Below are positions 1 to 48,409 of a stretch of 48,409 nucleotides of DNA, piece after piece. The notes beneath the pieces are model-generated. The model saw only the letters and a list, made by a program, of their open reading frames with translations. It had not been told where the DNA came from and did no database searches. Each line of letters opens with the position of its first letter. The first letter of the stretch is position 1. Source of the DNA: Actinomycetota bacterium (GTDB lineage Bacteria; Actinomycetota; Thermoleophilia; Solirubrobacterales; 70-9). The position numbers and the translations under genes were made by a program. The stretch lies in contig JAFDWO010000047.1 in NCBI GenBank assembly GCA_018268415.1, positions 1-48,409 of the forward strand. Direction: 5' to 3'.

Positions 1-192
1 CATGATCGCGACCATCGAGGCCGAGGAGGCCTGGTGCCCGCCGACCTTCACCCCCGAGGGCGTCTCGCGGACCTTGTTGGCGTGGTGGATGATCGAGGTC
101 GCGAGCCAGAGCACGCGGTCCTGGATCTGTTCCAAGACCTCGAGGCTGGGGGCCGGCGACGGCGCAAGGGCGGGCGATGCGGGAGCTGCCAT
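1..192 (-). CDS. Pyruvate dehydrogenase E1-like (transketolase fold) protein, N-terminal fragment
   Basis: Only the first 64 codons are in the window; the gene continues past base 1. The visible protein has an Ala/Pro-rich leader of about 16 residues, then LEVLEQIQDRVLWLATSIIH and VGGHQASSASMVAIM. These match the start of homodimeric E1 subunits of the pyruvate dehydrogenase complex and related transketolase-like proteins, in which KVGGHQASSASM is a conserved stretch near the thiamine diphosphate site. The role would be thiamine-dependent decarboxylation of pyruvate or another 2-oxo acid. The ATG at 192-190 is the first start in frame; the GAGGA about 18 bases upstream is too far to be a convincing ribosome site. 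It is divergent from the Lrp gene, which may control it. The substrate cannot be decided from 64 residues. Confidence 0.75.
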   Translation of the reverse strand, partial: MAAPASPALAPSPAPSLEVLEQIQDRVLWLATSIIHHANKVRETPSGVKVGGHQASSASMVAIM

Positions 193-301
193 TGGGCAAA
201 GGTAGGTTGGATTCCTCTGTTTTGCCACCAGAACTGTCAATCATCGGCGAAACCCGATGAAAATCGACGTTTACCTCGTCTTTTATTTAAGATTCTTCAG
301 C

Positions 302-757
302 ATGCCCGACGAAAACACCATCGACGGGACGGATCTCGAAATCATCGATCTGCTCGTACGCGACGGCCGCGCCACGCTGGCGGAGATCGGCGCCAGGGTC
401 AGTCTGTCCTCGCCGGCCGTGAAGCGACGCCTCGCACGCCTGGAAGAGATCGGCGTGATCACCGGCTTCACCGCCGTCGTCGACCAGGAGAAGCTCGGTA
501 GGCCGATCGAGGCGTTCACGGAGTTGCGATTCGCCGGGAAAGCCAAGGTCGCCGACATCGCCGGCATCGCCGCTGAACTGCCTGAGGTCGACGCCGTGTA
601 CACGACCGCGGGCGACCCCGACGCCCTCGCCCACATGCGCGTGCGCGACGTCGCCGATCTGACCCGGGTGATCGACCTGCTGCGCCGCAGCGGCCGGATC
701 ACCGGCACCAAGACCCTGATCGTTCTTGACACCGAAACCAAGGTGGGTGAGGCCTGA
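302..757 (+). CDS. Lrp/AsnC-family transcriptional regulator
   Basis: This 151-residue protein has the usual Lrp/AsnC length and layout. An N-terminal helix-turn-helix spans about residues 10-55 (DLEIIDLLVRDGR, then LSSPAVKRRLARLEEIGVI). A C-terminal ligand-binding RAM domain follows (about 65-145) and ends GTKTLIVLDTETK. Such proteins form octamers that sense amino acids or related small molecules and often regulate a divergent neighbour, here the pyruvate dehydrogenase-like gene. The ATG at 302 is preferred over a TTG-type extension at 257 because homology begins here; the upstream DNA is AT-rich and promoter-like. A second, degraded copy of the last 27 codons lies at 4021-4101. Confidence 0.85.
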   Translation: MPDENTIDGTDLEIIDLLVRDGRATLAEIGARVSLSSPAVKRRLARLEEIGVITGFTAVVDQEKLGRPIEAFTELRFAGKAKVADIAGIAAELPEVDAVYTTAGDPDALAHMRVRDVADLTRVIDLLRRSGRITGTKTLIVLDTETKVGEA

Positions 758-831
758 TTGCGCCCGGACAAGCGTCGGGCGCGTGAGAGCGAGCGCGATC
801 GTCGAAGGCCGACGCGCAGGCGCGGGTCATC

Positions 832-1099
832 TTTGAAAGTGCCGCCCAGGCTCACGTCGACGACCAGGTCCCGGTCATCGTCCTCGATCTTCCAGGGCAT
901 CTTGTCGCCGAGGACTCCAGCGTTGTCGAGGACGGCGGCGCGGGCGCCGACCTCGTCGGCGCCGGCATGCACCCCCGCGGGGGTCAAGGTCGACCATCCA
1001 GACCGCCGCGCGGGCGGCCGTGGCCTTGCCGATGCCCCGCGCGGCTCCGGTGACGATCACCGTCTGCCCGCCGAAGTGGAAGTCGACCGCGCCGCTCAC
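832..1099 (-). pseudogene. Collapsed short-chain dehydrogenase (SDR) gene
   Basis: The reading frame opens with GTG at 1099, overlapping the thiolase stop as GTGA. It gives a good SDR beginning: VDFHFGGQTVIVTGAARGIG with the TGxxxGxG dinucleotide motif, then KATAARA. After about 30 codons the frame breaks. SDR-like sequence resumes in another frame (987 downward) with VLDNAGVLGDK, MPWKIEDDDRDLVVDV and SLGGTF, the NNAG-motif segment of an SDR. The beta2-beta4 part is mostly deleted and everything after about residue 120 of a normal 250-residue SDR is missing. The intact gene probably encoded a 3-hydroxyacyl-CoA dehydrogenase-like enzyme coupled to the thiolase. No single indel would restore it. 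Confidence 0.7.
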
Positions 1100-2319
1100 G
1101 AGAGCAGCTCCACGAGCATCGCCATTCCCTGGCCGCCGCCTACGCACATCGTCTCCAGCCCGAATCGTCCGCCGCAGTCGCGCAGGCCGTTCAGCAAGGT
1201 GGCCGAGATCCGCGCGCCGGTCATCCCGAACGGGTGCCCGAGGGCGATGGCGCCGCCGTGCACGTTCAGCTGTTCGGGGTCGATGCCGAGCTCGCGGGCG
1301 GAGGCGATCACCTGCACGGCGAAGGCCTCGTTGATCTCGACCAGGTCGATGTCGTCGATCGTCATCCCGGCGGTGGTCAGGACCTTGCGTGAGGCCTCGA
1401 TCGGGCCGAGGCCCATGATCTCCGGCGAGAGCGCCGAGACTCCGGTGGCCACGATCCGGGCGAGCGGCTCGATCCCGAGCTGTTCGGCGCGCTTGTCGCT
1501 GAGGATGACCAACGCCGCGGCACCGTCGTTCAGCGGGCAGCTGTTGCCTGCGGTCACCGTTCCCGCGGCACGGAACACCGGCTTCAGAGCGGCGACCTTC
1601 TCATAGGTGGTCCCTGGCCGCGGCCCGTCGTCGGTGCTCACCGTGGTCCCGTCCGGTAGCTCGACCGGCGTGATCTCCCGGACGAAGAATCCGTCGGCGA
1701 TCGCCCGCTCGGCACGCTGCTGACTGCGGACCGCAAACTCGTCCTGTTCCTCGCGGGAGATCCCGCAGAGGCTCGCCACGTTCTCCGCCGTCTGGCCCAT
1801 GCCCAGATATACGTCCGGCAGGAGACCTTGGTCGCGGGGGTCCGACCATGGCTCGTTGGTCTCCGCCCTCTCCTTCGTCCTCCCGATCGCCTCGGCGAAA
1901 GCAGGGTTGACGAAACGCTCCGGCACGCCGCCGCCGGCCGCGGGATCGGCGTAGCGAGACACGCACTCCACCCCGGCGGAGATGAAGACGTCGCCCTCGC
2001 CCGCGCGGATCGCGTGCATCGCCATCCGGGTCGTCTGCAGGCTCGAGGAGCAGAACCGATTGACCGTTGTCCCAGGCAGCCCGTCGAGGCCAAGTTGGAC
2101 GCCGACCCGGCGGGCCATGTTGGCACCCTGCTCGTCGTAGGGCTCACCGCACCCGAGGTGGAGATCCTCAACCTCGGCGGGATCGAGCTCGGGAACCGCC
2201 GCCAGGGCGGCCGAGATCATCTGCGCCGCCAGATCGTCCGGCCGGATCTGGGCCAGCGACCCCTTCACTGCCCTGCCGATCGGCGAGCGGACGGCGGCGG
2301 CGATCACTGCTTGATTCAT
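1096..2319 (-). CDS. Thiolase (acetyl-CoA acyltransferase family)
   Basis: A 407-residue full-length thiolase. It carries the nucleophilic cysteine C90 in VNRFCSSSLQT, the catalytic H362 in GGAIALGHPFGMTG and the second cysteine C392 in ETMCVGGGQGMA. The enzyme should cleave a 3-oxoacyl-CoA with free CoA, giving acetyl-CoA and a shortened acyl-CoA, as the last step of a beta-oxidation-like route. The start ATG at 2319 is preceded by GGGGAACGAAT. It lies downstream of the acyl-CoA dehydrogenase, separated by a collapsed SDR, and is followed by another collapsed SDR translated from an overlapping GTGA. The chain length or aromatic nature of the substrate cannot be read from sequence. Confidence 0.92.
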   Translation of the reverse strand: MNQAVIAAAVRSPIGRAVKGSLAQIRPDDLAAQMISAALAAVPELDPAEVEDLHLGCGEPYDEQGANMARRVGVQLGLDGLPGTTVNRFCSSSLQTTRMAMHAIRAGEGDVFISAGVECVSRYADPAAGGGVPERFVNPAFAEAIGRTKERAETNEPWSDPRDQGLLPDVYLGMGQTAENVASLCGISREEQDEFAVRSQQRAERAIADGFFVREITPVELPDGTTVSTDDGPRPGTTYEKVAALKPVFRAAGTVTAGNSCPLNDGAAALVILSDKRAEQLGIEPLARIVATGVSALSPEIMGLGPIEASRKVLTTAGMTIDDIDLVEINEAFAVQVIASARELGIDPEQLNVHGGAIALGHPFGMTGARISATLLNGLRDCGGRFGLETMCVGGGQGMAMLVELLS

Positions 2320-2449
2320 ATTCGTTCCCCATGTTCGGTTCTCATCGGATTCAAAGACGTGAACGTCCGGGCATGGCCTCAGAAGCAGGCCTCACACGCG
2401 ACCCTCGGCGGCGCGGCGGCGGGCTATCGGACCGCACCGGGGATCTGGA

Positions 2450-2605
2450 AGATCGCGGTCAGACCGAGCGCGGCCGGAGACGTCCGCATCGATCGGCGCC
2501 AGATCCCGACCCGACGGAAGCCGAGAAGCGTGTGATCGCCAGCCCGATGCGGCGCGAGGCGCCGGAGGCGATCGCGGTGCGTCCGTCCGGATCGAATCCC
2601 GACAT
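2450..2605 (-). pseudogene. Second collapsed SDR gene remnant
   Basis: The ATG at 2605 shares one base with the TGA of the acyl-CoA dehydrogenase and opens [19 protein letters not shown] followed by IGLAI. This is an SDR N terminus in which the usual TGASRGIG motif reads SGASRRIG. Similarity is lost after about 27 codons and the frame stops near residue 49. A short stretch in another frame (SPAALGLTAI) faintly resembles the SDR YxxSKxAL region. About 600 bases of a normal SDR gene are missing. The remainder up to the thiolase start holds nothing recognisable. Confidence 0.6.
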
Positions 2606-3840
2606 CAGTGCCCCCCCTCGCCCAGGCCCACCGCATCGCGATAGCGGCCGAGCTCGTGCCGCGCGATCGTTCGCAGGTGCACCGCGTCCGGGCCGTCGGC
2701 GATCCGTAGGGCGCGCTGATGCGCCCACATCTCGGCCAAGGGGAAGTCCCCGGAGAGCCCGCCGCCGCCGTGGATCTGGATCGCGCGATCGAGCACTTTC
2801 AAGGCGACGTGCGGCGCCGCGACCTTGATCGCGGCGATCTCCGTGCGGGCAAGGCGGTTGCCGACCGTGTCCATCAGCCAGGCGGTCTTCATCGTCAGAA
2901 GGCGGACCATCTCGAGCTCCATCCGCGACTCGGCGATCCAGTCCTGGACGTTGGCGTTGTCTGCGATCGGCTTGCCGAAGGCGCTCCTTTCGAGGGCGCG
3001 CCTGCAGAGCAGCTCGAGGGCGCGCTCGGCCGCTCCGATCGAGCGCATGCAGTGATGGATCCGACCGGGGCCGAGACGGGCCTGGCTGATCATGAAGCCG
3101 TCGCCCTCACCGGCGAGGAGGTCCGAGACGGGCACCCGGACGTCCTCGAACCGAACTTCCGGGTGGCCCTCGCGATCGAGGTAGCCGAAGACCGACAGCG
3201 GCCTCACGATCGTCACCCCGGGGGTGTCGATCGGCACCACCATCATGCTTTGCTGACGGTGCTTGGGCGCCTCGATGTCGGTCTTGCCCATTACGATCAT
3301 GACCTTGCAGTTCGGGTGGAGGGCGTTCGAGGACCACCACTTGCGACCGTTCAGGACGTACTCGTCGCCGTCGCGAACCATCCGCATCTGAATATTGGTG
3401 GCATCGGAGCTAGCCACGTCGGGCTCGGTCATCCCGAAGGCGGATCGGACCTCGCCGGCGAGCAGGGGCCGCAGCCATCTCTCTTTGTGCTCGTCGGTGC
3501 CGAACAGCGTCAGCACCTCCATGTTGCCGGTGTCCGGCGCCGAGCAGTTGCAGGCCTCAGGGGCGATGAGCGGGCTGCGCCCCATGATCTCGGCCAGCGG
3601 CGCGTACTCGACATTCGTCAGCCCGGGCCCCCAGGTCGGGTCGGGATGGAACAGGTTCCAGAGGCCTCGGTCGCGGGCCTCGCCCTTCAGCTCCTCGAGG
3701 ATCGCCGGGTGGTGGTTCGGGTTCCCCGAGGCCCGCATCTGCTCCGCGTAGAGCGACTCGGAAGGGTAGATCCGCTCGTTCATGAATCCCTGCAGGCGCT
3801 CCTTGTAGTCCTTACAACGGTCGGTCAGTTCGAAGTCCAT
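2605..3840 (-). CDS. Acyl-CoA dehydrogenase family protein (ACAD10/11-like)
   Basis: At 411 residues it is full-length. It shows the FAD-contact motif [15 protein letters not shown] (about 134-148), a beta-barrel core, and a C-terminal four-helix domain with [20 protein letters not shown] and [20 protein letters not shown]. The end [18 protein letters not shown] is typical of the ACAD10/11-like branch, which replaces the usual catalytic-Glu loop of short-chain enzymes. It likely introduces an alpha-beta double bond into an acyl-CoA and passes electrons to ETF. GGAGCG sits 6-7 bases before the ATG. The gene heads a block with the SDR remnant and the thiolase; the APH-like kinase at 36.5 kb is the usual partner domain of such dehydrogenases. 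Confidence 0.9.
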
Positions 3841-4020
3841 CTGGTCGCTCCTCGTTCTCGGTCGAAGATCAGTTCGGCGAACCGCACTCCACCGCCTTCA
3901 GGGTCTCGCGGGAGACGTCGACGGGATCCAGCGCCGGCCTGGCCGGCCTGCCCGTCCGCGCGAGCACCGATCCGCCTTGTCCTTCGAGCATCGGTGGATT
4001 CAGATGGGACGAGCCGAGAT

Positions 4021-4101
4021 CTGCCTCGCCGTAGCGGCCACGTCAAGGGGACCACTATTTTGATCGTGCCGGGCACTGAAACGAAGCGGACCGCCGACTG
4101 A
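4021..4101 (+). pseudogene. Duplicated 3' end of an Lrp/AsnC gene
   Basis: The last 27 codons before the TGA at 4101 align without gaps to the last 27 codons of the intact regulator (677-757). The peptide LPRRSGHVKGTTILIVPGTE, then TK, parallels LLRRSGRITGTKTLIVLDTE, then TK, with 14 identities in the first 22 codons. Nothing upstream of 4021 is convincingly Lrp-like and no start is present, so this is a fragment, not a gene. The rest of the 3841-4125 gap holds nothing else I recognise. Confidence 0.6.
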
Positions 4102-4125
4102 ACCGGCCGCGTAGAGGTGCGAGTG

Positions 4126-4965
4126 TCAGTTGGAGGCGCCACTGACCGGAATCGACAAGCCCAGTGAGGCGGCGGCCTCGGCGACCGAGTTGACCGGGCG
4201 TTCGAGCGCCTCGGCCACCCGGACCAACCGCTCGATCAGCTCGGCATTCGACTGCACCGGCCGGCCACGGCGCAACATCAGCGTGTCCTCCATCCCGGTG
4301 CGGGCGTTGCCGCCGAGCGCCAGGCCGACCGCGGTCATCTGCAGGTTCGGTCGACCGATCGCGATCACCTGCCAGACGGAGCCCTCCGGCAGCGCGCCGA
4401 TCATCAAGTTGAGGTTGTCCAACGTCGCCGCCATCCCGCCGCGCACTCCAAGCACCAGCGAGAATTGCAGCGGCTCGGCCAGGAGGCCTTCCTCCTTGAG
4501 GCGCAGGACTTCCTCGAGATGGCCGGTGTCATAGATCTCGAGCTCGGGCTTGATCTCGAGCTCGCGCATCCGTTCCGCCAGCCTGCGAACCGCGGCGGGA
4601 GGGTTGTGGAACTCACCTTCCCCGAAGGTCATCGAGCAGACGTTCAGGGACGCCATCGCCGGCCTCGCCTCGATCAAGCGCGCGCGTTCCTCGAACTCGA
4701 CGCCCATGCCGACCCCGGTCGACAGTTGGACCAGTGCCTCGCTCTCGACGCCGATGTCGTGGACGATCCGTTTCGCGATCTCCACATCGGCGCTCGGCCG
4801 CCCGTGCTCGTCGCGGAGGTGGACGTGGACCACCGCCGCGCCCGCCGCGGCCGCCGCCTTGGCGCCGGCGACGATCTCCGCGGGCGTTTCGGGGAGATTG
4901 GGGTTGTCCGCTTTGGTGGCGACAGGGCCGGTCAGCGCAGCCGTGAGGGTTACAGGGTCGGTCAT
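4126..4965 (-). CDS. Beta-keto acid cleavage enzyme (BKACE, DUF849)
   Basis: The protein is 279 residues from an ATG at 4965 preceded by GGAGGAAAC; an upstream in-frame extension to 5061 lacks a ribosome site and homology. BKACE proteins are Zn-dependent TIM barrels that condense a beta-keto acid with acetyl-CoA, yielding acetoacetate and an acyl-CoA. The metal-binding HVHLRD motif (H47, H49) is present, followed by LVQLSTGVGMG, NVCSMTFGEGE, PELEIYDTGHL and the closing GGNARTGMEDTLML, all typical of the family. The beta-keto acid is unknown. Its position beside a thiolase and an acyl-CoA dehydrogenase fits late steps of side-chain or ring-fragment breakdown. Confidence 0.9.
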   Translation of the reverse strand: MTDPVTLTAALTGPVATKADNPNLPETPAEIVAGAKAAAAAGAAVVHVHLRDEHGRPSADVEIAKRIVHDIGVESEALVQLSTGVGMGVEFEERARLIEARPAMASLNVCSMTFGEGEFHNPPAAVRRLAERMRELEIKPELEIYDTGHLEEVLRLKEEGLLAEPLQFSLVLGVRGGMAATLDNLNLMIGALPEGSVWQVIAIGRPNLQMTAVGLALGGNARTGMEDTLMLRRGRPVQSNAELIERLVRVAEALERPVNSVAEAAASLGLSIPVSGASN

Positions 4966-5032
4966 GTTTCCTCCGTCCAGATTGGGTTCAAATTTCCGAA
5001 ACCGACCACCGCGACCGCGAGCCTGGGCGCGG

Positions 5033-5701
5033 TCACCACCCGTTCCAGTGGATGACGTCATCCGGGTCGGGCCGCCGGGCGGGCTTGAACTCGGTTCCGA
5101 TCGTGTAGGCGACCGGAGTGATCGCGCCCACGGTCACCTCGTCGACGGGGATCCTCAGGATCTCGCCCGTCCGCTCTTCCTCCATCAGGCTGATCGTGGT
5201 CCAAGCCGTACCGAGGCCGCGCAGACGGGCGGCGAGCATGAACTGCCACATCCCCGGGAGCACGCTGCCGAGCAGCGACGTCTTCGCGAATGCCGGGCCA
5301 TCCTCGGCACGGCCGACGGCGCAGGCGGCAACGAGCACCGGCGCCTGCCCCATGTGGGCCCCCAGGTAATCGGCCGAGACCGTCGTCCGATGCTGCTGTC
5401 GGTTGAGCTCCTCGCTGCCCTTGTCGATGCTTCCGATGTAGGCGCCGTCGAAGCCGCGGTAGCGCTCATAGCAGCGCCGATAGAGCTCACCGAACTCGGC
5501 GCGGATCTCAGGGTCGGTGACGATCACGAACTGGAGCGCCCACTGGTTGGATCCGGACGGCGCCTGCAGGGCCGTCGCCACGCATTCCCGCAAGACCTCC
5601 CGCTCGACGGCGCGGTTGAAATCGAGGCGCTTGCGGACCCCTCTCGTCGTCATCAGCAGCTCCTGCGCGCTCAGATCCAGCAGCGGTGTCGATGCGGTCA
5701 A
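5033..5701 (-). CDS. Nitroreductase-family protein
   Basis: A 222-residue nitroreductase-fold flavoprotein. It has an FMN-phosphate-binding start (TTRGVRKRLDFNRAV), the APSGSNQWALQFVIVTD segment around residues 48-64, and the late GLGTAWTT and RIPVDEVTVGAITPVAYTIG stretches that close the FMN pocket. Members reduce nitro groups, quinones or flavins with NAD(P)H. The start is TTG at 5701, overlapping the stop of the upstream UspA-like gene as TTGA with GGAGCGGAAG before it, which implies coupled translation; a later ATG at residue 17 is possible. It may serve quinone or enone reduction in the catabolic pathway, but this is inference. Confidence 0.85.
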   Translation of the reverse strand: MTASTPLLDLSAQELLMTTRGVRKRLDFNRAVEREVLRECVATALQAPSGSNQWALQFVIVTDPEIRAEFGELYRRCYERYRGFDGAYIGSIDKGSEELNRQQHRTTVSADYLGAHMGQAPVLVAACAVGRAEDGPAFAKTSLLGSVLPGMWQFMLAARLRGLGTAWTTISLMEEERTGEILRIPVDEVTVGAITPVAYTIGTEFKPARRPDPDDVIHWNGW

Positions 5702-6114
5702 CTTCCGCTCCCACGCGTCGCGGGCGGGGCGAGGGCGCCGGCCCGCCGGTCGTCTTCCAACCGGTGGGCGACCTGGGAACGGGGATCGATGACCACGTCG
5801 TAGCCGTGCTGCGCGGCGAACCTGAACATCGCCGAGCGGTGTAGCGAGGTGACCCGCCTTCCCACCTTGACGTCTTCGTCAGAGCCCAGGACCAGATCGC
5901 GCATCTTCGCGTCGACGGCGAACTGGTCCTCCTCTTCGACCCGCACCGGGACGGCGATCCCTGCCGCCAAGCACAGGCCCACGGTCACGGGCCGTGGGCC
6001 GGAGAACCCGATCAAGTCGATCGAGGCGCAGCCCACCCGGGCCAGCTCCTGGGCGAGGGCAAACGAGTCCTCCGAGTCGACCGACTCGTCGAAGGCAACC
6101 ATGATCTGGCTCAC
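5698..6114 (-). CDS. Universal stress protein (UspA)-like protein
   Basis: The most likely protein is 138 residues from GTG at 6114, opening SQIMVAFDESVDSEDSFALA, the first strand and helix of a UspA domain (compare IlVavDgSxxSxxAl). Later segments ASIDLIGFSG and HGYDVVIDPR fit strands of the same alpha/beta fold, but the ATP-binding GxxGxxxS motif of classical UspA proteins is not visible. The open frame extends upstream to 6354 through AT-rich promoter DNA and a GGATACAAT box, so only the downstream part is credible. The function could be flavin or nucleotide binding; the stop overlaps the nitroreductase start. Confidence 0.5.
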   Translation of the reverse strand: MSQIMVAFDESVDSEDSFALAQELARVGCASIDLIGFSGPRPVTVGLCLAAGIAVPVRVEEEDQFAVDAKMRDLVLGSDEDVKVGRRVTSLHRSAMFRFAAQHGYDVVIDPRSQVAHRLEDDRRAGALAPPATRGSGS

Positions 6115-6269
6115 GGTCCCGGATTCGCAGCCGAGCTCACGCAGGAACTCCACCGCCGGACGCGTGGGCTCCAGGCCGACCGTGGCGGCCGGCCTGCGAT
6201 GGCGCCGGCGCCACAGCGAGGTCAACGGCCACAGCCAGGTTCGCGGTCTCCACGCCAGGTCACGGAGGT

Positions 6270-6278
6270 ATTGTATCC
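6270..6278 (-). promoter_or_regulatory. GGATACAAT box upstream of the UspA/nitroreductase genes
   Basis: On the minus strand this reads AAAAAGGATACAATACC. TACAAT fits an actinobacterial -10 box (TANNNT), and the full nonamer recurs exactly at 19315, 27722, 39707 and 42334. No clear -35 hexamer is seen. Confidence 0.6.
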
Positions 6279-6346
6279 TTTTTAGAAAGACGTACGCATA
6301 TTGTCTATTTATGTATCTTGCTTTTTTATAGATTTTTCTACATTTT

Positions 6347-6355
6347 GGATACATT
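6347..6355 (+). promoter_or_regulatory. GGATACATT box abutting the GntR-1 start
   Basis: The box lies in an AT-rich stretch and its TACATT (6350-6355) ends only four bases before the ATG at 6360. No ribosome site separates them, so the transcript is probably leaderless. The box faces its counterpart at 6270 in a divergent promoter region. Confidence 0.55.
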
Positions 6356-6359
6356 CGAT

Positions 6360-7094
6360 ATGCGCAAGGAGACCAAGCGGGAGAGTGCAGGCGGCGTGAC
6401 CGCGCTCCGTGACCGGCTCCGCGAGGCGATCGCCGCCGGCGAGATCCCCACCGATCAGAGCCGTACCCAGACCGACCTGGCCGAGCTTTTCGCCGTCAGT
6501 CGCACCCCCCTTCGCGAGGCCTTGCGGATGCTCGAGCTGGAGCAGCTGATCGTTCGCGAACCCAACGGCCGCTTTCGGGCCACCGACCTCTCGGCAGCCG
6601 AGGTCGAGGAGCTCGCGGTGACCACGATGATCCTCGAAGCCGCCGCCGCACGCCATACGGTCGACGGTCTGCTGGTCGCCGACCACGCCGCGCTGGAAGG
6701 CCTCTACGCCGAATCGCAGCGCCTGGCGGAAGTCGGCGAGTGGGACGCCTACGAGGTCGTCCATCGCGCCTTCCACGCGACGCTCACGCGCGACGTCGGA
6801 CCGATGCACATCGAGCAATTGAATCGCCTCTGGGACCAGGCATCGCGCTATCGGCAGGCATTCGCCCGCAGCCCCCAGGCGGAGCACCGTGAGGCCATCT
6901 CCCAGCGCGAGCACCGCCTGATCCTCGACACCGCGCTCGACGGGGACGCCGAGGGCACCGCCCGCCGCATCGCCCGCCACCACGCCCGTTGCACGGAGGA
7001 GATCGTCGCCCTGCTCGAGCCCGGATACGCGACCGGGCGACTCGACCTGACGCTGGCGATGGTCACCGACTTCTCCGCGCCGAGGCTGGTCTGA
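6360..7094 (+). CDS. GntR-family regulator, FCD subfamily (GntR-1)
   Basis: This 244-residue protein has a winged helix at residues 12-80 (GVTALRDRLREAIAAGEI, TDLAELFAVSRTPLREALRM, LIVREPNGRFRATDL). An all-helical FCD effector domain follows with spaced histidines (EVVHRAFH, ISQREHRL, RRIARHHARC) that in the family bind a metal or carboxylate ligand. It is closely similar to GntR-3 (20182-20934) over its whole length and more distantly to GntR-2. The ATG at 6360 is chosen because upstream sequence is promoter DNA. It overlaps the FMN reductase start (TGATG). It is a plausible sensor of a pathway intermediate acting on GGATACAAT boxes. Confidence 0.9.
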   Translation: MRKETKRESAGGVTALRDRLREAIAAGEIPTDQSRTQTDLAELFAVSRTPLREALRMLELEQLIVREPNGRFRATDLSAAEVEELAVTTMILEAAAARHTVDGLLVADHAALEGLYAESQRLAEVGEWDAYEVVHRAFHATLTRDVGPMHIEQLNRLWDQASRYRQAFARSPQAEHREAISQREHRLILDTALDGDAEGTARRIARHHARCTEEIVALLEPGYATGRLDLTLAMVTDFSAPRLV

Positions 7095-7705
7095 TGGGGC
7101 CGGCGGAGGTGCGGATCGCAGCCTTTGGCGGCAGCCTGCGGGCGGGCTCCTTGAACGGGGTGCTGCTCGATCACGCGGTTCGCATCGCCGAGCCCCTCTG
7201 TGAGATCTCGAGACTCGAGATCCGCGACCTACCCCTCTACAACCAGGATCTGGACCCGACCATGGGCGACGGCGACACGCCCGCGGCGGTCGCCGCCTTC
7301 CGCAACGCCATCGATGCAGCCGATGGCGTGATGATCGTCTCGCCCGAGTACAGCTGGAGCGTACCCGGCCCGACCAAGAACGCGATCGACTGGGTCTCGC
7401 GCCCGGCCTTCGACACGCCCCTGACCGGCAAGCCGGTCCTGCTCGCCGGCGCCTCGCCGGGACCCGCGGGGACCGGCCGCGCCCAACTGCACCTCCGGCA
7501 GATCCTCCACTCCCTGCGCGCGCTAGCCCTGGTCAACGATCTCCAGGTCCCCTTCGCCCACTCGACGATCACCCCGGACGGCGGCCTCGATCCGCAACTC
7601 GAGCTGCGGATCGGCGAGCTCCTCAGGGAGCTGGTCGACGATGCACGCGCGGCCTCGGCGGCCGACCTCGTCGGGCGCTACCGAGTCCCACCGGCAACAG
7701 CCTGA
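7094..7705 (+). CDS. NAD(P)H-dependent FMN reductase
   Basis: A 203-residue flavodoxin-like protein of the FMN_red family. FGGSLRAGSLNG (residues 10-21) forms the FMN phosphate loop and SPEYSWSVPGPTKNAIDW is the typical second flavin segment. It should transfer electrons from NAD(P)H to free FMN. Its ATG overlaps the GntR-1 stop, giving a two-gene unit. In this setting it could supply FMNH2 to the HsaA-like monooxygenase at 17-18 kb, which as a two-component enzyme needs a separate reductase and has none beside it. That pairing is inferred. Confidence 0.85.
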   Translation: MGPAEVRIAAFGGSLRAGSLNGVLLDHAVRIAEPLCEISRLEIRDLPLYNQDLDPTMGDGDTPAAVAAFRNAIDAADGVMIVSPEYSWSVPGPTKNAIDWVSRPAFDTPLTGKPVLLAGASPGPAGTGRAQLHLRQILHSLRALALVNDLQVPFAHSTITPDGGLDPQLELRIGELLRELVDDARAASAADLVGRYRVPPATA

Positions 7706-7735
7706 CCCACGCGGCAGCGGGCGCCGCGGGTCAGG
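7701..7735. terminator. Bidirectional terminator hairpin
   Basis: CCTGACCC-AC-GCGGC pairs with GCCGCGGGTCAGG around a seven-base loop: 13 base pairs with a two-base bulge. It overlaps the stop codons of the convergent FMN reductase and PaoC-like genes. No T-tract is present. Confidence 0.6.
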
Positions 7736-9890
7736 CCAGCGCGTCGAGCAGGCGCTTGGGGGTGATGGGCAGCTCCCGGATGCGTACGCCGACCGCGTCG
7801 AAGACGGCCTCGGCGACCGCGGCGTCGATGCCCACCGAGCCGAACTCGCCGATGCCCTTGGCCCCGATCGGACTGGCGTGGTGGTCGTACTCGTCGACGA
7901 AGTTGATCGTGATGTCGCCGGGGATGTCGGCGTTGACCGGGATGTGGACGCCGGCGAGATCCTTGGAGAGCCAACGGGCGGTCGTCGGGTCCAGCTCGCT
8001 CGCCTCCATCGTCGCCTTGCCCCAACCCCAGGCGAAGCTGCCGAGCATCTGCGAGCGGGCGGTCTTCGGATTGATGATCCGGCCGACCGAGTAGGAGCCG
8101 ACCGCGCGCCGCAAGCGCACCAGCCCAAGCATCGGATCGACCGCGACCTCGACGAAGGAGGCACCGAAGGTCCGCATCGAGAAGCCGGTGCTGCCGCCGT
8201 CATGGTCGACTTCGACTCCACCCGGAAGCTGCGACGTGCGCTCGCCGACGACCTCCTCGACGCCCGCCGCGCGGACGGCCTCGATCGGGTCGGCGAGGCT
8301 CGACAGCGCGGCCAGCTCGCGCCGCAGCTCGCGGCAGGCGAGCGCCACGGCACTGCCGGTGTGCATCGTCGAGGAGCCGTAGATGGGGCCCGTCGTCGGC
8401 AGGGCGCTGTCGCCCCAGGCGACGTCGATGTTGTCGATCGGGACCCCGATCTCGTCGGCCGCGATCTGGGTGAGGAGGGTCTGAAGGCCCGTACCGATGT
8501 CCTGCACGTCGGTTTCGATCAGCACGCTGCCGTCGCTTCGCAGCCGCACCCGGGCGGTGCCGGGCATCCGCATCGTGCCGCCCACCGCCGAGGCCATGCC
8601 GGTGCCGATCAACCAGTTGCCGTCCCGCCGCCCGCCGCGGGGACGACCGTGCCAACCGAAGAGCTCGGCGCCCTCCGCGTAGGCCTCGCGCAGCTTCTTC
8701 GAGGACCAGGGCCGGCCGGTGAGCGGGTCTTTCTCGGCGTAGTTGCGCAGGCGCAGCTCGAGCGGGTCGATGCCGACCTCGTGGGCGAGCTCGTTGATCG
8801 CGCTCTCGAGCGCCCAGAGGCCCGGCCCCTCGTTCGGGCAGCGCATCGGCGAAGGCATTCCGACGGTGACCCGCTCGATTTCCTGGGCCGTGTCGATCAC
8901 CGGGCATTCGTAGAGCGCCTTGACCTCGGTCGCGGCCTCGAGATAGGTCTCGACCATGCCGGTGATGTTGGCGACCCGGTGGCGGTAGACCTGAAGATGA
9001 CCTTCGGCGTCGGCGCCGAGCTCGACCCGTTGGGTCATCAGCGGCTGGAACCCCGTCGCGTTGTATTGGTCGCCGCGCCGCAGGTGCAGCTTGACCGGGC
9101 GTCCGACCGCTTTCGCTGCGGCGACCGCGAGGAGCTGGTGCATCCAGAACCCCTTGCAACCGAAGCCGCCGCCGGTGAACGGGGCGATCACGTGCACGTC
9201 GGCCGGATCGATGCCGAAGACCGAGGCGAACATCGGCGGCAACAGCATGCTGGCCTGGATCGAATCCCAGAGGGTGAGGCGGTCCCCGTCCCAGCTCGCC
9301 AACGTGCCCGAGGTCTCGATCGGGTTGTGGTGGCGTGAAGGCTGTACGTAGGAGGCCGCGAAGCGAACTGGCGCCGACTCAAGGGCCGCAGCCGAGTCGC
9401 CCCGCGCGAACGGCTGTCCGTAGGGCCACCAGACGGTGCCGTCACCATCTGGGGCGCCGAGGAACTGCCGCTCCCCGGCGCCGGGGAGCACCACCGGCTC
9501 CGCCGCGTAGGCGACGGAGACGAGCGGCCGTGCCTCTTCCGCAGCCTCCAGCGTCTCCGCCAGGACGATCGCGACCGCCTGCCCCTCGAAATGGATCTGG
9601 TCACCCTCCATCGGCTTCTTCACCGGGGCGCCCGGAAATTCGAGCACCGGCCCGAGCGGCGGCAGATCCTCGCCGGTGAGGACGCTGACGACGCCGGCGA
9701 CCGCCTTGGCCTCGGCGACATCGATCGTCACGACGGATCCCGACGCGACCGTGGCTCCGACGAGGACGGCGTAGAGCGTCCCGGGCGGCAGGTTGTCCAT
9801 CGAGTAGCGGGCCGCCCCGGTCAGCTTCAGGGGGCCCTCGATCCGCGTCCGGGCCGAGCCGACGGCGGTTCTCGCGTCCGCCGAGCTCAT
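7731..9890 (-). CDS. Molybdenum-binding large subunit of a PaoABC-like hydroxylase/aldehyde oxidoreductase
   Basis: A 719-residue xanthine oxidase-family large subunit. It has the N-terminal a/b hammerhead (about 15-130), the Mo-cofactor loop GGGFGCK (240-246), the HHNPIE segment (about 187-192), and near the end KGIGEFG, whose Glu (about 682) is the expected catalytic base at Mo. These enzymes use water as oxygen source to oxidise aldehydes or hydroxylate aromatic or heterocyclic carbons. The ATG at 9890 overlaps the stop of the FAD subunit as ATGA. It is the last gene of the operon starting at 19239. The substrate is unknown; the PaoB-type partner favours an aromatic aldehyde. Confidence 0.92.
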   Translation of the reverse strand: MSSADARTAVGSARTRIEGPLKLTGAARYSMDNLPPGTLYAVLVGATVASGSVVTIDVAEAKAVAGVVSVLTGEDLPPLGPVLEFPGAPVKKPMEGDQIHFEGQAVAIVLAETLEAAEEARPLVSVAYAAEPVVLPGAGERQFLGAPDGDGTVWWPYGQPFARGDSAAALESAPVRFAASYVQPSRHHNPIETSGTLASWDGDRLTLWDSIQASMLLPPMFASVFGIDPADVHVIAPFTGGGFGCKGFWMHQLLAVAAAKAVGRPVKLHLRRGDQYNATGFQPLMTQRVELGADAEGHLQVYRHRVANITGMVETYLEAATEVKALYECPVIDTAQEIERVTVGMPSPMRCPNEGPGLWALESAINELAHEVGIDPLELRLRNYAEKDPLTGRPWSSKKLREAYAEGAELFGWHGRPRGGRRDGNWLIGTGMASAVGGTMRMPGTARVRLRSDGSVLIETDVQDIGTGLQTLLTQIAADEIGVPIDNIDVAWGDSALPTTGPIYGSSTMHTGSAVALACRELRRELAALSSLADPIEAVRAAGVEEVVGERTSQLPGGVEVDHDGGSTGFSMRTFGASFVEVAVDPMLGLVRLRRAVGSYSVGRIINPKTARSQMLGSFAWGWGKATMEASELDPTTARWLSKDLAGVHIPVNADIPGDITINFVDEYDHHASPIGAKGIGEFGSVGIDAAVAEAVFDAVGVRIRELPITPKRLLDALA

Positions 9891-10891
9891 GCGCCGGCCG
9901 CCATCACTGCCCGGATCGCGGCGTTCCGCGCCAGCCGCCGCTTGTAGTCGCTGCCCGGCAAGGTCCGCGCCTCCTCCATGTCCCGTTCGATCGCCGCCAG
10001 CAGGGACGCCTCCTCGAGGCGCTCGCCGACCAGAGCCTGCTCGGCGCGGCCCAGCCGCCACGGACGCTGGGCGACCGAGCCGAGGGCGATGCGGAGGGCA
10101 CCGATCACGCCGTCCTCGAGCTCGACCGAGGCGGCGGCCGTGACCCGTGAGTAGGCGAAGCTCTGGCGGTCCCGCACCTTCAGGTAGGTCGATCGGGAAG
10201 CCGGGCGGAGGGGGATGAGGTAGGCAGCGATCAGCTCCCCCCGTTCGAGCCTGTTCTCGGCGGTGGCGCCATCCTCGCCCTCGGCCTCGGCCTCGACCTG
10301 GCTGAGGTGGAGGTCGCAGACGGGCAGGCGCCGGACGCCGGACGCCGAGTGCAGCTCGGCTTCGGCGTCGAGACAGGCCAAGGCGACCAGTGGATCGGAG
10401 GGATGCGTCGCCGCGCAGGACTCCGACCAGCCGAAGATCGCGGCGTCATCGCTGTGGCCGGCGATCGCCGCACAACCGCTGCCCGGCTGCCGCTTGTTGC
10501 AACCCCAGGTCAGGGGCGCCTCGGCGCGAAAGTAGACGCAGCGGGTGCGCTGCAGGACGTTGCCCCCGATCGTCGCCCGGTTGCGGAGCTGCGCCGAGGC
10601 GGCGAGCAGGCACGCCTCGCCGAGGGCGCGCGCGTGGGCGTCGACGAGCGGGTGCTCGCCGACCTTGTTCAAGGTGGCGAGCGCGCCAATGCGCAACGTC
10701 TCGCCGTCGAGCGCGATCTCGCCCCAGCCCGGCAACCTGGCGATGTCGACCAGGTGGTCGGGCTCGGCGATCCCGAGCCGCATCCAGTTGAGCAGCTCGG
10801 TGCCGCCGGCGATCACGCTCGCCTCGGGCTGCTCCAGCAGGGAGAAGGCGCCGCCCTCGAGCTGCGGCCGATCGTAGGTGAACCGCTTCAC
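9887..10891 (-). CDS. FAD subunit of a PaoABC-like molybdenum enzyme, with a predicted extra [4Fe-4S] cluster
   Basis: A 334-residue CO-dehydrogenase-flavoprotein-type subunit. FAD motifs are IAGGTELLNWMRLG (27-40) and ATIGGNVLQRTRC (106-118). Unlike plain XdhB/CoxM subunits it carries an insertion with four cysteines, C118, C131 (CNKRQPGSGC), C140 and C159. This is the pattern of E. coli PaoB (YagS), which holds a [4Fe-4S] cluster. Electrons would pass from Mo through the 2Fe-2S clusters to FAD, with a modulating role for the extra cluster. The GTG start at 10891 overlaps the small-subunit stop as GTGA, and its stop overlaps the large-subunit ATG. Confidence 0.9.
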   Translation of the reverse strand: MKRFTYDRPQLEGGAFSLLEQPEASVIAGGTELLNWMRLGIAEPDHLVDIARLPGWGEIALDGETLRIGALATLNKVGEHPLVDAHARALGEACLLAASAQLRNRATIGGNVLQRTRCVYFRAEAPLTWGCNKRQPGSGCAAIAGHSDDAAIFGWSESCAATHPSDPLVALACLDAEAELHSASGVRRLPVCDLHLSQVEAEAEGEDGATAENRLERGELIAAYLIPLRPASRSTYLKVRDRQSFAYSRVTAAASVELEDGVIGALRIALGSVAQRPWRLGRAEQALVGERLEEASLLAAIERDMEEARTLPGSDYKRRLARNAAIRAVMAAGA

Positions 10892-11394
10892 CGCCCGAGC
10901 TCCTCGGCGGCCATCATGACGGCCGCGGTGATCTGCGGGTAGGCGCTGCAGCGGCAGAGGTTGCCACTCATCCACTCGCGAACTTCCTCTTCGGAGCCGG
11001 TGTGGCCCTCCTCGATGCAGGCGACCGCCGAGATCAGCTGACCCGGCGTGCAGTACCCGCACTGGTAGGCATCACAGGCGGAGAAGGCCCGCTGCACGGG
11101 ATGTAGCTCGCCATCGGGCCCGGCGAGTCCCTCGACGGTGGTCACCGCGGAGCCCTCGCATTGGACCACCAGGATCATGCAGGCGTTCATCCGCCGCCCG
11201 TCGACGAGCACCGTGCAGGAGCCGCAGGCGCCTTCGTTGCAGCCCTTCTTGGTGCCCGTCAGGCCGATCGCCTCACGTAGCCAGTCGAGCAGGCTGGTGC
11301 GAGCTTCGACCTCGGTGACGCGCTCCTCGCCGTTGACGCGAATCCGTACCTCGTGGGTTTTCGGCTGCTCTCTGATCTGGGTATCCCGGCTCAT
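10888..11394 (-). CDS. 2Fe-2S small subunit of a PaoABC-like molybdenum enzyme
   Basis: A 168-residue protein with two [2Fe-2S] domains. The plant-ferredoxin type uses C52, C57, C60 and C72 (CNEGACGSC and AC). The all-helical type uses C112, C115, C147 and C149 (CGYCTPGQ and CRC). It relays electrons from the Mo centre to FAD. The ATG at 11394 is chosen because GAGGA lies 13 bases upstream and it leaves a small gap after the amidohydrolase stop; an alternative at 11430 would overlap it. No twin-arginine signal is seen, unlike E. coli PaoA, so a cytoplasmic enzyme is inferred. Confidence 0.9.
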   Translation of the reverse strand: MSRDTQIREQPKTHEVRIRVNGEERVTEVEARTSLLDWLREAIGLTGTKKGCNEGACGSCTVLVDGRRMNACMILVVQCEGSAVTTVEGLAGPDGELHPVQRAFSACDAYQCGYCTPGQLISAVACIEEGHTGSEEEVREWMSGNLCRCSAYPQITAAVMMAAEELGR

Positions 11395-11407
11395 TGAGAA
11401 TTTATCC

Positions 11408-12337
11408 TCAGGCGAGAAGACGTGGGACAAGGTGGGCAGCGTTCCTCCACTCGATCGCCTCTCGCTCCGCCGCCGGCAAGGCGGCCAGCGCCGGCGCCGG
11501 GTCCCCGGAGTCGGCGGGAAGCGCGGCGTAGGGCCAGTCGGTCCCGAAGACGATGCGCTCGAGCGGCGCGATCGAGCGGGTCGCCTCGAGCGCCGGCAGG
11601 TACTGGGTCAGCCCCGTGTCATAGCTCTGGCGCGCGAGGTGGGCGGCGACCCCGGCACCGGACTCCGCCGCCTTCTCCGGCTCGCGCAGCGCGAGCGAGC
11701 CGAGCCGCTCCGCCAGAAAGGGAGCGGTGCCGCCGAGGTGGGCGAACTGGAAGCGGATCGCCGGGTGGCGCTCGAACGCTCCGGAGAAGATCAGGTTGGC
11801 GATCGCCCGCGTGGTCTCGAAGGGGAACTCGTAGAGCCAGACCGGGTGCCGGTCGCCCAACGGCGGGGCGTAGGGAGGCACGGTCGGATGCACGAAAGCG
11901 TAGGCGCCGCGCCGATCGAGCTCGGCATATAGCGGCTCCCAGTCCGGATCCCCGAGATAGACGCCTTCGACGTTGGTCAACAGCATCACGCCGTCCAGCC
12001 CCAGCCGGTCGAGGGCGTGGGCGAGCTCGTCGATGGCGGCGGTGACGTCGGGCAGCGGTAGCACGCCGAGGGCGGCAAACCGACCCCGGGCGCCGCCCAC
12101 GACCGTCGCCAAGGCCTCATTGGCCGCACGTGACGCCTCGATCGCCCGGCGCCGGTCGCCGAGGTAGGGACCTGGAGGGCCGGTCGAGACCACCGCGGCA
12201 TCGATCCCGTAGCGGGCCATGTCGGCTTCGAGGTCTTCCCGCTCGGCGCGGACAACGAACGGGCGCGAGCCGTCGGCGGCAACCAGGAGATCCCGATAGG
12301 CATCGGGAACGAGGTGGGCATGAAGGTCGATCCTCAT
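11408..12337 (-). CDS. Amidohydrolase 2 / ACMSD-like decarboxylase or hydrolase
   Basis: A 309-residue TIM-barrel metal enzyme. Metal and active-site motifs are in order: DLHAH at residues 4-8, FVHPTVPP, FAHLGGTAPFL and IVFGTDWPY near the C terminus. This is the signature of the Amidohydro_2 family, which contains 2-amino-3-carboxymuconate semialdehyde decarboxylase, gamma-resorcylate and o-pyrocatechuate decarboxylases, and some ring-cleavage hydrolases. In an aromatic operon it most likely decarboxylates an aromatic acid or a ring-cleavage product, but hydrolysis is also possible. The ATG at 12337 follows the DUF2783 stop by 18 bases. Confidence 0.85.
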   Translation of the reverse strand: MRIDLHAHLVPDAYRDLLVAADGSRPFVVRAEREDLEADMARYGIDAAVVSTGPPGPYLGDRRRAIEASRAANEALATVVGGARGRFAALGVLPLPDVTAAIDELAHALDRLGLDGVMLLTNVEGVYLGDPDWEPLYAELDRRGAYAFVHPTVPPYAPPLGDRHPVWLYEFPFETTRAIANLIFSGAFERHPAIRFQFAHLGGTAPFLAERLGSLALREPEKAAESGAGVAAHLARQSYDTGLTQYLPALEATRSIAPLERIVFGTDWPYAALPADSGDPAPALAALPAAEREAIEWRNAAHLVPRLLA

Positions 12338-12355
12338 CCGCTCGGGCTGAACGTG

Positions 12356-12538
12356 TCAGGGCCTCGGAGGAGAGGCCGCCGTCACCGCCGCGAGCAGTCC
12401 GCCAAGGTCGCCGACCTCGTTGGCGAGCAGGAGGACGAGGCGTGCGAGGAATGCCTCACCCTCTTCCGGCGGCAGGCCGTCCCAGGTCTCGATCAGGCGC
12501 GCCATCAGTCGGTCCCCATCATCGGTGGTCAGCGGCAC
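12356..12538 (-). CDS. DUF2783-family small protein
   Basis: A 60-residue acidic helical protein with the core GLPPEEGEAFLARLVLLLAN followed by EVGDLGGLLAAV. This matches DUF2783, which is usually encoded next to FAD-dependent aromatic monooxygenases. It starts at GTG 12538, inside the last codons of the monooxygenase, where the GAGGAGGAG run coding for its terminal Glu residues doubles as a strong ribosome site. The molecular role of the family is unknown; a helper or stability factor of the monooxygenase is an inference from the conserved pairing. Confidence 0.75.
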   Translation of the reverse strand: MPLTTDDGDRLMARLIETWDGLPPEEGEAFLARLVLLLANEVGDLGGLLAAVTAASPPRP

Positions 12539-14232
12539 AGCTCCTCCTCCTTCTTCTTCGGCTGCTCGGCACGAGCAAGGATCTGGTCGACGATCGCGAC
12601 AGCGCCGACGGGTGAGACCTCACGGACTCGGCCGGCGATGTGCATGTCAGGCCGCAGGACGTAGCAGGCCCCGGCGTCGGCGCCATAGCGGTCGAACAAC
12701 GCCCCGGTCGTATCGACGGCCACCTCCACCCCGGTCACGCTCAACTGCGGGTCGCGGGTGACGATCACATGATCGAGGTCGAAGCCGCGGACCTCGTCCG
12801 TCGGAGGGTCGGACGGATCCCAGGTTTCGGTGAAGTAGAGCGCCGTGAAGTTGCCCTTCCATAGATCGAGCAGGTGGGCGTCGCGCCCCGCAGTCGTCAC
12901 CGGAGCGTTGTAGGCGGCGGCACCGGGTTGGACGCCTGCGTCGAAATCGTCGCGGTCGGCAAGGACCAGCGGCCCGTCCGCGTACACGATGGGCACGCTC
13001 GGCCGACCCGTGTTGATCAGCCGCCGGGCGAACTCTTGCTCACGCGCGAGGCGCAACACCGCGTCACGGAAGAGGCGTTCACCCTTGGACTGGGGATTGA
13101 TGAACGACTCGCTCTGCAAGGCGCAGCGAGAGTTCTCGAGCGCCGCCGCCAGGCGCTCGTCCGCATAGGTGTCGAGCAGACCGTAGCCCGCGTCGCCGGC
13201 GAGGACCGCGGTCAACTTCCAGGCCAGGTTCTCGGCGTCCTGAACGGCGCTGTTGCCGCCACGGGCGCCGAATGCCGGCAGCTCGTGGGCGGCGTCGCCG
13301 ACGAAGATCACGCGACCGTGCAGGAACGGACTGAGCACCTTGCGCTTCATCCGCACCCGCCCGATCGAGACGATCTCATAGTCCGTCCTGCCCTCGAGCA
13401 ACGTCGTGACACGCTCGCGAACCCGCTCCTCGGCGATCTCCTCGTCGGGATCGACGTGGGCGATCTGCCAGTCGTAGCGGATGCAGCCATCCGCCATCTG
13501 GTGGGCGATGGCGGCACCGCCATTGAGTTCGGGAAGGTTGAGCCAGAAGCGTCGCTGCAGCAGCTCGCCGAGATCGACCCGGACGTCGGCATAGGCCCAG
13601 TAGTCGTTGAGGTAGGTGAGCGAAGGCTCGAGCGCGAGGAACTTGGCGACGGAGCTGTGGGCGCCGTCACAGGCGACCACCCAGTCCGCCTCTAGCGAAT
13701 AGGGGCCCTCCGGGGTCTCGACCGAAAGCTCGACCGAGTCCTCCCGCTGGTCGAGCCCGACGACGGTGCTCTGCCAGCGAACGTCGACCTGGTCGAGTTC
13801 CTCGACTCGTTCGTACAGGTACTGCTCGACGTGGAACTGCTGGAGGTTCAGGAAGGCGGGCCATTTCTGCTTCTGGTCCGGCTGGATCACGTAGTGGTTC
13901 AACAACTCGCGGTCGTCGAAGATTCGCCCTTCGTTCCAGGTGACCGCCTTGGCGGCAATCTTGTCGGCGACACCGAGCCGATCGAAGATCTCGATCGTGC
14001 GCGCCGCGTAGCCGACCCCGCGCGAAAGCACGCCCTCGGCACCGCTGGTCGCATCGCGGTCGATCACCACCACCTCGACCCCGCGCTGCCCGAGGTCGGC
14101 GGCCAACGCGAGGCCCGCGAGGCCGGCTCCGACGATCACGCAGCGGTAACGAAAGGTCCGCGTGGCCCCGCCGGAGAGCTCCGGCGGGGTCTTGAACGAA
14201 TACTCCCTCAGGTCGTACCCGACCTCCGTCAT
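12529..14232 (-). CDS. FAD-dependent aromatic (phenol-type) monooxygenase
   Basis: A 567-residue group A flavoprotein monooxygenase. GAGLAGLALAADLGQRG binds the ADP part of FAD, VACDGAHS is the DG motif for FAD and NAD(P)H, and FVGDAAHELPAFGARGGNSA then VQDAENLAWKL is the GD motif. A C-terminal thioredoxin-like domain of about 150 residues is typical of the PheA/TfdB/MhpA branch. It should hydroxylate a phenolic ring ortho to an existing hydroxyl using NAD(P)H and O2, giving a catechol-like product for the extradiol dioxygenase of the same operon. The ATG at 14232 overlaps the hydratase stop (ATGA). Confidence 0.92.
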   Translation of the reverse strand: MTEVGYDLREYSFKTPPELSGGATRTFRYRCVIVGAGLAGLALAADLGQRGVEVVVIDRDATSGAEGVLSRGVGYAARTIEIFDRLGVADKIAAKAVTWNEGRIFDDRELLNHYVIQPDQKQKWPAFLNLQQFHVEQYLYERVEELDQVDVRWQSTVVGLDQREDSVELSVETPEGPYSLEADWVVACDGAHSSVAKFLALEPSLTYLNDYWAYADVRVDLGELLQRRFWLNLPELNGGAAIAHQMADGCIRYDWQIAHVDPDEEIAEERVRERVTTLLEGRTDYEIVSIGRVRMKRKVLSPFLHGRVIFVGDAAHELPAFGARGGNSAVQDAENLAWKLTAVLAGDAGYGLLDTYADERLAAALENSRCALQSESFINPQSKGERLFRDAVLRLAREQEFARRLINTGRPSVPIVYADGPLVLADRDDFDAGVQPGAAAYNAPVTTAGRDAHLLDLWKGNFTALYFTETWDPSDPPTDEVRGFDLDHVIVTRDPQLSVTGVEVAVDTTGALFDRYGADAGACYVLRPDMHIAGRVREVSPVGAVAIVDQILARAEQPKKKEEELCR

Positions 14233-15095
14233 TGCTCGTCTCCTGAATTCTCGGCGATCGAGTCGCCGTCGTCTGCTAACCAAGGCGTCTTGAAGGCTGC
14301 GTCGCGGGCCTCGATGAAGGCCCGCAGTCCATCGTTCTGGAGCACGTCACGCAGCCTGGTGCCGTCGGCCGACCGCGCCTGCCCGGCGGTCGACTGGAGG
14401 ACCGCCTTCAGGGCGCGCGTGTAGATCGCACCCTGGTTCCAGCCCATCATCTCCATCATCCCGTCGACGTTCTGCTTGTTCAGCATCACCCCGGTCGGCG
14501 GCATCGCCGCGATCCGCGCCGCCAGCGCGTCGACGCGCGCGGCGAAGCGATCCACCGCCACGGTCTCGAGGACGAACCCGATCCGCTCGGCGCGGTGGGC
14601 GCTGATCGTTTCGCCGGTCAGCATCAGGAACTTCGCCCACTGCGGACCCACGAGGTAGGGAAAGGGACCGCCGGTCGGGCTCCCCATGCGGCCCTCGATC
14701 AACCCGAACCGGGCCGCTTCGGAGGCGACCACGAGGTCGCACTGGCCGGCGAGCATCATCCCGGCGCCGTAACAGATCCCGTTCACCGCAGCGATCACCG
14801 GCTTGCGCGCCCCCCGCAGCCGATCGAGGGCGGTGTCGAAGCGGCCGTAGAACTCGTACCACTGCTCGGCGGTCTCCTCGGTCACGCCCGACATGTCGCC
14901 GCCGGCGGAGAAGGCGCGCCCGCGGCCGGTCAGGATCGCGCAGCGGATCTCCGGGTCGGAGTCGATCTCCTCGAAGGCGTCGACCAGCCCGTCGAGCACC
15001 CCGTAGCCGATCGGGTTGAGGTGGGCCGGATCGTCGAGCGCGATCTCGGCGACCCCCGCCAGTCGACCGGTGGTGAAGGAGACGATCCCGGCCAC
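14229..15095 (-). CDS. Enoyl-CoA hydratase/isomerase (crotonase) family protein
   Basis: A 288-residue crotonase-fold protein. Oxyanion-hole segments are GRAFSAGGDMSG and NGICYGAGMMLAGQCDLVVA, and a Glu occupies the catalytic helix (FGLIEGRMGSPTGG). It should hydrate an enoyl-CoA, or cleave or rearrange a CoA thioester, after CoA activation by the adjacent CoA-transferase. GTG at 15095 immediately follows the CoA-transferase stop, so the two are co-translated. Crotonases also include aryl-CoA lyases, so the exact reaction is open. Confidence 0.88.
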   Translation of the reverse strand: MAGIVSFTTGRLAGVAEIALDDPAHLNPIGYGVLDGLVDAFEEIDSDPEIRCAILTGRGRAFSAGGDMSGVTEETAEQWYEFYGRFDTALDRLRGARKPVIAAVNGICYGAGMMLAGQCDLVVASEAARFGLIEGRMGSPTGGPFPYLVGPQWAKFLMLTGETISAHRAERIGFVLETVAVDRFAARVDALAARIAAMPPTGVMLNKQNVDGMMEMMGWNQGAIYTRALKAVLQSTAGQARSADGTRLRDVLQNDGLRAFIEARDAAFKTPWLADDGDSIAENSGDEQ

Positions 15096-16265
15096 TCAGA
15101 TCACCCCGCGGCCGGCGAGCTCCTCGAGCTCCTCGGAGGACAACCCCAGCAGTTCGCCGTAGACCTCGGCGTTGTGCTCGCCGACCGCCGGCCCGGCGTG
15201 GCGGATGGTCGTGTCATAGGCGGCAAAGCGGATCCACGGCCGCAGCATCTTCACCGTCCCGGCATCCGGGTGCTCGACCTCGAGCATCGCCCCGCGGGAC
15301 CTAAGGTTCTCGTCTTCGACCGCCTCGCCGACGGTGCGCACCGGCGCTCCAGGCAGGTTGAGGTCGCGGAACACCCGCCACAGTTCGGCGCGGGTCATCG
15401 TCCGCACCCACTTCTGGGCTTCGGCCATCAGCTGCTCGAAGTTGGTGCGGCGATTGTCGATCGAATCGAAGCGGGGATCGTCGACGATCTCGGGATGTCC
15501 CATCGACTCGCAGAGTGCCGACCAGCGCTCCGGCGAGAGATCGGGCAGGTGGAAGGCGACGTAGCCATCGGCGCACTCGACCGGCGCCGATGCCACCGGC
15601 TGGTGCTCGAACAGCGTGTGCAGCGAGCTGACCATGAAGCCGAGCTGTGCTTCCTGCATCGCGACGTCGACATAGTCGCCCTCACCGGTGCGTTCGCGCG
15701 CATAGAGGGCGGCGAGGATGCCGAGGGCCATCGAGACTCCAGCCCCCTCGTCGCCGATCCCCAGCGGTTTCGAACCGCGCGCCGCAGGCGTCGTCCAGCC
15801 GGAGTCGGTCCAGCCGGATATCGCCTGGATCAGCATCGCGAAGGCCGGGACGTCGACGTAGGGGCCACTCGACCCGTAGCCGCTCGACCGGGCGTAGATC
15901 ACGTCGGGCCTGATCTCGCGCAGGTGCTGATAGCCGAACCCGAGCCTGTCCATCACCCCGGGCGAGAAGTTCTCGACGACAACGTCGCTCTTCGCCACCA
16001 GTTTTCCGAAGATCTCCTTGCCCGCCTCGGATTTGAGGTTGAGCGTGATGCAGCGCTTGTTGGCGTTGACGACCAGCGACTCGTAGCCGTCGCGCCCCGC
16101 ATCGGTCGGCATCCAGGCGTGGCGAAACCGGTCGCCGGCCCCGTGCTCGACCTTGAGCACGTCGGCGCCCATGTGGGCGAGGAGCATCGTGCAAAAGGGA
16201 CCGTTGAGGACGTGCGTCAGGTCGAGGATCCGGGTGCCTGCCAGCGGGCCGGTGTTCGCGATCAT
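15096..16265 (-). CDS. CaiB/BaiF (class III) CoA-transferase
   Basis: A 389-residue protein from ATG 16265, with AGGCGG 13 bases upstream; an ATG at 16289 lies inside the preceding gene and is less likely. It opens LAGTRILDLTHVLNGPFCTM and contains ADVLKVE, GDRFRHAWMP, the NANKRCITLNLKSEAGKEIF block and LGIGDEGAG, in which D172 is the expected catalytic aspartate of class III transferases. The enzyme would move CoA between carboxylic acids and thereby activate a pathway acid for beta-oxidation-type steps by the neighbouring hydratase, acyl-CoA dehydrogenase and thiolase. Confidence 0.9.
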   Translation of the reverse strand: MIANTGPLAGTRILDLTHVLNGPFCTMLLAHMGADVLKVEHGAGDRFRHAWMPTDAGRDGYESLVVNANKRCITLNLKSEAGKEIFGKLVAKSDVVVENFSPGVMDRLGFGYQHLREIRPDVIYARSSGYGSSGPYVDVPAFAMLIQAISGWTDSGWTTPAARGSKPLGIGDEGAGVSMALGILAALYARERTGEGDYVDVAMQEAQLGFMVSSLHTLFEHQPVASAPVECADGYVAFHLPDLSPERWSALCESMGHPEIVDDPRFDSIDNRRTNFEQLMAEAQKWVRTMTRAELWRVFRDLNLPGAPVRTVGEAVEDENLRSRGAMLEVEHPDAGTVKMLRPWIRFAAYDTTIRHAGPAVGEHNAEVYGELLGLSSEELEELAGRGVI

Positions 16266-16272
16266 CAGGTCT

Positions 16273-17064
16273 CTACCGCCTTTCGCCATCAGGTTCGTCG
16301 TCGATCAGCGCCACCGCGCGCGTCCAGCCCGCCGAGCCGCCCCTGACGTTGACCGGGAAGCAGATAACCGTGAAGCCCGCGTCCGGAAGGCGCTCGAGGC
16401 CACTCAGCTTCTCCAGCTGGCAGTAGCCACGCTCGCGGCCTGACTTGTGGCCCTCCCAGATGATCGAGGGATCCCCATCGCGTTCAAAACGCTTCAGCGT
16501 GGCGCTGAACGGGGCATCCCAGCTCCAGGCGTCGGTACCGACCACCCGCACTCCCTGCTCGGTGAGATGCAACGTCGCTTCGCGCCCGAAACCGCATCCG
16601 GCATGGATGTAGTCGTCGTGCCCGAAGCGGGCGCCTGCCCGCGTGGCGCAGACGACGATGTCGAGTGGCTGGATCACGTGGCCGATGCGCTCCAGCTCGA
16701 CATCGATGTCGGCGGCGGTCACCACGTAGCCGTCGGGCATCTCGCGAAAGTCCATCCGCACGCCTGGCCGCATGCACCAATGGAGCGGGATCTCATCGAT
16801 CGCCAAGGCCGGCTCGCCGCCGTCCATGGTCGGGTGGTAATGCCAGGGAGCGTCCATATGCGTGCCGTTGTGGGTGGTGATCCGAACCCGCTCCGCCGAC
16901 CAGCCCTTCCCCTCGGGCAACTGCTCCGGCGTGAGTCCTGGGAACGCTGCGGCGAGCTCTGCGGCCCCGGCCTCATGGTCGACGTAGTCGATCTCGACCT
17001 TCTGGAAGGCAGGATCCGCCGGAATGTCGTTGGCGAGCGGGACGGAGAGATCGAGGATCTGCAT
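16273..17064 (-). CDS. Cyclase-family (kynurenine formamidase-like) hydrolase
   Basis: A 263-residue member of the putative-cyclase family (PF04199). The metal site HNGTHMDAPWH (residues 65-75) matches the family signature HxGTHxDxPxH. Proteins of this family hydrolyse formamides, lactones or cyclic products and often occur in aromatic and isatin pathways. In this operon it could open a lactone or hydrolyse a ring-cleavage product. The ATG at 17064 lies seven bases after the monooxygenase stop. Confidence 0.87.
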   Translation of the reverse strand: MQILDLSVPLANDIPADPAFQKVEIDYVDHEAGAAELAAAFPGLTPEQLPEGKGWSAERVRITTHNGTHMDAPWHYHPTMDGGEPALAIDEIPLHWCMRPGVRMDFREMPDGYVVTAADIDVELERIGHVIQPLDIVVCATRAGARFGHDDYIHAGCGFGREATLHLTEQGVRVVGTDAWSWDAPFSATLKRFERDGDPSIIWEGHKSGRERGYCQLEKLSGLERLPDAGFTVICFPVNVRGGSAGWTRAVALIDDEPDGERR

Positions 17065-17071
17065 CACCGGC

Positions 17072-18232
17072 TCACCACATCTGGCCGTTGGGCTCAAGAC
17101 CGAGCCGCACGCGGCCATAAGACTCGGCCTGTTCGTCCCAATTGAGGGCAACTTGCATCGAGCCGGCGTGCACGTCGCGCATGAAGCGCTGGATCGGGTC
17201 GACTTCGAAGAGCGACGAGGCGCCGCCGCCCCGGGCGATGGACATCGTCGCCTGGTAACAGAGGTTGACCACGTAGCCGTGGTCACGGCGGAAGCGGACC
17301 CGGTCCTCGTCGGTGAAGGTGTCGCCGCGCGCTCCGCGGTCGATCAGCTCGCGGATATCGCTCCGAGCGAGGGCGCGAGCGGCGTCGAGCTGTACCGCGG
17401 CCTCGGCGATCCGCGACTGTGGCCCGACCATCTTCGCGGCCGGCCTGTCACCGAACGAGGAGACACGGGTGCGAGTTGCCTGCCCGTAGGCGTCAAGGGC
17501 CCCTTGCGCCATCCCGATCACCGGCGCCACGAGGCCCCACGGGGTGAGGGACGGGGCCGGCACCCCATAGGAGCCCCGACCGTCGCTCGGCGGCTCGACC
17601 GCGGACCCGAGCGGCACGTATCGATGGCCCGGCACGAAGATCGGCTCATCGATGACGATGTCGTTGCTGCCGGTCCCGCGCAGGCCGGAGACGTGCCAGG
17701 TGTCCTCGATCCGGAACTCCGCCCGCGGCACGAGCAGCATCACCGGAGCCTCGAACTCAGGGACGGCTGCGCCCAGCATCGACCAATCGGCGTGCAGGCA
17801 ACCGCTGGAGTACTGCCAGCGGCCACTCAACTTCCAGCCACCGTCCACCGACTCCACCTTCGCCCCACGGGGGTTGAAGGCCGAGCTCGTCCAGACGTCG
17901 CCACGGGCGCCGAGGCATTCCTCCTGGGCCGCCTCTGGGGCGATGCCGAGCTCCCATGCTTGCACGGCGCAGACCGAGTACACCCAGCCGGTCGACCCAC
18001 AGGCAGAGGCAAGCCTCCAGGAGATCTCGAAGAAGGAGTCGAAGTCGAGGCCGAAACCGCCCCAGCGGGTGGCCTGCATCACGCGATGAAGGCCGGCACC
18101 GCGGATCTCGTCGATCGTCTCCGCCGGCAGGCGACGGTCGCGGTCGACCTGCAACGCTCGCCCGGCGACGGCCGGAAGCAGCGCGTCGACGGCGACGAGG
18201 AGCTCCTCGTCGAGGGTTGCCGTCGCACTCAC
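17072..18232 (-). CDS. HsaA/HpaB-like flavin-dependent monooxygenase (acyl-CoA dehydrogenase fold)
   Basis: A 386-residue protein with the acyl-CoA dehydrogenase fold used by two-component FMNH2/FADH2-dependent hydroxylases. Telling segments are RWGGFGLDFDSFFEISWRLA, CGSTGWVYSVCAVQAWELG, FNPRGAKVESVDGGWKLSGR, WHVSGLRGTGSNDIVIDE and the C-terminal ARGGGASSLFEVDPIQRFMR. This resembles HsaA, the 3-HSA hydroxylase of steroid catabolism. It needs reduced flavin from a separate reductase; the nearest candidate is the FMN reductase at 7094. The GTG at 18232 overlaps the dioxygenase stop as GTGA, so hydroxylation and ring cleavage are tightly co-expressed. Confidence 0.87.
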   Translation of the reverse strand: MSATATLDEELLVAVDALLPAVAGRALQVDRDRRLPAETIDEIRGAGLHRVMQATRWGGFGLDFDSFFEISWRLASACGSTGWVYSVCAVQAWELGIAPEAAQEECLGARGDVWTSSAFNPRGAKVESVDGGWKLSGRWQYSSGCLHADWSMLGAAVPEFEAPVMLLVPRAEFRIEDTWHVSGLRGTGSNDIVIDEPIFVPGHRYVPLGSAVEPPSDGRGSYGVPAPSLTPWGLVAPVIGMAQGALDAYGQATRTRVSSFGDRPAAKMVGPQSRIAEAAVQLDAARALARSDIRELIDRGARGDTFTDEDRVRFRRDHGYVVNLCYQATMSIARGGGASSLFEVDPIQRFMRDVHAGSMQVALNWDEQAESYGRVRLGLEPNGQMW

Positions 18233-19239
18233 GACCGCACCAGCGCCGCTTCCGCCGAATCGTCGGAGGTGCCGACCACCCCGGCGCTTTGCGTCGAGAT
18301 GCCGGGCGGAATGTTCACCATCGACACCGCGGCCATCCCGATCTCGGTCCGGTAGGCGTTGTTGGAGCCTTGCTCGGGGCTCCAGATCACCGTCTCCCAA
18401 TCCGGCACGTAGTTGCGATAGCCGCCGGAGTTGAGCTCGTAGCGGAGGCCGACCGGGTCGCGGAAGTAGAGGTAGTTCTGCTCACCGATGCCGTGCTGAC
18501 CGGGCCCGGTGTCCACCTCATGCCCGTGCTCGAGGATGAACTTCGCCCCTTCGGTCAGGTCATGATTCGTCTCGACCCAGAAGGCGACGTGGTGGAGTCT
18601 GCCGCTCTGCCCCTCGAAGTCCTGGATGCAGCCGAGGTCGTGCGCCTTCTCGTTGTTGGTCATCACCGCGAACACCCACGGCGCGCCAGGCTCGGGCTCG
18701 ACCGCGGCCATCGTGCGAAGGCCCATGTTCTCGCCGGTCCAGCCGGCGAAGCCACGTACGTCGGGGGCCGTCACGGTCACGTGGTCGAGGATCCGCACCG
18801 CCAGCCCGCGTCGATGGTTGCGTTGCGGGCGCTCCGGATAGGTCGACTTCTCGGCTGCGGGCACCTCTGCTCGCTCGACCTCCCAGAAGATCTCCTGTCG
18901 ATGCTGACCGGGTCCCGTGAACCGGAAGGCGCGGCCGTGGCCGACGGCGCCATCGACCCACTCTCCCTGGGTGCCGGAGGCCTCGATGCGGGAAACGACC
19001 TCCGCGAGCTGCTCCGGCCCCTCGGCGCGCCAGGCCATGTGACCGAGTCCGGGCTCGGCGGCTGCCGTGAGCACCAGGCTGTAGAGGTAATAGTCGCCCC
19101 AGCAACGCAGGTAGACCGAGTCGCCTTCCTCGCGGACGATGTCGAGGCCCAGGATCTGGTCGACGTACTCGACCGATTTCTCCAGGTCGGGCGTCAGGAG
19201 CTCGACGTGACTCAGCGGCGACAGCAGGCGTTTCGGCAT
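18229..19239 (-). CDS. Type I extradiol (VOC) ring-cleavage dioxygenase
   Basis: A 336-residue two-domain vicinal-oxygen-chelate protein, the length of a catechol 2,3-dioxygenase plus a C-terminal tail. The Fe(II) facial triad is in the second domain: H153 (LDHVTVTAP), H216 or H217 (RLHHVAFWVE) and E268 (RYELNSGG), at spacings close to XylE. It would cleave a catechol next to the hydroxyls with O2, giving a semialdehyde. The ATG at 19239 has GGGAGAAGCC before it; it is the first gene of the operon, about 70 bases behind a GGATACAAT box. The last 50 residues (from about 285) are not typical of XylE and may cap the active site. Confidence 0.92.
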   Translation of the reverse strand: MPKRLLSPLSHVELLTPDLEKSVEYVDQILGLDIVREEGDSVYLRCWGDYYLYSLVLTAAAEPGLGHMAWRAEGPEQLAEVVSRIEASGTQGEWVDGAVGHGRAFRFTGPGQHRQEIFWEVERAEVPAAEKSTYPERPQRNHRRGLAVRILDHVTVTAPDVRGFAGWTGENMGLRTMAAVEPEPGAPWVFAVMTNNEKAHDLGCIQDFEGQSGRLHHVAFWVETNHDLTEGAKFILEHGHEVDTGPGQHGIGEQNYLYFRDPVGLRYELNSGGYRNYVPDWETVIWSPEQGSNNAYRTEIGMAAVSMVNIPPGISTQSAGVVGTSDDSAEAALVRS

Positions 19240-19314
19240 GGCTTCTCCCTGTGTTTGAGCGTGGCGACCCCGCATCCCATGGCGTGGACTCCCCGGCCCT
19301 TTCAAGATCGACAG

Positions 19315-19323
19315 ATTGTATCC
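19315..19323 (-). promoter_or_regulatory. GGATACAAT box driving the ring-cleavage operon
   Basis: The minus strand reads CCAAAAAGGGATACAATCTG, resembling the 6270 site. TACAAT as -10 puts the start of transcription near 19307, about 70 bases before the dioxygenase ATG. No clear -35 is seen. Confidence 0.6.
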
Positions 19324-19460
19324 CTTTTTGGAATTAGGGCGCAACTATAAGTTTAGGACCCTTCTCTGGCAGAGCCGCCATTGACCGGTTCTTAGGTAAG
19401 GCCGATCAACTTCCTATGATTAGCTCCATGGGACACCATGGACTTTCTTGAACAGTCGAG

Positions 19461-20189
19461 ATGAGCGGCACCGTCGCACTGATCAGAGATCGCCTGCGAG
19501 ACGCGATCCTCTCCGGCAAACTGCCGCCGGGCCAGCCGGCGACCCAGGCTGATCTCGCCGAACGATTCGGCGTCAGCCGCACGCCGCTGCGCGAGGCGCT
19601 GCGAATGCTTGAGCTGGAAGGCCTGGTGGTGCGGGGGAGCAACGGGCGCTTCCGCATCAGCCCGCTCTCGATCGGTCAGATCGAGGACCTCGCCGTCATG
19701 AGGATCAATCTGGAGGCCGTCGCGGTGACGCTGACGGTGCCGCAGTTCGGCCATGCCGAGCACGCCAAACTCGAGGGCCTGCTCGCCCAGATCGAGCGCT
19801 ATGCGCTGGTCGAGGACTGGGTGGGTATCGAAACCCCCCATCGCGACTTCCACCAGATGTTGGTCAGCGGTGCGGGCGACCGCGTCACCGCCCTCCTCGC
19901 CCAGCTCTGGACCCACGCCACCCGGTACAGGACCGTCGCCTTCCAGCAGCTCGAAGGGAACGCCGCCGGCTGGGGAACGAGCCAGCTTGAGCATCGGGCG
20001 ATCGTCGCCGCCTACGAGGCCTACGACGCCGAGATGGCCGCGGGCTGGATCGCCGCGCATATCGCCCGCGCAGCGATCCTGGTGGCCGCGCATATCGATC
20101 CCGATCATCCGGTGACCCGGGTCCACGAATCCCTACAGCGCTACACCGGCACACCCGACCTGCCCGAGGTACCCTCCGTTGATGAGTGA
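19461..20189 (+). CDS. GntR-family regulator, FCD subfamily (GntR-2)
   Basis: A 242-residue FadR-type regulator: winged helix at residues 1-70 (VALIRDRLRDAILSGKLPPG, DLAERFGVSRTPLREALRML) and an FCD domain with ETPHRDFH and LEHRAIVAAYEA histidines. It is divergent from the ring-cleavage operon and translated with GntR-3, whose ATG lies inside its last codons. It is the most divergent of the three paralogues in this window. No strong ribosome site precedes the ATG at 19461. It likely represses the operon until a pathway metabolite binds. Confidence 0.9.
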   Translation: MSGTVALIRDRLRDAILSGKLPPGQPATQADLAERFGVSRTPLREALRMLELEGLVVRGSNGRFRISPLSIGQIEDLAVMRINLEAVAVTLTVPQFGHAEHAKLEGLLAQIERYALVEDWVGIETPHRDFHQMLVSGAGDRVTALLAQLWTHATRYRTVAFQQLEGNAAGWGTSQLEHRAIVAAYEAYDAEMAAGWIAAHIARAAILVAAHIDPDHPVTRVHESLQRYTGTPDLPEVPSVDE

Positions 20190-20934
20190 GCAGCCCCCCG
20201 CCGGCCCTCCTGACAAGGGTCGCCGCAACACGGGGGTCACCGGCCTCCGTGATCGCCTGCGCGACGCGATCGTCGCCGGCGAGATCCCCGCCAACGCGGG
20301 CCGGACGCAAGCCCAGCTCGCCGAGTTCTTCGACGTCAGCCGGACCCCGCTCCGAGAGGCGCTGCGGATGCTCGAGCTCGAGCACCTGATCATCCGCGAA
20401 CCGAATGGCCGCTTCCGCGCCGCCGACCTGTCGGCGGACGAGATCGAGCAACTGGCGGTCACCGCCATCACGCTCGAGTCGGCCGCCGTCCGACTGACCG
20501 TTCCCGATCTGACGATCGCCGACGACGCCCGGCTGGAGGGCCTGCTCGCCGAAAGCCTGCGGCTGGCCGAAGTCGGCGAGTGGAATGCCTACGAGGTCCC
20601 CCATCGCGCCTTCCACATGCTGCTGGCCCGCAACGTCGGGACCATGCACACGGAGCAGCTGAACCGTGGCTGGGATCAATCGATCCGCTATCGGCAGGCC
20701 TTCGGGCGGGTAGCCAACGCCGCCGGTCGCGACAGCGCGCCCCAACGCGAACATCGCGAGATCCTCGACGCTGCCCTTGCTCGCGACGCCGACGCAACCG
20801 CGCGCCTGGTCGCCCTACATCATCGACGTGGGATGGGCGAGATCGCGACCAGCCTAAACCCCGACTACGAGACGAGCACTCTCGACAAGACCATCGAAAT
20901 CATCACCGAAGACCACCACCCGCAGCTGGCCTAG
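20182..20934 (+). CDS. GntR-family regulator, FCD subfamily (GntR-3)
   Basis: A 250-residue FCD-type GntR protein, very similar to GntR-1 (shared RTPLREALRMLELE, REPNGRFRA, RLAEVGEW, YEV-HRAFH and RYRQAF segments). The winged helix spans about residues 18-88. The ATG at 20182 overlaps the GntR-2 stop by eight bases; a TTG one codon earlier is less likely. Its 3' end overlaps the convergent FAH-family gene by 32 bases. Two regulators encoded as one unit suggest heteromeric or layered control, but that is inference. Confidence 0.9.
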   Translation: MSEQPPAGPPDKGRRNTGVTGLRDRLRDAIVAGEIPANAGRTQAQLAEFFDVSRTPLREALRMLELEHLIIREPNGRFRAADLSADEIEQLAVTAITLESAAVRLTVPDLTIADDARLEGLLAESLRLAEVGEWNAYEVPHRAFHMLLARNVGTMHTEQLNRGWDQSIRYRQAFGRVANAAGRDSAPQREHREILDAALARDADATARLVALHHRRGMGEIATSLNPDYETSTLDKTIEIITEDHHPQLA

Positions 20935-21856
20935 GGTCCGCGGCGTCGGCCTTTCGCGGCGCGGCGACACAGCGGCTGTGCATGGTGCCGAGGTAGGTGA
21001 TCTCGCCCGCGATCTCGTCACCTGGCCGCAGCCAGCGGTTGCCATGGTGGCCGGCGTTGCCCCCGGGCGAGCCGGTGAGCAGGACGTCACCGGGCCACAG
21101 TTCGGCGACGGCGGAGGAGTAGGCGACGAGCTCGTCGACGCCGAAGATGATGTCGTCGACCAGCTCGTCCTGCATCGTTTGACCGTTGACGGCAAGGCTG
21201 ATCCGTAGTTGGCGATAGTCGTCGATGAAATCGCGCGGAACGAGAAAGGGCCCGGTCGGCAGGAACCCGGGGCGACCCTTGGACATAAGGAAGTCGGTGA
21301 GCGGCAGGTCGGCGCGCGACATCACGTCGCGGGTGCTGATGTCGTTGCTCATCGTGTAGCCGGCGACGCAGCTCATCGCCCGATCGCGCGGAACGTTCTG
21401 GGCCCGTCGGCCGATCACCACCGCGAGCTCGAGCTCCCAGTCGTGCTCCACCCCTGGCCCCCACAGCACGATGTCGTCGCAGGCCCCCGACATCGCGCTG
21501 GCGGGCACCGCGAAGACGAACGGTTCGCCCGCGTCGGCGCGCGCCTCCGCCACCTGCTCGCCATCGGTGCCGACGATCTCCTGCACGTGGCGGCGATAGT
21601 TGGCCCCGGCACAGAGGATCTGCCCGATCGGCTGCACGGGGGGCAGCGGCCGCAAGTCGGCAAGGGGCACCGCCTCATCCAGACCCCCCGCGGCGATCTC
21701 GTGCAACAGCTCCAGCGATCGGTCCCACTCGACCAGCATTCCCCTGGTGGTCGCGGCGGGCCCGAACCGCGGCCGCAGATCGCCGACGGCATCCCCGACC
21801 ACGATCCCCGGAAAAGTCACGCCTGAGGCAGTTTCGAAGGAGCCGAGGCCGAACAT
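20903..21856 (-). CDS. Fumarylacetoacetate hydrolase (FAH)-family protein
   Basis: A 317-residue FAH-family enzyme with an N-terminal cap domain (about 1-75) and the catalytic C-terminal domain starting ILCAGANYRRHVQE. Metal ligands are expected in HDWELELAVVIG (the E-x-E pair) and SNDISTRD. LPTGPFLVPRD and TGSPGGNAGHHG complete the active site. Family members hydrolyse acylpyruvates and fumarylacetoacetate, or isomerise and decarboxylate 2-oxo-heptene-dioates, so it is a natural step after extradiol cleavage. TACTCT of a GGATACTCT box lies eight bases before the ATG, suggesting a leaderless mRNA. Confidence 0.9.
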   Translation of the reverse strand: MFGLGSFETASGVTFPGIVVGDAVGDLRPRFGPAATTRGMLVEWDRSLELLHEIAAGGLDEAVPLADLRPLPPVQPIGQILCAGANYRRHVQEIVGTDGEQVAEARADAGEPFVFAVPASAMSGACDDIVLWGPGVEHDWELELAVVIGRRAQNVPRDRAMSCVAGYTMSNDISTRDVMSRADLPLTDFLMSKGRPGFLPTGPFLVPRDFIDDYRQLRISLAVNGQTMQDELVDDIIFGVDELVAYSSAVAELWPGDVLLTGSPGGNAGHHGNRWLRPGDEIAGEITYLGTMHSRCVAAPRKADAADPRPAAGGGLR

Positions 21857-21864
21857 ACCGGCAT

Positions 21865-21895
21865 AGAGTATCCCATCAGCTATTTAGGGTACATT
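21865..21895. promoter_or_regulatory. Divergent pair of GGATAC-type boxes between the FAH and XdhC genes
   Basis: GGATACTCT (minus strand, 21873-21865) faces the FAH gene and GGGTACATT (plus, 21887-21895) faces the XdhC gene. Each supplies a TANNNT -10 (TACTCT, TACATT) placed 6-8 bases from a start codon. The two nonamers start 22 bases apart, the same spacing as the pair at 33062/33084. Confidence 0.55.
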
Positions 21896-21901
21896 TTGTC
21901 C

Positions 21902-23017
21902 GTGGAACCACTCAATTGCGCCCTGGACTGGCTCGCCGTAGGCCGCAGGGTGGTGATCGCGACTCTGATCGAGACACGGGGCTCCGCCCCGTTCGAGGTC
22001 GGGGCGCGGATGGTTGTCGACGAGGAGGGCCGGATCGAGGGCTCGGTCACCGGCGGCTGCGTGGAGGCGGCCCTGGTAGCCCAGGCCGAAGAGATTCTCG
22101 CCGGTGGCCCGCCCCGGGTCGTCACCTATGGGGTGAGCGACAGCGAAGCGGCCGACGTCGGCTTGAGCTGCGGAGGCACGGTCCGACTGCTCGTGCACGA
22201 GTTGGACAGCCGCGACGAAGGGGCGTTCACGGCGATCGGCGCGGCACAGTCGGCCGAGGAGCCGGCCGCCCTCGCGACCGTCGTCGACGGTCCCGACGCC
22301 GGCGCGACGATCGCCGTGGTCGGGCGGGTCGTTGGCTCGTTCCCCGGACCCGAGCGGTTCAAGCATGCGGTCGTGCGCGACGCGCGCGCTCTGGCCGACG
22401 TCGGCCAGAGCGGCATCCGGAGCTATGGCGTCGAAGGTGCGATCGTCGGCGGCGAGCGAAGCGTCTTCATCCAAGCGTTTGCCACTCCCCCGGAACTCGT
22501 CATCGTCGGCGCGGTCGACTTCTCCGCCGCACTTGCAAAGCTGGCCGGGGAGCTCGGCTTCACGGTGACAATCTGCGATGCCCGGGCCGCATTCGCCGAC
22601 AGCCCGCGGTTCTCCCGCCACGCCGAGATGGTCGTCGCCTGGCCCGACGACCTCCTGCGCTCCCGCGACCTCGGCCCCCGCGACGCCGTCCTCGTCTTCA
22701 CCCACGACCCCAAGTTCGACGAGCCGGCGCTGACCGCGGCCCTCGAAGGCGGAGCGGGTTACATCGGCGCCCTGGGCAGTCGGCGGACCCACGCCGATCG
22801 ACTTGAGCGGCTCGCCGCCGCCGGGGTCACGCGGGCCAACCTCGATCGGATCGCCTCCCCCTGTGGGCTCGACGTCGGTGCGCTCACGCCAAGCGAGGTG
22901 GCCGTCTCGATCCTGGCCGAGATCCTCGCCGTCCGCTCCGGGCGAGCCGGGGGTCGGCTGATCTGGTCCGACCTACCGATCCACCCTCGGCGGTCCGAGC
23001 CTCAGTCGGTGTCCTGA
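21902..23017 (+). CDS. XdhC/PaoD-like molybdenum-cofactor chaperone
   Basis: A 371-residue XdhC/CoxI-family protein. The XdhC_CoxI domain carries ETRGSAPFEVGARMVV, GSVTGGCVEAALV and GLSCGGTVRLLVHEL, where the Cys residues help bind the Mo cofactor. A C-terminal Rossmann-like domain follows (PELVIVGAVDFSAALAKLAG, FTVTICDAR) with FTHDPKFDEPAL and YIGALGSRRTHADRL. These chaperones modify (sulfurate) and insert the Mo cofactor into XDH-family large subunits, so it should mature the PaoC-like subunit at 7.7-9.9 kb. GTG at 21902 is favoured for its fit to a leaderless start; TTG at 21896 is possible. Its 3' end overlaps the SMP-30 gene by 16 bases. Confidence 0.9.
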   Translation: MEPLNCALDWLAVGRRVVIATLIETRGSAPFEVGARMVVDEEGRIEGSVTGGCVEAALVAQAEEILAGGPPRVVTYGVSDSEAADVGLSCGGTVRLLVHELDSRDEGAFTAIGAAQSAEEPAALATVVDGPDAGATIAVVGRVVGSFPGPERFKHAVVRDARALADVGQSGIRSYGVEGAIVGGERSVFIQAFATPPELVIVGAVDFSAALAKLAGELGFTVTICDARAAFADSPRFSRHAEMVVAWPDDLLRSRDLGPRDAVLVFTHDPKFDEPALTAALEGGAGYIGALGSRRTHADRLERLAAAGVTRANLDRIASPCGLDVGALTPSEVAVSILAEILAVRSGRAGGRLIWSDLPIHPRRSEPQSVS

Positions 23018-23976
23018 GGACCAGAGGGCTCGCCGCCTGCTGCACGGGGTGCCCCCGCCACCGGGACCTGGCAGGCGAGCACCTGTGCCCGCCGACCGCG
23101 GCGGCCCTGCCGCTGCGGATCGTTCAGCTGGGCCTCGAGCTCGGGCCAATAGGTGGTCAGCGGCGGGGCGACGCAGAGGAAGAGCGTCCTCAGGCCCTCA
23201 CCGCCGAAGGCGACTGCGTAGACGCAGAGCCCCGCAACGTCGATCCGGTCGAGAACCTCGCCGCCCTGCGCAACCCGGAAGGCTGGCCCGCCGGCGTTGC
23301 CGACCCACAACGCTCCCTCGCGGTCGATGGCGATGCCGTCGGGCAGCGGGCCGGTCCGCATCGCGGTGAAGAGATCGCGAGCTTCCGGCTCGGGACCGAG
23401 CTGCGCCCAGACCCTCCTGTCCGCGAGCGCACCGTCGGGGCGGATCGCGAAGGCGGTGATCCGGGCCGCCAAGGTCTCGGCCACGAGCAGGGTCCATCCG
23501 CCGTCGGCGAGCGCCATACCGTTGGGCCCGCAGAGACCGTCGGCAACGACCCGCGGACGCCCGGCAGGATCGACGTAGACCAGCGGTGCGGGCAGGCACT
23601 CCTCGCCGGGTGGCACGTCGGCGCCGAGATTGCCGACGTAGGCGCCGCCGTCGGCGGTGACCATCATGTCGTTCAGGCCGGCGGGGACGATCGCGCTGAG
23701 ATCGGCATGCTCGACCAAGGTGCCGTCATCCAGCCTCAGCACGCGACGGTCGCCCATCGAGGCGATCAGCAGCCGACCCTGGGGGTCGAAACCGAGGCCC
23801 GCCGGAGCGGCCGGGACATCGCAGACGACCTCGACCGCCGAGCCGGGAGACGCCCGAAGCACCTGGCTGGTGAAGTCCGAGAACCAGAGCGCCCCCTCAT
23901 GCCAGCGCGGGCACTCGGCGAAGGGCAGGCCCCCGGCGACGGTGGCCGGGACGGTGGTCGTTGGCTGCTGATCCAC
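23002..23976 (-). CDS. SMP-30/gluconolactonase-family protein
   Basis: A 324-residue six-bladed propeller protein. Metal-site residues appear in the expected places: Glu in FAECPRWHEGALWFSD, Asn in PAGLNDMMVTADGGAYVGN and GLCGPNGMALADGG, and Asp in LPDGIAIDREGALWVGN. The family hydrolyses sugar lactones or other lactones. Located directly downstream of the ABC permeases, it may act on an imported lactone or sugar conjugate. The GTG at 23976 is preceded by GGACGGAGG and begins 18 bases after the permease stop; upstream frame extension has no homology. Confidence 0.88.
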   Translation of the reverse strand: MDQQPTTTVPATVAGGLPFAECPRWHEGALWFSDFTSQVLRASPGSAVEVVCDVPAAPAGLGFDPQGRLLIASMGDRRVLRLDDGTLVEHADLSAIVPAGLNDMMVTADGGAYVGNLGADVPPGEECLPAPLVYVDPAGRPRVVADGLCGPNGMALADGGWTLLVAETLAARITAFAIRPDGALADRRVWAQLGPEPEARDLFTAMRTGPLPDGIAIDREGALWVGNAGGPAFRVAQGGEVLDRIDVAGLCVYAVAFGGEGLRTLFLCVAPPLTTYWPELEAQLNDPQRQGRRGRRAQVLACQVPVAGAPRAAGGEPSGPQDTD

Positions 23977-23993
23977 CCTCCGTCCCGCCCGAC

Positions 23994-25010
23994 TCAGACC
24001 TGATCGCGCAGGCGGGCTTCGCGACCGTAGATGAGCGCGACGACGAGGATGATCATGCCGAAGAGGATCTGCTGGGTCGCGGCCGTATAGCCGTTGGCGA
24101 GCAGCAGGGTGTTGATCAGGGTCAACATCACCGCCCCGATCATGGTCCTCCAGTAGTCGCCGCGGGCGCCGAGCGCCGTACCACCGACGATGATCGCGGT
24201 GACGCCGGTGAACAGATAGCTTTCGCCGATCGTCGTCTGCCCGGCCCCGCTGAAGCCGAGCAGAAGGACGCCGGTGACGGTCGCGCTCACCGCGCTGAAC
24301 GCGAACGCGCCGACGACGAGGCGCCACGTCTTCACCAGCGACAGCTCCGCCGCCACCGGGTTCGATCCGGTCAGGTAGATACGCCTACCGCTGATGGTTT
24401 TTCGCAGGAAGAAGCCGGTGATCGCCGCCAACACCACCCAGAGGACTATCAGCGGCGGCACCCCGAGCCCGAACGTCTTCGAGTTGACACTGGCGAAGGT
24501 CGTCAGCCAGGCGGGCGGGGTACCGGTGACGACGTGCATGGTCAGCACCTCGAGCAGCCCCAGGACGAGGAAGTTCATCCCGATCGTGACGACGATCGAC
24601 TCGACTTTGAAGTGGTGACAGATGAAGCCACTGGCCCCGCCCATGACGGCGGCAGCCAGCAGGATCACGATCAGCGCCGGGACGAACGCCCAGTGCTTTT
24701 CGCCCACCAACACTGCCATCAGAATGTTGCCCAACCCGATGAACGCAGGCACCGAAAGGTCGAAGTACCCGAGCAAGATCAGCACGGTCTGCCCCAGCGC
24801 GGCCAGCCCGAGAAACGATGCGACGAGCAGCATCGATTTGACGCTGACCATGGAGCTGAAGCCGTCGAGCGTCACCGCTCCGTAGAGGAAGATCGCGACC
24901 AGGACGACGATCTGCGCGAGGGGGAAGTCCCGGTTCCACTGCGCCAGGGTCGCCATCACGCCGCCACGGGTGCGTTCGGGCGCGGGGGTGGTCCGGTCGA
25001 GGCTGTTCAT
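23994..25010 (-). CDS. RbsC-type ABC transporter permease B
   Basis: A 338-residue integral membrane protein with about nine hydrophobic segments (first near residue 33: IVVLVAIFLYGAVTL). The EAA-like loop region and GSNPVAAELS (compare G.N..AA..sGi in RbsC) mark the ribose/autoinducer permease family (BPD_transp_2). Start ATG 25010 overlaps the permease A stop (ATGA). With permease A it should form the heterodimeric channel of the importer energised by the ATPase upstream. Confidence 0.9.
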   Translation of the reverse strand: MNSLDRTTPAPERTRGGVMATLAQWNRDFPLAQIVVLVAIFLYGAVTLDGFSSMVSVKSMLLVASFLGLAALGQTVLILLGYFDLSVPAFIGLGNILMAVLVGEKHWAFVPALIVILLAAAVMGGASGFICHHFKVESIVVTIGMNFLVLGLLEVLTMHVVTGTPPAWLTTFASVNSKTFGLGVPPLIVLWVVLAAITGFFLRKTISGRRIYLTGSNPVAAELSLVKTWRLVVGAFAFSAVSATVTGVLLLGFSGAGQTTIGESYLFTGVTAIIVGGTALGARGDYWRTMIGAVMLTLINTLLLANGYTAATQQILFGMIILVVALIYGREARLRDQV

Positions 25011-25981
25011 GCCGCGCCCTCGATTCCCCGCGGGGCGATCCGGGTGCTTAGGACCACCGCGATCACCAGGACCGCGCCGTAGACGACGTCCAGCCATTGG
25101 GGCGGGATATCGATGGTCAGGAGGAGGTTCTGGATCAAGAAGATGCTGGTCGCGCCGAGCAGAGCGCCGGCAAGGCCGCCGCGGCCGCCGCCGATCGGCG
25201 TCCCACCGAGCGAGACGGCGGCGATCGCGATCAGCGAGTACCGCAGGCCGATCGTGGAGTCGGCCGAGTGGAGGACGCCGGTCAGCGCGATCCCGCCGAG
25301 CGCGGCGAACATCCCGCCGAGCGCGTAGGCGATCACGCGGACGGTTGCGACGTTGACGCCAGAGGCAAATGCGGTCGGGGCGCTGGCGCCGACCGAGAAC
25401 ATCGTCGTGATCAGCGGCGTCCGGCGCAGGAGCAGCCAGAGGATCGGCGGCGCCGCGATCAGTAGCAGCGCCCCGGGCACCGGTCCGATCTGGCCGAGCA
25501 GATGGTCGGTCCAGTTGGATGGCGCTTCCTGTGGCGTGGCAAGGACCTGCTGGTTGATGCCGCTGATCACGAAGAGCGCGCACAGCCCGGTGATGATCGC
25601 CGGCACCCGCAACAGCGAGATCGCCATCCCGCTCAAGGCCCCGGTCGCGGCACCGAGGCACAAGAGGATCGGGATCGCCAGGACCGGAGCGCCCAGGCCG
25701 GTGGGAAGCAGCACGACGACCAGGAAGATGTTGCTGAGGCTGAGCGTCGGGCCGATCGAGAAATCGAGACCGCCACTGACCACCGAGGGCACGGTCGCCA
25801 TCGCGACGAGCGCGAACGGCGCCAGATTGGCGAGGGTCTGCGGCAACGTCCCACCGGAGACGAAGCCGGGGTCCTTGATCAGGTTCACCACGAACAGGAC
25901 GGCCGCCAGCACTCCGGTGAAGATGTAGGTGCGGCTGCGCTGCTCGGCGGCCATGCCGCGCAGGGAGGAGAGGCTACGCAT
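25007..25981 (-). CDS. RbsC-type ABC transporter permease A
   Basis: A 324-residue BPD_transp_2 permease with eight or more membrane segments. DFSIGPTLSLSNIF matches the LSVG motif of the family and RRTPLITTMFSVGASAPTAFASGVN the cytoplasmic coupling loop. The ATG at 25981 is chosen because AGGAGG, formed by the last Glu-Asp codons of the ATPase, lies six bases upstream; an ATG at 25987 is too close. It overlaps both the ATPase stop region and the permease B start, so all three are coupled. Confidence 0.9.
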   Translation of the reverse strand: MRSLSSLRGMAAEQRSRTYIFTGVLAAVLFVVNLIKDPGFVSGGTLPQTLANLAPFALVAMATVPSVVSGGLDFSIGPTLSLSNIFLVVVLLPTGLGAPVLAIPILLCLGAATGALSGMAISLLRVPAIITGLCALFVISGINQQVLATPQEAPSNWTDHLLGQIGPVPGALLLIAAPPILWLLLRRTPLITTMFSVGASAPTAFASGVNVATVRVIAYALGGMFAALGGIALTGVLHSADSTIGLRYSLIAIAAVSLGGTPIGGGRGGLAGALLGATSIFLIQNLLLTIDIPPQWLDVVYGAVLVIAVVLSTRIAPRGIEGAA

Positions 25982-27545
25982 CGCCATCCTCCTGGCCGAA
26001 GAACCCGGAGACGAGGCTCGCGCGCGACAGGCTCGTGCTCGCGAACTCGGCGAACAGCGTGCCCTCACGGAAGACGAGGACCCTATCCATCAACTCGATC
26101 AGCTCGTCGAGCTCGGTAGAGAGCATGACCACGGCGACTCCTTCCTCAGCCAGCGTGCGCAGCAGCTTGTAGACATCCCGCTTGGCGTTCAGGTCGATGC
26201 CGCGGGTGGGATCGTTCAGCAGCAGGATCGTCGGATCGACCGCCAACCACCTGGCGATCACGACCTTCTGCTGGTTGCCGCCGCTGAGCGTCGTGATCGG
26301 AAGTCCGGCCGATCCCAGCTTGATCGACAGCTGCTCGCGAAAGTGGGCGAGCCGCCGGTCGGTGCGGGACCGCCACAAGATGCCCGCACGCCGGTCCTCG
26401 GCGGGCGTCGCAGCGGCGAAGTTGTCGCGGATCGAGAGCGTTGGGAAGAGCGATTCCGAGCGTCGGTCGCGCGCCACGTAGACCATCCCGAGGTCACGCG
26501 CCTTGGCCGATGAGCGGACCACGGTCGAGTTCCCGTCCTTGACGTAGATGACCTCGCCGGAGGATGCCCCGCCCCAGAGAGCGCTGAGGAAGGCGTCCTG
26601 TCCGTGACCCTCCAGCCCGGCGAGCCCGACCAGTTCTCCGGCGCCGAGCTTGAAGTCGATCGGCGCCGCGTCTGGACGGAGCACGATGTCGTGACCTTCG
26701 AGCACCGTGCCCCCGGCGCGCTTGACCCGCATGCCCCGATCCGGCTCGGCGCCCTCGGTGAGATTCTCGGCGCCGCTCATCAGGCGGACCAGTCGCGCCG
26801 GGGTAGCCTCGTCGCGGTCAAGCGTCGCCACCGAGCTTCCGGTTCGCAGGACGGTGGCGCGATCGGCGATCTCTTCGATCTCGTCCATCCGGTGGGAGAT
26901 GAAGATGACCGAGGCCTGCCCCGCCGTCTGCTCGCGGACGATCGCGAAGAGACGATCCCTGGTGGCGACGTCGAGTGCCGAGGTCGACTCGTCCAGGATC
27001 AAGATGTCCCTCGGCTTCCGGACCAGGGCGCGAGCGATGCCACAAACCTGGCGAAGGCTCAGCGGCAGGCGCTCGATCGGCACGTCCAGCGGTGGCGCTT
27101 CGCCCAGCAGGTCGATCAGCGCCGCCTGCGCGAGGTCGCGCTTTTCCCGCTTCGAGAATCGGTGGCGGAAGAGGCCATCGGAGCCCATCCAGATGTTGTC
27201 GAGGATGCTCTGCGAAGGTGCGACCAAGGTCTCCTGAAAGACCGGCACCACTCCCCGGGCGAGCATCGTCCGCGGCGAGTGCGTGTGATCGATCGGGATG
27301 TCGGCAATCCTCACCGTCCCCTGGTCGGGCCGATGCACCCCGGCCAGGATCTTGACCAGGGTGCTCTTGCCGGAGCCGTTCTCACCGACGATCGCGTGGA
27401 CTTCGCCTCGGCGGACGGAGAAGCTGCAGTCGCGGAGCGCCTTCGTCTGGCCGAAGGCCTTGGCGAGACCCTCGACCGCAAGCAGCACGTCACCGTCCTC
27501 CGCCGCCGCTTCACGAGTGGGGCTCGGGGATGGCTGCGAGGGCAT
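25974..27545 (-). CDS. RbsA-type ABC transporter ATPase (two nucleotide-binding domains)
   Basis: A 523-residue tandem ATPase. Domain 1 has Walker A GENGSGKST, a degenerate signature LPLSLRQVCGIARAL and Walker B ILILDESTSALD. Domain 2 has a degenerate Walker A (GLEGHGQDAF), a good signature LSGGNQQKVVIARWL and Walker B LLLNDPTRGID with Asn-Asp replacing Asp-Glu. One competent and one degenerate site is usual for RbsA/MglA proteins. The start is uncertain: ATG 27545 or GTG 27581, neither with a clear ribosome site; the promoter at 27722-27751 excludes starts further up. No binding-protein gene is in this operon; those at 29.6 and 38.4 kb are candidates. Confidence 0.88.
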   Translation of the reverse strand: MPSQPSPSPTREAAAEDGDVLLAVEGLAKAFGQTKALRDCSFSVRRGEVHAIVGENGSGKSTLVKILAGVHRPDQGTVRIADIPIDHTHSPRTMLARGVVPVFQETLVAPSQSILDNIWMGSDGLFRHRFSKREKRDLAQAALIDLLGEAPPLDVPIERLPLSLRQVCGIARALVRKPRDILILDESTSALDVATRDRLFAIVREQTAGQASVIFISHRMDEIEEIADRATVLRTGSSVATLDRDEATPARLVRLMSGAENLTEGAEPDRGMRVKRAGGTVLEGHDIVLRPDAAPIDFKLGAGELVGLAGLEGHGQDAFLSALWGGASSGEVIYVKDGNSTVVRSSAKARDLGMVYVARDRRSESLFPTLSIRDNFAAATPAEDRRAGILWRSRTDRRLAHFREQLSIKLGSAGLPITTLSGGNQQKVVIARWLAVDPTILLLNDPTRGIDLNAKRDVYKLLRTLAEEGVAVVMLSTELDELIELMDRVLVFREGTLFAEFASTSLSRASLVSGFFGQEDGDA

Positions 27546-27721
27546 CGGGTTCGTCGTTCGAGTCACCGGCACGTTGGTCACTGCGCTGTCTTGACAAGGA
27601 ACTGGCTGGAAAAACCCCGGTTGTCCACCGCTGAAATCTCCTCTCGAACCCTTCGATCCTGCTCCCAAAGCAGCCCGCTCGATTCGGGACTCTTCAGTCT
27701 CGAAAGGCGGCTGTGCCAGCA

Positions 27722-27751
27722 ATTGTATCCATATCTTTGATTCGCCGTCAA
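27722..27751 (-). promoter_or_regulatory. TTGACG-N18-TACAAT promoter with GGATACAAT box (ABC operon)
   Basis: On the minus strand TTGACG (27751-27746) is followed by 18 bases and TACAAT (27727-27722), a near-consensus vegetative promoter. GGATACAAT covers the -10. This is the clearest evidence that the recurring box includes a -10 element. The gap 27752-27826 holds nothing else I recognise. Confidence 0.7.
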
Positions 27752-27826
27752 GATGACGATCAGCCGCGGCGAGCGACGGACAAGGGGAACGTCGAGCCGC
27801 CTACCCGCCGCCGGCTGGAACCCAGC

Positions 27827-29404
27827 TCATCGGGTCAGCGCCGCAAGCGAAGGAGGCTGCATCCACTCCGATGGATCGAAGCCGAGGTCTTCGAGGACGA
27901 CGCGGGCCGCGTTGCGCCCAGGGAATCCGGTGACCATGCCGCCAGGGTGGGTCGTGGCGCCGGTCTGGTACAGCCCTTCGACCGGCATTCGATATCCGGC
28001 CCAACCGGGAACCGGCCGGTTGGGACCCATCTGGTCGGCGATCATGTCGCCGGCGGTCGTCGACCCGCCGCGAAGATTCCGATTGCGGCGCTCCATGTCG
28101 AGCGGGGAATGGACCGCCCGGGCGACCTCGCTTCCAGGCTCGTAACCGTCGGTCTTGGACGCGTAGACGCCAAGAAGGCGATCCGCGTAGCCCTCCTTCT
28201 CGCGGTCCCAGTTCGTCGCATCGCCGTGTAAGAGGTAAGGAGCGGGCGTCGTGATCTTCATCGTCGCGCATCCCGCCGGGGCCCGAGTGGGATCGATGAG
28301 CGACGAGCACATCGCCGTCATCATCCGGTCGTCGCCCGAGAGCCTTCCCTCGACGACATCCCTGAACTGCGCCGACATCCCGTCCGGCGAGCCGAAGGAC
28401 CCGATCACCACCGGGGTCCGACCGGCCGCGGTTTCATAGGTTGGGATTTGCTCGAGGGCCAGATGCATAACAAGGATGGAGGCGCCGGTCTGCCACCGGG
28501 AGAGGCGATCGAACTCGGGGGGGAGACATCCGGGACCGAGCAGATCCGGCAGGTCGACCGCATTGGCCGACGAAACGACGGCGCGGGCGGCGCCGAAACG
28601 CTCGCCGTCGGCGGTACTCACCGCCACCGCCCGTCCATGCTCGACGATGATCCGGTCGACGCGCCGACCGCAGAGGAGCCGCCCGCCGTTGCCCTCCACC
28701 ACCGCGACCAACGCCTCGACGAGGGCGCCCGAGCCGCCGACGGCCACCGGCCACGAGAAGCGGGAGAACATCCCCGCCACCGAAGTCAGGGCCATCGCTG
28801 TGCCGGGGTTCTGGAATGGCTGCAGCGAGACGCCCGCCAGCCAGGACAACAGCGCCCGCGAGTGCTCATCCTCGAAACGGTCCCGCATCAGCTCCGCGGC
28901 GGTCGACCGCAAGAGAGAGGCGAGCTTGGCGACCGCGGGCGATGGCTCCGAGGTGACGCCGGGGGGCGCCGCGATCGTCTGTAGGTAGAGCCCCAGCACC
29001 TCGTCCCAGTCTGCGACCACCTGGCGGAAGGCGTCGGCGTCGGCCTCCGAGAACCTCGCGAGTTCCGCGGCCGTGACATCGACGTTGCGCGACATCGTCA
29101 CGGTGGCGCCGTCGTTGCAGTGGACAACCATGATCTGCTCGGGCTCGGCGTAGCGAAGGCCGTTGGCGACCAGGCCGAGCTCGTCATGACTGATCACCGG
29201 ATTCACCTGCAGGAGGGCATGGGTGCTGGCGCAGGTGTCCTGCAGATAGCCGGGCCCGGTCAACTCCTCGGTCACCGTCGCGCCTCCTGGGACCTCGCGC
29301 TCCTCGAGCAGCGTGACCGAGAGCCCGGCGAGGCCGAGGTAGGCGGCCGCGATCAGCGCGTTATGTCCGCTGCCGATGATGACGACGTCCGAATTCGAGT
29401 CCAT
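27827..29404 (-). CDS. Phytoene desaturase/CrtI-like FAD oxidoreductase
   Basis: A 525-residue two-dinucleotide-fold flavoprotein. It opens with VVIIGSGHNALIAAAYL (residues 8-24) and the second-strand E of LLEEREVPGGAT. It ends with YQTGATTHPGGMVTGFPGRN, AARVVLEDLG, the FAD-binding close of phytoene-desaturase-like amine oxidases. Members oxidise, isomerise or desaturate many hydrophobic substrates; none of the carotenoid genes are near, so a catabolic dehydrogenation is more likely. Start ATG 29404 has GGGAACGGG before it. A GGATACTCT box lies at 29472-29464 in the divergent promoter region shared with the binding protein. Confidence 0.87.
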   Translation of the reverse strand: MDSNSDVVIIGSGHNALIAAAYLGLAGLSVTLLEEREVPGGATVTEELTGPGYLQDTCASTHALLQVNPVISHDELGLVANGLRYAEPEQIMVVHCNDGATVTMSRNVDVTAAELARFSEADADAFRQVVADWDEVLGLYLQTIAAPPGVTSEPSPAVAKLASLLRSTAAELMRDRFEDEHSRALLSWLAGVSLQPFQNPGTAMALTSVAGMFSRFSWPVAVGGSGALVEALVAVVEGNGGRLLCGRRVDRIIVEHGRAVAVSTADGERFGAARAVVSSANAVDLPDLLGPGCLPPEFDRLSRWQTGASILVMHLALEQIPTYETAAGRTPVVIGSFGSPDGMSAQFRDVVEGRLSGDDRMMTAMCSSLIDPTRAPAGCATMKITTPAPYLLHGDATNWDREKEGYADRLLGVYASKTDGYEPGSEVARAVHSPLDMERRNRNLRGGSTTAGDMIADQMGPNRPVPGWAGYRMPVEGLYQTGATTHPGGMVTGFPGRNAARVVLEDLGFDPSEWMQPPSLAALTR

Positions 29405-29463
29405 CCCGTTCCCTTTCCCTTCCAGCTACTGCCCCTTCGGCACAGAAGTGTACCGAAGAAGTA

Positions 29464-29507
29464 AGAGTATCCATTCGTTCGGGCTGGTAACAATATTTGG
29501 ATACAAA
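29464..29507. promoter_or_regulatory. Divergent GGATAC boxes between the CrtI-like and binding-protein genes
   Basis: GGATACTCT (minus, 29472-29464) points to the oxidoreductase and GGATACAAA (plus, 29499-29507) to binding protein 1, about 68 bases before its ATG. The nonamers start 35 bases apart. Confidence 0.55.
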
Positions 29508-29574
29508 AGGACGTAGAGTCGCAACTAAGCGATAAGGTTTTGAGAGTCTTAATTGGGTTCAGAGAGGAGTGGTA

Positions 29575-30837
29575 ATGAAAAGTTCAAGGTCGATCGGTCT
29601 GGCTGTCGCCGTGCTGACGGCGCTGTGCGTCGCCGTCGCGGTGGCCGGCTGCGGGAGCTCGGGCTCGAGCGCGACGAGCTCCACCGCGGGCGACGAAGGG
29701 ACGACCCGCCCGACCGCCTCCGAAGGCGGAACCTGCGGAACGATCCCCACCCGTGCGCCTGCGGATCCGGACAACGTGCTGGCCGAATTCCCTCAGTCGG
29801 TCCAAGCTGCGTACAACCTGTATTCGGGGCCGATCAGCACCAGCGCCTGGGGCGATTGGAAGCCGAGTCATCCCGGCCCGTACAAGGTCTTCCTCAGCAT
29901 GGGCAACATCGGCGGGGATGGCTTCTCCGACCTCTTCATCCCCGGACTGGAAAAGGTCGCCGATGAATCGTCCTTGATCGGCAGCGTCGAAGCGGAGAGC
30001 GCCCACTACGAAGTCCAGACCCAGATCCAGCAGGTGCAGAAGGCGATCCGCGATCAGGCCGACCTGATCGTCTTCTTCCCGCTCAATCCGTCTGCTGACG
30101 CTGCGGTGATGGAAGAAGCAGGAAAGGCGGGCATTCCGGTGATCGCACCCCTCTCTGCGTCTGCCAACCGCTACACCGTCGGCGTATCGGGCAACGAGAA
30201 CCTGCAGGGCGCCACAACCATGGGCGCGCTGGCACCGCTGATGAAAGGCGCGGGCAGCCTGCTCGAGATGCAAGGCGTGCCCGGCGTTCCCGCCAGCGAC
30301 GGCGTGCTCGAGGGAATCGACGAAGTCCTCGCCGGCTGCCCCGAAATCGAAGTCGTCGCCAAGCCGGTCGGCAACTTCACCGAGGCGACCGCGAAGACGC
30401 AAACCCTGCAGACGCTCGCCGCCCATCCTCAGCCGATCGACGGGGCGATCCAGGTCGGCGGCATGTCGGTCGGCATCGTCCAGGCGTTCGAACAGACCGG
30501 CCGCGAGGTACCGCCGATCGGCGACGTCGGCGGCACCCCCGGCTTCCTCGCCTATTGGAGCGAAAAGGAAGGCAGCTACGAAGGCGCCTCGATGCCGGTG
30601 CCGGTCGGCGCACTCGGCGAATCCGTCGGGTACCTCGCCGCAGGGCTGCTCGAAGGTCGCGGGATGAAGGTCAACGAGATCCTGCAGACGCCCCTGCTGA
30701 TCACCAACCAAAACCTCAACGAATGGGTCGATCCCGAATGGTCCTTGTTGACGCCGCTGGTCTATCCGCCCGGGTCGCGGAAGGACTTCTACCCGCCCGA
30801 ATACCTCGAAGAATTCTTCGCCAAGCCGGCGAAGTAG
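29575..30837 (+). CDS. Sugar-type ABC substrate-binding lipoprotein 1
   Basis: A 420-residue lipoprotein. Signal peptide SIGLAVAVLTALCVAVAVAG precedes the lipobox cysteine (VAGC, about residue 26), then a Gly/Ser/Thr linker and a periplasmic-binding-protein domain of the RbsB type (ADLIVFFPLNPSADAAVMEE, GIPVIAPLSASANRY, AAHPQPIDGAIQVGG). GAGGAG lies six bases before the ATG. It is a paralogue of the protein at 38360-39637; both share EFPxxVQxAxNLY, KPSHPGPY and an ending like EYLEEFFAKPAK. It should deliver substrate to the permease/ATPase encoded just across the oxidoreductase gene. Confidence 0.9.
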   Translation: MKSSRSIGLAVAVLTALCVAVAVAGCGSSGSSATSSTAGDEGTTRPTASEGGTCGTIPTRAPADPDNVLAEFPQSVQAAYNLYSGPISTSAWGDWKPSHPGPYKVFLSMGNIGGDGFSDLFIPGLEKVADESSLIGSVEAESAHYEVQTQIQQVQKAIRDQADLIVFFPLNPSADAAVMEEAGKAGIPVIAPLSASANRYTVGVSGNENLQGATTMGALAPLMKGAGSLLEMQGVPGVPASDGVLEGIDEVLAGCPEIEVVAKPVGNFTEATAKTQTLQTLAAHPQPIDGAIQVGGMSVGIVQAFEQTGREVPPIGDVGGTPGFLAYWSEKEGSYEGASMPVPVGALGESVGYLAAGLLEGRGMKVNEILQTPLLITNQNLNEWVDPEWSLLTPLVYPPGSRKDFYPPEYLEEFFAKPAK

Positions 30838-30870
30838 CGGCCGCGATCCCGGCCGGTCCTGAGTCCGGAT

Positions 30871-31608
30871 ATGGACACTATGGAACTCGAGGGAAGGGTC
30901 GCGCTGGTCACCGGGGCCGGCGCGACCGGAGGGATCGGGTTCGAGATCGCCCGGGCGCTGCGACGCGAAGGGGCTCGGGTCCTGATCTCGGGGCGGGACG
31001 CCGAGCGCGGGGAAGCGACCTGCCGCGCGCTCGGTGGGGGGACGCGATTCCTGCTCGCGAACCTGGCCGACGTCGGCCAGGTTCGCCGCCTCGCCGAGGA
31101 GGCGGGTGAAGTGGATGTGCTCGTCAACAACGCCGCCGGCATCTCCTTCTGGCCCACCGCCGAGCAGCCGCTCGACGAGTACGAAATGGTGTTCGCGACA
31201 AACGTGCGGGCGCCTTACTTCCTCACCTCCGCCTTGGCGCCCGGGATGGTCGCGCGGGGCGGCGGCAGCATCGTCAACCTCAGCACCGTGGCCGCCGGTC
31301 TCGGGACTCCCGGGGTCTCGGTCTACGCCGCCTCGAAGGCCGCGCTCGAGTCGCTGACCCGGACGTGGGCGGCCGAATACGGGCCGCATGGCGTGAGGGT
31401 CAACACCGTCGCGCCGGGGCCGATCGAGAGCGAGAAGGTGCTGATCCTGATGGGCGAGACGATCGAGGAGGTCGGCCGGGAATCGCCGCTCGGGCGGGTC
31501 GGCAGGACCGCCGAGGTCGCCGAGACGGTCGCCTTCCTCGCCTGCCCGCGGGCGGGCTACGTCTCCGGCGCCTGCATCCCCGTCGACGGCGGCCGCAGCG
31601 CGGTCTGA
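30871..31608 (+). CDS. Short-chain dehydrogenase/reductase (SDR-1)
   Basis: A 245-residue classical SDR: TGAGATGGIG cofactor motif (residues 15-24), NNAAG, catalytic Ser in NLSTVAAG, YAASK catalytic pair and the C-terminal GYVSGACIPVDGG. It is NAD(P)-dependent; the Arg of ISGRD after strand 2 slightly favours NADP. It follows binding protein 1 by 33 bases and is probably in the same transcript. The start ATG at 30871 or, nine bases on, 30880 (MELEGRVALVTG) are equally plausible. It likely oxidises a pathway alcohol. Confidence 0.9.
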   Translation: MDTMELEGRVALVTGAGATGGIGFEIARALRREGARVLISGRDAERGEATCRALGGGTRFLLANLADVGQVRRLAEEAGEVDVLVNNAAGISFWPTAEQPLDEYEMVFATNVRAPYFLTSALAPGMVARGGGSIVNLSTVAAGLGTPGVSVYAASKAALESLTRTWAAEYGPHGVRVNTVAPGPIESEKVLILMGETIEEVGRESPLGRVGRTAEVAETVAFLACPRAGYVSGACIPVDGGRSAV

Positions 31609-31627
31609 CTGGTCTTCGCCCCCGTCC

Positions 31628-32029
31628 CTACGCGGCGGCGCCGAAGTAGTCGGCCACCCCGTCGGGATTCGAGAGGAAGGTCTCCATCCTCTCGATCCTC
31701 CCGTCGCTGACGAAGAGCGCATTCACCATGTACTGGTCGAGAGAGCGGCCGCTCTCGTCCTGCGCCGTGTTGTGGAAGGAAAGGGCGACGCCGTTCCGAC
31801 CCGACATAACCTGCAGGAGCTCGGCGTCGATCTCCCGCGAGACGATCGACCGATAGCGCTCGATGACGGAGTCCCGGCCGCGGACGGTGCCGGAGATCAC
31901 CGCGTCTCCGGGGAACTCCCAGATCACGTCCTCGGCCAGCAGGTCTGCAAGGCCCGGCCAATCACGCGCGACGAGGACCTCCCGAAAGCGCCTGCCGACC
32001 TCGGCGTGAGCAGATTCGAGCTCAGGCAT
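31628..32029 (-). CDS. SnoaL/NTF2-like protein 1
   Basis: A 133-residue cone-fold protein. FREVLVARDWPGLADLLAED and VIWEFPGDAVISGTVRGRDS are the first helices and strand of a SnoaL-like domain, and the end RIERMETFLSNPDGVADYFG matches the last strand. Such proteins are small isomerases, hydrolases or ligand binders. The ATG at 32029 lies inside the last codons of the alpha/beta hydrolase, so they form one unit. No specific function can be assigned. Confidence 0.82.
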   Translation of the reverse strand: MPELESAHAEVGRRFREVLVARDWPGLADLLAEDVIWEFPGDAVISGTVRGRDSVIERYRSIVSREIDAELLQVMSGRNGVALSFHNTAQDESGRSLDQYMVNALFVSDGRIERMETFLSNPDGVADYFGAAA

Positions 32030-32981
32030 CTTCTGGTTCCAGGTCGAGTCGGCCCGTCACGGGATCTGTAGCTCCCGATCCTTTGGCGACCAGGTGCTCG
32101 CCGAACCACTCGCGCGCCGCCCCGACCGCTTCCTCGTTCCAGGTCGTGTAGACGGAGTAGTGGTGGCCGTGCCCGACGATCAGCTTCTTCGGCTCACCGG
32201 CCGCCTCGAAGGCCGCCCGTTGGGCCTCCAGCAGCCGGGGATACTCTTCGTCGGCGATCAGCATCAGCAATGGTTTCGGTGCGATCTTCGGCATCAGCGC
32301 GATCATGTCGTCGACCGGCGTCGGCCAGAGAGACTGCAGCGTGATCCGCGGCGGCCAGTTACGTTTCTCCTCGGCCCCGAAGGTGCCCCAATATTCGGCA
32401 TAGTCGGCCGAATCGTCCTCCGGGTAGACCACGTACTGAGGCTCTTTGCCGAGCGCCCGGTCGCGGCGGTCCTCATTCAACCTCTGCCGGAGTGCCTCAG
32501 GATCGCCGTCCGACATCATCATCGCCCACAGGTCGAGGTCGGTTCCCACCCCCGGCACCTGGACAACGAGGCATTTGACCCGCCAGTCCAAGGCGGCGAC
32601 GACCAAGGCGTTGCGTCCACCGAGGCTGGTCGACCAGAGTCCGATCCGGTCGGGGTCGAGCTCCTCGACGGTGCTCGCGAAAGTGATCGCTTCCTGAAAG
32701 TCCTCGACCTGGCCGCAGTGGTCGACCTCGTCACGCGGCTCTCCGTCGCTGTCGCCAAAGCTGCGGTAGTCGAAGGCGAGGGCGGCGATGCCGTCGGCGA
32801 CGAAGGCCTCGGCGATCGCCGGGATGCTCCACTCCTTCGCCCCACCCATGCCGTGGGCGAGGATGACCACCGGATGAGGGCCCTCCCCCGCAGGCACCTG
32901 GAGCCGGCCGCGGACCGTGACTCCGCGAACCTTGAACTCGATATCGCGTGGCTCCGAGGCCTCTTCTCGCCCGTTCGTCAT
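32022..32981 (-). CDS. Alpha/beta hydrolase (dienelactone/X-prolyl type)
   Basis: A 319-residue alpha/beta hydrolase. HPVVILAHGMGGAKEWSIPA forms the oxyanion region, the nucleophile serine is in GLWSTSLGGRNAL (about residue 133; the first Gly of GxSxG is replaced by Ser), a candidate Asp lies in LIADEEYPRLLEAQ, and the His is in HGHHYSVY. Cap-like helices lie between. Related proteins hydrolyse C-C bonds, esters or dienelactones. The ATG at 32981 has AAAGGA eight bases upstream; a longer frame to 33149 crosses the promoter region. A GGATACGAT box lies about 80 bases upstream. Confidence 0.85.
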   Translation of the reverse strand: MTNGREEASEPRDIEFKVRGVTVRGRLQVPAGEGPHPVVILAHGMGGAKEWSIPAIAEAFVADGIAALAFDYRSFGDSDGEPRDEVDHCGQVEDFQEAITFASTVEELDPDRIGLWSTSLGGRNALVVAALDWRVKCLVVQVPGVGTDLDLWAMMMSDGDPEALRQRLNEDRRDRALGKEPQYVVYPEDDSADYAEYWGTFGAEEKRNWPPRITLQSLWPTPVDDMIALMPKIAPKPLLMLIADEEYPRLLEAQRAAFEAAGEPKKLIVGHGHHYSVYTTWNEEAVGAAREWFGEHLVAKGSGATDPVTGRLDLEPEDA

Positions 32982-33061
32982 GTCATTCCTTTCTCTCTCT
33001 GGAGGCCCGCCTGCCGCCGCGCCGTCCGGCGCGGCGCGTCGCGAACCGCATCCCGCGAAAT

Positions 33062-33092
33062 ATCGTATCCTTTTATGACTTTCGGGTACATT
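33062..33092. promoter_or_regulatory. GGATAC-type box pair upstream of the alpha/beta hydrolase
   Basis: GGATACGAT (minus, 33070-33062) points to the hydrolase. GGGTACATT (plus, 33084-33092) points into a stretch with no recognisable plus-strand gene. Nonamer starts are 22 bases apart as at 21865/21887. The rest of 32982-33237 shows nothing I can identify. Confidence 0.5.
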
Positions 33093-33237
33093 TACTTTCT
33101 CCTGCGATCCTGGAGATACTGCGACCGTGCGGGACGAGCGGCTCGTCACCGAGCGTCACGCGATGATCGAGTGAGGCAACCTCGGCACCGGGTCGACATC
33201 GACACGCCGGAGCAGCCGGCCGAATTGGAGCACGGAC

Positions 33238-34338
33238 CTAGATGGCCGTCGCGACCTCATCGACGACGAACTCGCCTCCCGCGGCGACAGCGACCTCGAG
33301 GCCGAGCGCGCCGACCGGGGTGAGCGCACCGGGACGGGCCTCGCCACGAGCCAGGCCGACGGCGACCGCCGTGGCGACGGCGGCGGTGAAGTCCATCGCG
33401 TCCTCGCCGGCGCGCAGCCAGGTCTCGCGGCTGCTCCCGTCGGGCCACTCGGCCACCGCGTGGCCCCAGGAGTTCTCACGCGGGCGCGGGCGGGGCTTCA
33501 GCTTGGTGGCGGCGAGGCGGCGGATCGCGAGGCGGCGCAGCGGCCCGATCCGTAGCAATGCCCCGACAGCCGGCAGGAGAGCCCGGGCGACACGACCGCC
33601 GGGGGCCTCCGACGAGGCCGCGACCACGGCGGGGGCACCGGCGGCGAGCCAGGCCGCGTGAAGATCGCCGCTAGGGACGCTGCCGACGGTCAGCTCGTCA
33701 CCGCCGGGAGTGGTGAGCTGCGACCGGTCACTGCCGATCCCGGTCTTGGCCAGCCGACCACCCTCGTAGCGGCGGCCACCCGCGGCGATCGCCTCCAGCA
33801 AGGAGGCGGCGAGGGCATCGCCGAGCGCGCCGGCGTCCAAGGCGACCGAGGGGAGCGCGTCGACCCGGACGCGGGCGGGGGTCGGCCGTCCCTCACAGGC
33901 CCTGGCGACGGCGGCCTCGGTGGCGAGGAAGCCGAAGCCCGCGCCGGTGACCAGGGTGCGGCCGGCGGCAATCGCCGCGTCGTCGAGGGCCAGTAGCGCG
34001 GCGACGGAGTCGATGTCGTTGCAGAGGTCGAGGTAGTCGCCGCCGCCGGACAGGCAGGCGCGGGCGATCGGCAGGGCGCTCTGGCTGAACGGGCCGACCG
34101 TGTTGATCACCACGCCGGGCCCGCCGCTTTCGATCGCCCTCGCCATCGACTCGATCGAGTCGGCGACGGCGGTCCGGGCGCCGTCGATACCGGCAGCGAG
34201 GTCTTCGAGGCGCACCGGGTCACGGCCGACCAGGACGGGTGAGAGTCCGGCCGCCGCAACCCGCGGCGCCGTCGCCCGCCCGACCCGGCCGGTGGCGCCG
34301 AGGATCCAGACCTCTTTGTTCGTTGCGGTGATCGGCAT
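33238..34338 (-). CDS. Saccharopine dehydrogenase-like NAD(P)-binding protein
   Basis: A 366-residue protein with an N-terminal Rossmann fold (KEVWILGATGRVGRATAPRV, residues 8-27) and VINTVGPFSQSALPIARACL, then GGDYLDLCNDIDSVAALL, typical of saccharopine-dehydrogenase-like proteins that act on lipids or unknown substrates. GGGAG lies eight bases before the ATG at 34338; an in-frame ATG at 34383 lies within the operators. It is divergent from TetR-1, with two identical-type operators between, so it is the likely target of that repressor. True saccharopine activity is not implied. Confidence 0.85.
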   Translation of the reverse strand: MPITATNKEVWILGATGRVGRATAPRVAAAGLSPVLVGRDPVRLEDLAAGIDGARTAVADSIESMARAIESGGPGVVINTVGPFSQSALPIARACLSGGGDYLDLCNDIDSVAALLALDDAAIAAGRTLVTGAGFGFLATEAAVARACEGRPTPARVRVDALPSVALDAGALGDALAASLLEAIAAGGRRYEGGRLAKTGIGSDRSQLTTPGGDELTVGSVPSGDLHAAWLAAGAPAVVAASSEAPGGRVARALLPAVGALLRIGPLRRLAIRRLAATKLKPRPRPRENSWGHAVAEWPDGSSRETWLRAGEDAMDFTAAVATAVAVGLARGEARPGALTPVGALGLEVAVAAGGEFVVDEVATAI

Positions 34339-34366
34339 CGACTGCTCCCTCTCTCGTTCAAGTTGC

Positions 34367-34416
34367 ATGGCACGGCGTGCCATCAGAGCTTAGCGAGTGA
34401 TGGCACGGTGTGCCAT
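34367..34416. promoter_or_regulatory. Twin TetR operators (17-bp palindromes)
   Basis: ATGGCACGGCGTGCCAT (34367-34383) and ATGGCACGGTGTGCCAT (34400-34416) differ at one base, are palindromic in their TGGCAC/GTGCCA arms, and start 33 bases apart, about three helical turns. The second overlaps the expected -35 zone of a TAGGAT -10 (34425-34430) that lies six bases before the TetR-1 ATG, so autorepression is likely. Confidence 0.8.
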
Positions 34417-34436
34417 TGCGATGGTAGGATCGGTAG

Positions 34437-34997
34437 ATGGCCCGGTGGGAGCCCCGAGCGGCGGAGCGGCTGCAGAAGGCGGCGCTCGAGCTTTACCTGG
34501 AGCGCGGCTTCGAGGCGGTCACGGCGAGCGAGATCGCCGCGCGGGCCGGGCTCGCGCGGCGCACGTTCTTCCGCTACTTCGCCGACAAGCGGGAGGTGCT
34601 CTTCGCCGGCTCCGGACAGCTCGCGGAGGCGCTGAGCGACGCGGTGGCGAGCGCCGACCCCGCCCTCTCCCCCCTCAACGCCTGCCTGGCCGCCGGGGAG
34701 AGTGTCGGCGCGCGCCTCGCCGAATGGAGCGCCGACGCCGCCAGGCGGCGGCAGGTCATCGAAGCGAGTCCCGAGCTGCAGGAGCGCGAGCGCTCGAAGA
34801 TGGCGCAGCTGACCACGGCAGCGGTCGAGGGGCTGGCCCGGCGTGGGGTCGACGCGGAGCGGGCGCAACTGGTCGCCGAGATCGCGATCCTCATCTTCCA
34901 CACCGCCTTCGCGCGCTGGATCGACGGGGCCGGGAAGGTCGCCTTCGAGGACTGTTACCGCGAGGCGACCGTGGAGCTGCGGGCGGCCGTCGCCTGA
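34437..34997 (+). CDS. TetR-family regulator (TetR-1)
   Basis: A 186-residue TetR protein. The DNA-binding domain covers residues 8-55: RLQKAALELYLERGFEAVTA then SEIAARAGLARRTFFRYFAD, KREVLF. The rest is an all-helical ligand domain. The ATG at 34437 directly follows a TAGGAT -10, so the transcript appears leaderless. It most likely binds the twin palindromes upstream and controls both itself and the saccharopine-dehydrogenase-like gene. Confidence 0.9.
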   Translation: MARWEPRAAERLQKAALELYLERGFEAVTASEIAARAGLARRTFFRYFADKREVLFAGSGQLAEALSDAVASADPALSPLNACLAAGESVGARLAEWSADAARRRQVIEASPELQERERSKMAQLTTAAVEGLARRGVDAERAQLVAEIAILIFHTAFARWIDGAGKVAFEDCYREATVELRAAVA

Positions 34998-35068
34998 GCG
35001 CCTGATCGGCCCGGCGCTCGCCGGCTGGGAGCACCCGTCCTGACGACCGCGTCACCCCTCGCTCGCAC

Positions 35069-35090
35069 CCATACATTCGAGTATGTATGG
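35069..35090. promoter_or_regulatory. Inverted-repeat operator upstream of TetR-2
   Basis: Arms CCATACAT and ATGTATGG are perfect inverted repeats of eight bases with a six-base spacer, ending ten bases before the TetR-2 ATG. The position suggests autoregulation of TetR-2 and the downstream SDR-2 and kinase genes. Confidence 0.75.
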
Positions 35091-35099
35091 TGCCGCCGT

Positions 35100-35690
35100 A
35101 TGCCCGCCTCGACCGCGAGACCGACGACCCCCGAAACCCGCTCCCTGCTGATCGAGGCGGCGATCGCCCGCCTTGACGATGCCGGCACGGCGGTCAACTT
35201 CGACCTGATCGCGGCCGACGTCGGGCTCACCAAGGGCGCCCTCTACCATCACTTCGGCTCGGTCGCGGGCTTGGTCGAAGCGGTCTACAAAGAGGCGATC
35301 CGCCTGCACTCCACGCAGGTCATAGAGGCGACCGGCAGCGGCAGCGGCCGCGAGCGGCTGCGTGCCCTGATCCTGGTCTCGGCCGACCTCTATGGCTCCG
35401 GCACGCCGTTCTACAGCCTGCTCCTGAGGCTCCACGTCGAAGCCGGTGGCTCACGACCCGAACTGGCTCCGATCGCACGCAAGGTGCAGCGACGCCAGCG
35501 CGAATACATGACCGAGCTGGTCGCGGCCGGCCAGGAGGACGGCTCGATCCGGGCGGACCTCGACGCCGCGGCGCTGGGCGATTCCGTCAACGCCGCCCTG
35601 CAGGGGTTCCTGGTCCAGCAGCTGGAGCCGGCCGACGCACAGCGCCGGGCGACCGAATCCTTCGCCGACCTGCTCGAGGCGATGCTGTGA
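35100..35690 (+). CDS. TetR-family regulator (TetR-2)
   Basis: A 196-residue TetR regulator with an HTH at about 10-60 (TRSLLIEAAIARLDDAGTAV, DVGLTKGALYHHFGSVAGLV). The C-terminal ligand domain ends FLVQQLEPADAQRRATESFA. It is followed by SDR-2 through a GTGA overlap and then by the APH-like kinase, so all may be one autoregulated operon. The ATG at 35100 has no ribosome site and follows the operator closely. Confidence 0.9.
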   Translation: MPASTARPTTPETRSLLIEAAIARLDDAGTAVNFDLIAADVGLTKGALYHHFGSVAGLVEAVYKEAIRLHSTQVIEATGSGSGRERLRALILVSADLYGSGTPFYSLLLRLHVEAGGSRPELAPIARKVQRRQREYMTELVAAGQEDGSIRADLDAAALGDSVNAALQGFLVQQLEPADAQRRATESFADLLEAML

Positions 35691-36490
35691 GCACGCCTGC
35701 GGGCGAGGACCTGGCACTGCTCACGGAACCCCCCAGCTTGGGTCTCGCGGGCCGCGTCGCCTGGATCACCGGGGCAAGTCGGGGTCTCGGGCGCACGCTC
35801 GCGTGTGCCTTCGCCGGGGCCGGCGCCGCGGTTCTCCTCTCGGCCCGCTCGAGCGAGCCCCTGGAGGAGTTGGCAGCGGCGATCAAGGGTGAGGGCGGCG
35901 ACGCGGAGATCGTCGTCGGCTCGGTCGCCGACCCGGCGGTCATCGCCGCCTCGATCGCCGCGATCGAGGCCCGCTGGGGACGGCTCGACACCCTTGTCAA
36001 CAATGCCGGGATCAGCCCGTTCTATAAGCGCTCCGAACAGATCGGCGCGGCCGAGATGCGCGAGGTGATCGAGATCAACCTGTTGGCTCCGCTCGCCTGC
36101 TGCCAGGCGGCCCTACCGCTGCTCGAGGCCGACGGTGGCGGCAGCGTCGTCAACGTCTCTTCGATCCACGGCTCCGTCGCGGCGCCGCGCATGGTCGGCT
36201 ACGCGGCGAGCAAGGGGGGTCTGGAGACGGTCACCCGGACTCTCGCAGTGGAGTGGGCAGCGCGCGGGGTCCGGCTCAATTCGCTGGCGCCGGGATACCT
36301 GCACACCGACCTCTCCGCCGGGCTGGTCGAGCACCCTCATCTCGGCGACGAGCTGCGGAGCCGGACGCCGCTCGGCCGGTTTGCCGGCAACGCCGAGATC
36401 GCGGCCTGTGCCCTCTTCCTCGCCGGCCCGGCATCGAGCTACGTCACGGGCACCACCTTGTTCGCCGACGGTGGCTGGACGGCGCAATGA
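35687..36490 (+). CDS. Short-chain dehydrogenase/reductase (SDR-2)
   Basis: A 267-residue classical SDR: ITGASRGLG (about 27-35), NNAGISPF, VNVSSIHGS, catalytic YAASK and the closing YVTGTTLFADGG. The Arg in LSARSSEPL after strand 2 favours NADP(H). The GTG at 35687 overlaps the TetR-2 stop as GTGA. It resembles gluconate 5-dehydrogenase or 3-oxoacyl-ACP reductase-like SDRs; the substrate is unknown. Confidence 0.9.
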   Translation: MSTPAGEDLALLTEPPSLGLAGRVAWITGASRGLGRTLACAFAGAGAAVLLSARSSEPLEELAAAIKGEGGDAEIVVGSVADPAVIAASIAAIEARWGRLDTLVNNAGISPFYKRSEQIGAAEMREVIEINLLAPLACCQAALPLLEADGGGSVVNVSSIHGSVAAPRMVGYAASKGGLETVTRTLAVEWAARGVRLNSLAPGYLHTDLSAGLVEHPHLGDELRSRTPLGRFAGNAEIAACALFLAGPASSYVTGTTLFADGGWTAQ

Positions 36491-36546
36491 CTGCCTTCGA
36501 GATCCCAATGGCCGGTCTCGACATGGTCCTCGGGGAATCCGCGTGA
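36487..36546 (+). other. 19-codon bridging ORF between SDR-2 and the kinase
   Basis: ATG at 36487 overlaps the SDR-2 stop as ATGA and the frame MTAFEIPMAGLDMVLGESA ends in a TGA overlapped by the next GTG. The exact coupling at both ends suggests either a minimal coupling cistron or the start and end of a gene whose middle has been deleted. No homology recognised. Confidence 0.35.
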
Positions 36547-37625
36547 AGGAGGCCGTGGTTGCGACCCCCGCGGAGGCGAGGCGGCTGGAACACGGCGCCG
36601 CGATCGTCCTCGATCCCCTACGCCAGTTCCTCGACGAAGCGGGCCTGGGCCGTGGCGACCTGAGCGCGGAGCCGATCGGCGACGGCCACTCGAACCTCAG
36701 CTTCCTGCTGCGCCGAGGCGCGGACCACTTCGTCCTGCGCCGCCCTCCGCGGGGCGAGCTTTCCCCTTCGGCCAACGACGTGCTGCGGGAAGCGCGTGTC
36801 CTCGATGCCCTGGCTACCGCCCCGATACCGGTCCCCGAGGTGCTCGCGAGCGGCGAGGACCCGGCGCTGATTGGGGCCCCCTTCTTCATCATGTCCTTCG
36901 TCGAAGGAACCGTCCTCGGGACCGAGCCCGAGCACCGCTTCGCCGACCCGGCAGCGCCGCGATCGATCTCGGAGGCGGTCGTCCGCACGCTCGTCGAACT
37001 TCACGGACTGGACGTCCAGAACAGCGAGCTCGGTGGGTTCGGCAGGCAATCGGGGTATCTCGAACGCCAGCTGCGAACCTTCAGCGCGCTGCTCGAGCAC
37101 AATGCGAGCCGTCCGCTCCCGGATCTCGACGCGGTCGGCGCGTGGCTGGCCGACAATCGCCCGGAGACAGCCGCGGTCTCGTTCGTCCACGGCGACTACC
37201 GGCTCGGCAACATGATCTTCGGCGACGGCATGCGGCTCGCCGCGGTCCTCGACTGGGAGATGGCGACCATCGGGGATCCGCTCGCCGACCTCGGCTACCT
37301 GACCGCGATGTGGCGGGGCCCCGGTGATCGCGAAAACCCGATGTTCGCCTTGTCCAGGCTGACCGCCGGCGCAGGCTGGCTCGGCCGCGAGGAGATGGCG
37401 CGCTCCTACGCCGAGTTGACCGGGCGCAGCGTGGAGTCCCTTCCGTGGTACCAGGTGCTGGCGCTCTGGAAGTCCGCGATCTTCCTCGAGGGGAGCTACA
37501 GGCGCTTTACCAACGGCGCCAGCGCCGATCCCTATTTCGCCACGCTCGAGCAGGGCGTTCCCCTGCTGGCGGCAACCGCTCGTCAGTGGATCGAGGCCGC
37601 CGAATCGCCCGTCGGCCGGGCGTAG
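36543..37625 (+). CDS. APH/choline-kinase-like phosphotransferase (ACAD10 N-domain type)
   Basis: A 360-residue kinase-fold protein. Motifs are SNLSFLLRRGADHFVLRRPP (nucleotide-binding strand pair), VSFVHGDYRLGNMIF (catalytic Brenner motif HGDxRxxN) and AVLDWEMATIGDPLADLG (metal-binding DWE). This is the phosphotransferase type that occurs fused to or beside ACAD10/11 dehydrogenases and phosphorylates 4-hydroxyacyl-CoAs in some systems; an acyl-CoA dehydrogenase of that branch is at 2605. Start GTG 36543 overlaps the mini-ORF stop; GTG 36555 behind AAGGAGG is an alternative. Confidence 0.87.
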   Translation: MKEAVVATPAEARRLEHGAAIVLDPLRQFLDEAGLGRGDLSAEPIGDGHSNLSFLLRRGADHFVLRRPPRGELSPSANDVLREARVLDALATAPIPVPEVLASGEDPALIGAPFFIMSFVEGTVLGTEPEHRFADPAAPRSISEAVVRTLVELHGLDVQNSELGGFGRQSGYLERQLRTFSALLEHNASRPLPDLDAVGAWLADNRPETAAVSFVHGDYRLGNMIFGDGMRLAAVLDWEMATIGDPLADLGYLTAMWRGPGDRENPMFALSRLTAGAGWLGREEMARSYAELTGRSVESLPWYQVLALWKSAIFLEGSYRRFTNGASADPYFATLEQGVPLLAATARQWIEAAESPVGRA

Positions 37626-37664
37626 CTATCCCTCGACACCACGTCTCCTCCGAGGTCCTGCTCC

Positions 37665-37714
37665 AGAGTATCCCTGGCGGGAATGGGTAGCCTGCCGGTT
37701 ATAATGGATACAAA
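37665..37714. promoter_or_regulatory. GGATAC-type box pair upstream of SnoaL-2
   Basis: GGATACAAA (plus, 37706-37714) lies 75 bases before the SnoaL-2 ATG. A second box, GGATACTCT on the minus strand (37673-37665), has no minus-strand gene to serve, which hints that at this site it acts as an operator. Confidence 0.55.
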
Positions 37715-37789
37715 ATAAGCCGATGCTCGCAGGCCGGGAGGCCGAGTGCACGATCGGCGCTACGGGGAAGACCAGATGGGAGAGGACGA

Positions 37790-38257
37790 ATGCCGATGAC
37801 GCAAGATGAGAAGCTCAAAGAGCTGACGGACAAGGTCGATCTCGAGGATCTCGCATACCGATTCTTCTCGATCATCGATTCAACCCAGCAGGTGGAGCCG
37901 ATACTCGGCTGCATCACCGAGGACGGGCAGGTCGATTACCGCGATCTGGGGTCTGCCGCCTACCGCGGCCACGATGAGATGAGGCCGTTCTTCGAGGAGA
38001 TCTTCGCCAAGGCCAAATGGCAGGTTCATTTCGTGACGAATTTTCACGTCACGGAGCTTTCCGGAAACGTCGCCGAGGCGAAAGCCTGCCTCTACGGCAA
38101 GGGGTGCCGCGTGGACACCGATCCCTACGAAGCCTACGCGGCCTGCGAGTTCATCTTCAAGCACACCCCCGGTGGCTGGAAGATCCACAACCTGCGCGAG
38201 TATCCCGTCGTCCCGCTCTCGCTACCGTGGGCACCGGAAGCCGAACCCACCGTCTGA
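37790..38257 (+). CDS. SnoaL/NTF2-like protein 2
   Basis: A 155-residue NTF2-like protein: LEDLAYRFFSIIDSTQQVEP and AAYRGHDEMRPFFEEIFAKA open the cone fold, and CEFIFKHTPGGWKIHNLREY closes it. The pattern resembles the SnoaL_4/ring-hydroxylating-beta-like group, which contains small dehydratases and isomerases. GGGAGAGGAC precedes the ATG. It stands alone between its own box-bearing promoter and a strong terminator. No function can be assigned with confidence. Confidence 0.85.
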   Translation: MPMTQDEKLKELTDKVDLEDLAYRFFSIIDSTQQVEPILGCITEDGQVDYRDLGSAAYRGHDEMRPFFEEIFAKAKWQVHFVTNFHVTELSGNVAEAKACLYGKGCRVDTDPYEAYAACEFIFKHTPGGWKIHNLREYPVVPLSLPWAPEAEPTV

Positions 38258-38274
38258 CCCCTCGGGTGGCACGT

Positions 38275-38314
38275 CCAACACACCGGGCGCCCCGAAGGGC
38301 GCCCGGTGTGTTGG
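38275..38314. terminator. Perfect 18-bp bidirectional terminator hairpin
   Basis: CCAACACACCGGGCGCCC is followed by the loop CGAA and its exact reverse complement. It sits between convergent SnoaL-2 and binding protein 2. No T-tract follows on either side. Confidence 0.8.
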
Positions 38315-38359
38315 ATCGCTTCACCTCTGAACCGGTCGCCCGAGACCCGGGCGGCGGGA

Positions 38360-39637
38360 CTACTTCGCCGGGTTGACGAAGAAGTTTTCGAGGTAGTCCG
38401 GCGGGAAGGGGCTGCCGGGACCCGGTGCGTAGAGCAGCGGCGTCTGCAGCGTCCAGCCCGGTTCCACCCATTCATCGAGATTTTCTTCGTCGATGACCGG
38501 CGGTTCCCAGGAGATCTGGTTCATCTTCACCCCGCGCCCTTCGAGCAGGGCTTCGACCGTGGCCCAGGTCGCTTCCACGAGCACCGGGACCTGCAGGCCG
38601 ACGCTGGTCGCGCCTTTATAGGTGCCTTTGTTCTGCTGCCAGTAGGCCAGCACGCCCGGGGCGGCACCGTTGTCGCCGAGGGGCGGGACTTCGCGCCCGG
38701 TCTGTTCGAACGCTTCGATCAGGCCGGGGCCCATGCCGCCGGTCTGGATCACACCGTCGATCTTTTCGGGGTGGGCGGCGAGGAACTGCAGGGCGCCGGT
38801 CTTGGCCACCGCGGTCGAGTATTTGCCTTCTACTTCGCCGACCACGTTGATATCGGGACAGCCCGCCAGCACCGATTCGATGCCGGCCAGGACACCGTCG
38901 GTCGACGGCAGACCGTGGAGTCCGTAGACCTCGAGCAGCGAGCCCTTGTTTTCCATCAGCGGGGCGAGGCCGGACATCATCTCCGCGCCCTTGAGGAATT
39001 CGTTGCCGTAGATGCCGACCATCCACGGATTTTCAGCGAACTGCAGCGGGCCGATCAACGGGATCCCGGCTTTGCCCGCTTCTTCCTCGACCTTGGCATC
39101 GGCCGCGGAGGAGCCCTGGAAGAGGACGATCGCGTCGTACTTTTCCCGGATCATCTGCTGGACCTGACGGATCTGGGTCTGGATGTCTCCGTTGGAGCTG
39201 GCGATTTTAATTTCGCTGACCAGGCCTCCTTCGCCCTTATGTTTTTCCATCAGTTCGATGAATTCTTCGGAGAACGGGTCGGACAATGCGGTGGCGCTGA
39301 GGGCGATTCTGTACGGCCCGGGATGGGACGGCTTGAATTTCGACCAGGCGCTCTTTGCCAGCGTCGCGGGATAGAGGTTGAAGGCGTCTTGAACTTCGCC
39401 GGGGAATTCGGCGAGCAGGCCTTCCGGATCATTCGGCGGTTTGCTCGGTACTTCCCCGCAACCTTCGGTGCTGACGGTCGTCTTCGTCGCTGATTCGGTC
39501 TGCCCGCTTTCCGGGCCGGCGGTTTCAGCGGGGCTGCTACTGCTCGAGCTCGAGCTGCCTCCCCCGCAGGCTGCCAAGGCGACCGTCGCCACCAAGGCCA
39601 TCGTGGCGAGCACGACAGATCTCCATGTTTTTTTCAC
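38360..39637 (-). CDS. Sugar-type ABC substrate-binding lipoprotein 2
   Basis: A 425-residue lipoprotein: signal VVLATMALVATVALAAC with lipobox LAAC, a poly-Ser linker and an RbsB-type binding domain (YDAIVLFQGSSAADAKVEEE, GIPLIGPLQFAENPW, AAHPEKIDGVIQTGG). It is a diverged paralogue of the protein at 29575-30837 with the same length and ending. GTG 39637 is preceded by GGAGAAG; frame extension upstream overlaps the SDR-3 gene. It stands alone with its own promoter, so it probably shares the single importer in this window and broadens its ligand range. Confidence 0.9.
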   Translation of the reverse strand: MKKTWRSVVLATMALVATVALAACGGGSSSSSSSSPAETAGPESGQTESATKTTVSTEGCGEVPSKPPNDPEGLLAEFPGEVQDAFNLYPATLAKSAWSKFKPSHPGPYRIALSATALSDPFSEEFIELMEKHKGEGGLVSEIKIASSNGDIQTQIRQVQQMIREKYDAIVLFQGSSAADAKVEEEAGKAGIPLIGPLQFAENPWMVGIYGNEFLKGAEMMSGLAPLMENKGSLLEVYGLHGLPSTDGVLAGIESVLAGCPDINVVGEVEGKYSTAVAKTGALQFLAAHPEKIDGVIQTGGMGPGLIEAFEQTGREVPPLGDNGAAPGVLAYWQQNKGTYKGATSVGLQVPVLVEATWATVEALLEGRGVKMNQISWEPPVIDEENLDEWVEPGWTLQTPLLYAPGPGSPFPPDYLENFFVNPAK

Positions 39638-39706
39638 CTCGAAACTTCTCCTCTCTCTTCCTCTATCCCTTGCCCCAGCCTGCGGGGTCCCACGCCCACA
39701 TGGCTT

Positions 39707-39736
39707 ATTGTATCCATTTATGCCAGAAGGCGTTAA
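39707..39736 (-). promoter_or_regulatory. TTAACG-N18-TACAAT promoter with GGATACAAT box (binding protein 2)
   Basis: On the minus strand TTAACG (39736-39731), 18 bases and TACAAT (39712-39707) form a good vegetative-type promoter with the same geometry as at 27722. The leader would be about 60 bases. Confidence 0.65.
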
Positions 39737-39766
39737 AAGTGCCCTACGGATCCCTAGGAGATATGG

Positions 39767-40540
39767 ATGAAGCGCTTCGAAGACAAGGTGGCGATCGTGA
39801 CCGGTGCCGCAGGCGGGATCGGCAGCGCCACCGCGCATCGCCTGGCCGCGGAGGGGGCCGCGGTGGCGATCGTCGATCTCGATGCCGACGCGGCCGCAAA
39901 TGTCGCCGCCGCGATCGCCACGCGTGGCGGGCGGGCGATCGCCGTCGCGGGCGACGTCGCCGACGAGTCCTCCGTCGAAGCCGTGTTCGCCGGCACGGTC
40001 GAGGCCTTCGGCGGCGTCGACGTCCTCCACAACAATGCCGCGGCGCTCTCTGCCGAGGTGGTCGGCCGCGACACCGAGGTCCTCGCGATCGACCGCGAGC
40101 TGTTCGACGCGACGATGTCGGTGAACCTTCTCGGCGCGATCTACATGTGCAAGCACGCGATCCCCCGGATGATCGAGCGCGGCGGCGGGGCGATCGTGAA
40201 CACGTCCTCGATCTCGGCTTTCAGCGCGGCCCACGGCTTCCCCGTCTACTCGGCGTCGAAGGCGGGCGTCTCCTCGCTGACCCAATCCGTCGCCACCCAG
40301 TACGGCAAGCAGGGCGTACGTTGCAACGCCGTCGCCCCGGGTCTGACCCTCTCACCGAGGATGCGCGCCAACTTCGACCCGAAGCAACTCGAGGGCCTCG
40401 CCGCCGAAGTGCTGACGACACGGCTCGGGGAGCCCAAGGACATCGCCGGGCTGGTCGCCTTCCTCGCCTCCGATGACGCGGCCTACGTGACCGCGCAGGT
40501 GATCGCCGCCGACGGCGGAGTCACGGCCTACTACGCCTGA
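39767..40540 (+). CDS. Short-chain dehydrogenase/reductase (SDR-3)
   Basis: A 257-residue classical SDR: VTGAAGGIG (12-20), acidic Asp-Leu-Asp after strand 2 (IVDLDADAA), which favours NAD, then HNNAA, NTSSISAFSA, YSASK and the end YVTAQVIAADGG. AGGAG lies seven bases before the ATG. It is divergent from binding protein 2 and convergent with SDR-4. A dehydrogenase role in the same pathway is inferred. Confidence 0.9.
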   Translation: MKRFEDKVAIVTGAAGGIGSATAHRLAAEGAAVAIVDLDADAAANVAAAIATRGGRAIAVAGDVADESSVEAVFAGTVEAFGGVDVLHNNAAALSAEVVGRDTEVLAIDRELFDATMSVNLLGAIYMCKHAIPRMIERGGGAIVNTSSISAFSAAHGFPVYSASKAGVSSLTQSVATQYGKQGVRCNAVAPGLTLSPRMRANFDPKQLEGLAAEVLTTRLGEPKDIAGLVAFLASDDAAYVTAQVIAADGGVTAYYA

Positions 40541-40550
40541 GCGCACCGAT

Positions 40551-40578
40551 GGCCGCCCGCGCTGTGCGGCGGGCGGCC
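40551..40578. terminator. Terminator hairpin between convergent SDR genes
   Basis: GGCCGCCCGC pairs perfectly with GCGGGCGGCC across an eight-base loop, between the stops of SDR-3 and SDR-4. Confidence 0.7.
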
Positions 40579-40591
40579 CGCTGTCGCCGGG

Positions 40592-41425
40592 CTAGACGTT
40601 CTCCATGAAACCGGCGTCGATCGGAAGCCGGACGCCGGTGACGTAGCGAGACTCGTCGGACGTCAGGTAGACCACGGCGTTCGACACGTCGACCGGCTCG
40701 ATCCAAGGGATCGGGAGGGCGTTGTACGAGGCGACGCTCTCCGCCATTTCCTCCTGGGTGGGGTTCTCGACCTCGGGAAAGAAGGCGCTCCGAATCGCTG
40801 GGTTGTCGATCATCCTGGTGATCACGCTGCTCGGATGGATCGAGTTCACCCGGATGAAATGGGGCGCGAGCTCGTTGCAAAGCGTCCGCATCAGGCCGAT
40901 CACGGCATGCTTCGCCATGTTGTAGTGCGCCTGGTTGTAGTACCCCTTCAGCCCGGCCGTGGAACTGATGATGACGATCGATCCCCCCTTCTCCTGCTCG
41001 ATCATCAGCGGCACCACCGCCTTGCAGGTATTGAACGTCCCGTGCATCTGCACGTCAATCACCTCGTGGTACTTCTGGTCGTCGAGTTCGACGAACGGAG
41101 CCGTGGACCAGACGCCGGCGTTGGTCACGGCGGCGGAGATGCCGCCGAGCTCGGCGGCGCCGCGTGCGGCGACGTCTTCGAGGGCCGCCCGGTCGCGAAC
41201 GTCGGCCCTGTCGATGACGACCCGGCGGCCGAGCCCCTCGACCGCCGCCGCGGTCTCCTCGAGCTCCTCCCAGGTGCCGAGCTCGTAAGGGACGGTCTCG
41301 ATCTCCTCGCAGATGTCGACCGCGATGATGTCGGCGCCCTCCTCGGCCATCCGGATCGCGTGGGAGCGACCCTGCCCTCTCGCCGCCCCAGTGATGAATG
41401 CGACCTTCCCGTCTAGGCGTCCCAT
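40592..41425 (-). CDS. Mycofactocin-type SDR oxidoreductase (SDR-4)
   Basis: A 277-residue SDR opening MGRLDGKVAFITGAARGQGR, SHAIRMAEEGADIIAVDICE, the signature of the mycofactocin-dependent (carveol-dehydrogenase-like) SDR subfamily. An inserted segment of about 20 residues follows strand 2 (TVPYELGTWEELEET); these insertions cover a tightly held NAD(H). TNAGVWS, ISSTAGLKG, the catalytic YNMAK and RYVTGVRLPIDAG are present. In that family the NADH does not dissociate and is re-oxidised by the peptide-derived cofactor mycofactocin. No mycofactocin biosynthesis genes are in the window. It is the second gene after the acetoacetate-decarboxylase-like gene, 54 bases apart. Confidence 0.88.
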   Translation of the reverse strand: MGRLDGKVAFITGAARGQGRSHAIRMAEEGADIIAVDICEEIETVPYELGTWEELEETAAAVEGLGRRVVIDRADVRDRAALEDVAARGAAELGGISAAVTNAGVWSTAPFVELDDQKYHEVIDVQMHGTFNTCKAVVPLMIEQEKGGSIVIISSTAGLKGYYNQAHYNMAKHAVIGLMRTLCNELAPHFIRVNSIHPSSVITRMIDNPAIRSAFFPEVENPTQEEMAESVASYNALPIPWIEPVDVSNAVVYLTSDESRYVTGVRLPIDAGFMENV

Positions 41426-41479
41426 CTCGTCTCCTTCCTTGTCCCAGCTCTTCGCTGCCTCGGTTTCGCCGGCGGCGAT

Positions 41480-42280
41480 TCAGTCGATGGTGCGGACGGT
41501 CTCAAGGTCATCCACCGTGCAGGCGAAGGTGAAGCGGTACCCCCGATCGACGCTGGTCGGCGCGAGGATCGCGTGCTCCTCACCGGCGGCCGGGAAGAGC
41601 TCGAGCTCCGCCGGGCCCTCCCAGGCATCGGCGATCAGATGGTCGCGGCTCAGCGACTTCACCAATTCGTGCACTGCCGGTTCCTCGTGGCGGCCGGACG
41701 CGAGGCGGGGGAAGTGCCGCACGTTGACGAGCGCCGGTGCCGAGTGAAGCGAGCCCGTCTCGCTCGGCCGCTCGAGCGTGACCCGAGCCCGCGAGATGCG
41801 CGTGCCACGGGCTGAGCAGGTTGCCCCGAAGCGCGAGCCCACGGCGACCCCAGGGGCCGCTCGAGATGCGAGCGGGTAGGCGCGGGTCACCCAGACTTCG
41901 CCGAGCTTCTTCGGAAAGCCCTGAATCCAGCCGCGGGCGAGGGCGAAGTCCTTCTCCACCCAGATGAAGGTGCAGATCGTCACCTCCTCGCCGTCGCAGA
42001 GAGCGTTCACCACCAGGTAGAACTCGCGGAACTGGCTGCGAACCGGATCGAGGAACTCCTCCCCGTCCTCGGTGCAGCTCTGCCAGTCGGCAAAGATCGC
42101 CGCGCAGCGGCCGGCGTCGGAATGCGGTTCAAGTCCGGACGGCAACAGCGAAACGACCGCCGCTGGGTCGGCGTGGAAGTCGACAACGAGAAAATCCCCG
42201 ACGTAGTGCCAAGGCGGCGGAGGCACGAGGCTGGCGACGCCGGTTGAAGTGCGAGGGACGGAATAGCCCTTGAGCGACAT
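41480..42280 (-). CDS. Acetoacetate decarboxylase-like (ADC superfamily) protein
   Basis: A 266-residue ADC-superfamily protein. The Schiff-base lysine motif is intact: GWIQGFPKKLGEVWVTR with K124-K125 at the position of the K115-K116 pair of acetoacetate decarboxylase. FREFYLVVNALCDGEEVTIC and FIWVEKDFALARG are other family stretches. True ADCs decarboxylate acetoacetate; relatives act as aldolase-dehydratases or on ring-cleavage products. The ATG at 42280 has AGGAA six bases upstream; a much longer open frame upstream is spurious. It and SDR-4 form an operon behind the box at 42334. Confidence 0.85.
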   Translation of the reverse strand: MSLKGYSVPRTSTGVASLVPPPPWHYVGDFLVVDFHADPAAVVSLLPSGLEPHSDAGRCAAIFADWQSCTEDGEEFLDPVRSQFREFYLVVNALCDGEEVTICTFIWVEKDFALARGWIQGFPKKLGEVWVTRAYPLASRAAPGVAVGSRFGATCSARGTRISRARVTLERPSETGSLHSAPALVNVRHFPRLASGRHEEPAVHELVKSLSRDHLIADAWEGPAELELFPAAGEEHAILAPTSVDRGYRFTFACTVDDLETVRTID

Positions 42281-42333
42281 GAGTTTCCTTTCAGTCCTGC
42301 TGAACAGCACCCAGAGTGGCCCCAATTCCTCTA

Positions 42334-42342
42334 ATTGTATCC
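42334..42342 (-). promoter_or_regulatory. GGATACAAT box of the ADC-like/SDR-4 operon
   Basis: The minus strand reads TATATGGATACAATTAG; TACAAT is the likely -10, giving a leader of about 48 bases. This is the last box of the series. The adjoining CCATATACATATGG is nearly palindromic. Confidence 0.6.
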
Positions 42343-42604
42343 ATATACATATGGAGGCGCCGCTGGGATGTTCGGACGTTCTGACGCCAAGCCTTCTCCC
42401 ATCTGGCTCCGGTCGATCCCGCAGCGAAGAAGCCGCCGTCACAGCGGCGTAGCCCAAGACGGAACCAGTCCGTTTCGAGCTGGTCGTAGTTGCCGCAGTG
42501 CGGGAGTTTTGGTCGGCAGCCCCGCGCCTCCAACCTGGGCGGCGACCCGATCGCCCCGAATAGTTCGGCATGGCCCTGGTCCCGGTCCACCGCAGCGCCT
42601 GCTC

Positions 42605-42811
42605 GGCCGCGGTGGAGAGAAGATCGACCTTGAACCCACGAATCTGGCGACCGAGGTCCGGCTCGGACCCGAGGACGGGATGCCGCGGGAGTGCGTCCTC
42701 AATCTCGACCATGTGGACACCGTGGCCAAGGGCTTCATCGGTGAGCGGATCACGACCCTGAGCGCGGAGAAGCTGCACGCCGCGTGCCGTGCCCTGGAGG
42801 TCGGCCGCGCA
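42605..42811 (+). pseudogene. C-terminal remnant of a MazF/PemK-type toxin
   Basis: The frame LEPTNLATEVRLGPEDGMPR, ECVLNLDHVDTVAK, GFIGERITTLSAEKLHAACR, ALEVGRA matches the C-terminal half of MazF-type endoribonucleases (compare EVRLGPEDGLPR-CVLNLD). The N-terminal half with the catalytic residues is absent; upstream DNA (42360-42600) is unrecognisable. There is no stop at the natural end: the frame runs straight into the tRNA fragment at 42811, so the gene was cut at that junction. It cannot be active. Confidence 0.65.
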
Positions 42812-42852
42812 TCGCACCCAGGAGGTCGGCGGTTCGAATCCGCCTGGCTCCA
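42811..42852 (+). other. 3' half of a tRNA-Ala(CGC): probable attachment-site scar
   Basis: The 42 bases fit positions 32-73 of a tRNA: anticodon loop ATCGCAC (anticodon CGC), 3' anticodon stem CCAGG, variable loop AGGTC, T-arm GGCGG-TTCGAAT-CCGCC, acceptor strand TGGCTCC and discriminator A. The preceding bases (CGCGC) cannot pair with CCAGG and no 5' half is present, so it is not a functional tRNA gene. Duplicated tRNA 3' ends are the usual product of site-specific integration, and by the usual geometry the inserted DNA would lie on the lower-coordinate side. Confidence 0.75.
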
Positions 42853-42889
42853 TCGACACGGGCCGTGCTGTGTTGTGTACGCTGCCTCG

Positions 42890-43150
42890 ATGGCGGCTTC
42901 GGCAAAGCGGATCAACGTCACCCTCGACGACGAGCATGCGGCCAAGCTCGCAAGGCTCGCCGATCGCACGCATGTGCAGGAGGGGACCCTGGCCCGCTCG
43001 CTTCTCTCTACCGCACTCGACGACGCCGACCCCGATGCCGCCCGCATCACCGAGATCCTCGACGCGATCCCCGGCGCCTGGCAGCGCACGCAGGAGGGTC
43101 TGGCACAGGCGGCCCGTGGTGAAGGAACGCCGCTGGACGAGCTGGCCTGA
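42890..43150 (+). CDS. Ribbon-helix-helix antitoxin (ParD-like)
   Basis: An 86-residue protein opening KRINVTLDDEHAAKLARLAD, the beta strand and first helix of a ribbon-helix-helix DNA-binding domain, then THVQEGTLARSLLSTAL. The C-terminal half is the toxin-binding tail. It would neutralise the adjacent toxin and repress the pair. A TACGCT -10 (42878-42883) six bases before the ATG suggests a leaderless mRNA. It starts 38 bases after the tRNA fragment. Confidence 0.82.
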   Translation: MAASAKRINVTLDDEHAAKLARLADRTHVQEGTLARSLLSTALDDADPDAARITEILDAIPGAWQRTQEGLAQAARGEGTPLDELA

Positions 43151-43444
43151 GTGGCCCAGGTCATCGTCACCCCGCAGGCACGGCGGGACATCGACGAGGC
43201 CATCTCGGGGCTCAGCCTGCCGGACGACGCCCGGGCTCGCATCGCCCGCTCGCTCCGACCCTTGGAGACATTTCCGCTTGCCGGGCCTGGGCTGGGCGGC
43301 CGCTGGGCGCCGACCCGGTTCGTGGTCGGACCTTGGTCCTGGATGATCTTGCTCTACCGCTACGAGCAATCGTCGGACCGGGTCTACGTCGTCGCGATGC
43401 ACGATGGTCGATCTGCGACCTCGGCTACCGCGACGCGGCGGTAG
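43151..43444 (+). CDS. RelE/ParE-family toxin
   Basis: A 97-residue protein starting GTG directly after the antitoxin stop. AQVIVTPQARRDIDEAISGL is the first strand-helix of the RelE/ParE fold, and PLAGPGLGGRWAPTRFVVGP, SWMILLYRYEQ, VYVVAMHDGR form the sheet and final strand. RelE members cleave mRNA on the ribosome and ParE members poison gyrase; the sequence does not decide. The last 61 bases overlap the antisense read-through of the SMP-30-2 frame. Confidence 0.8.
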   Translation: MAQVIVTPQARRDIDEAISGLSLPDDARARIARSLRPLETFPLAGPGLGGRWAPTRFVVGPWSWMILLYRYEQSSDRVYVVAMHDGRSATSATATRR

Positions 43445-44544
43445 TTGATCGTGCAGGGACCGACGTCGGTTTCGATCGCGCGCGTCTCGGCGCCCTGATT
43501 CGTGGGCGCGACCGGGACGGTGTTCCGCCCGGTGAGGTCGGGACACCCCACGGGATGGAAGCCAAGGTCGCCGGTCCTGGCGGCCCCGGTCCAAGTACGA
43601 ACCTGTCCATCTGACCGCGGACCGACGGTGCATTGCGATCCATGACCGCGAAGGAGAAGCTGCCCGAGCGGGTGATGACCCTCTCGGAGGACGAGGCGGG
43701 CGAAGCGCTGCACTGGATCGCTGCGCGACGAGCTCGCACGAACAGGCACCGCCAGCAGCCGCCCGGTCTGCCCCGGGCCCTCCGACATCGCCGCCTCCAT
43801 ACCCCGCCACTGCGCCGCGCCGATATAGAGGGTGCCGCCATCGTCGCCGCCCAGCGCGCAAGAGAAGCAGCCGCGGTCGATATCGACCCGGTCGAGCACG
43901 TCCCCGCCGGGAGCCACCCGCACGCAGCCGCAGCCAGGCACGCTGGCCACCCAGATGGACCCGTCGAGGTCGGCGCAGATGCCGTCGGGCGCGTCCTCCA
44001 ACGCCGTCCAGACGCGCCGGCTCGACAGTGACCCGTCCGAGGCCACGTCGAACGCCACCAGCGTCGACGCGTGCGAGTCGGCCACCACCAGCGTGCGACC
44101 CTCGTCGATCAGCACCATGCCGTTGGGCCAACGCAGGCCATCGGCCAGCTGGGTCACGGTCCCGTCAGGTGCGACGCCGACGATCAGGCCCGGCCCGCCG
44201 TTGACGTAGACGTGCCCGTCGGCGGCGACGGCGATCTCGTTGAACGGGGAGGGCCCGAATCCGGTGAGGTCGGCGAACGGCGCGAGCGTCCCGTCCGACC
44301 CTGCGCACAGCAACGATCGTCGGGGGCCGTCGACGACGAGCAGGCGGCCGTCGGGCAGCCAATCGATGCTGAACGGAATCGTATCGGGGGCCACTCGGGC
44401 GACCACCTCCCGCTCGCCGGCGGCGTCGACCGCCGGCACCTCACCGGCACCCCAATCGCAGAGCCAGACGCGCCCGTCGCGCCAACGGATGGACTCGGGA
44501 AAGCCGAGGTCCGAGAGGATCGTCTGCGGCCGCCGGTGGCTCAA
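43384..44544 (-). CDS. SMP-30/gluconolactonase-like protein 2 with abnormal C-terminal tail
   Basis: The propeller starts at TTG 44544, which overlaps the DHFR-like stop as TTGA (SHRRPQTILSDLGFPESIRW). Metal-site segments are FPESIRWRDGRVWLCDWGAG, GPSPFNEIAVAADGHVYVNG, LRWPNGMVLIDEGRTLVVAD and APDGICADLDGSIWVASVPG. Recognisable family sequence ends at GRLLAVPV (about 43735). The frame then continues for over 100 residues of unrelated, antisense-like sequence to 43384, crossing a toxin gene. The natural 3' end therefore seems lost by recombination; the core of about 270 residues may still fold. The substrate would be a lactone. Confidence 0.7.
   Translation of the reverse strand: MSHRRPQTILSDLGFPESIRWRDGRVWLCDWGAGEVPAVDAAGEREVVARVAPDTIPFSIDWLPDGRLLVVDGPRRSLLCAGSDGTLAPFADLTGFGPSPFNEIAVAADGHVYVNGGPGLIVGVAPDGTVTQLADGLRWPNGMVLIDEGRTLVVADSHASTLVAFDVASDGSLSSRRVWTALEDAPDGICADLDGSIWVASVPGCGCVRVAPGGDVLDRVDIDRGCFSCALGGDDGGTLYIGAAQWRGMEAAMSEGPGQTGRLLAVPVRASSSRSDPVQRFARLVLREGHHPLGQLLLRGHGSQCTVGPRSDGQVRTWTGAARTGDLGFHPVGCPDLTGRNTVPVAPTNQGAETRAIETDVGPCTINYRRVAVAEVADRPSCIATT
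43642..43734 (+). pseudogene. 5' fragment of a small antitoxin-like gene
   Basis: MTAKEKLPERVMTLSEDEAG, EALHWIAARRA resembles the first 30 residues of short helical proteins such as toxin-antitoxin antidotes (MT-KE-L-E-V--LSE-EA). Similarity stops where the SMP-30-2 tail begins on the other strand, so the two genes appear to be joined end to end by a deletion. The stretch 43445-43641 holds nothing I recognise. Confidence 0.4.
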
Positions 44545-45122
44545 GCGGGTTCGTAGTGGGCGAGCAGAACGCCGGTGGAGGTCGTCTCGCAGTCGACGAG
44601 CCGTAGCGGGAGGGGTGCCGCCGGCTCGCGGAACAGGCGCTTGCCGGTCCCCAGCACCAGCGGGTGCACGAACACGTGGTAGTGGTCGATGAGCCCGGCG
44701 CCGAAGAGCGTCTGTGCCAACACACCGCTCCCGAGCATGGTGATGTTCCCCTCGCCCCCGGCCTTCAGTCCGGTCACCGCTTCCACCGGATCGCCCGCCA
44801 GCACCTCGGCTCCTGCCCACTCGAGCTCGGTCAACGTCCCGGTGACGATGTACTTGGGCGTGGAGTTGAGGTGGTTGGCGATCGGGTCGGTGTCGGGCTC
44901 GTAGGGCCAGTGCGCCGCCATGTGTTCATAGGTGCGGCGGCCGAACAGGTACGCGGTCGTTCCCTGCATGGAGCTGCCCGCCCGTTGCCCCAGTATCGGA
45001 TCACCGTACGGCGCCGCCCAGCCGCCGTAGTCGAAGCCGCCTTCGCGGTCCTCGTCCGGCGAGCCCAGGCTCTGCATGACGCCGTCCAGCGTCACGAACT
45101 CCACGATCGACAACGTCCGCAT
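44541..45122 (-). CDS. RibD C-terminal/dihydrofolate reductase-like protein
   Basis: A 193-residue RibD_C-domain protein: RTLSIVEFVTLDGVMQSLGS at the start, TTAYLFGRRTYEHMAAHWPY, KYIVTGTL, NITMLGSGVLAQTLFGAGLI and HVFVHPLVLGTGKRLF. The fold is that of NADPH-dependent reductases of the folate/riboflavin type, but this 'YwjB/YyaP'-like group has no firm function. GAGGAGACC precedes the ATG. It is divergent from TetR-3, with an inverted repeat between, and is followed by SMP-30-2 through an overlap. Confidence 0.85.
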   Translation of the reverse strand: MRTLSIVEFVTLDGVMQSLGSPDEDREGGFDYGGWAAPYGDPILGQRAGSSMQGTTAYLFGRRTYEHMAAHWPYEPDTDPIANHLNSTPKYIVTGTLTELEWAGAEVLAGDPVEAVTGLKAGGEGNITMLGSGVLAQTLFGAGLIDHYHVFVHPLVLGTGKRLFREPAAPLPLRLVDCETTSTGVLLAHYEPA

Positions 45123-45150
45123 GGTCGGTCTCCTCTCGTCGTTGGAACTA

Positions 45151-45170
45151 GACCGTACAGTACTACAGTC
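45151..45170. promoter_or_regulatory. Inverted-repeat operator between the DHFR-like gene and TetR-3
   Basis: GACCGTA and TACAGTC are inverted repeats with one mismatch and a six-base spacer, centred between the divergent starts at 45122 and 45200. They are a likely binding site for TetR-3. Confidence 0.55.
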
Positions 45171-45199
45171 AGCTGGACCGTCCCCTACGCTGGAGACCC

Positions 45200-45901
45200 G
45201 TGGCCCCTCGCGCCAAACCCGCCCCCGCCGCCCCTACCGGCCCCGCCGCGGCAGCCGGCTTGCCGCCACGCTCGGCCCGTAAGCGCGATGCCATCCTCGC
45301 CGCCGCCGGTCCGGTGTTCCTGCGCAACGGGTACCGCGGCACCAGCATGGACGAGATCGCAGCGCTTGCAGGCGTCTCCAAGCAGACGGTCTACAAGCAC
45401 TTCGCCGACAAGGAGGGCCTGTTCGTGGAACTGGTCACCACCACCGTCGACGCGAGCAGCGATCCCGTCCATGCCGAGGTGCTGGCGCTGGCCAACTCCG
45501 GCGACCTGGAGGCCGACCTGCTGGATCTCGCTCGCCGCCTGTTGGCACGGGTCATCCAGCCTGAGCTCCTGGAGCTGCGCCGACTGATCATCGGCGAAGC
45601 CGGCCGCTTCCCGCAGCTCGGCCGCGCCTTCTACGAGCGCGGGGTCGGTCGGACGGTGGCCGCGCTGGGCGACGTTTTCACCCGCCTGAACGACCGCGGG
45701 TTACTCGACCTCGACGACCCGTCACGCGCCGCCGCCCAGTTCAACTGGCTGACGATGTCGGCGCCGGTCAACCAGGTGATGATGTTGGGTCCGGATTCCA
45801 TCCCCTCGCAAGCTGAGCTCGACGACTACGCCCGCAGCGCGGTCACGACCTTCCTGCGTGCCTACGCCGCCGATCCGCCTCCTCGCCGCCGGCTGAAGTA
45901 G
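45200..45901 (+). CDS. TetR-family regulator (TetR-3)
   Basis: A 233-residue TetR protein. An Ala/Pro-rich leader of about 22 residues precedes the DNA-binding domain (KRDAILAAAGPVFLRNGYRG, MDEIAALAGVSKQTVYKHFA). The C-terminal domain, with LELRRLIIGEAGRFPQLGRA, is of the AefR-like type. Start GTG 45200. It is divergent from and probably represses the DHFR-like/SMP-30-2 pair. The following 45902-46134 holds no gene I can identify. Confidence 0.9.
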   Translation: MAPRAKPAPAAPTGPAAAAGLPPRSARKRDAILAAAGPVFLRNGYRGTSMDEIAALAGVSKQTVYKHFADKEGLFVELVTTTVDASSDPVHAEVLALANSGDLEADLLDLARRLLARVIQPELLELRRLIIGEAGRFPQLGRAFYERGVGRTVAALGDVFTRLNDRGLLDLDDPSRAAAQFNWLTMSAPVNQVMMLGPDSIPSQAELDDYARSAVTTFLRAYAADPPPRRRLK

Positions 45902-46134
45902 GGCACCTCAACGAGGCGAAAACGGTGGGCAGCGAGCCCCGCCGCCCCTTAGTGTCGGGCGCACCGAAACATCGCCGAGCCCCCAGAAAGGCACCAGGAC
46001 CTCGGGAACAAGGTAGCCACACCGGACGGAAATGCAATCTGACCGGCGCGAGTCCGGACCGTCATCACGGATCGCGATGACGGGGTTGCCCACCGACCTC
46101 GTCCAGAGGCCGTGCGAGGCCTCTGGCCCGGGAG

Positions 46135-47081
46135 CTACTGGCCCTTCAGCTTCAAGACCAGAGAGCCGGTGCCGGTGACGCCGGAGGCAGCCGCCGTCAA
46201 CGACAAGGTTGACCTCGTCTTCGCCGCCGCCGTCAGCTGAACCCGGACCGAGACCGTCCGCGACTCACCGGGAGACAAGGCGGGGAGCTGGTGCTTTTCG
46301 GGTTTGACCGCGACGCCCTTCGGGGCCTTCACCCGCAGGGACCCCTTGCCGGTGCCGGTGCCACCGGCGTTGGTCACCGTCACTTTGACCGTCTTCCACT
46401 TGCCGACCGCCAGCGTTGACGGCTTCGGCTTGGCGAGCGAGAGCGCCGGCGGGGCCGGCGCCGGCAGGGCGGGGGCGGCCGGAGCGGGCGCCGGGGGAGG
46501 CGGCGGGGCGATCGGGAAGATCATGTTCGTCCCGTCTACGCCCATTTCAGGGCCTTCGACGCCGGCAATGACGCAGTTGAACCCTGGTTCACGAGCGCGG
46601 TCGCGCTGGTCGTGAAGGTGGTCGTCGTACCGGAAACGACCTTCTGGACGGGGATCTCCACCGCGGGGCTTCCGGTGATCCCTTTCCCGACGGTCGGCTC
46701 GCCGAGGCGACCTTCGAGCAGGGCGAGAGAGGAGCCGAACAGGAGCGGGTTGTTCTGAATCGCTTCGACCGTACCGAGGTTGCACGCTCCAGCGACCCTG
46801 AGGAAGGTGGCCCCCAGTCTGCTCATGTTGAGTTTGCCTTCGAGTTCGAGTTGCGGCGCGCCGCTCGTCACGGCATCCAAGCGCAGGTTCCCCTCGGTCG
46901 GTTCGTAGGAGGCGGAGGCCCTGACCAGGGTGAGTTCGGGCGTCAGGGTACCTCGCTGGAACGAGAGCGTGCTGGTTTCACCCGTCCACATTTCCGCCGC
47001 TGCGGAGCCGGAGGCGAAGACGAGAAGCGCGGCGACTGCGGCGATCACGACGACGGCGGCGCGGAGGCTCCATCGGCGCAC
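46135..47081 (-). pseudogene. Secreted protein with C-terminal Ig-like domain, split by a frameshift
   Basis: Frame 1 from GTG 47081 gives a signal peptide (RRWSLRAAVVVIAAVAALLV, FASGSAAA) and an exported domain with GAPQLELEGKLNMSRLGATF. It runs out at LVNQGSTASLP near 46590 and stops at 46536. Frame 2 continues from exactly there with GFNCVIAGVEGPEMGVDGTN, an Ala/Pro linker of about 30 residues and an Ig-like/NEW3-type domain (KWKTVKVTVTNAGGTGTGKG, LSPGESRTVSVRV) ending at 46135. A one-base indel around 46580-46590 (CAGGGTTC) would join them into about 315 residues. This could be a true pseudogene or a sequencing error. Confidence 0.6.
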
Positions 47082-47186
47082 CCTGGCGTCTGAAACGGAA
47101 AGGCAGATCAAGAGTCGGGGCGGTGCCGGGATCCGCGCCTGGAGTGCTCTTCTAGAGTCCCTGTCGCCCGCGCCGAGTACCGCGGC

Positions 47187-47741
47187 GTGAACCGATCTCG
47201 CAGGTCCAACTGGAAGCCGTTCGCGGTCATCGCCGTCATCTCCTTGATGACGCTGGGCGGCGTCGTGGGCGCCGGGGCTGCCGACACGGACAAGACGCTG
47301 AAATACGTCGGCAGCGCGCCCCAGGTGAAGACGGTTTTCGAAGGGCCGGCTTCCGGCAAGGGCTACCCGAGGAACCTCAAGATGAAGGTGACGGGCACCT
47401 CCCAGTGCGCGCTCGACGGCGGGTCAAGAAGCCACTCCCTTACACCTACGAACACACCGAAAAGGTCTACCTCGTCCCCCAACGGTCACAGCGAAAGGCC
47501 GGGCTTCGAGATCAACTCGGAAACGGAACCCCTGTTGGCGGTATCCAGAGAGGGTGTCAACCCGGAATTCGCGCCTGCGGACACCGCCACCTTCCTCACC
47601 GGAACGTTCGTGAAGCACGGCCGGGAAGTCAGCGTCAACTTCACCCACGAGGTACCGGTCGACGGGTCCGAAGTCGGCACCAGTGAACCCGAGATCTTCT
47701 GCACCCTAAAGGCGGGGCTCTCCCTCAAGCGCGTGAAGTGA
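47187..47741 (+). CDS. Putative secreted protein with an internal frame disturbance
   Basis: A 184-residue open frame from GTG 47187. Basic start and hydrophobic segment FAVIAVISLMTLGGVVGAGA with cleavage near AGAAD indicate export. No family recognised. Between about 47420 and 47480 the coding frame gives a Ser/Thr-rich string, whereas the neighbouring frame gives the more protein-like VKKPLPYTYEHTEKVYLV. Two compensating indels would restore one continuous protein. A conserved-looking end (KHGREVSVNFTHEVPVDGSE) follows in the original frame. Confidence 0.5.
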   Translation: MNRSRRSNWKPFAVIAVISLMTLGGVVGAGAADTDKTLKYVGSAPQVKTVFEGPASGKGYPRNLKMKVTGTSQCALDGGSRSHSLTPTNTPKRSTSSPNGHSERPGFEINSETEPLLAVSREGVNPEFAPADTATFLTGTFVKHGREVSVNFTHEVPVDGSEVGTSEPEIFCTLKAGLSLKRVK

Positions 47742-47836
47742 CCTGACTGGGCGCGATTCGGGCCGGGGCCGCAGGCCGAGGTGTGGTGCGGATGGGGCGC
47801 TGCGGCTGACCGAGGCGGGCGCCTGAGCTTTGCCGG

Positions 47837-47956
47837 CCGTCCGAGTTGGCGCGCGACCCCGGCCCCGCACCCGTCCGAGATGCGGCGGGCGCGACCCAGG
47901 CCCCCGCGGCCGTCCGAGATGCGGCGCGGCCCCGGCCGCCCCGCCCGTCCGAGATG
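47837..47956. repeat. GC-rich tandem repeats with CCGTCCGAG core
   Basis: CCGTCCGAG (G/A)TG-type units begin at 47837, 47871, 47910 and 47945, periods 34, 39 and 35 bases, with diverged GC-rich spacers. No coding frame is convincing here. Confidence 0.65.
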
Positions 47957-48014
47957 GTCCCGGGCGCCTCATGGCGCTCCTGGCAGGCTGTGAGCGCCAT
48001 GAGGCGCCCGGGAC
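47957..48014. repeat. Perfect 23-bp inverted repeat (long hairpin)
   Basis: Bases 47957-47979 are the exact reverse complement of 47992-48014, separated by a 12-base loop. The stem includes CGGGCGCCTCATGGCGCTC. It lies exactly between the two tandem-repeat arrays and could be a terminator-like or RNA structure. Confidence 0.8.
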
Positions 48015-48185
48015 GGAGGGGTGCGGGGAGAAGGAGGGCACAGGGACGGAGGGGGTCGTGGGGAGGGCGGGCACAGGGACGGTAAGGGGTTCGTGAAAAA
48101 GACGACACAGGGACTGGAGGGGTTCGTGAAAAAGGCGACACAGGGACGGGAGGGGGTCGTGGGAAAGGCTTGAGGAGCCGTCACG
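48010..48185. repeat. Five tandem 33-bp repeats (GGGACGG...CACA)
   Basis: Units starting GGGAC(G/T)G begin at 48010, 48043, 48076, 48110 and 48143, periods 33, 33, 34 and 33; a sixth diverged start is at 48186. Shared parts are GGGACGGAGGGG, GTTCGTG(A/G) and CGACACA. There are no unique spacers. Confidence 0.8.
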
Positions 48186-48215
48186 GGGACGGGAGGAAGG
48201 TCGGACTCCCGTGAT

Positions 48216-48249
48216 CCTCCGGTCCGGGAGAAGGCCCGGGGACCGGAGG
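48216..48249. repeat. 10-bp inverted repeat in the noncoding right end
   Basis: CCTCCGGTCC (48216-48225) pairs with GGACCGGAGG (48240-48249) across 14 bases. Confidence 0.55.
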
Positions 48250-48350
48250 AGGTCGGACCTCCGTCACGGTCCCGCATGGAAGAGGGATCCAAAGCGCCCG
48301 ATCCGTGACGAGGATGCCGGGAACGTCACCCTTCCCGGATCCTTCGGTCC

Positions 48351-48381
48351 GTTCCCGGGCCCGAAAGGAAGGCCCGGGAAC
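48351..48381. terminator. Hairpin near the right edge
   Basis: GTTCCCGGGCC and GGCCCGGGAAC form an 11-bp perfect stem with a nine-base purine-rich loop. It is terminator-like in shape, but no adjacent gene end is visible. The rest of 48250-48409 shows nothing recognisable. Confidence 0.5.
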
Positions 48382-48409
48382 GCGTTCCGTACCTTGACCC
48401 TGCCATGGC

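What the first reader, a model, noticed from the sequence alone, without database searches (positions are those of the whole stretch)
6270..42342. A GGATACAAT box repeated 14 times defines a candidate catabolic regulon
The nonamer GGATACAAT occurs exactly five times (ends at 6270, 19315, 27722, 39707, 42334) and close variants nine more times (6347, 21865, 21887, 29464, 29499, 33062, 33084, 37665, 37706), all intergenic. Twelve of the 14 are oriented toward a downstream gene; the exceptions are 33084 (plus) and 37665 (minus), which have no gene to serve. They precede the ring-cleavage operon, the ABC operon, both binding proteins, the FAH hydrolase, the XdhC chaperone, GntR-1 and several enzymes. 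At 27722 and 39707 the box sits at the -10 of TTGACG/TTAACG-N18-TACAAT promoters. The rest of each box (GGA and the paired inverted boxes) exceeds a simple -10 and may be an operator for the GntR paralogues or mark a special sigma factor.
Basis: partly seen in the sequence, partly recalled or inferred. Interest (0 to 1): 0.75.

Follow-up and report, generated by a model that had tools for sequence, protein, structure and literature searches.

The report
Operator boxes of a GntR regulon
A short DNA word repeated in front of genes for breaking down ring compounds in an actinobacterium is most likely the docking site of three sister repressor proteins encoded in the same gene cluster; it is a well-supported but ordinary local gene switch.

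Summary
The box is real. GGATACAAT occurs 6 times in the 4.74 Mb draft genome, 5 of them in this 48 kb window. With up to one mismatch the window has 9, all intergenic; five of the listed 14 have two mismatches. It is no ordinary -10: TACAAT occurs 34 times genome-wide, preceded by GGA in 5 of 5 window cases and 1 of 29 elsewhere. Best reading: operator of the three FCD-type GntR paralogues in the window. In 26 tested relatives of these regulators, TGNATNCA palindromes occur 20 times in the 200 bp upstream (13 of 26), about 23-fold over the rest of the loci; 23 control palindromes reach at most 3. One clade has facing TGTATCC..GGATAC/GGATCC arms 18-19 bp apart; two window pairs have 19 bp. Two clusters in other genera with a GntR-2 relative have such sites beside ring-cleavage, FAH or gntR genes; six dioxygenase homologues without a detected GntR relative have none within about 1.5 kb. 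Closest analogue: Atu1419 (ATGTATACAT, PMC7797058). A special sigma factor is not supported. Binding, direction and inducer are untested. New member of a known kind.

The parts
6270..6278 (-). exact box GGATACAAT; 116 bp upstream of ORF 5698-6153 and in the gntR-1 promoter region
6347..6355 (+). box GGATACATT (TGGATACA with the base before), 4 bp before the predicted ATG of gntR-1; faces 6270
19315..19323 (-). exact box between the ring-cleavage genes (start 19239 -) and gntR-2/gntR-3; downstream of a CTGCCA-N17-TATAGT promoter-like site
21865..21873 (-). box GGATACTCT, 8 bp before the FAH start; faces 21887 at 19 bp
21887..21895 (+). box GGGTACATT before xdhC; faces 21865
27722..27730 (-). 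exact box (TGTATCCA) before the ABC transporter genes, at the -10 of TTGACG-N18-TACAAT
29464..29472 (-). box GGATACTCT before the amine-oxidoreductase-like gene 27827-29404; faces 29499
29499..29507 (+). box GGATACAAA (TGGATACA) before binding protein 1 (29611-30837)
33062..33070 (-). box GGATACGAT before the alpha/beta-hydrolase gene; faces 33084 at 19 bp
33084..33092 (+). box GGGTACATT, outer arm of the 33062 pair; no gene of its own
37665..37673 (-). box GGATACTCT, upstream arm facing 37706; no gene of its own
37706..37714 (+). box GGATACAAA (TGGATACA) directly after a TATAAT; before the SnoaL-like gene 37790-38257
39707..39715 (-). exact box (TGTATCCA) before binding protein 2 (38360-39613 -)
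42334..42342 (-). exact box (TGTATCCA) before the acetoacetate-decarboxylase-like gene 41480-42280
6360..7094 (+). GntR-1, FCD-type regulator
   Evidence: PF00392 and PF07729; clade with GntR-2/3
19461..20189 (+). GntR-2, FCD-type regulator
   Evidence: best BLAST match in the window for the G410 and G403 cluster regulators
20182..20934 (+). GntR-3, FCD-type regulator, 62% identical to GntR-1
12529..19239 (-). ring-cleavage gene run (operon inferred): FAD monooxygenase, ECH, CoA-transferase III, cyclase, HsaA-like oxygenase, extradiol dioxygenase; presumed target
20903..21856 (-). FAH-family hydrolase; presumed target
23994..27488 (-). ABC transporter ATPase and two permeases; presumed target

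Best explanation
Each box is one operator site for the three FCD-type (PF07729) GntR paralogues encoded in the window. In operator form the box reads TGTATCC(A), a one-base variant of the palindrome TGTATACA. With no inducer, a dimer on a box blocks transcription by covering the -10, the start site or the region just downstream. Where two boxes face each other (19, 19, 32, 38 and 74 bp apart) two dimers or a tetramer can act together. A pathway metabolite binding the FCD domain then releases the set: ring-cleavage genes, uptake system, accessory enzymes and gntR-1 itself. Shown by computation: box enrichment and location, paralogy, and this kind of site beside homologous regulators. Inferred: binding, repression rather than activation, sharing of one box by all three paralogues, and the inducer.
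For: 5 of 6 genome copies lie in 1% of the genome (P about 7e-10). With up to one mismatch 9 of 47 lie in the window (P about 1e-9); the reversed control pattern gives 28 genome-wide. TACAAT is preceded by GGA in 5 of 5 window cases and 1 of 29 elsewhere. The three paralogues form one clade (0.996), share an identical VSRTPLREALRMLELE stretch, and are the only own-genome matches to GntR-1 at E 1e-25. TGNATNCA in the 200 bp upstream of homologues: 20 sites in 13 of 26, 5.2 kb, against 27 in 167 kb of the rest of those loci; 23 palindromes of the same composition give at most 3. Facing TGTATCC and GGATAC arms lie before L077, L169, L092 (18 bp) and, with GGATCC, L100 (19 bp). The pattern TGTATCCN10-16GGATACA occurs in 8 of 399 genomes of the class, its reversed control in none; 2 of the 8 lie directly upstream of such a gntR. 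G410: TGGATGCA and TGCATCCA 18 bp apart between a GntR-2 relative and ring-cleavage genes; G403: TGTATCCA before an FAH gene and TGGATACA before a GntR-2 relative outside the box clade. Six dioxygenase homologues without a detected GntR relative in the stretch read (G392 two copies, G066, G148, G393, G356) have no TGNATNCA within about 1.5 kb. R45, T46, R49 of Atu1419 align with R48, T49, R52 of GntR-1, invariant in 20 homologues.
Against: No binding data. 13 of 26 homologues show no TGNATNCA within 200 bp, and rows are not all independent (L083/L084; a four-member box clade). Upstream regions are richer in A+T than the rest; two rare control palindromes also show 11- and 14-fold ratios on counts of 3 and 2. 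Only 6 of 14 window boxes fit TGNATNCA fully. The strict facing pattern TGTATCCN10-16GGATACA has no match in the window's own genome, and window pair spacings vary. One TGCATGCA lies in a predicted gap about 2.4 kb from the second G392 dioxygenase, where my gene caller missed the dioxygenase itself; the G403 dioxygenase has no site near it. The paralogues could not be tied to the box one by one. Genes at 1096-5653 lack boxes except a weak TGGATTCA at 3995.
Confidence: 0.85

Rival explanations
1. The box is simply the ordinary -10 (TACAAT) of housekeeping-sigma promoters, with GGA by chance.
For: TTGACG/TTAACG lie 18 bp upstream at 27722 and 39707; 4 of 14 boxes have a -35-like match of 4/6 or better. 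21865 and 6347 sit 8 and 4 bp before predicted start codons, where a leaderless -10 could lie.
Against: TACAAT outside the window is preceded by GGA in 1 of 29 cases. 29499 and 37706 end in AAA; at 37706 TATAAT is immediately upstream. GGATAC is kept better than TAnnnT. The boxes form facing pairs and recur at homologous regulators.
Confidence: 0.05
2. The box is the -10 of an alternative (ECF or sigma-B-like) sigma factor dedicated to the cluster.
For: GGGTAC/GGATAC recalls sigma-B/sigma-F -10 elements (recalled, no call); the box is cluster-specific.
Against: No consistent -35 at 16-19 bp. None of the window proteins scanned against Pfam is a sigma factor. Boxes occur as facing pairs, two with no gene in one direction, and beside gntR genes in other genera.
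Confidence: 0.03
3. The box is bound by another local regulator (three TetR-type and one Lrp/AsnC-type protein are encoded in the window), not by the GntR paralogues.
For: TetR genes at 34437, 35100 and 45200 and an AsnC-type gene at 257 exist.
Against: No box lies in the gaps before these genes, and the conservation of the site follows GntR homologues.
Confidence: 0.05

Closest known systems
Atu1419 of Agrobacterium fabrum (VanR group, PF07729; PDB 6z74 series), PMC7797058 (abstract and passages seen)
   Same: FCD GntR repressor of an aromatic-acid catabolic region; 10-bp palindrome ATGTATACAT overlapping -10 boxes; more than one site per region; Arg, Thr, Arg DNA contacts align
   Different: Window box is TGTATCC(A), asymmetric by one base; facing pairs at 18-19 bp in relatives and two window pairs instead of 190 or 109 bp; three paralogues; Glu34 aligns with Gln37; first metal ligand aligns with His135 instead of Asn
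GntR1/GntR2 of Corynebacterium glutamicum, PMC2230225 (abstract and passages seen)
   Same: Duplicated FCD GntR regulators that share the same binding sites across several catabolic genes
   Different: 78% identical, two not three, gluconate genes, sites compared by the authors with the FadR-type consensus TNGTNNNACNA; activator at ptsG

Membership tests
GntR superfamily, FCD (FadR) subfamily | N-terminal PF00392 and C-terminal PF07729 above cut-off | tested here: met
   GntR-1, -2, -3 all above the cut-offs
VanR group (Atu1419-like) | six-helix FCD domain rather than seven (recalled, no call) | not tested
VanR group (Atu1419-like) | DNA-contact residues Arg45, Thr46, Arg49 (and Glu34) | tested here: inconclusive
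   R48, T49, R52 of GntR-1 align and are invariant in 20 homologues; Glu34 aligns with Gln37, also invariant. The three are common in FCD proteins, so they do not single out the VanR group
VanR group (Atu1419-like) | metal site Asn137, His141, His192, His214 | tested here: inconclusive
   His141 and His192 align with H139 and H185; His214 aligns with H208, next to the invariant H207; Asn137 aligns with H135
VanR group (Atu1419-like) | short TGTATACA-type palindromic operator | tested here: inconclusive
   TGNATNCA enriched at homologues; the window form is TGTATCC(A). By sequence only, binding not shown
VanR group (Atu1419-like) | tetramer and DNA looping | not testable with these tools
   needs purified protein

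The most novel reading that the evidence does not exclude
Three paralogous FCD GntR repressors in one catabolic cluster read one shared asymmetric box, each with a different inducer, so that one set of about a dozen promoters integrates several pathway metabolites; facing boxes 18-19 bp apart are a subfamily operator architecture for paired dimers.
Probability: 0.25. Interest if true: 0.45.

Novelty: new member of a known kind. Interest (0 to 1): 0.3.

Why it matters
It gives a concrete, testable operator (TGTATCC, sometimes in facing pairs) and regulator set for an uncharacterised ring-degradation cluster in an actinobacterium. It also points to an operator for a branch of FCD GntR proteins that can be looked for in other genomes. 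One narrow paper search (GntR, Solirubrobacter, operator) found nothing in this lineage.

Tried and rejected
Sigma factor or plain -10: see rivals. GTATCC-N8-20-GGRTAC over the own genome gave 5 sites: 2 in the window and 3 copies of one GC-rich sequence. An orthologous cluster in the same genus was not found by two searches: GntR-1 homologues outside the genome are at most 41% identical, and the ten other same-genus genomes listed (G001-G011 without G009's neighbours being searched further) gave no dioxygenase match at E 1e-70. Rfam (gathering) and tRNA scans of the window were empty.

Papers. GntR with GGATACA or TGTATCC listed 9 and 7 papers, seen as titles and abstract openings only; none of these speaks of such an operator. 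Searches gave 0; one search gave 1 and one search gave 3; one search gave 55, of which 12 were seen as listing.

Limits of my own counts. One search failed at its last step. In one search the motif filter left 14 of 29 FCD proteins aligned, so 'at most 33% identical' covers the 11 others there; one search is the wider check, though it scored 18 of 40 first-look candidates. Searches used 26 of the 31 outside homologues, leaving out four duplicates of rows kept (L094, L095, L130, L168) and L093. L089 counts there as a miss because its pair lies about 400 bp upstream of the gntR start. All intergenic calls rest on a home-made gene caller.
Full report
The observation. The 14 boxes are in the sequence. 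Five are exact, four have one mismatch and five have two. All are intergenic under my gene calls. The exact and one-mismatch classes are far beyond chance: 0 of 100 shuffles and 0 of 1547 permuted nonamers reach them. The five listed are only two words, GGATACTCT three times and GGGTACATT twice, and each is one arm of a facing pair.

Genome-wide test. The window is a whole contig (C102) of a 4.74 Mb draft in 160 contigs. GGATACAAT occurs six times, five in the window; the sixth, on contig C20, lies inside a predicted gene. With up to one mismatch there are 47 sites, nine of them in the window (P about 1e-9); the reversed control pattern gives 28 genome-wide. TACAAT is rare here: 34 sites. In the window it is preceded by GGA in 5 of 5 cases, elsewhere in 1 of 29 (Fisher P about 2e-5). 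So the box is specific to this cluster and is not the general -10.

The organism. A same-genus genome (G011) encodes a GntR homologue identical to one in the record of Solirubrobacterales bacterium 70-9, so the window probably comes from that actinobacterial order. This is an inference.

The genes. Pfam and NCBIfam place a ring-cleavage pathway in the window: an extradiol dioxygenase (related to catechol 2,3-dioxygenase, below that model's cut-off), an HsaA-like oxygenase component (also below cut-off), an FAD monooxygenase, an FAH hydrolase, a molybdenum hydroxylase with XdhC, a BKACE enzyme, an ABC uptake system with two binding proteins, and three FCD-type GntR regulators. The substrate was not determined.

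The regulators. The genome has 29 FCD matches. The three in the window are 62% and 45% identical, are the only own-genome matches to GntR-1 at E 1e-25 and form one clade (0.996). Their recognition stretch is identical.

Relatives. Around 26 homologues I searched the 200 bp upstream for TGNATNCA, the symmetric frame of the box. There are 20 sites in 13 of 26, against 27 in 167 kb of the rest of those loci; 23 other palindromes of the same composition give at most 3. Two of those rare controls also show raised ratios (11 and 14) on counts of 3 and 2. Thirteen homologues have no site. One homologue clade (L077, L092, L100, L169; support 1.0) has facing TGTATCC and GGATAC arms, GGATCC in L100, 18 or 19 bp apart just before the gene. 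Two of the window's facing pairs (21865/21887 and 33062/33084) have 19 bp, with GGGTAC as second arm. The strict pattern TGTATCCN10-16GGATACA occurs in 8 of 399 genomes of the class, its reversed control in none. Two of the eight lie at such gntR genes, three inside predicted genes and three elsewhere. The window's own genome has no match to this strict pattern.

Homologous clusters. Eight of 232 genomes of the order, the own one included, have a dioxygenase match at E 1e-70. In G410, the same contig as the named Solirubrobacterales record L089, a GntR-2 relative (49.5%) stands divergent to dioxygenase, FAH and amidohydrolase genes, and the gap holds TGGATGCA and TGCATCCA 18 bp apart. In G403 a GntR-2 relative (47.6%), outside the box clade, has TGGATACA on its promoter side and TGTATCCA before the next FAH gene, on a contig with BKACE, amidohydrolase, cyclase and transporter genes. 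The G403 dioxygenase, about 12 kb away, has no site near it. Six other dioxygenase copies (G392 two, G066, G148, G393, G356) have no TGNATNCA within about 1.5 kb and no GntR relative detected in the stretch read. For three of these only 2.7 to 3.9 kb were read; and G392 has a box-clade gntR elsewhere in its genome. One TGCATGCA lies about 2.4 kb from the second G392 copy, in a stretch where my gene caller missed the dioxygenase.

Mechanism. The simplest account is repression at the promoter. Boxes overlap a possible -10 at 27722 and 39707, follow a TATAAT at 37706 and a promoter-like TATAGT at 19315, and lie 4 and 8 bp before predicted start codons at 6347 and 21865. A single sigma-factor element would not move about like this. 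Atu1419 of Agrobacterium, an FCD repressor of a hydroxycinnamic-acid region, binds ATGTATACAT overlapping -10 boxes and can loop DNA between two sites (PMC7797058, abstract and passages). Corynebacterium GntR1 and GntR2 show that duplicated FCD regulators can share sites (PMC2230225, passages). Binding, direction of regulation and inducer remain inferred here.

Verdict. A sound, cluster-specific operator regulon of a known kind. The exact box, the facing arrangement and the triplication of the regulator are the new details.

Noticed in passing
L036/L037/L038 (G000 contig C20), e.g. 138/159, 6683/6704, 30224/30245, 36062/36083, 39685/39706, 43234/43255, 49391/49412: A second catabolic contig (sarcosine-oxidase, dimethylformamidase-like and aldehyde dehydrogenase genes) has 8 pairs of GGATCC/GGATAC-type hexamers exactly 21 bp apart, 7 of them seen in predicted intergenic gaps, one beside its own FCD GntR gene (38856-39581); other spacings up to 60 bp occur three times.
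   Followed up: partly
own genome, many contigs: A dispersed repeat of the form GGATCCCTCACGGGTCTCCCACGGATCC and variants, often near contig starts.
   Followed up: no
window 3995-4002: A weak TGGATTCA site lies upstream of the acyl-CoA dehydrogenase gene 2605-3840; possibly a further regulon member.
   Followed up: no
GntR-1 residues H135, H139, H185, H207: Four histidines near the FCD metal-ligand positions are invariant in 20 homologues, where Atu1419 has Asn plus three His; the last one may be H207 or H208.
   Followed up: partly
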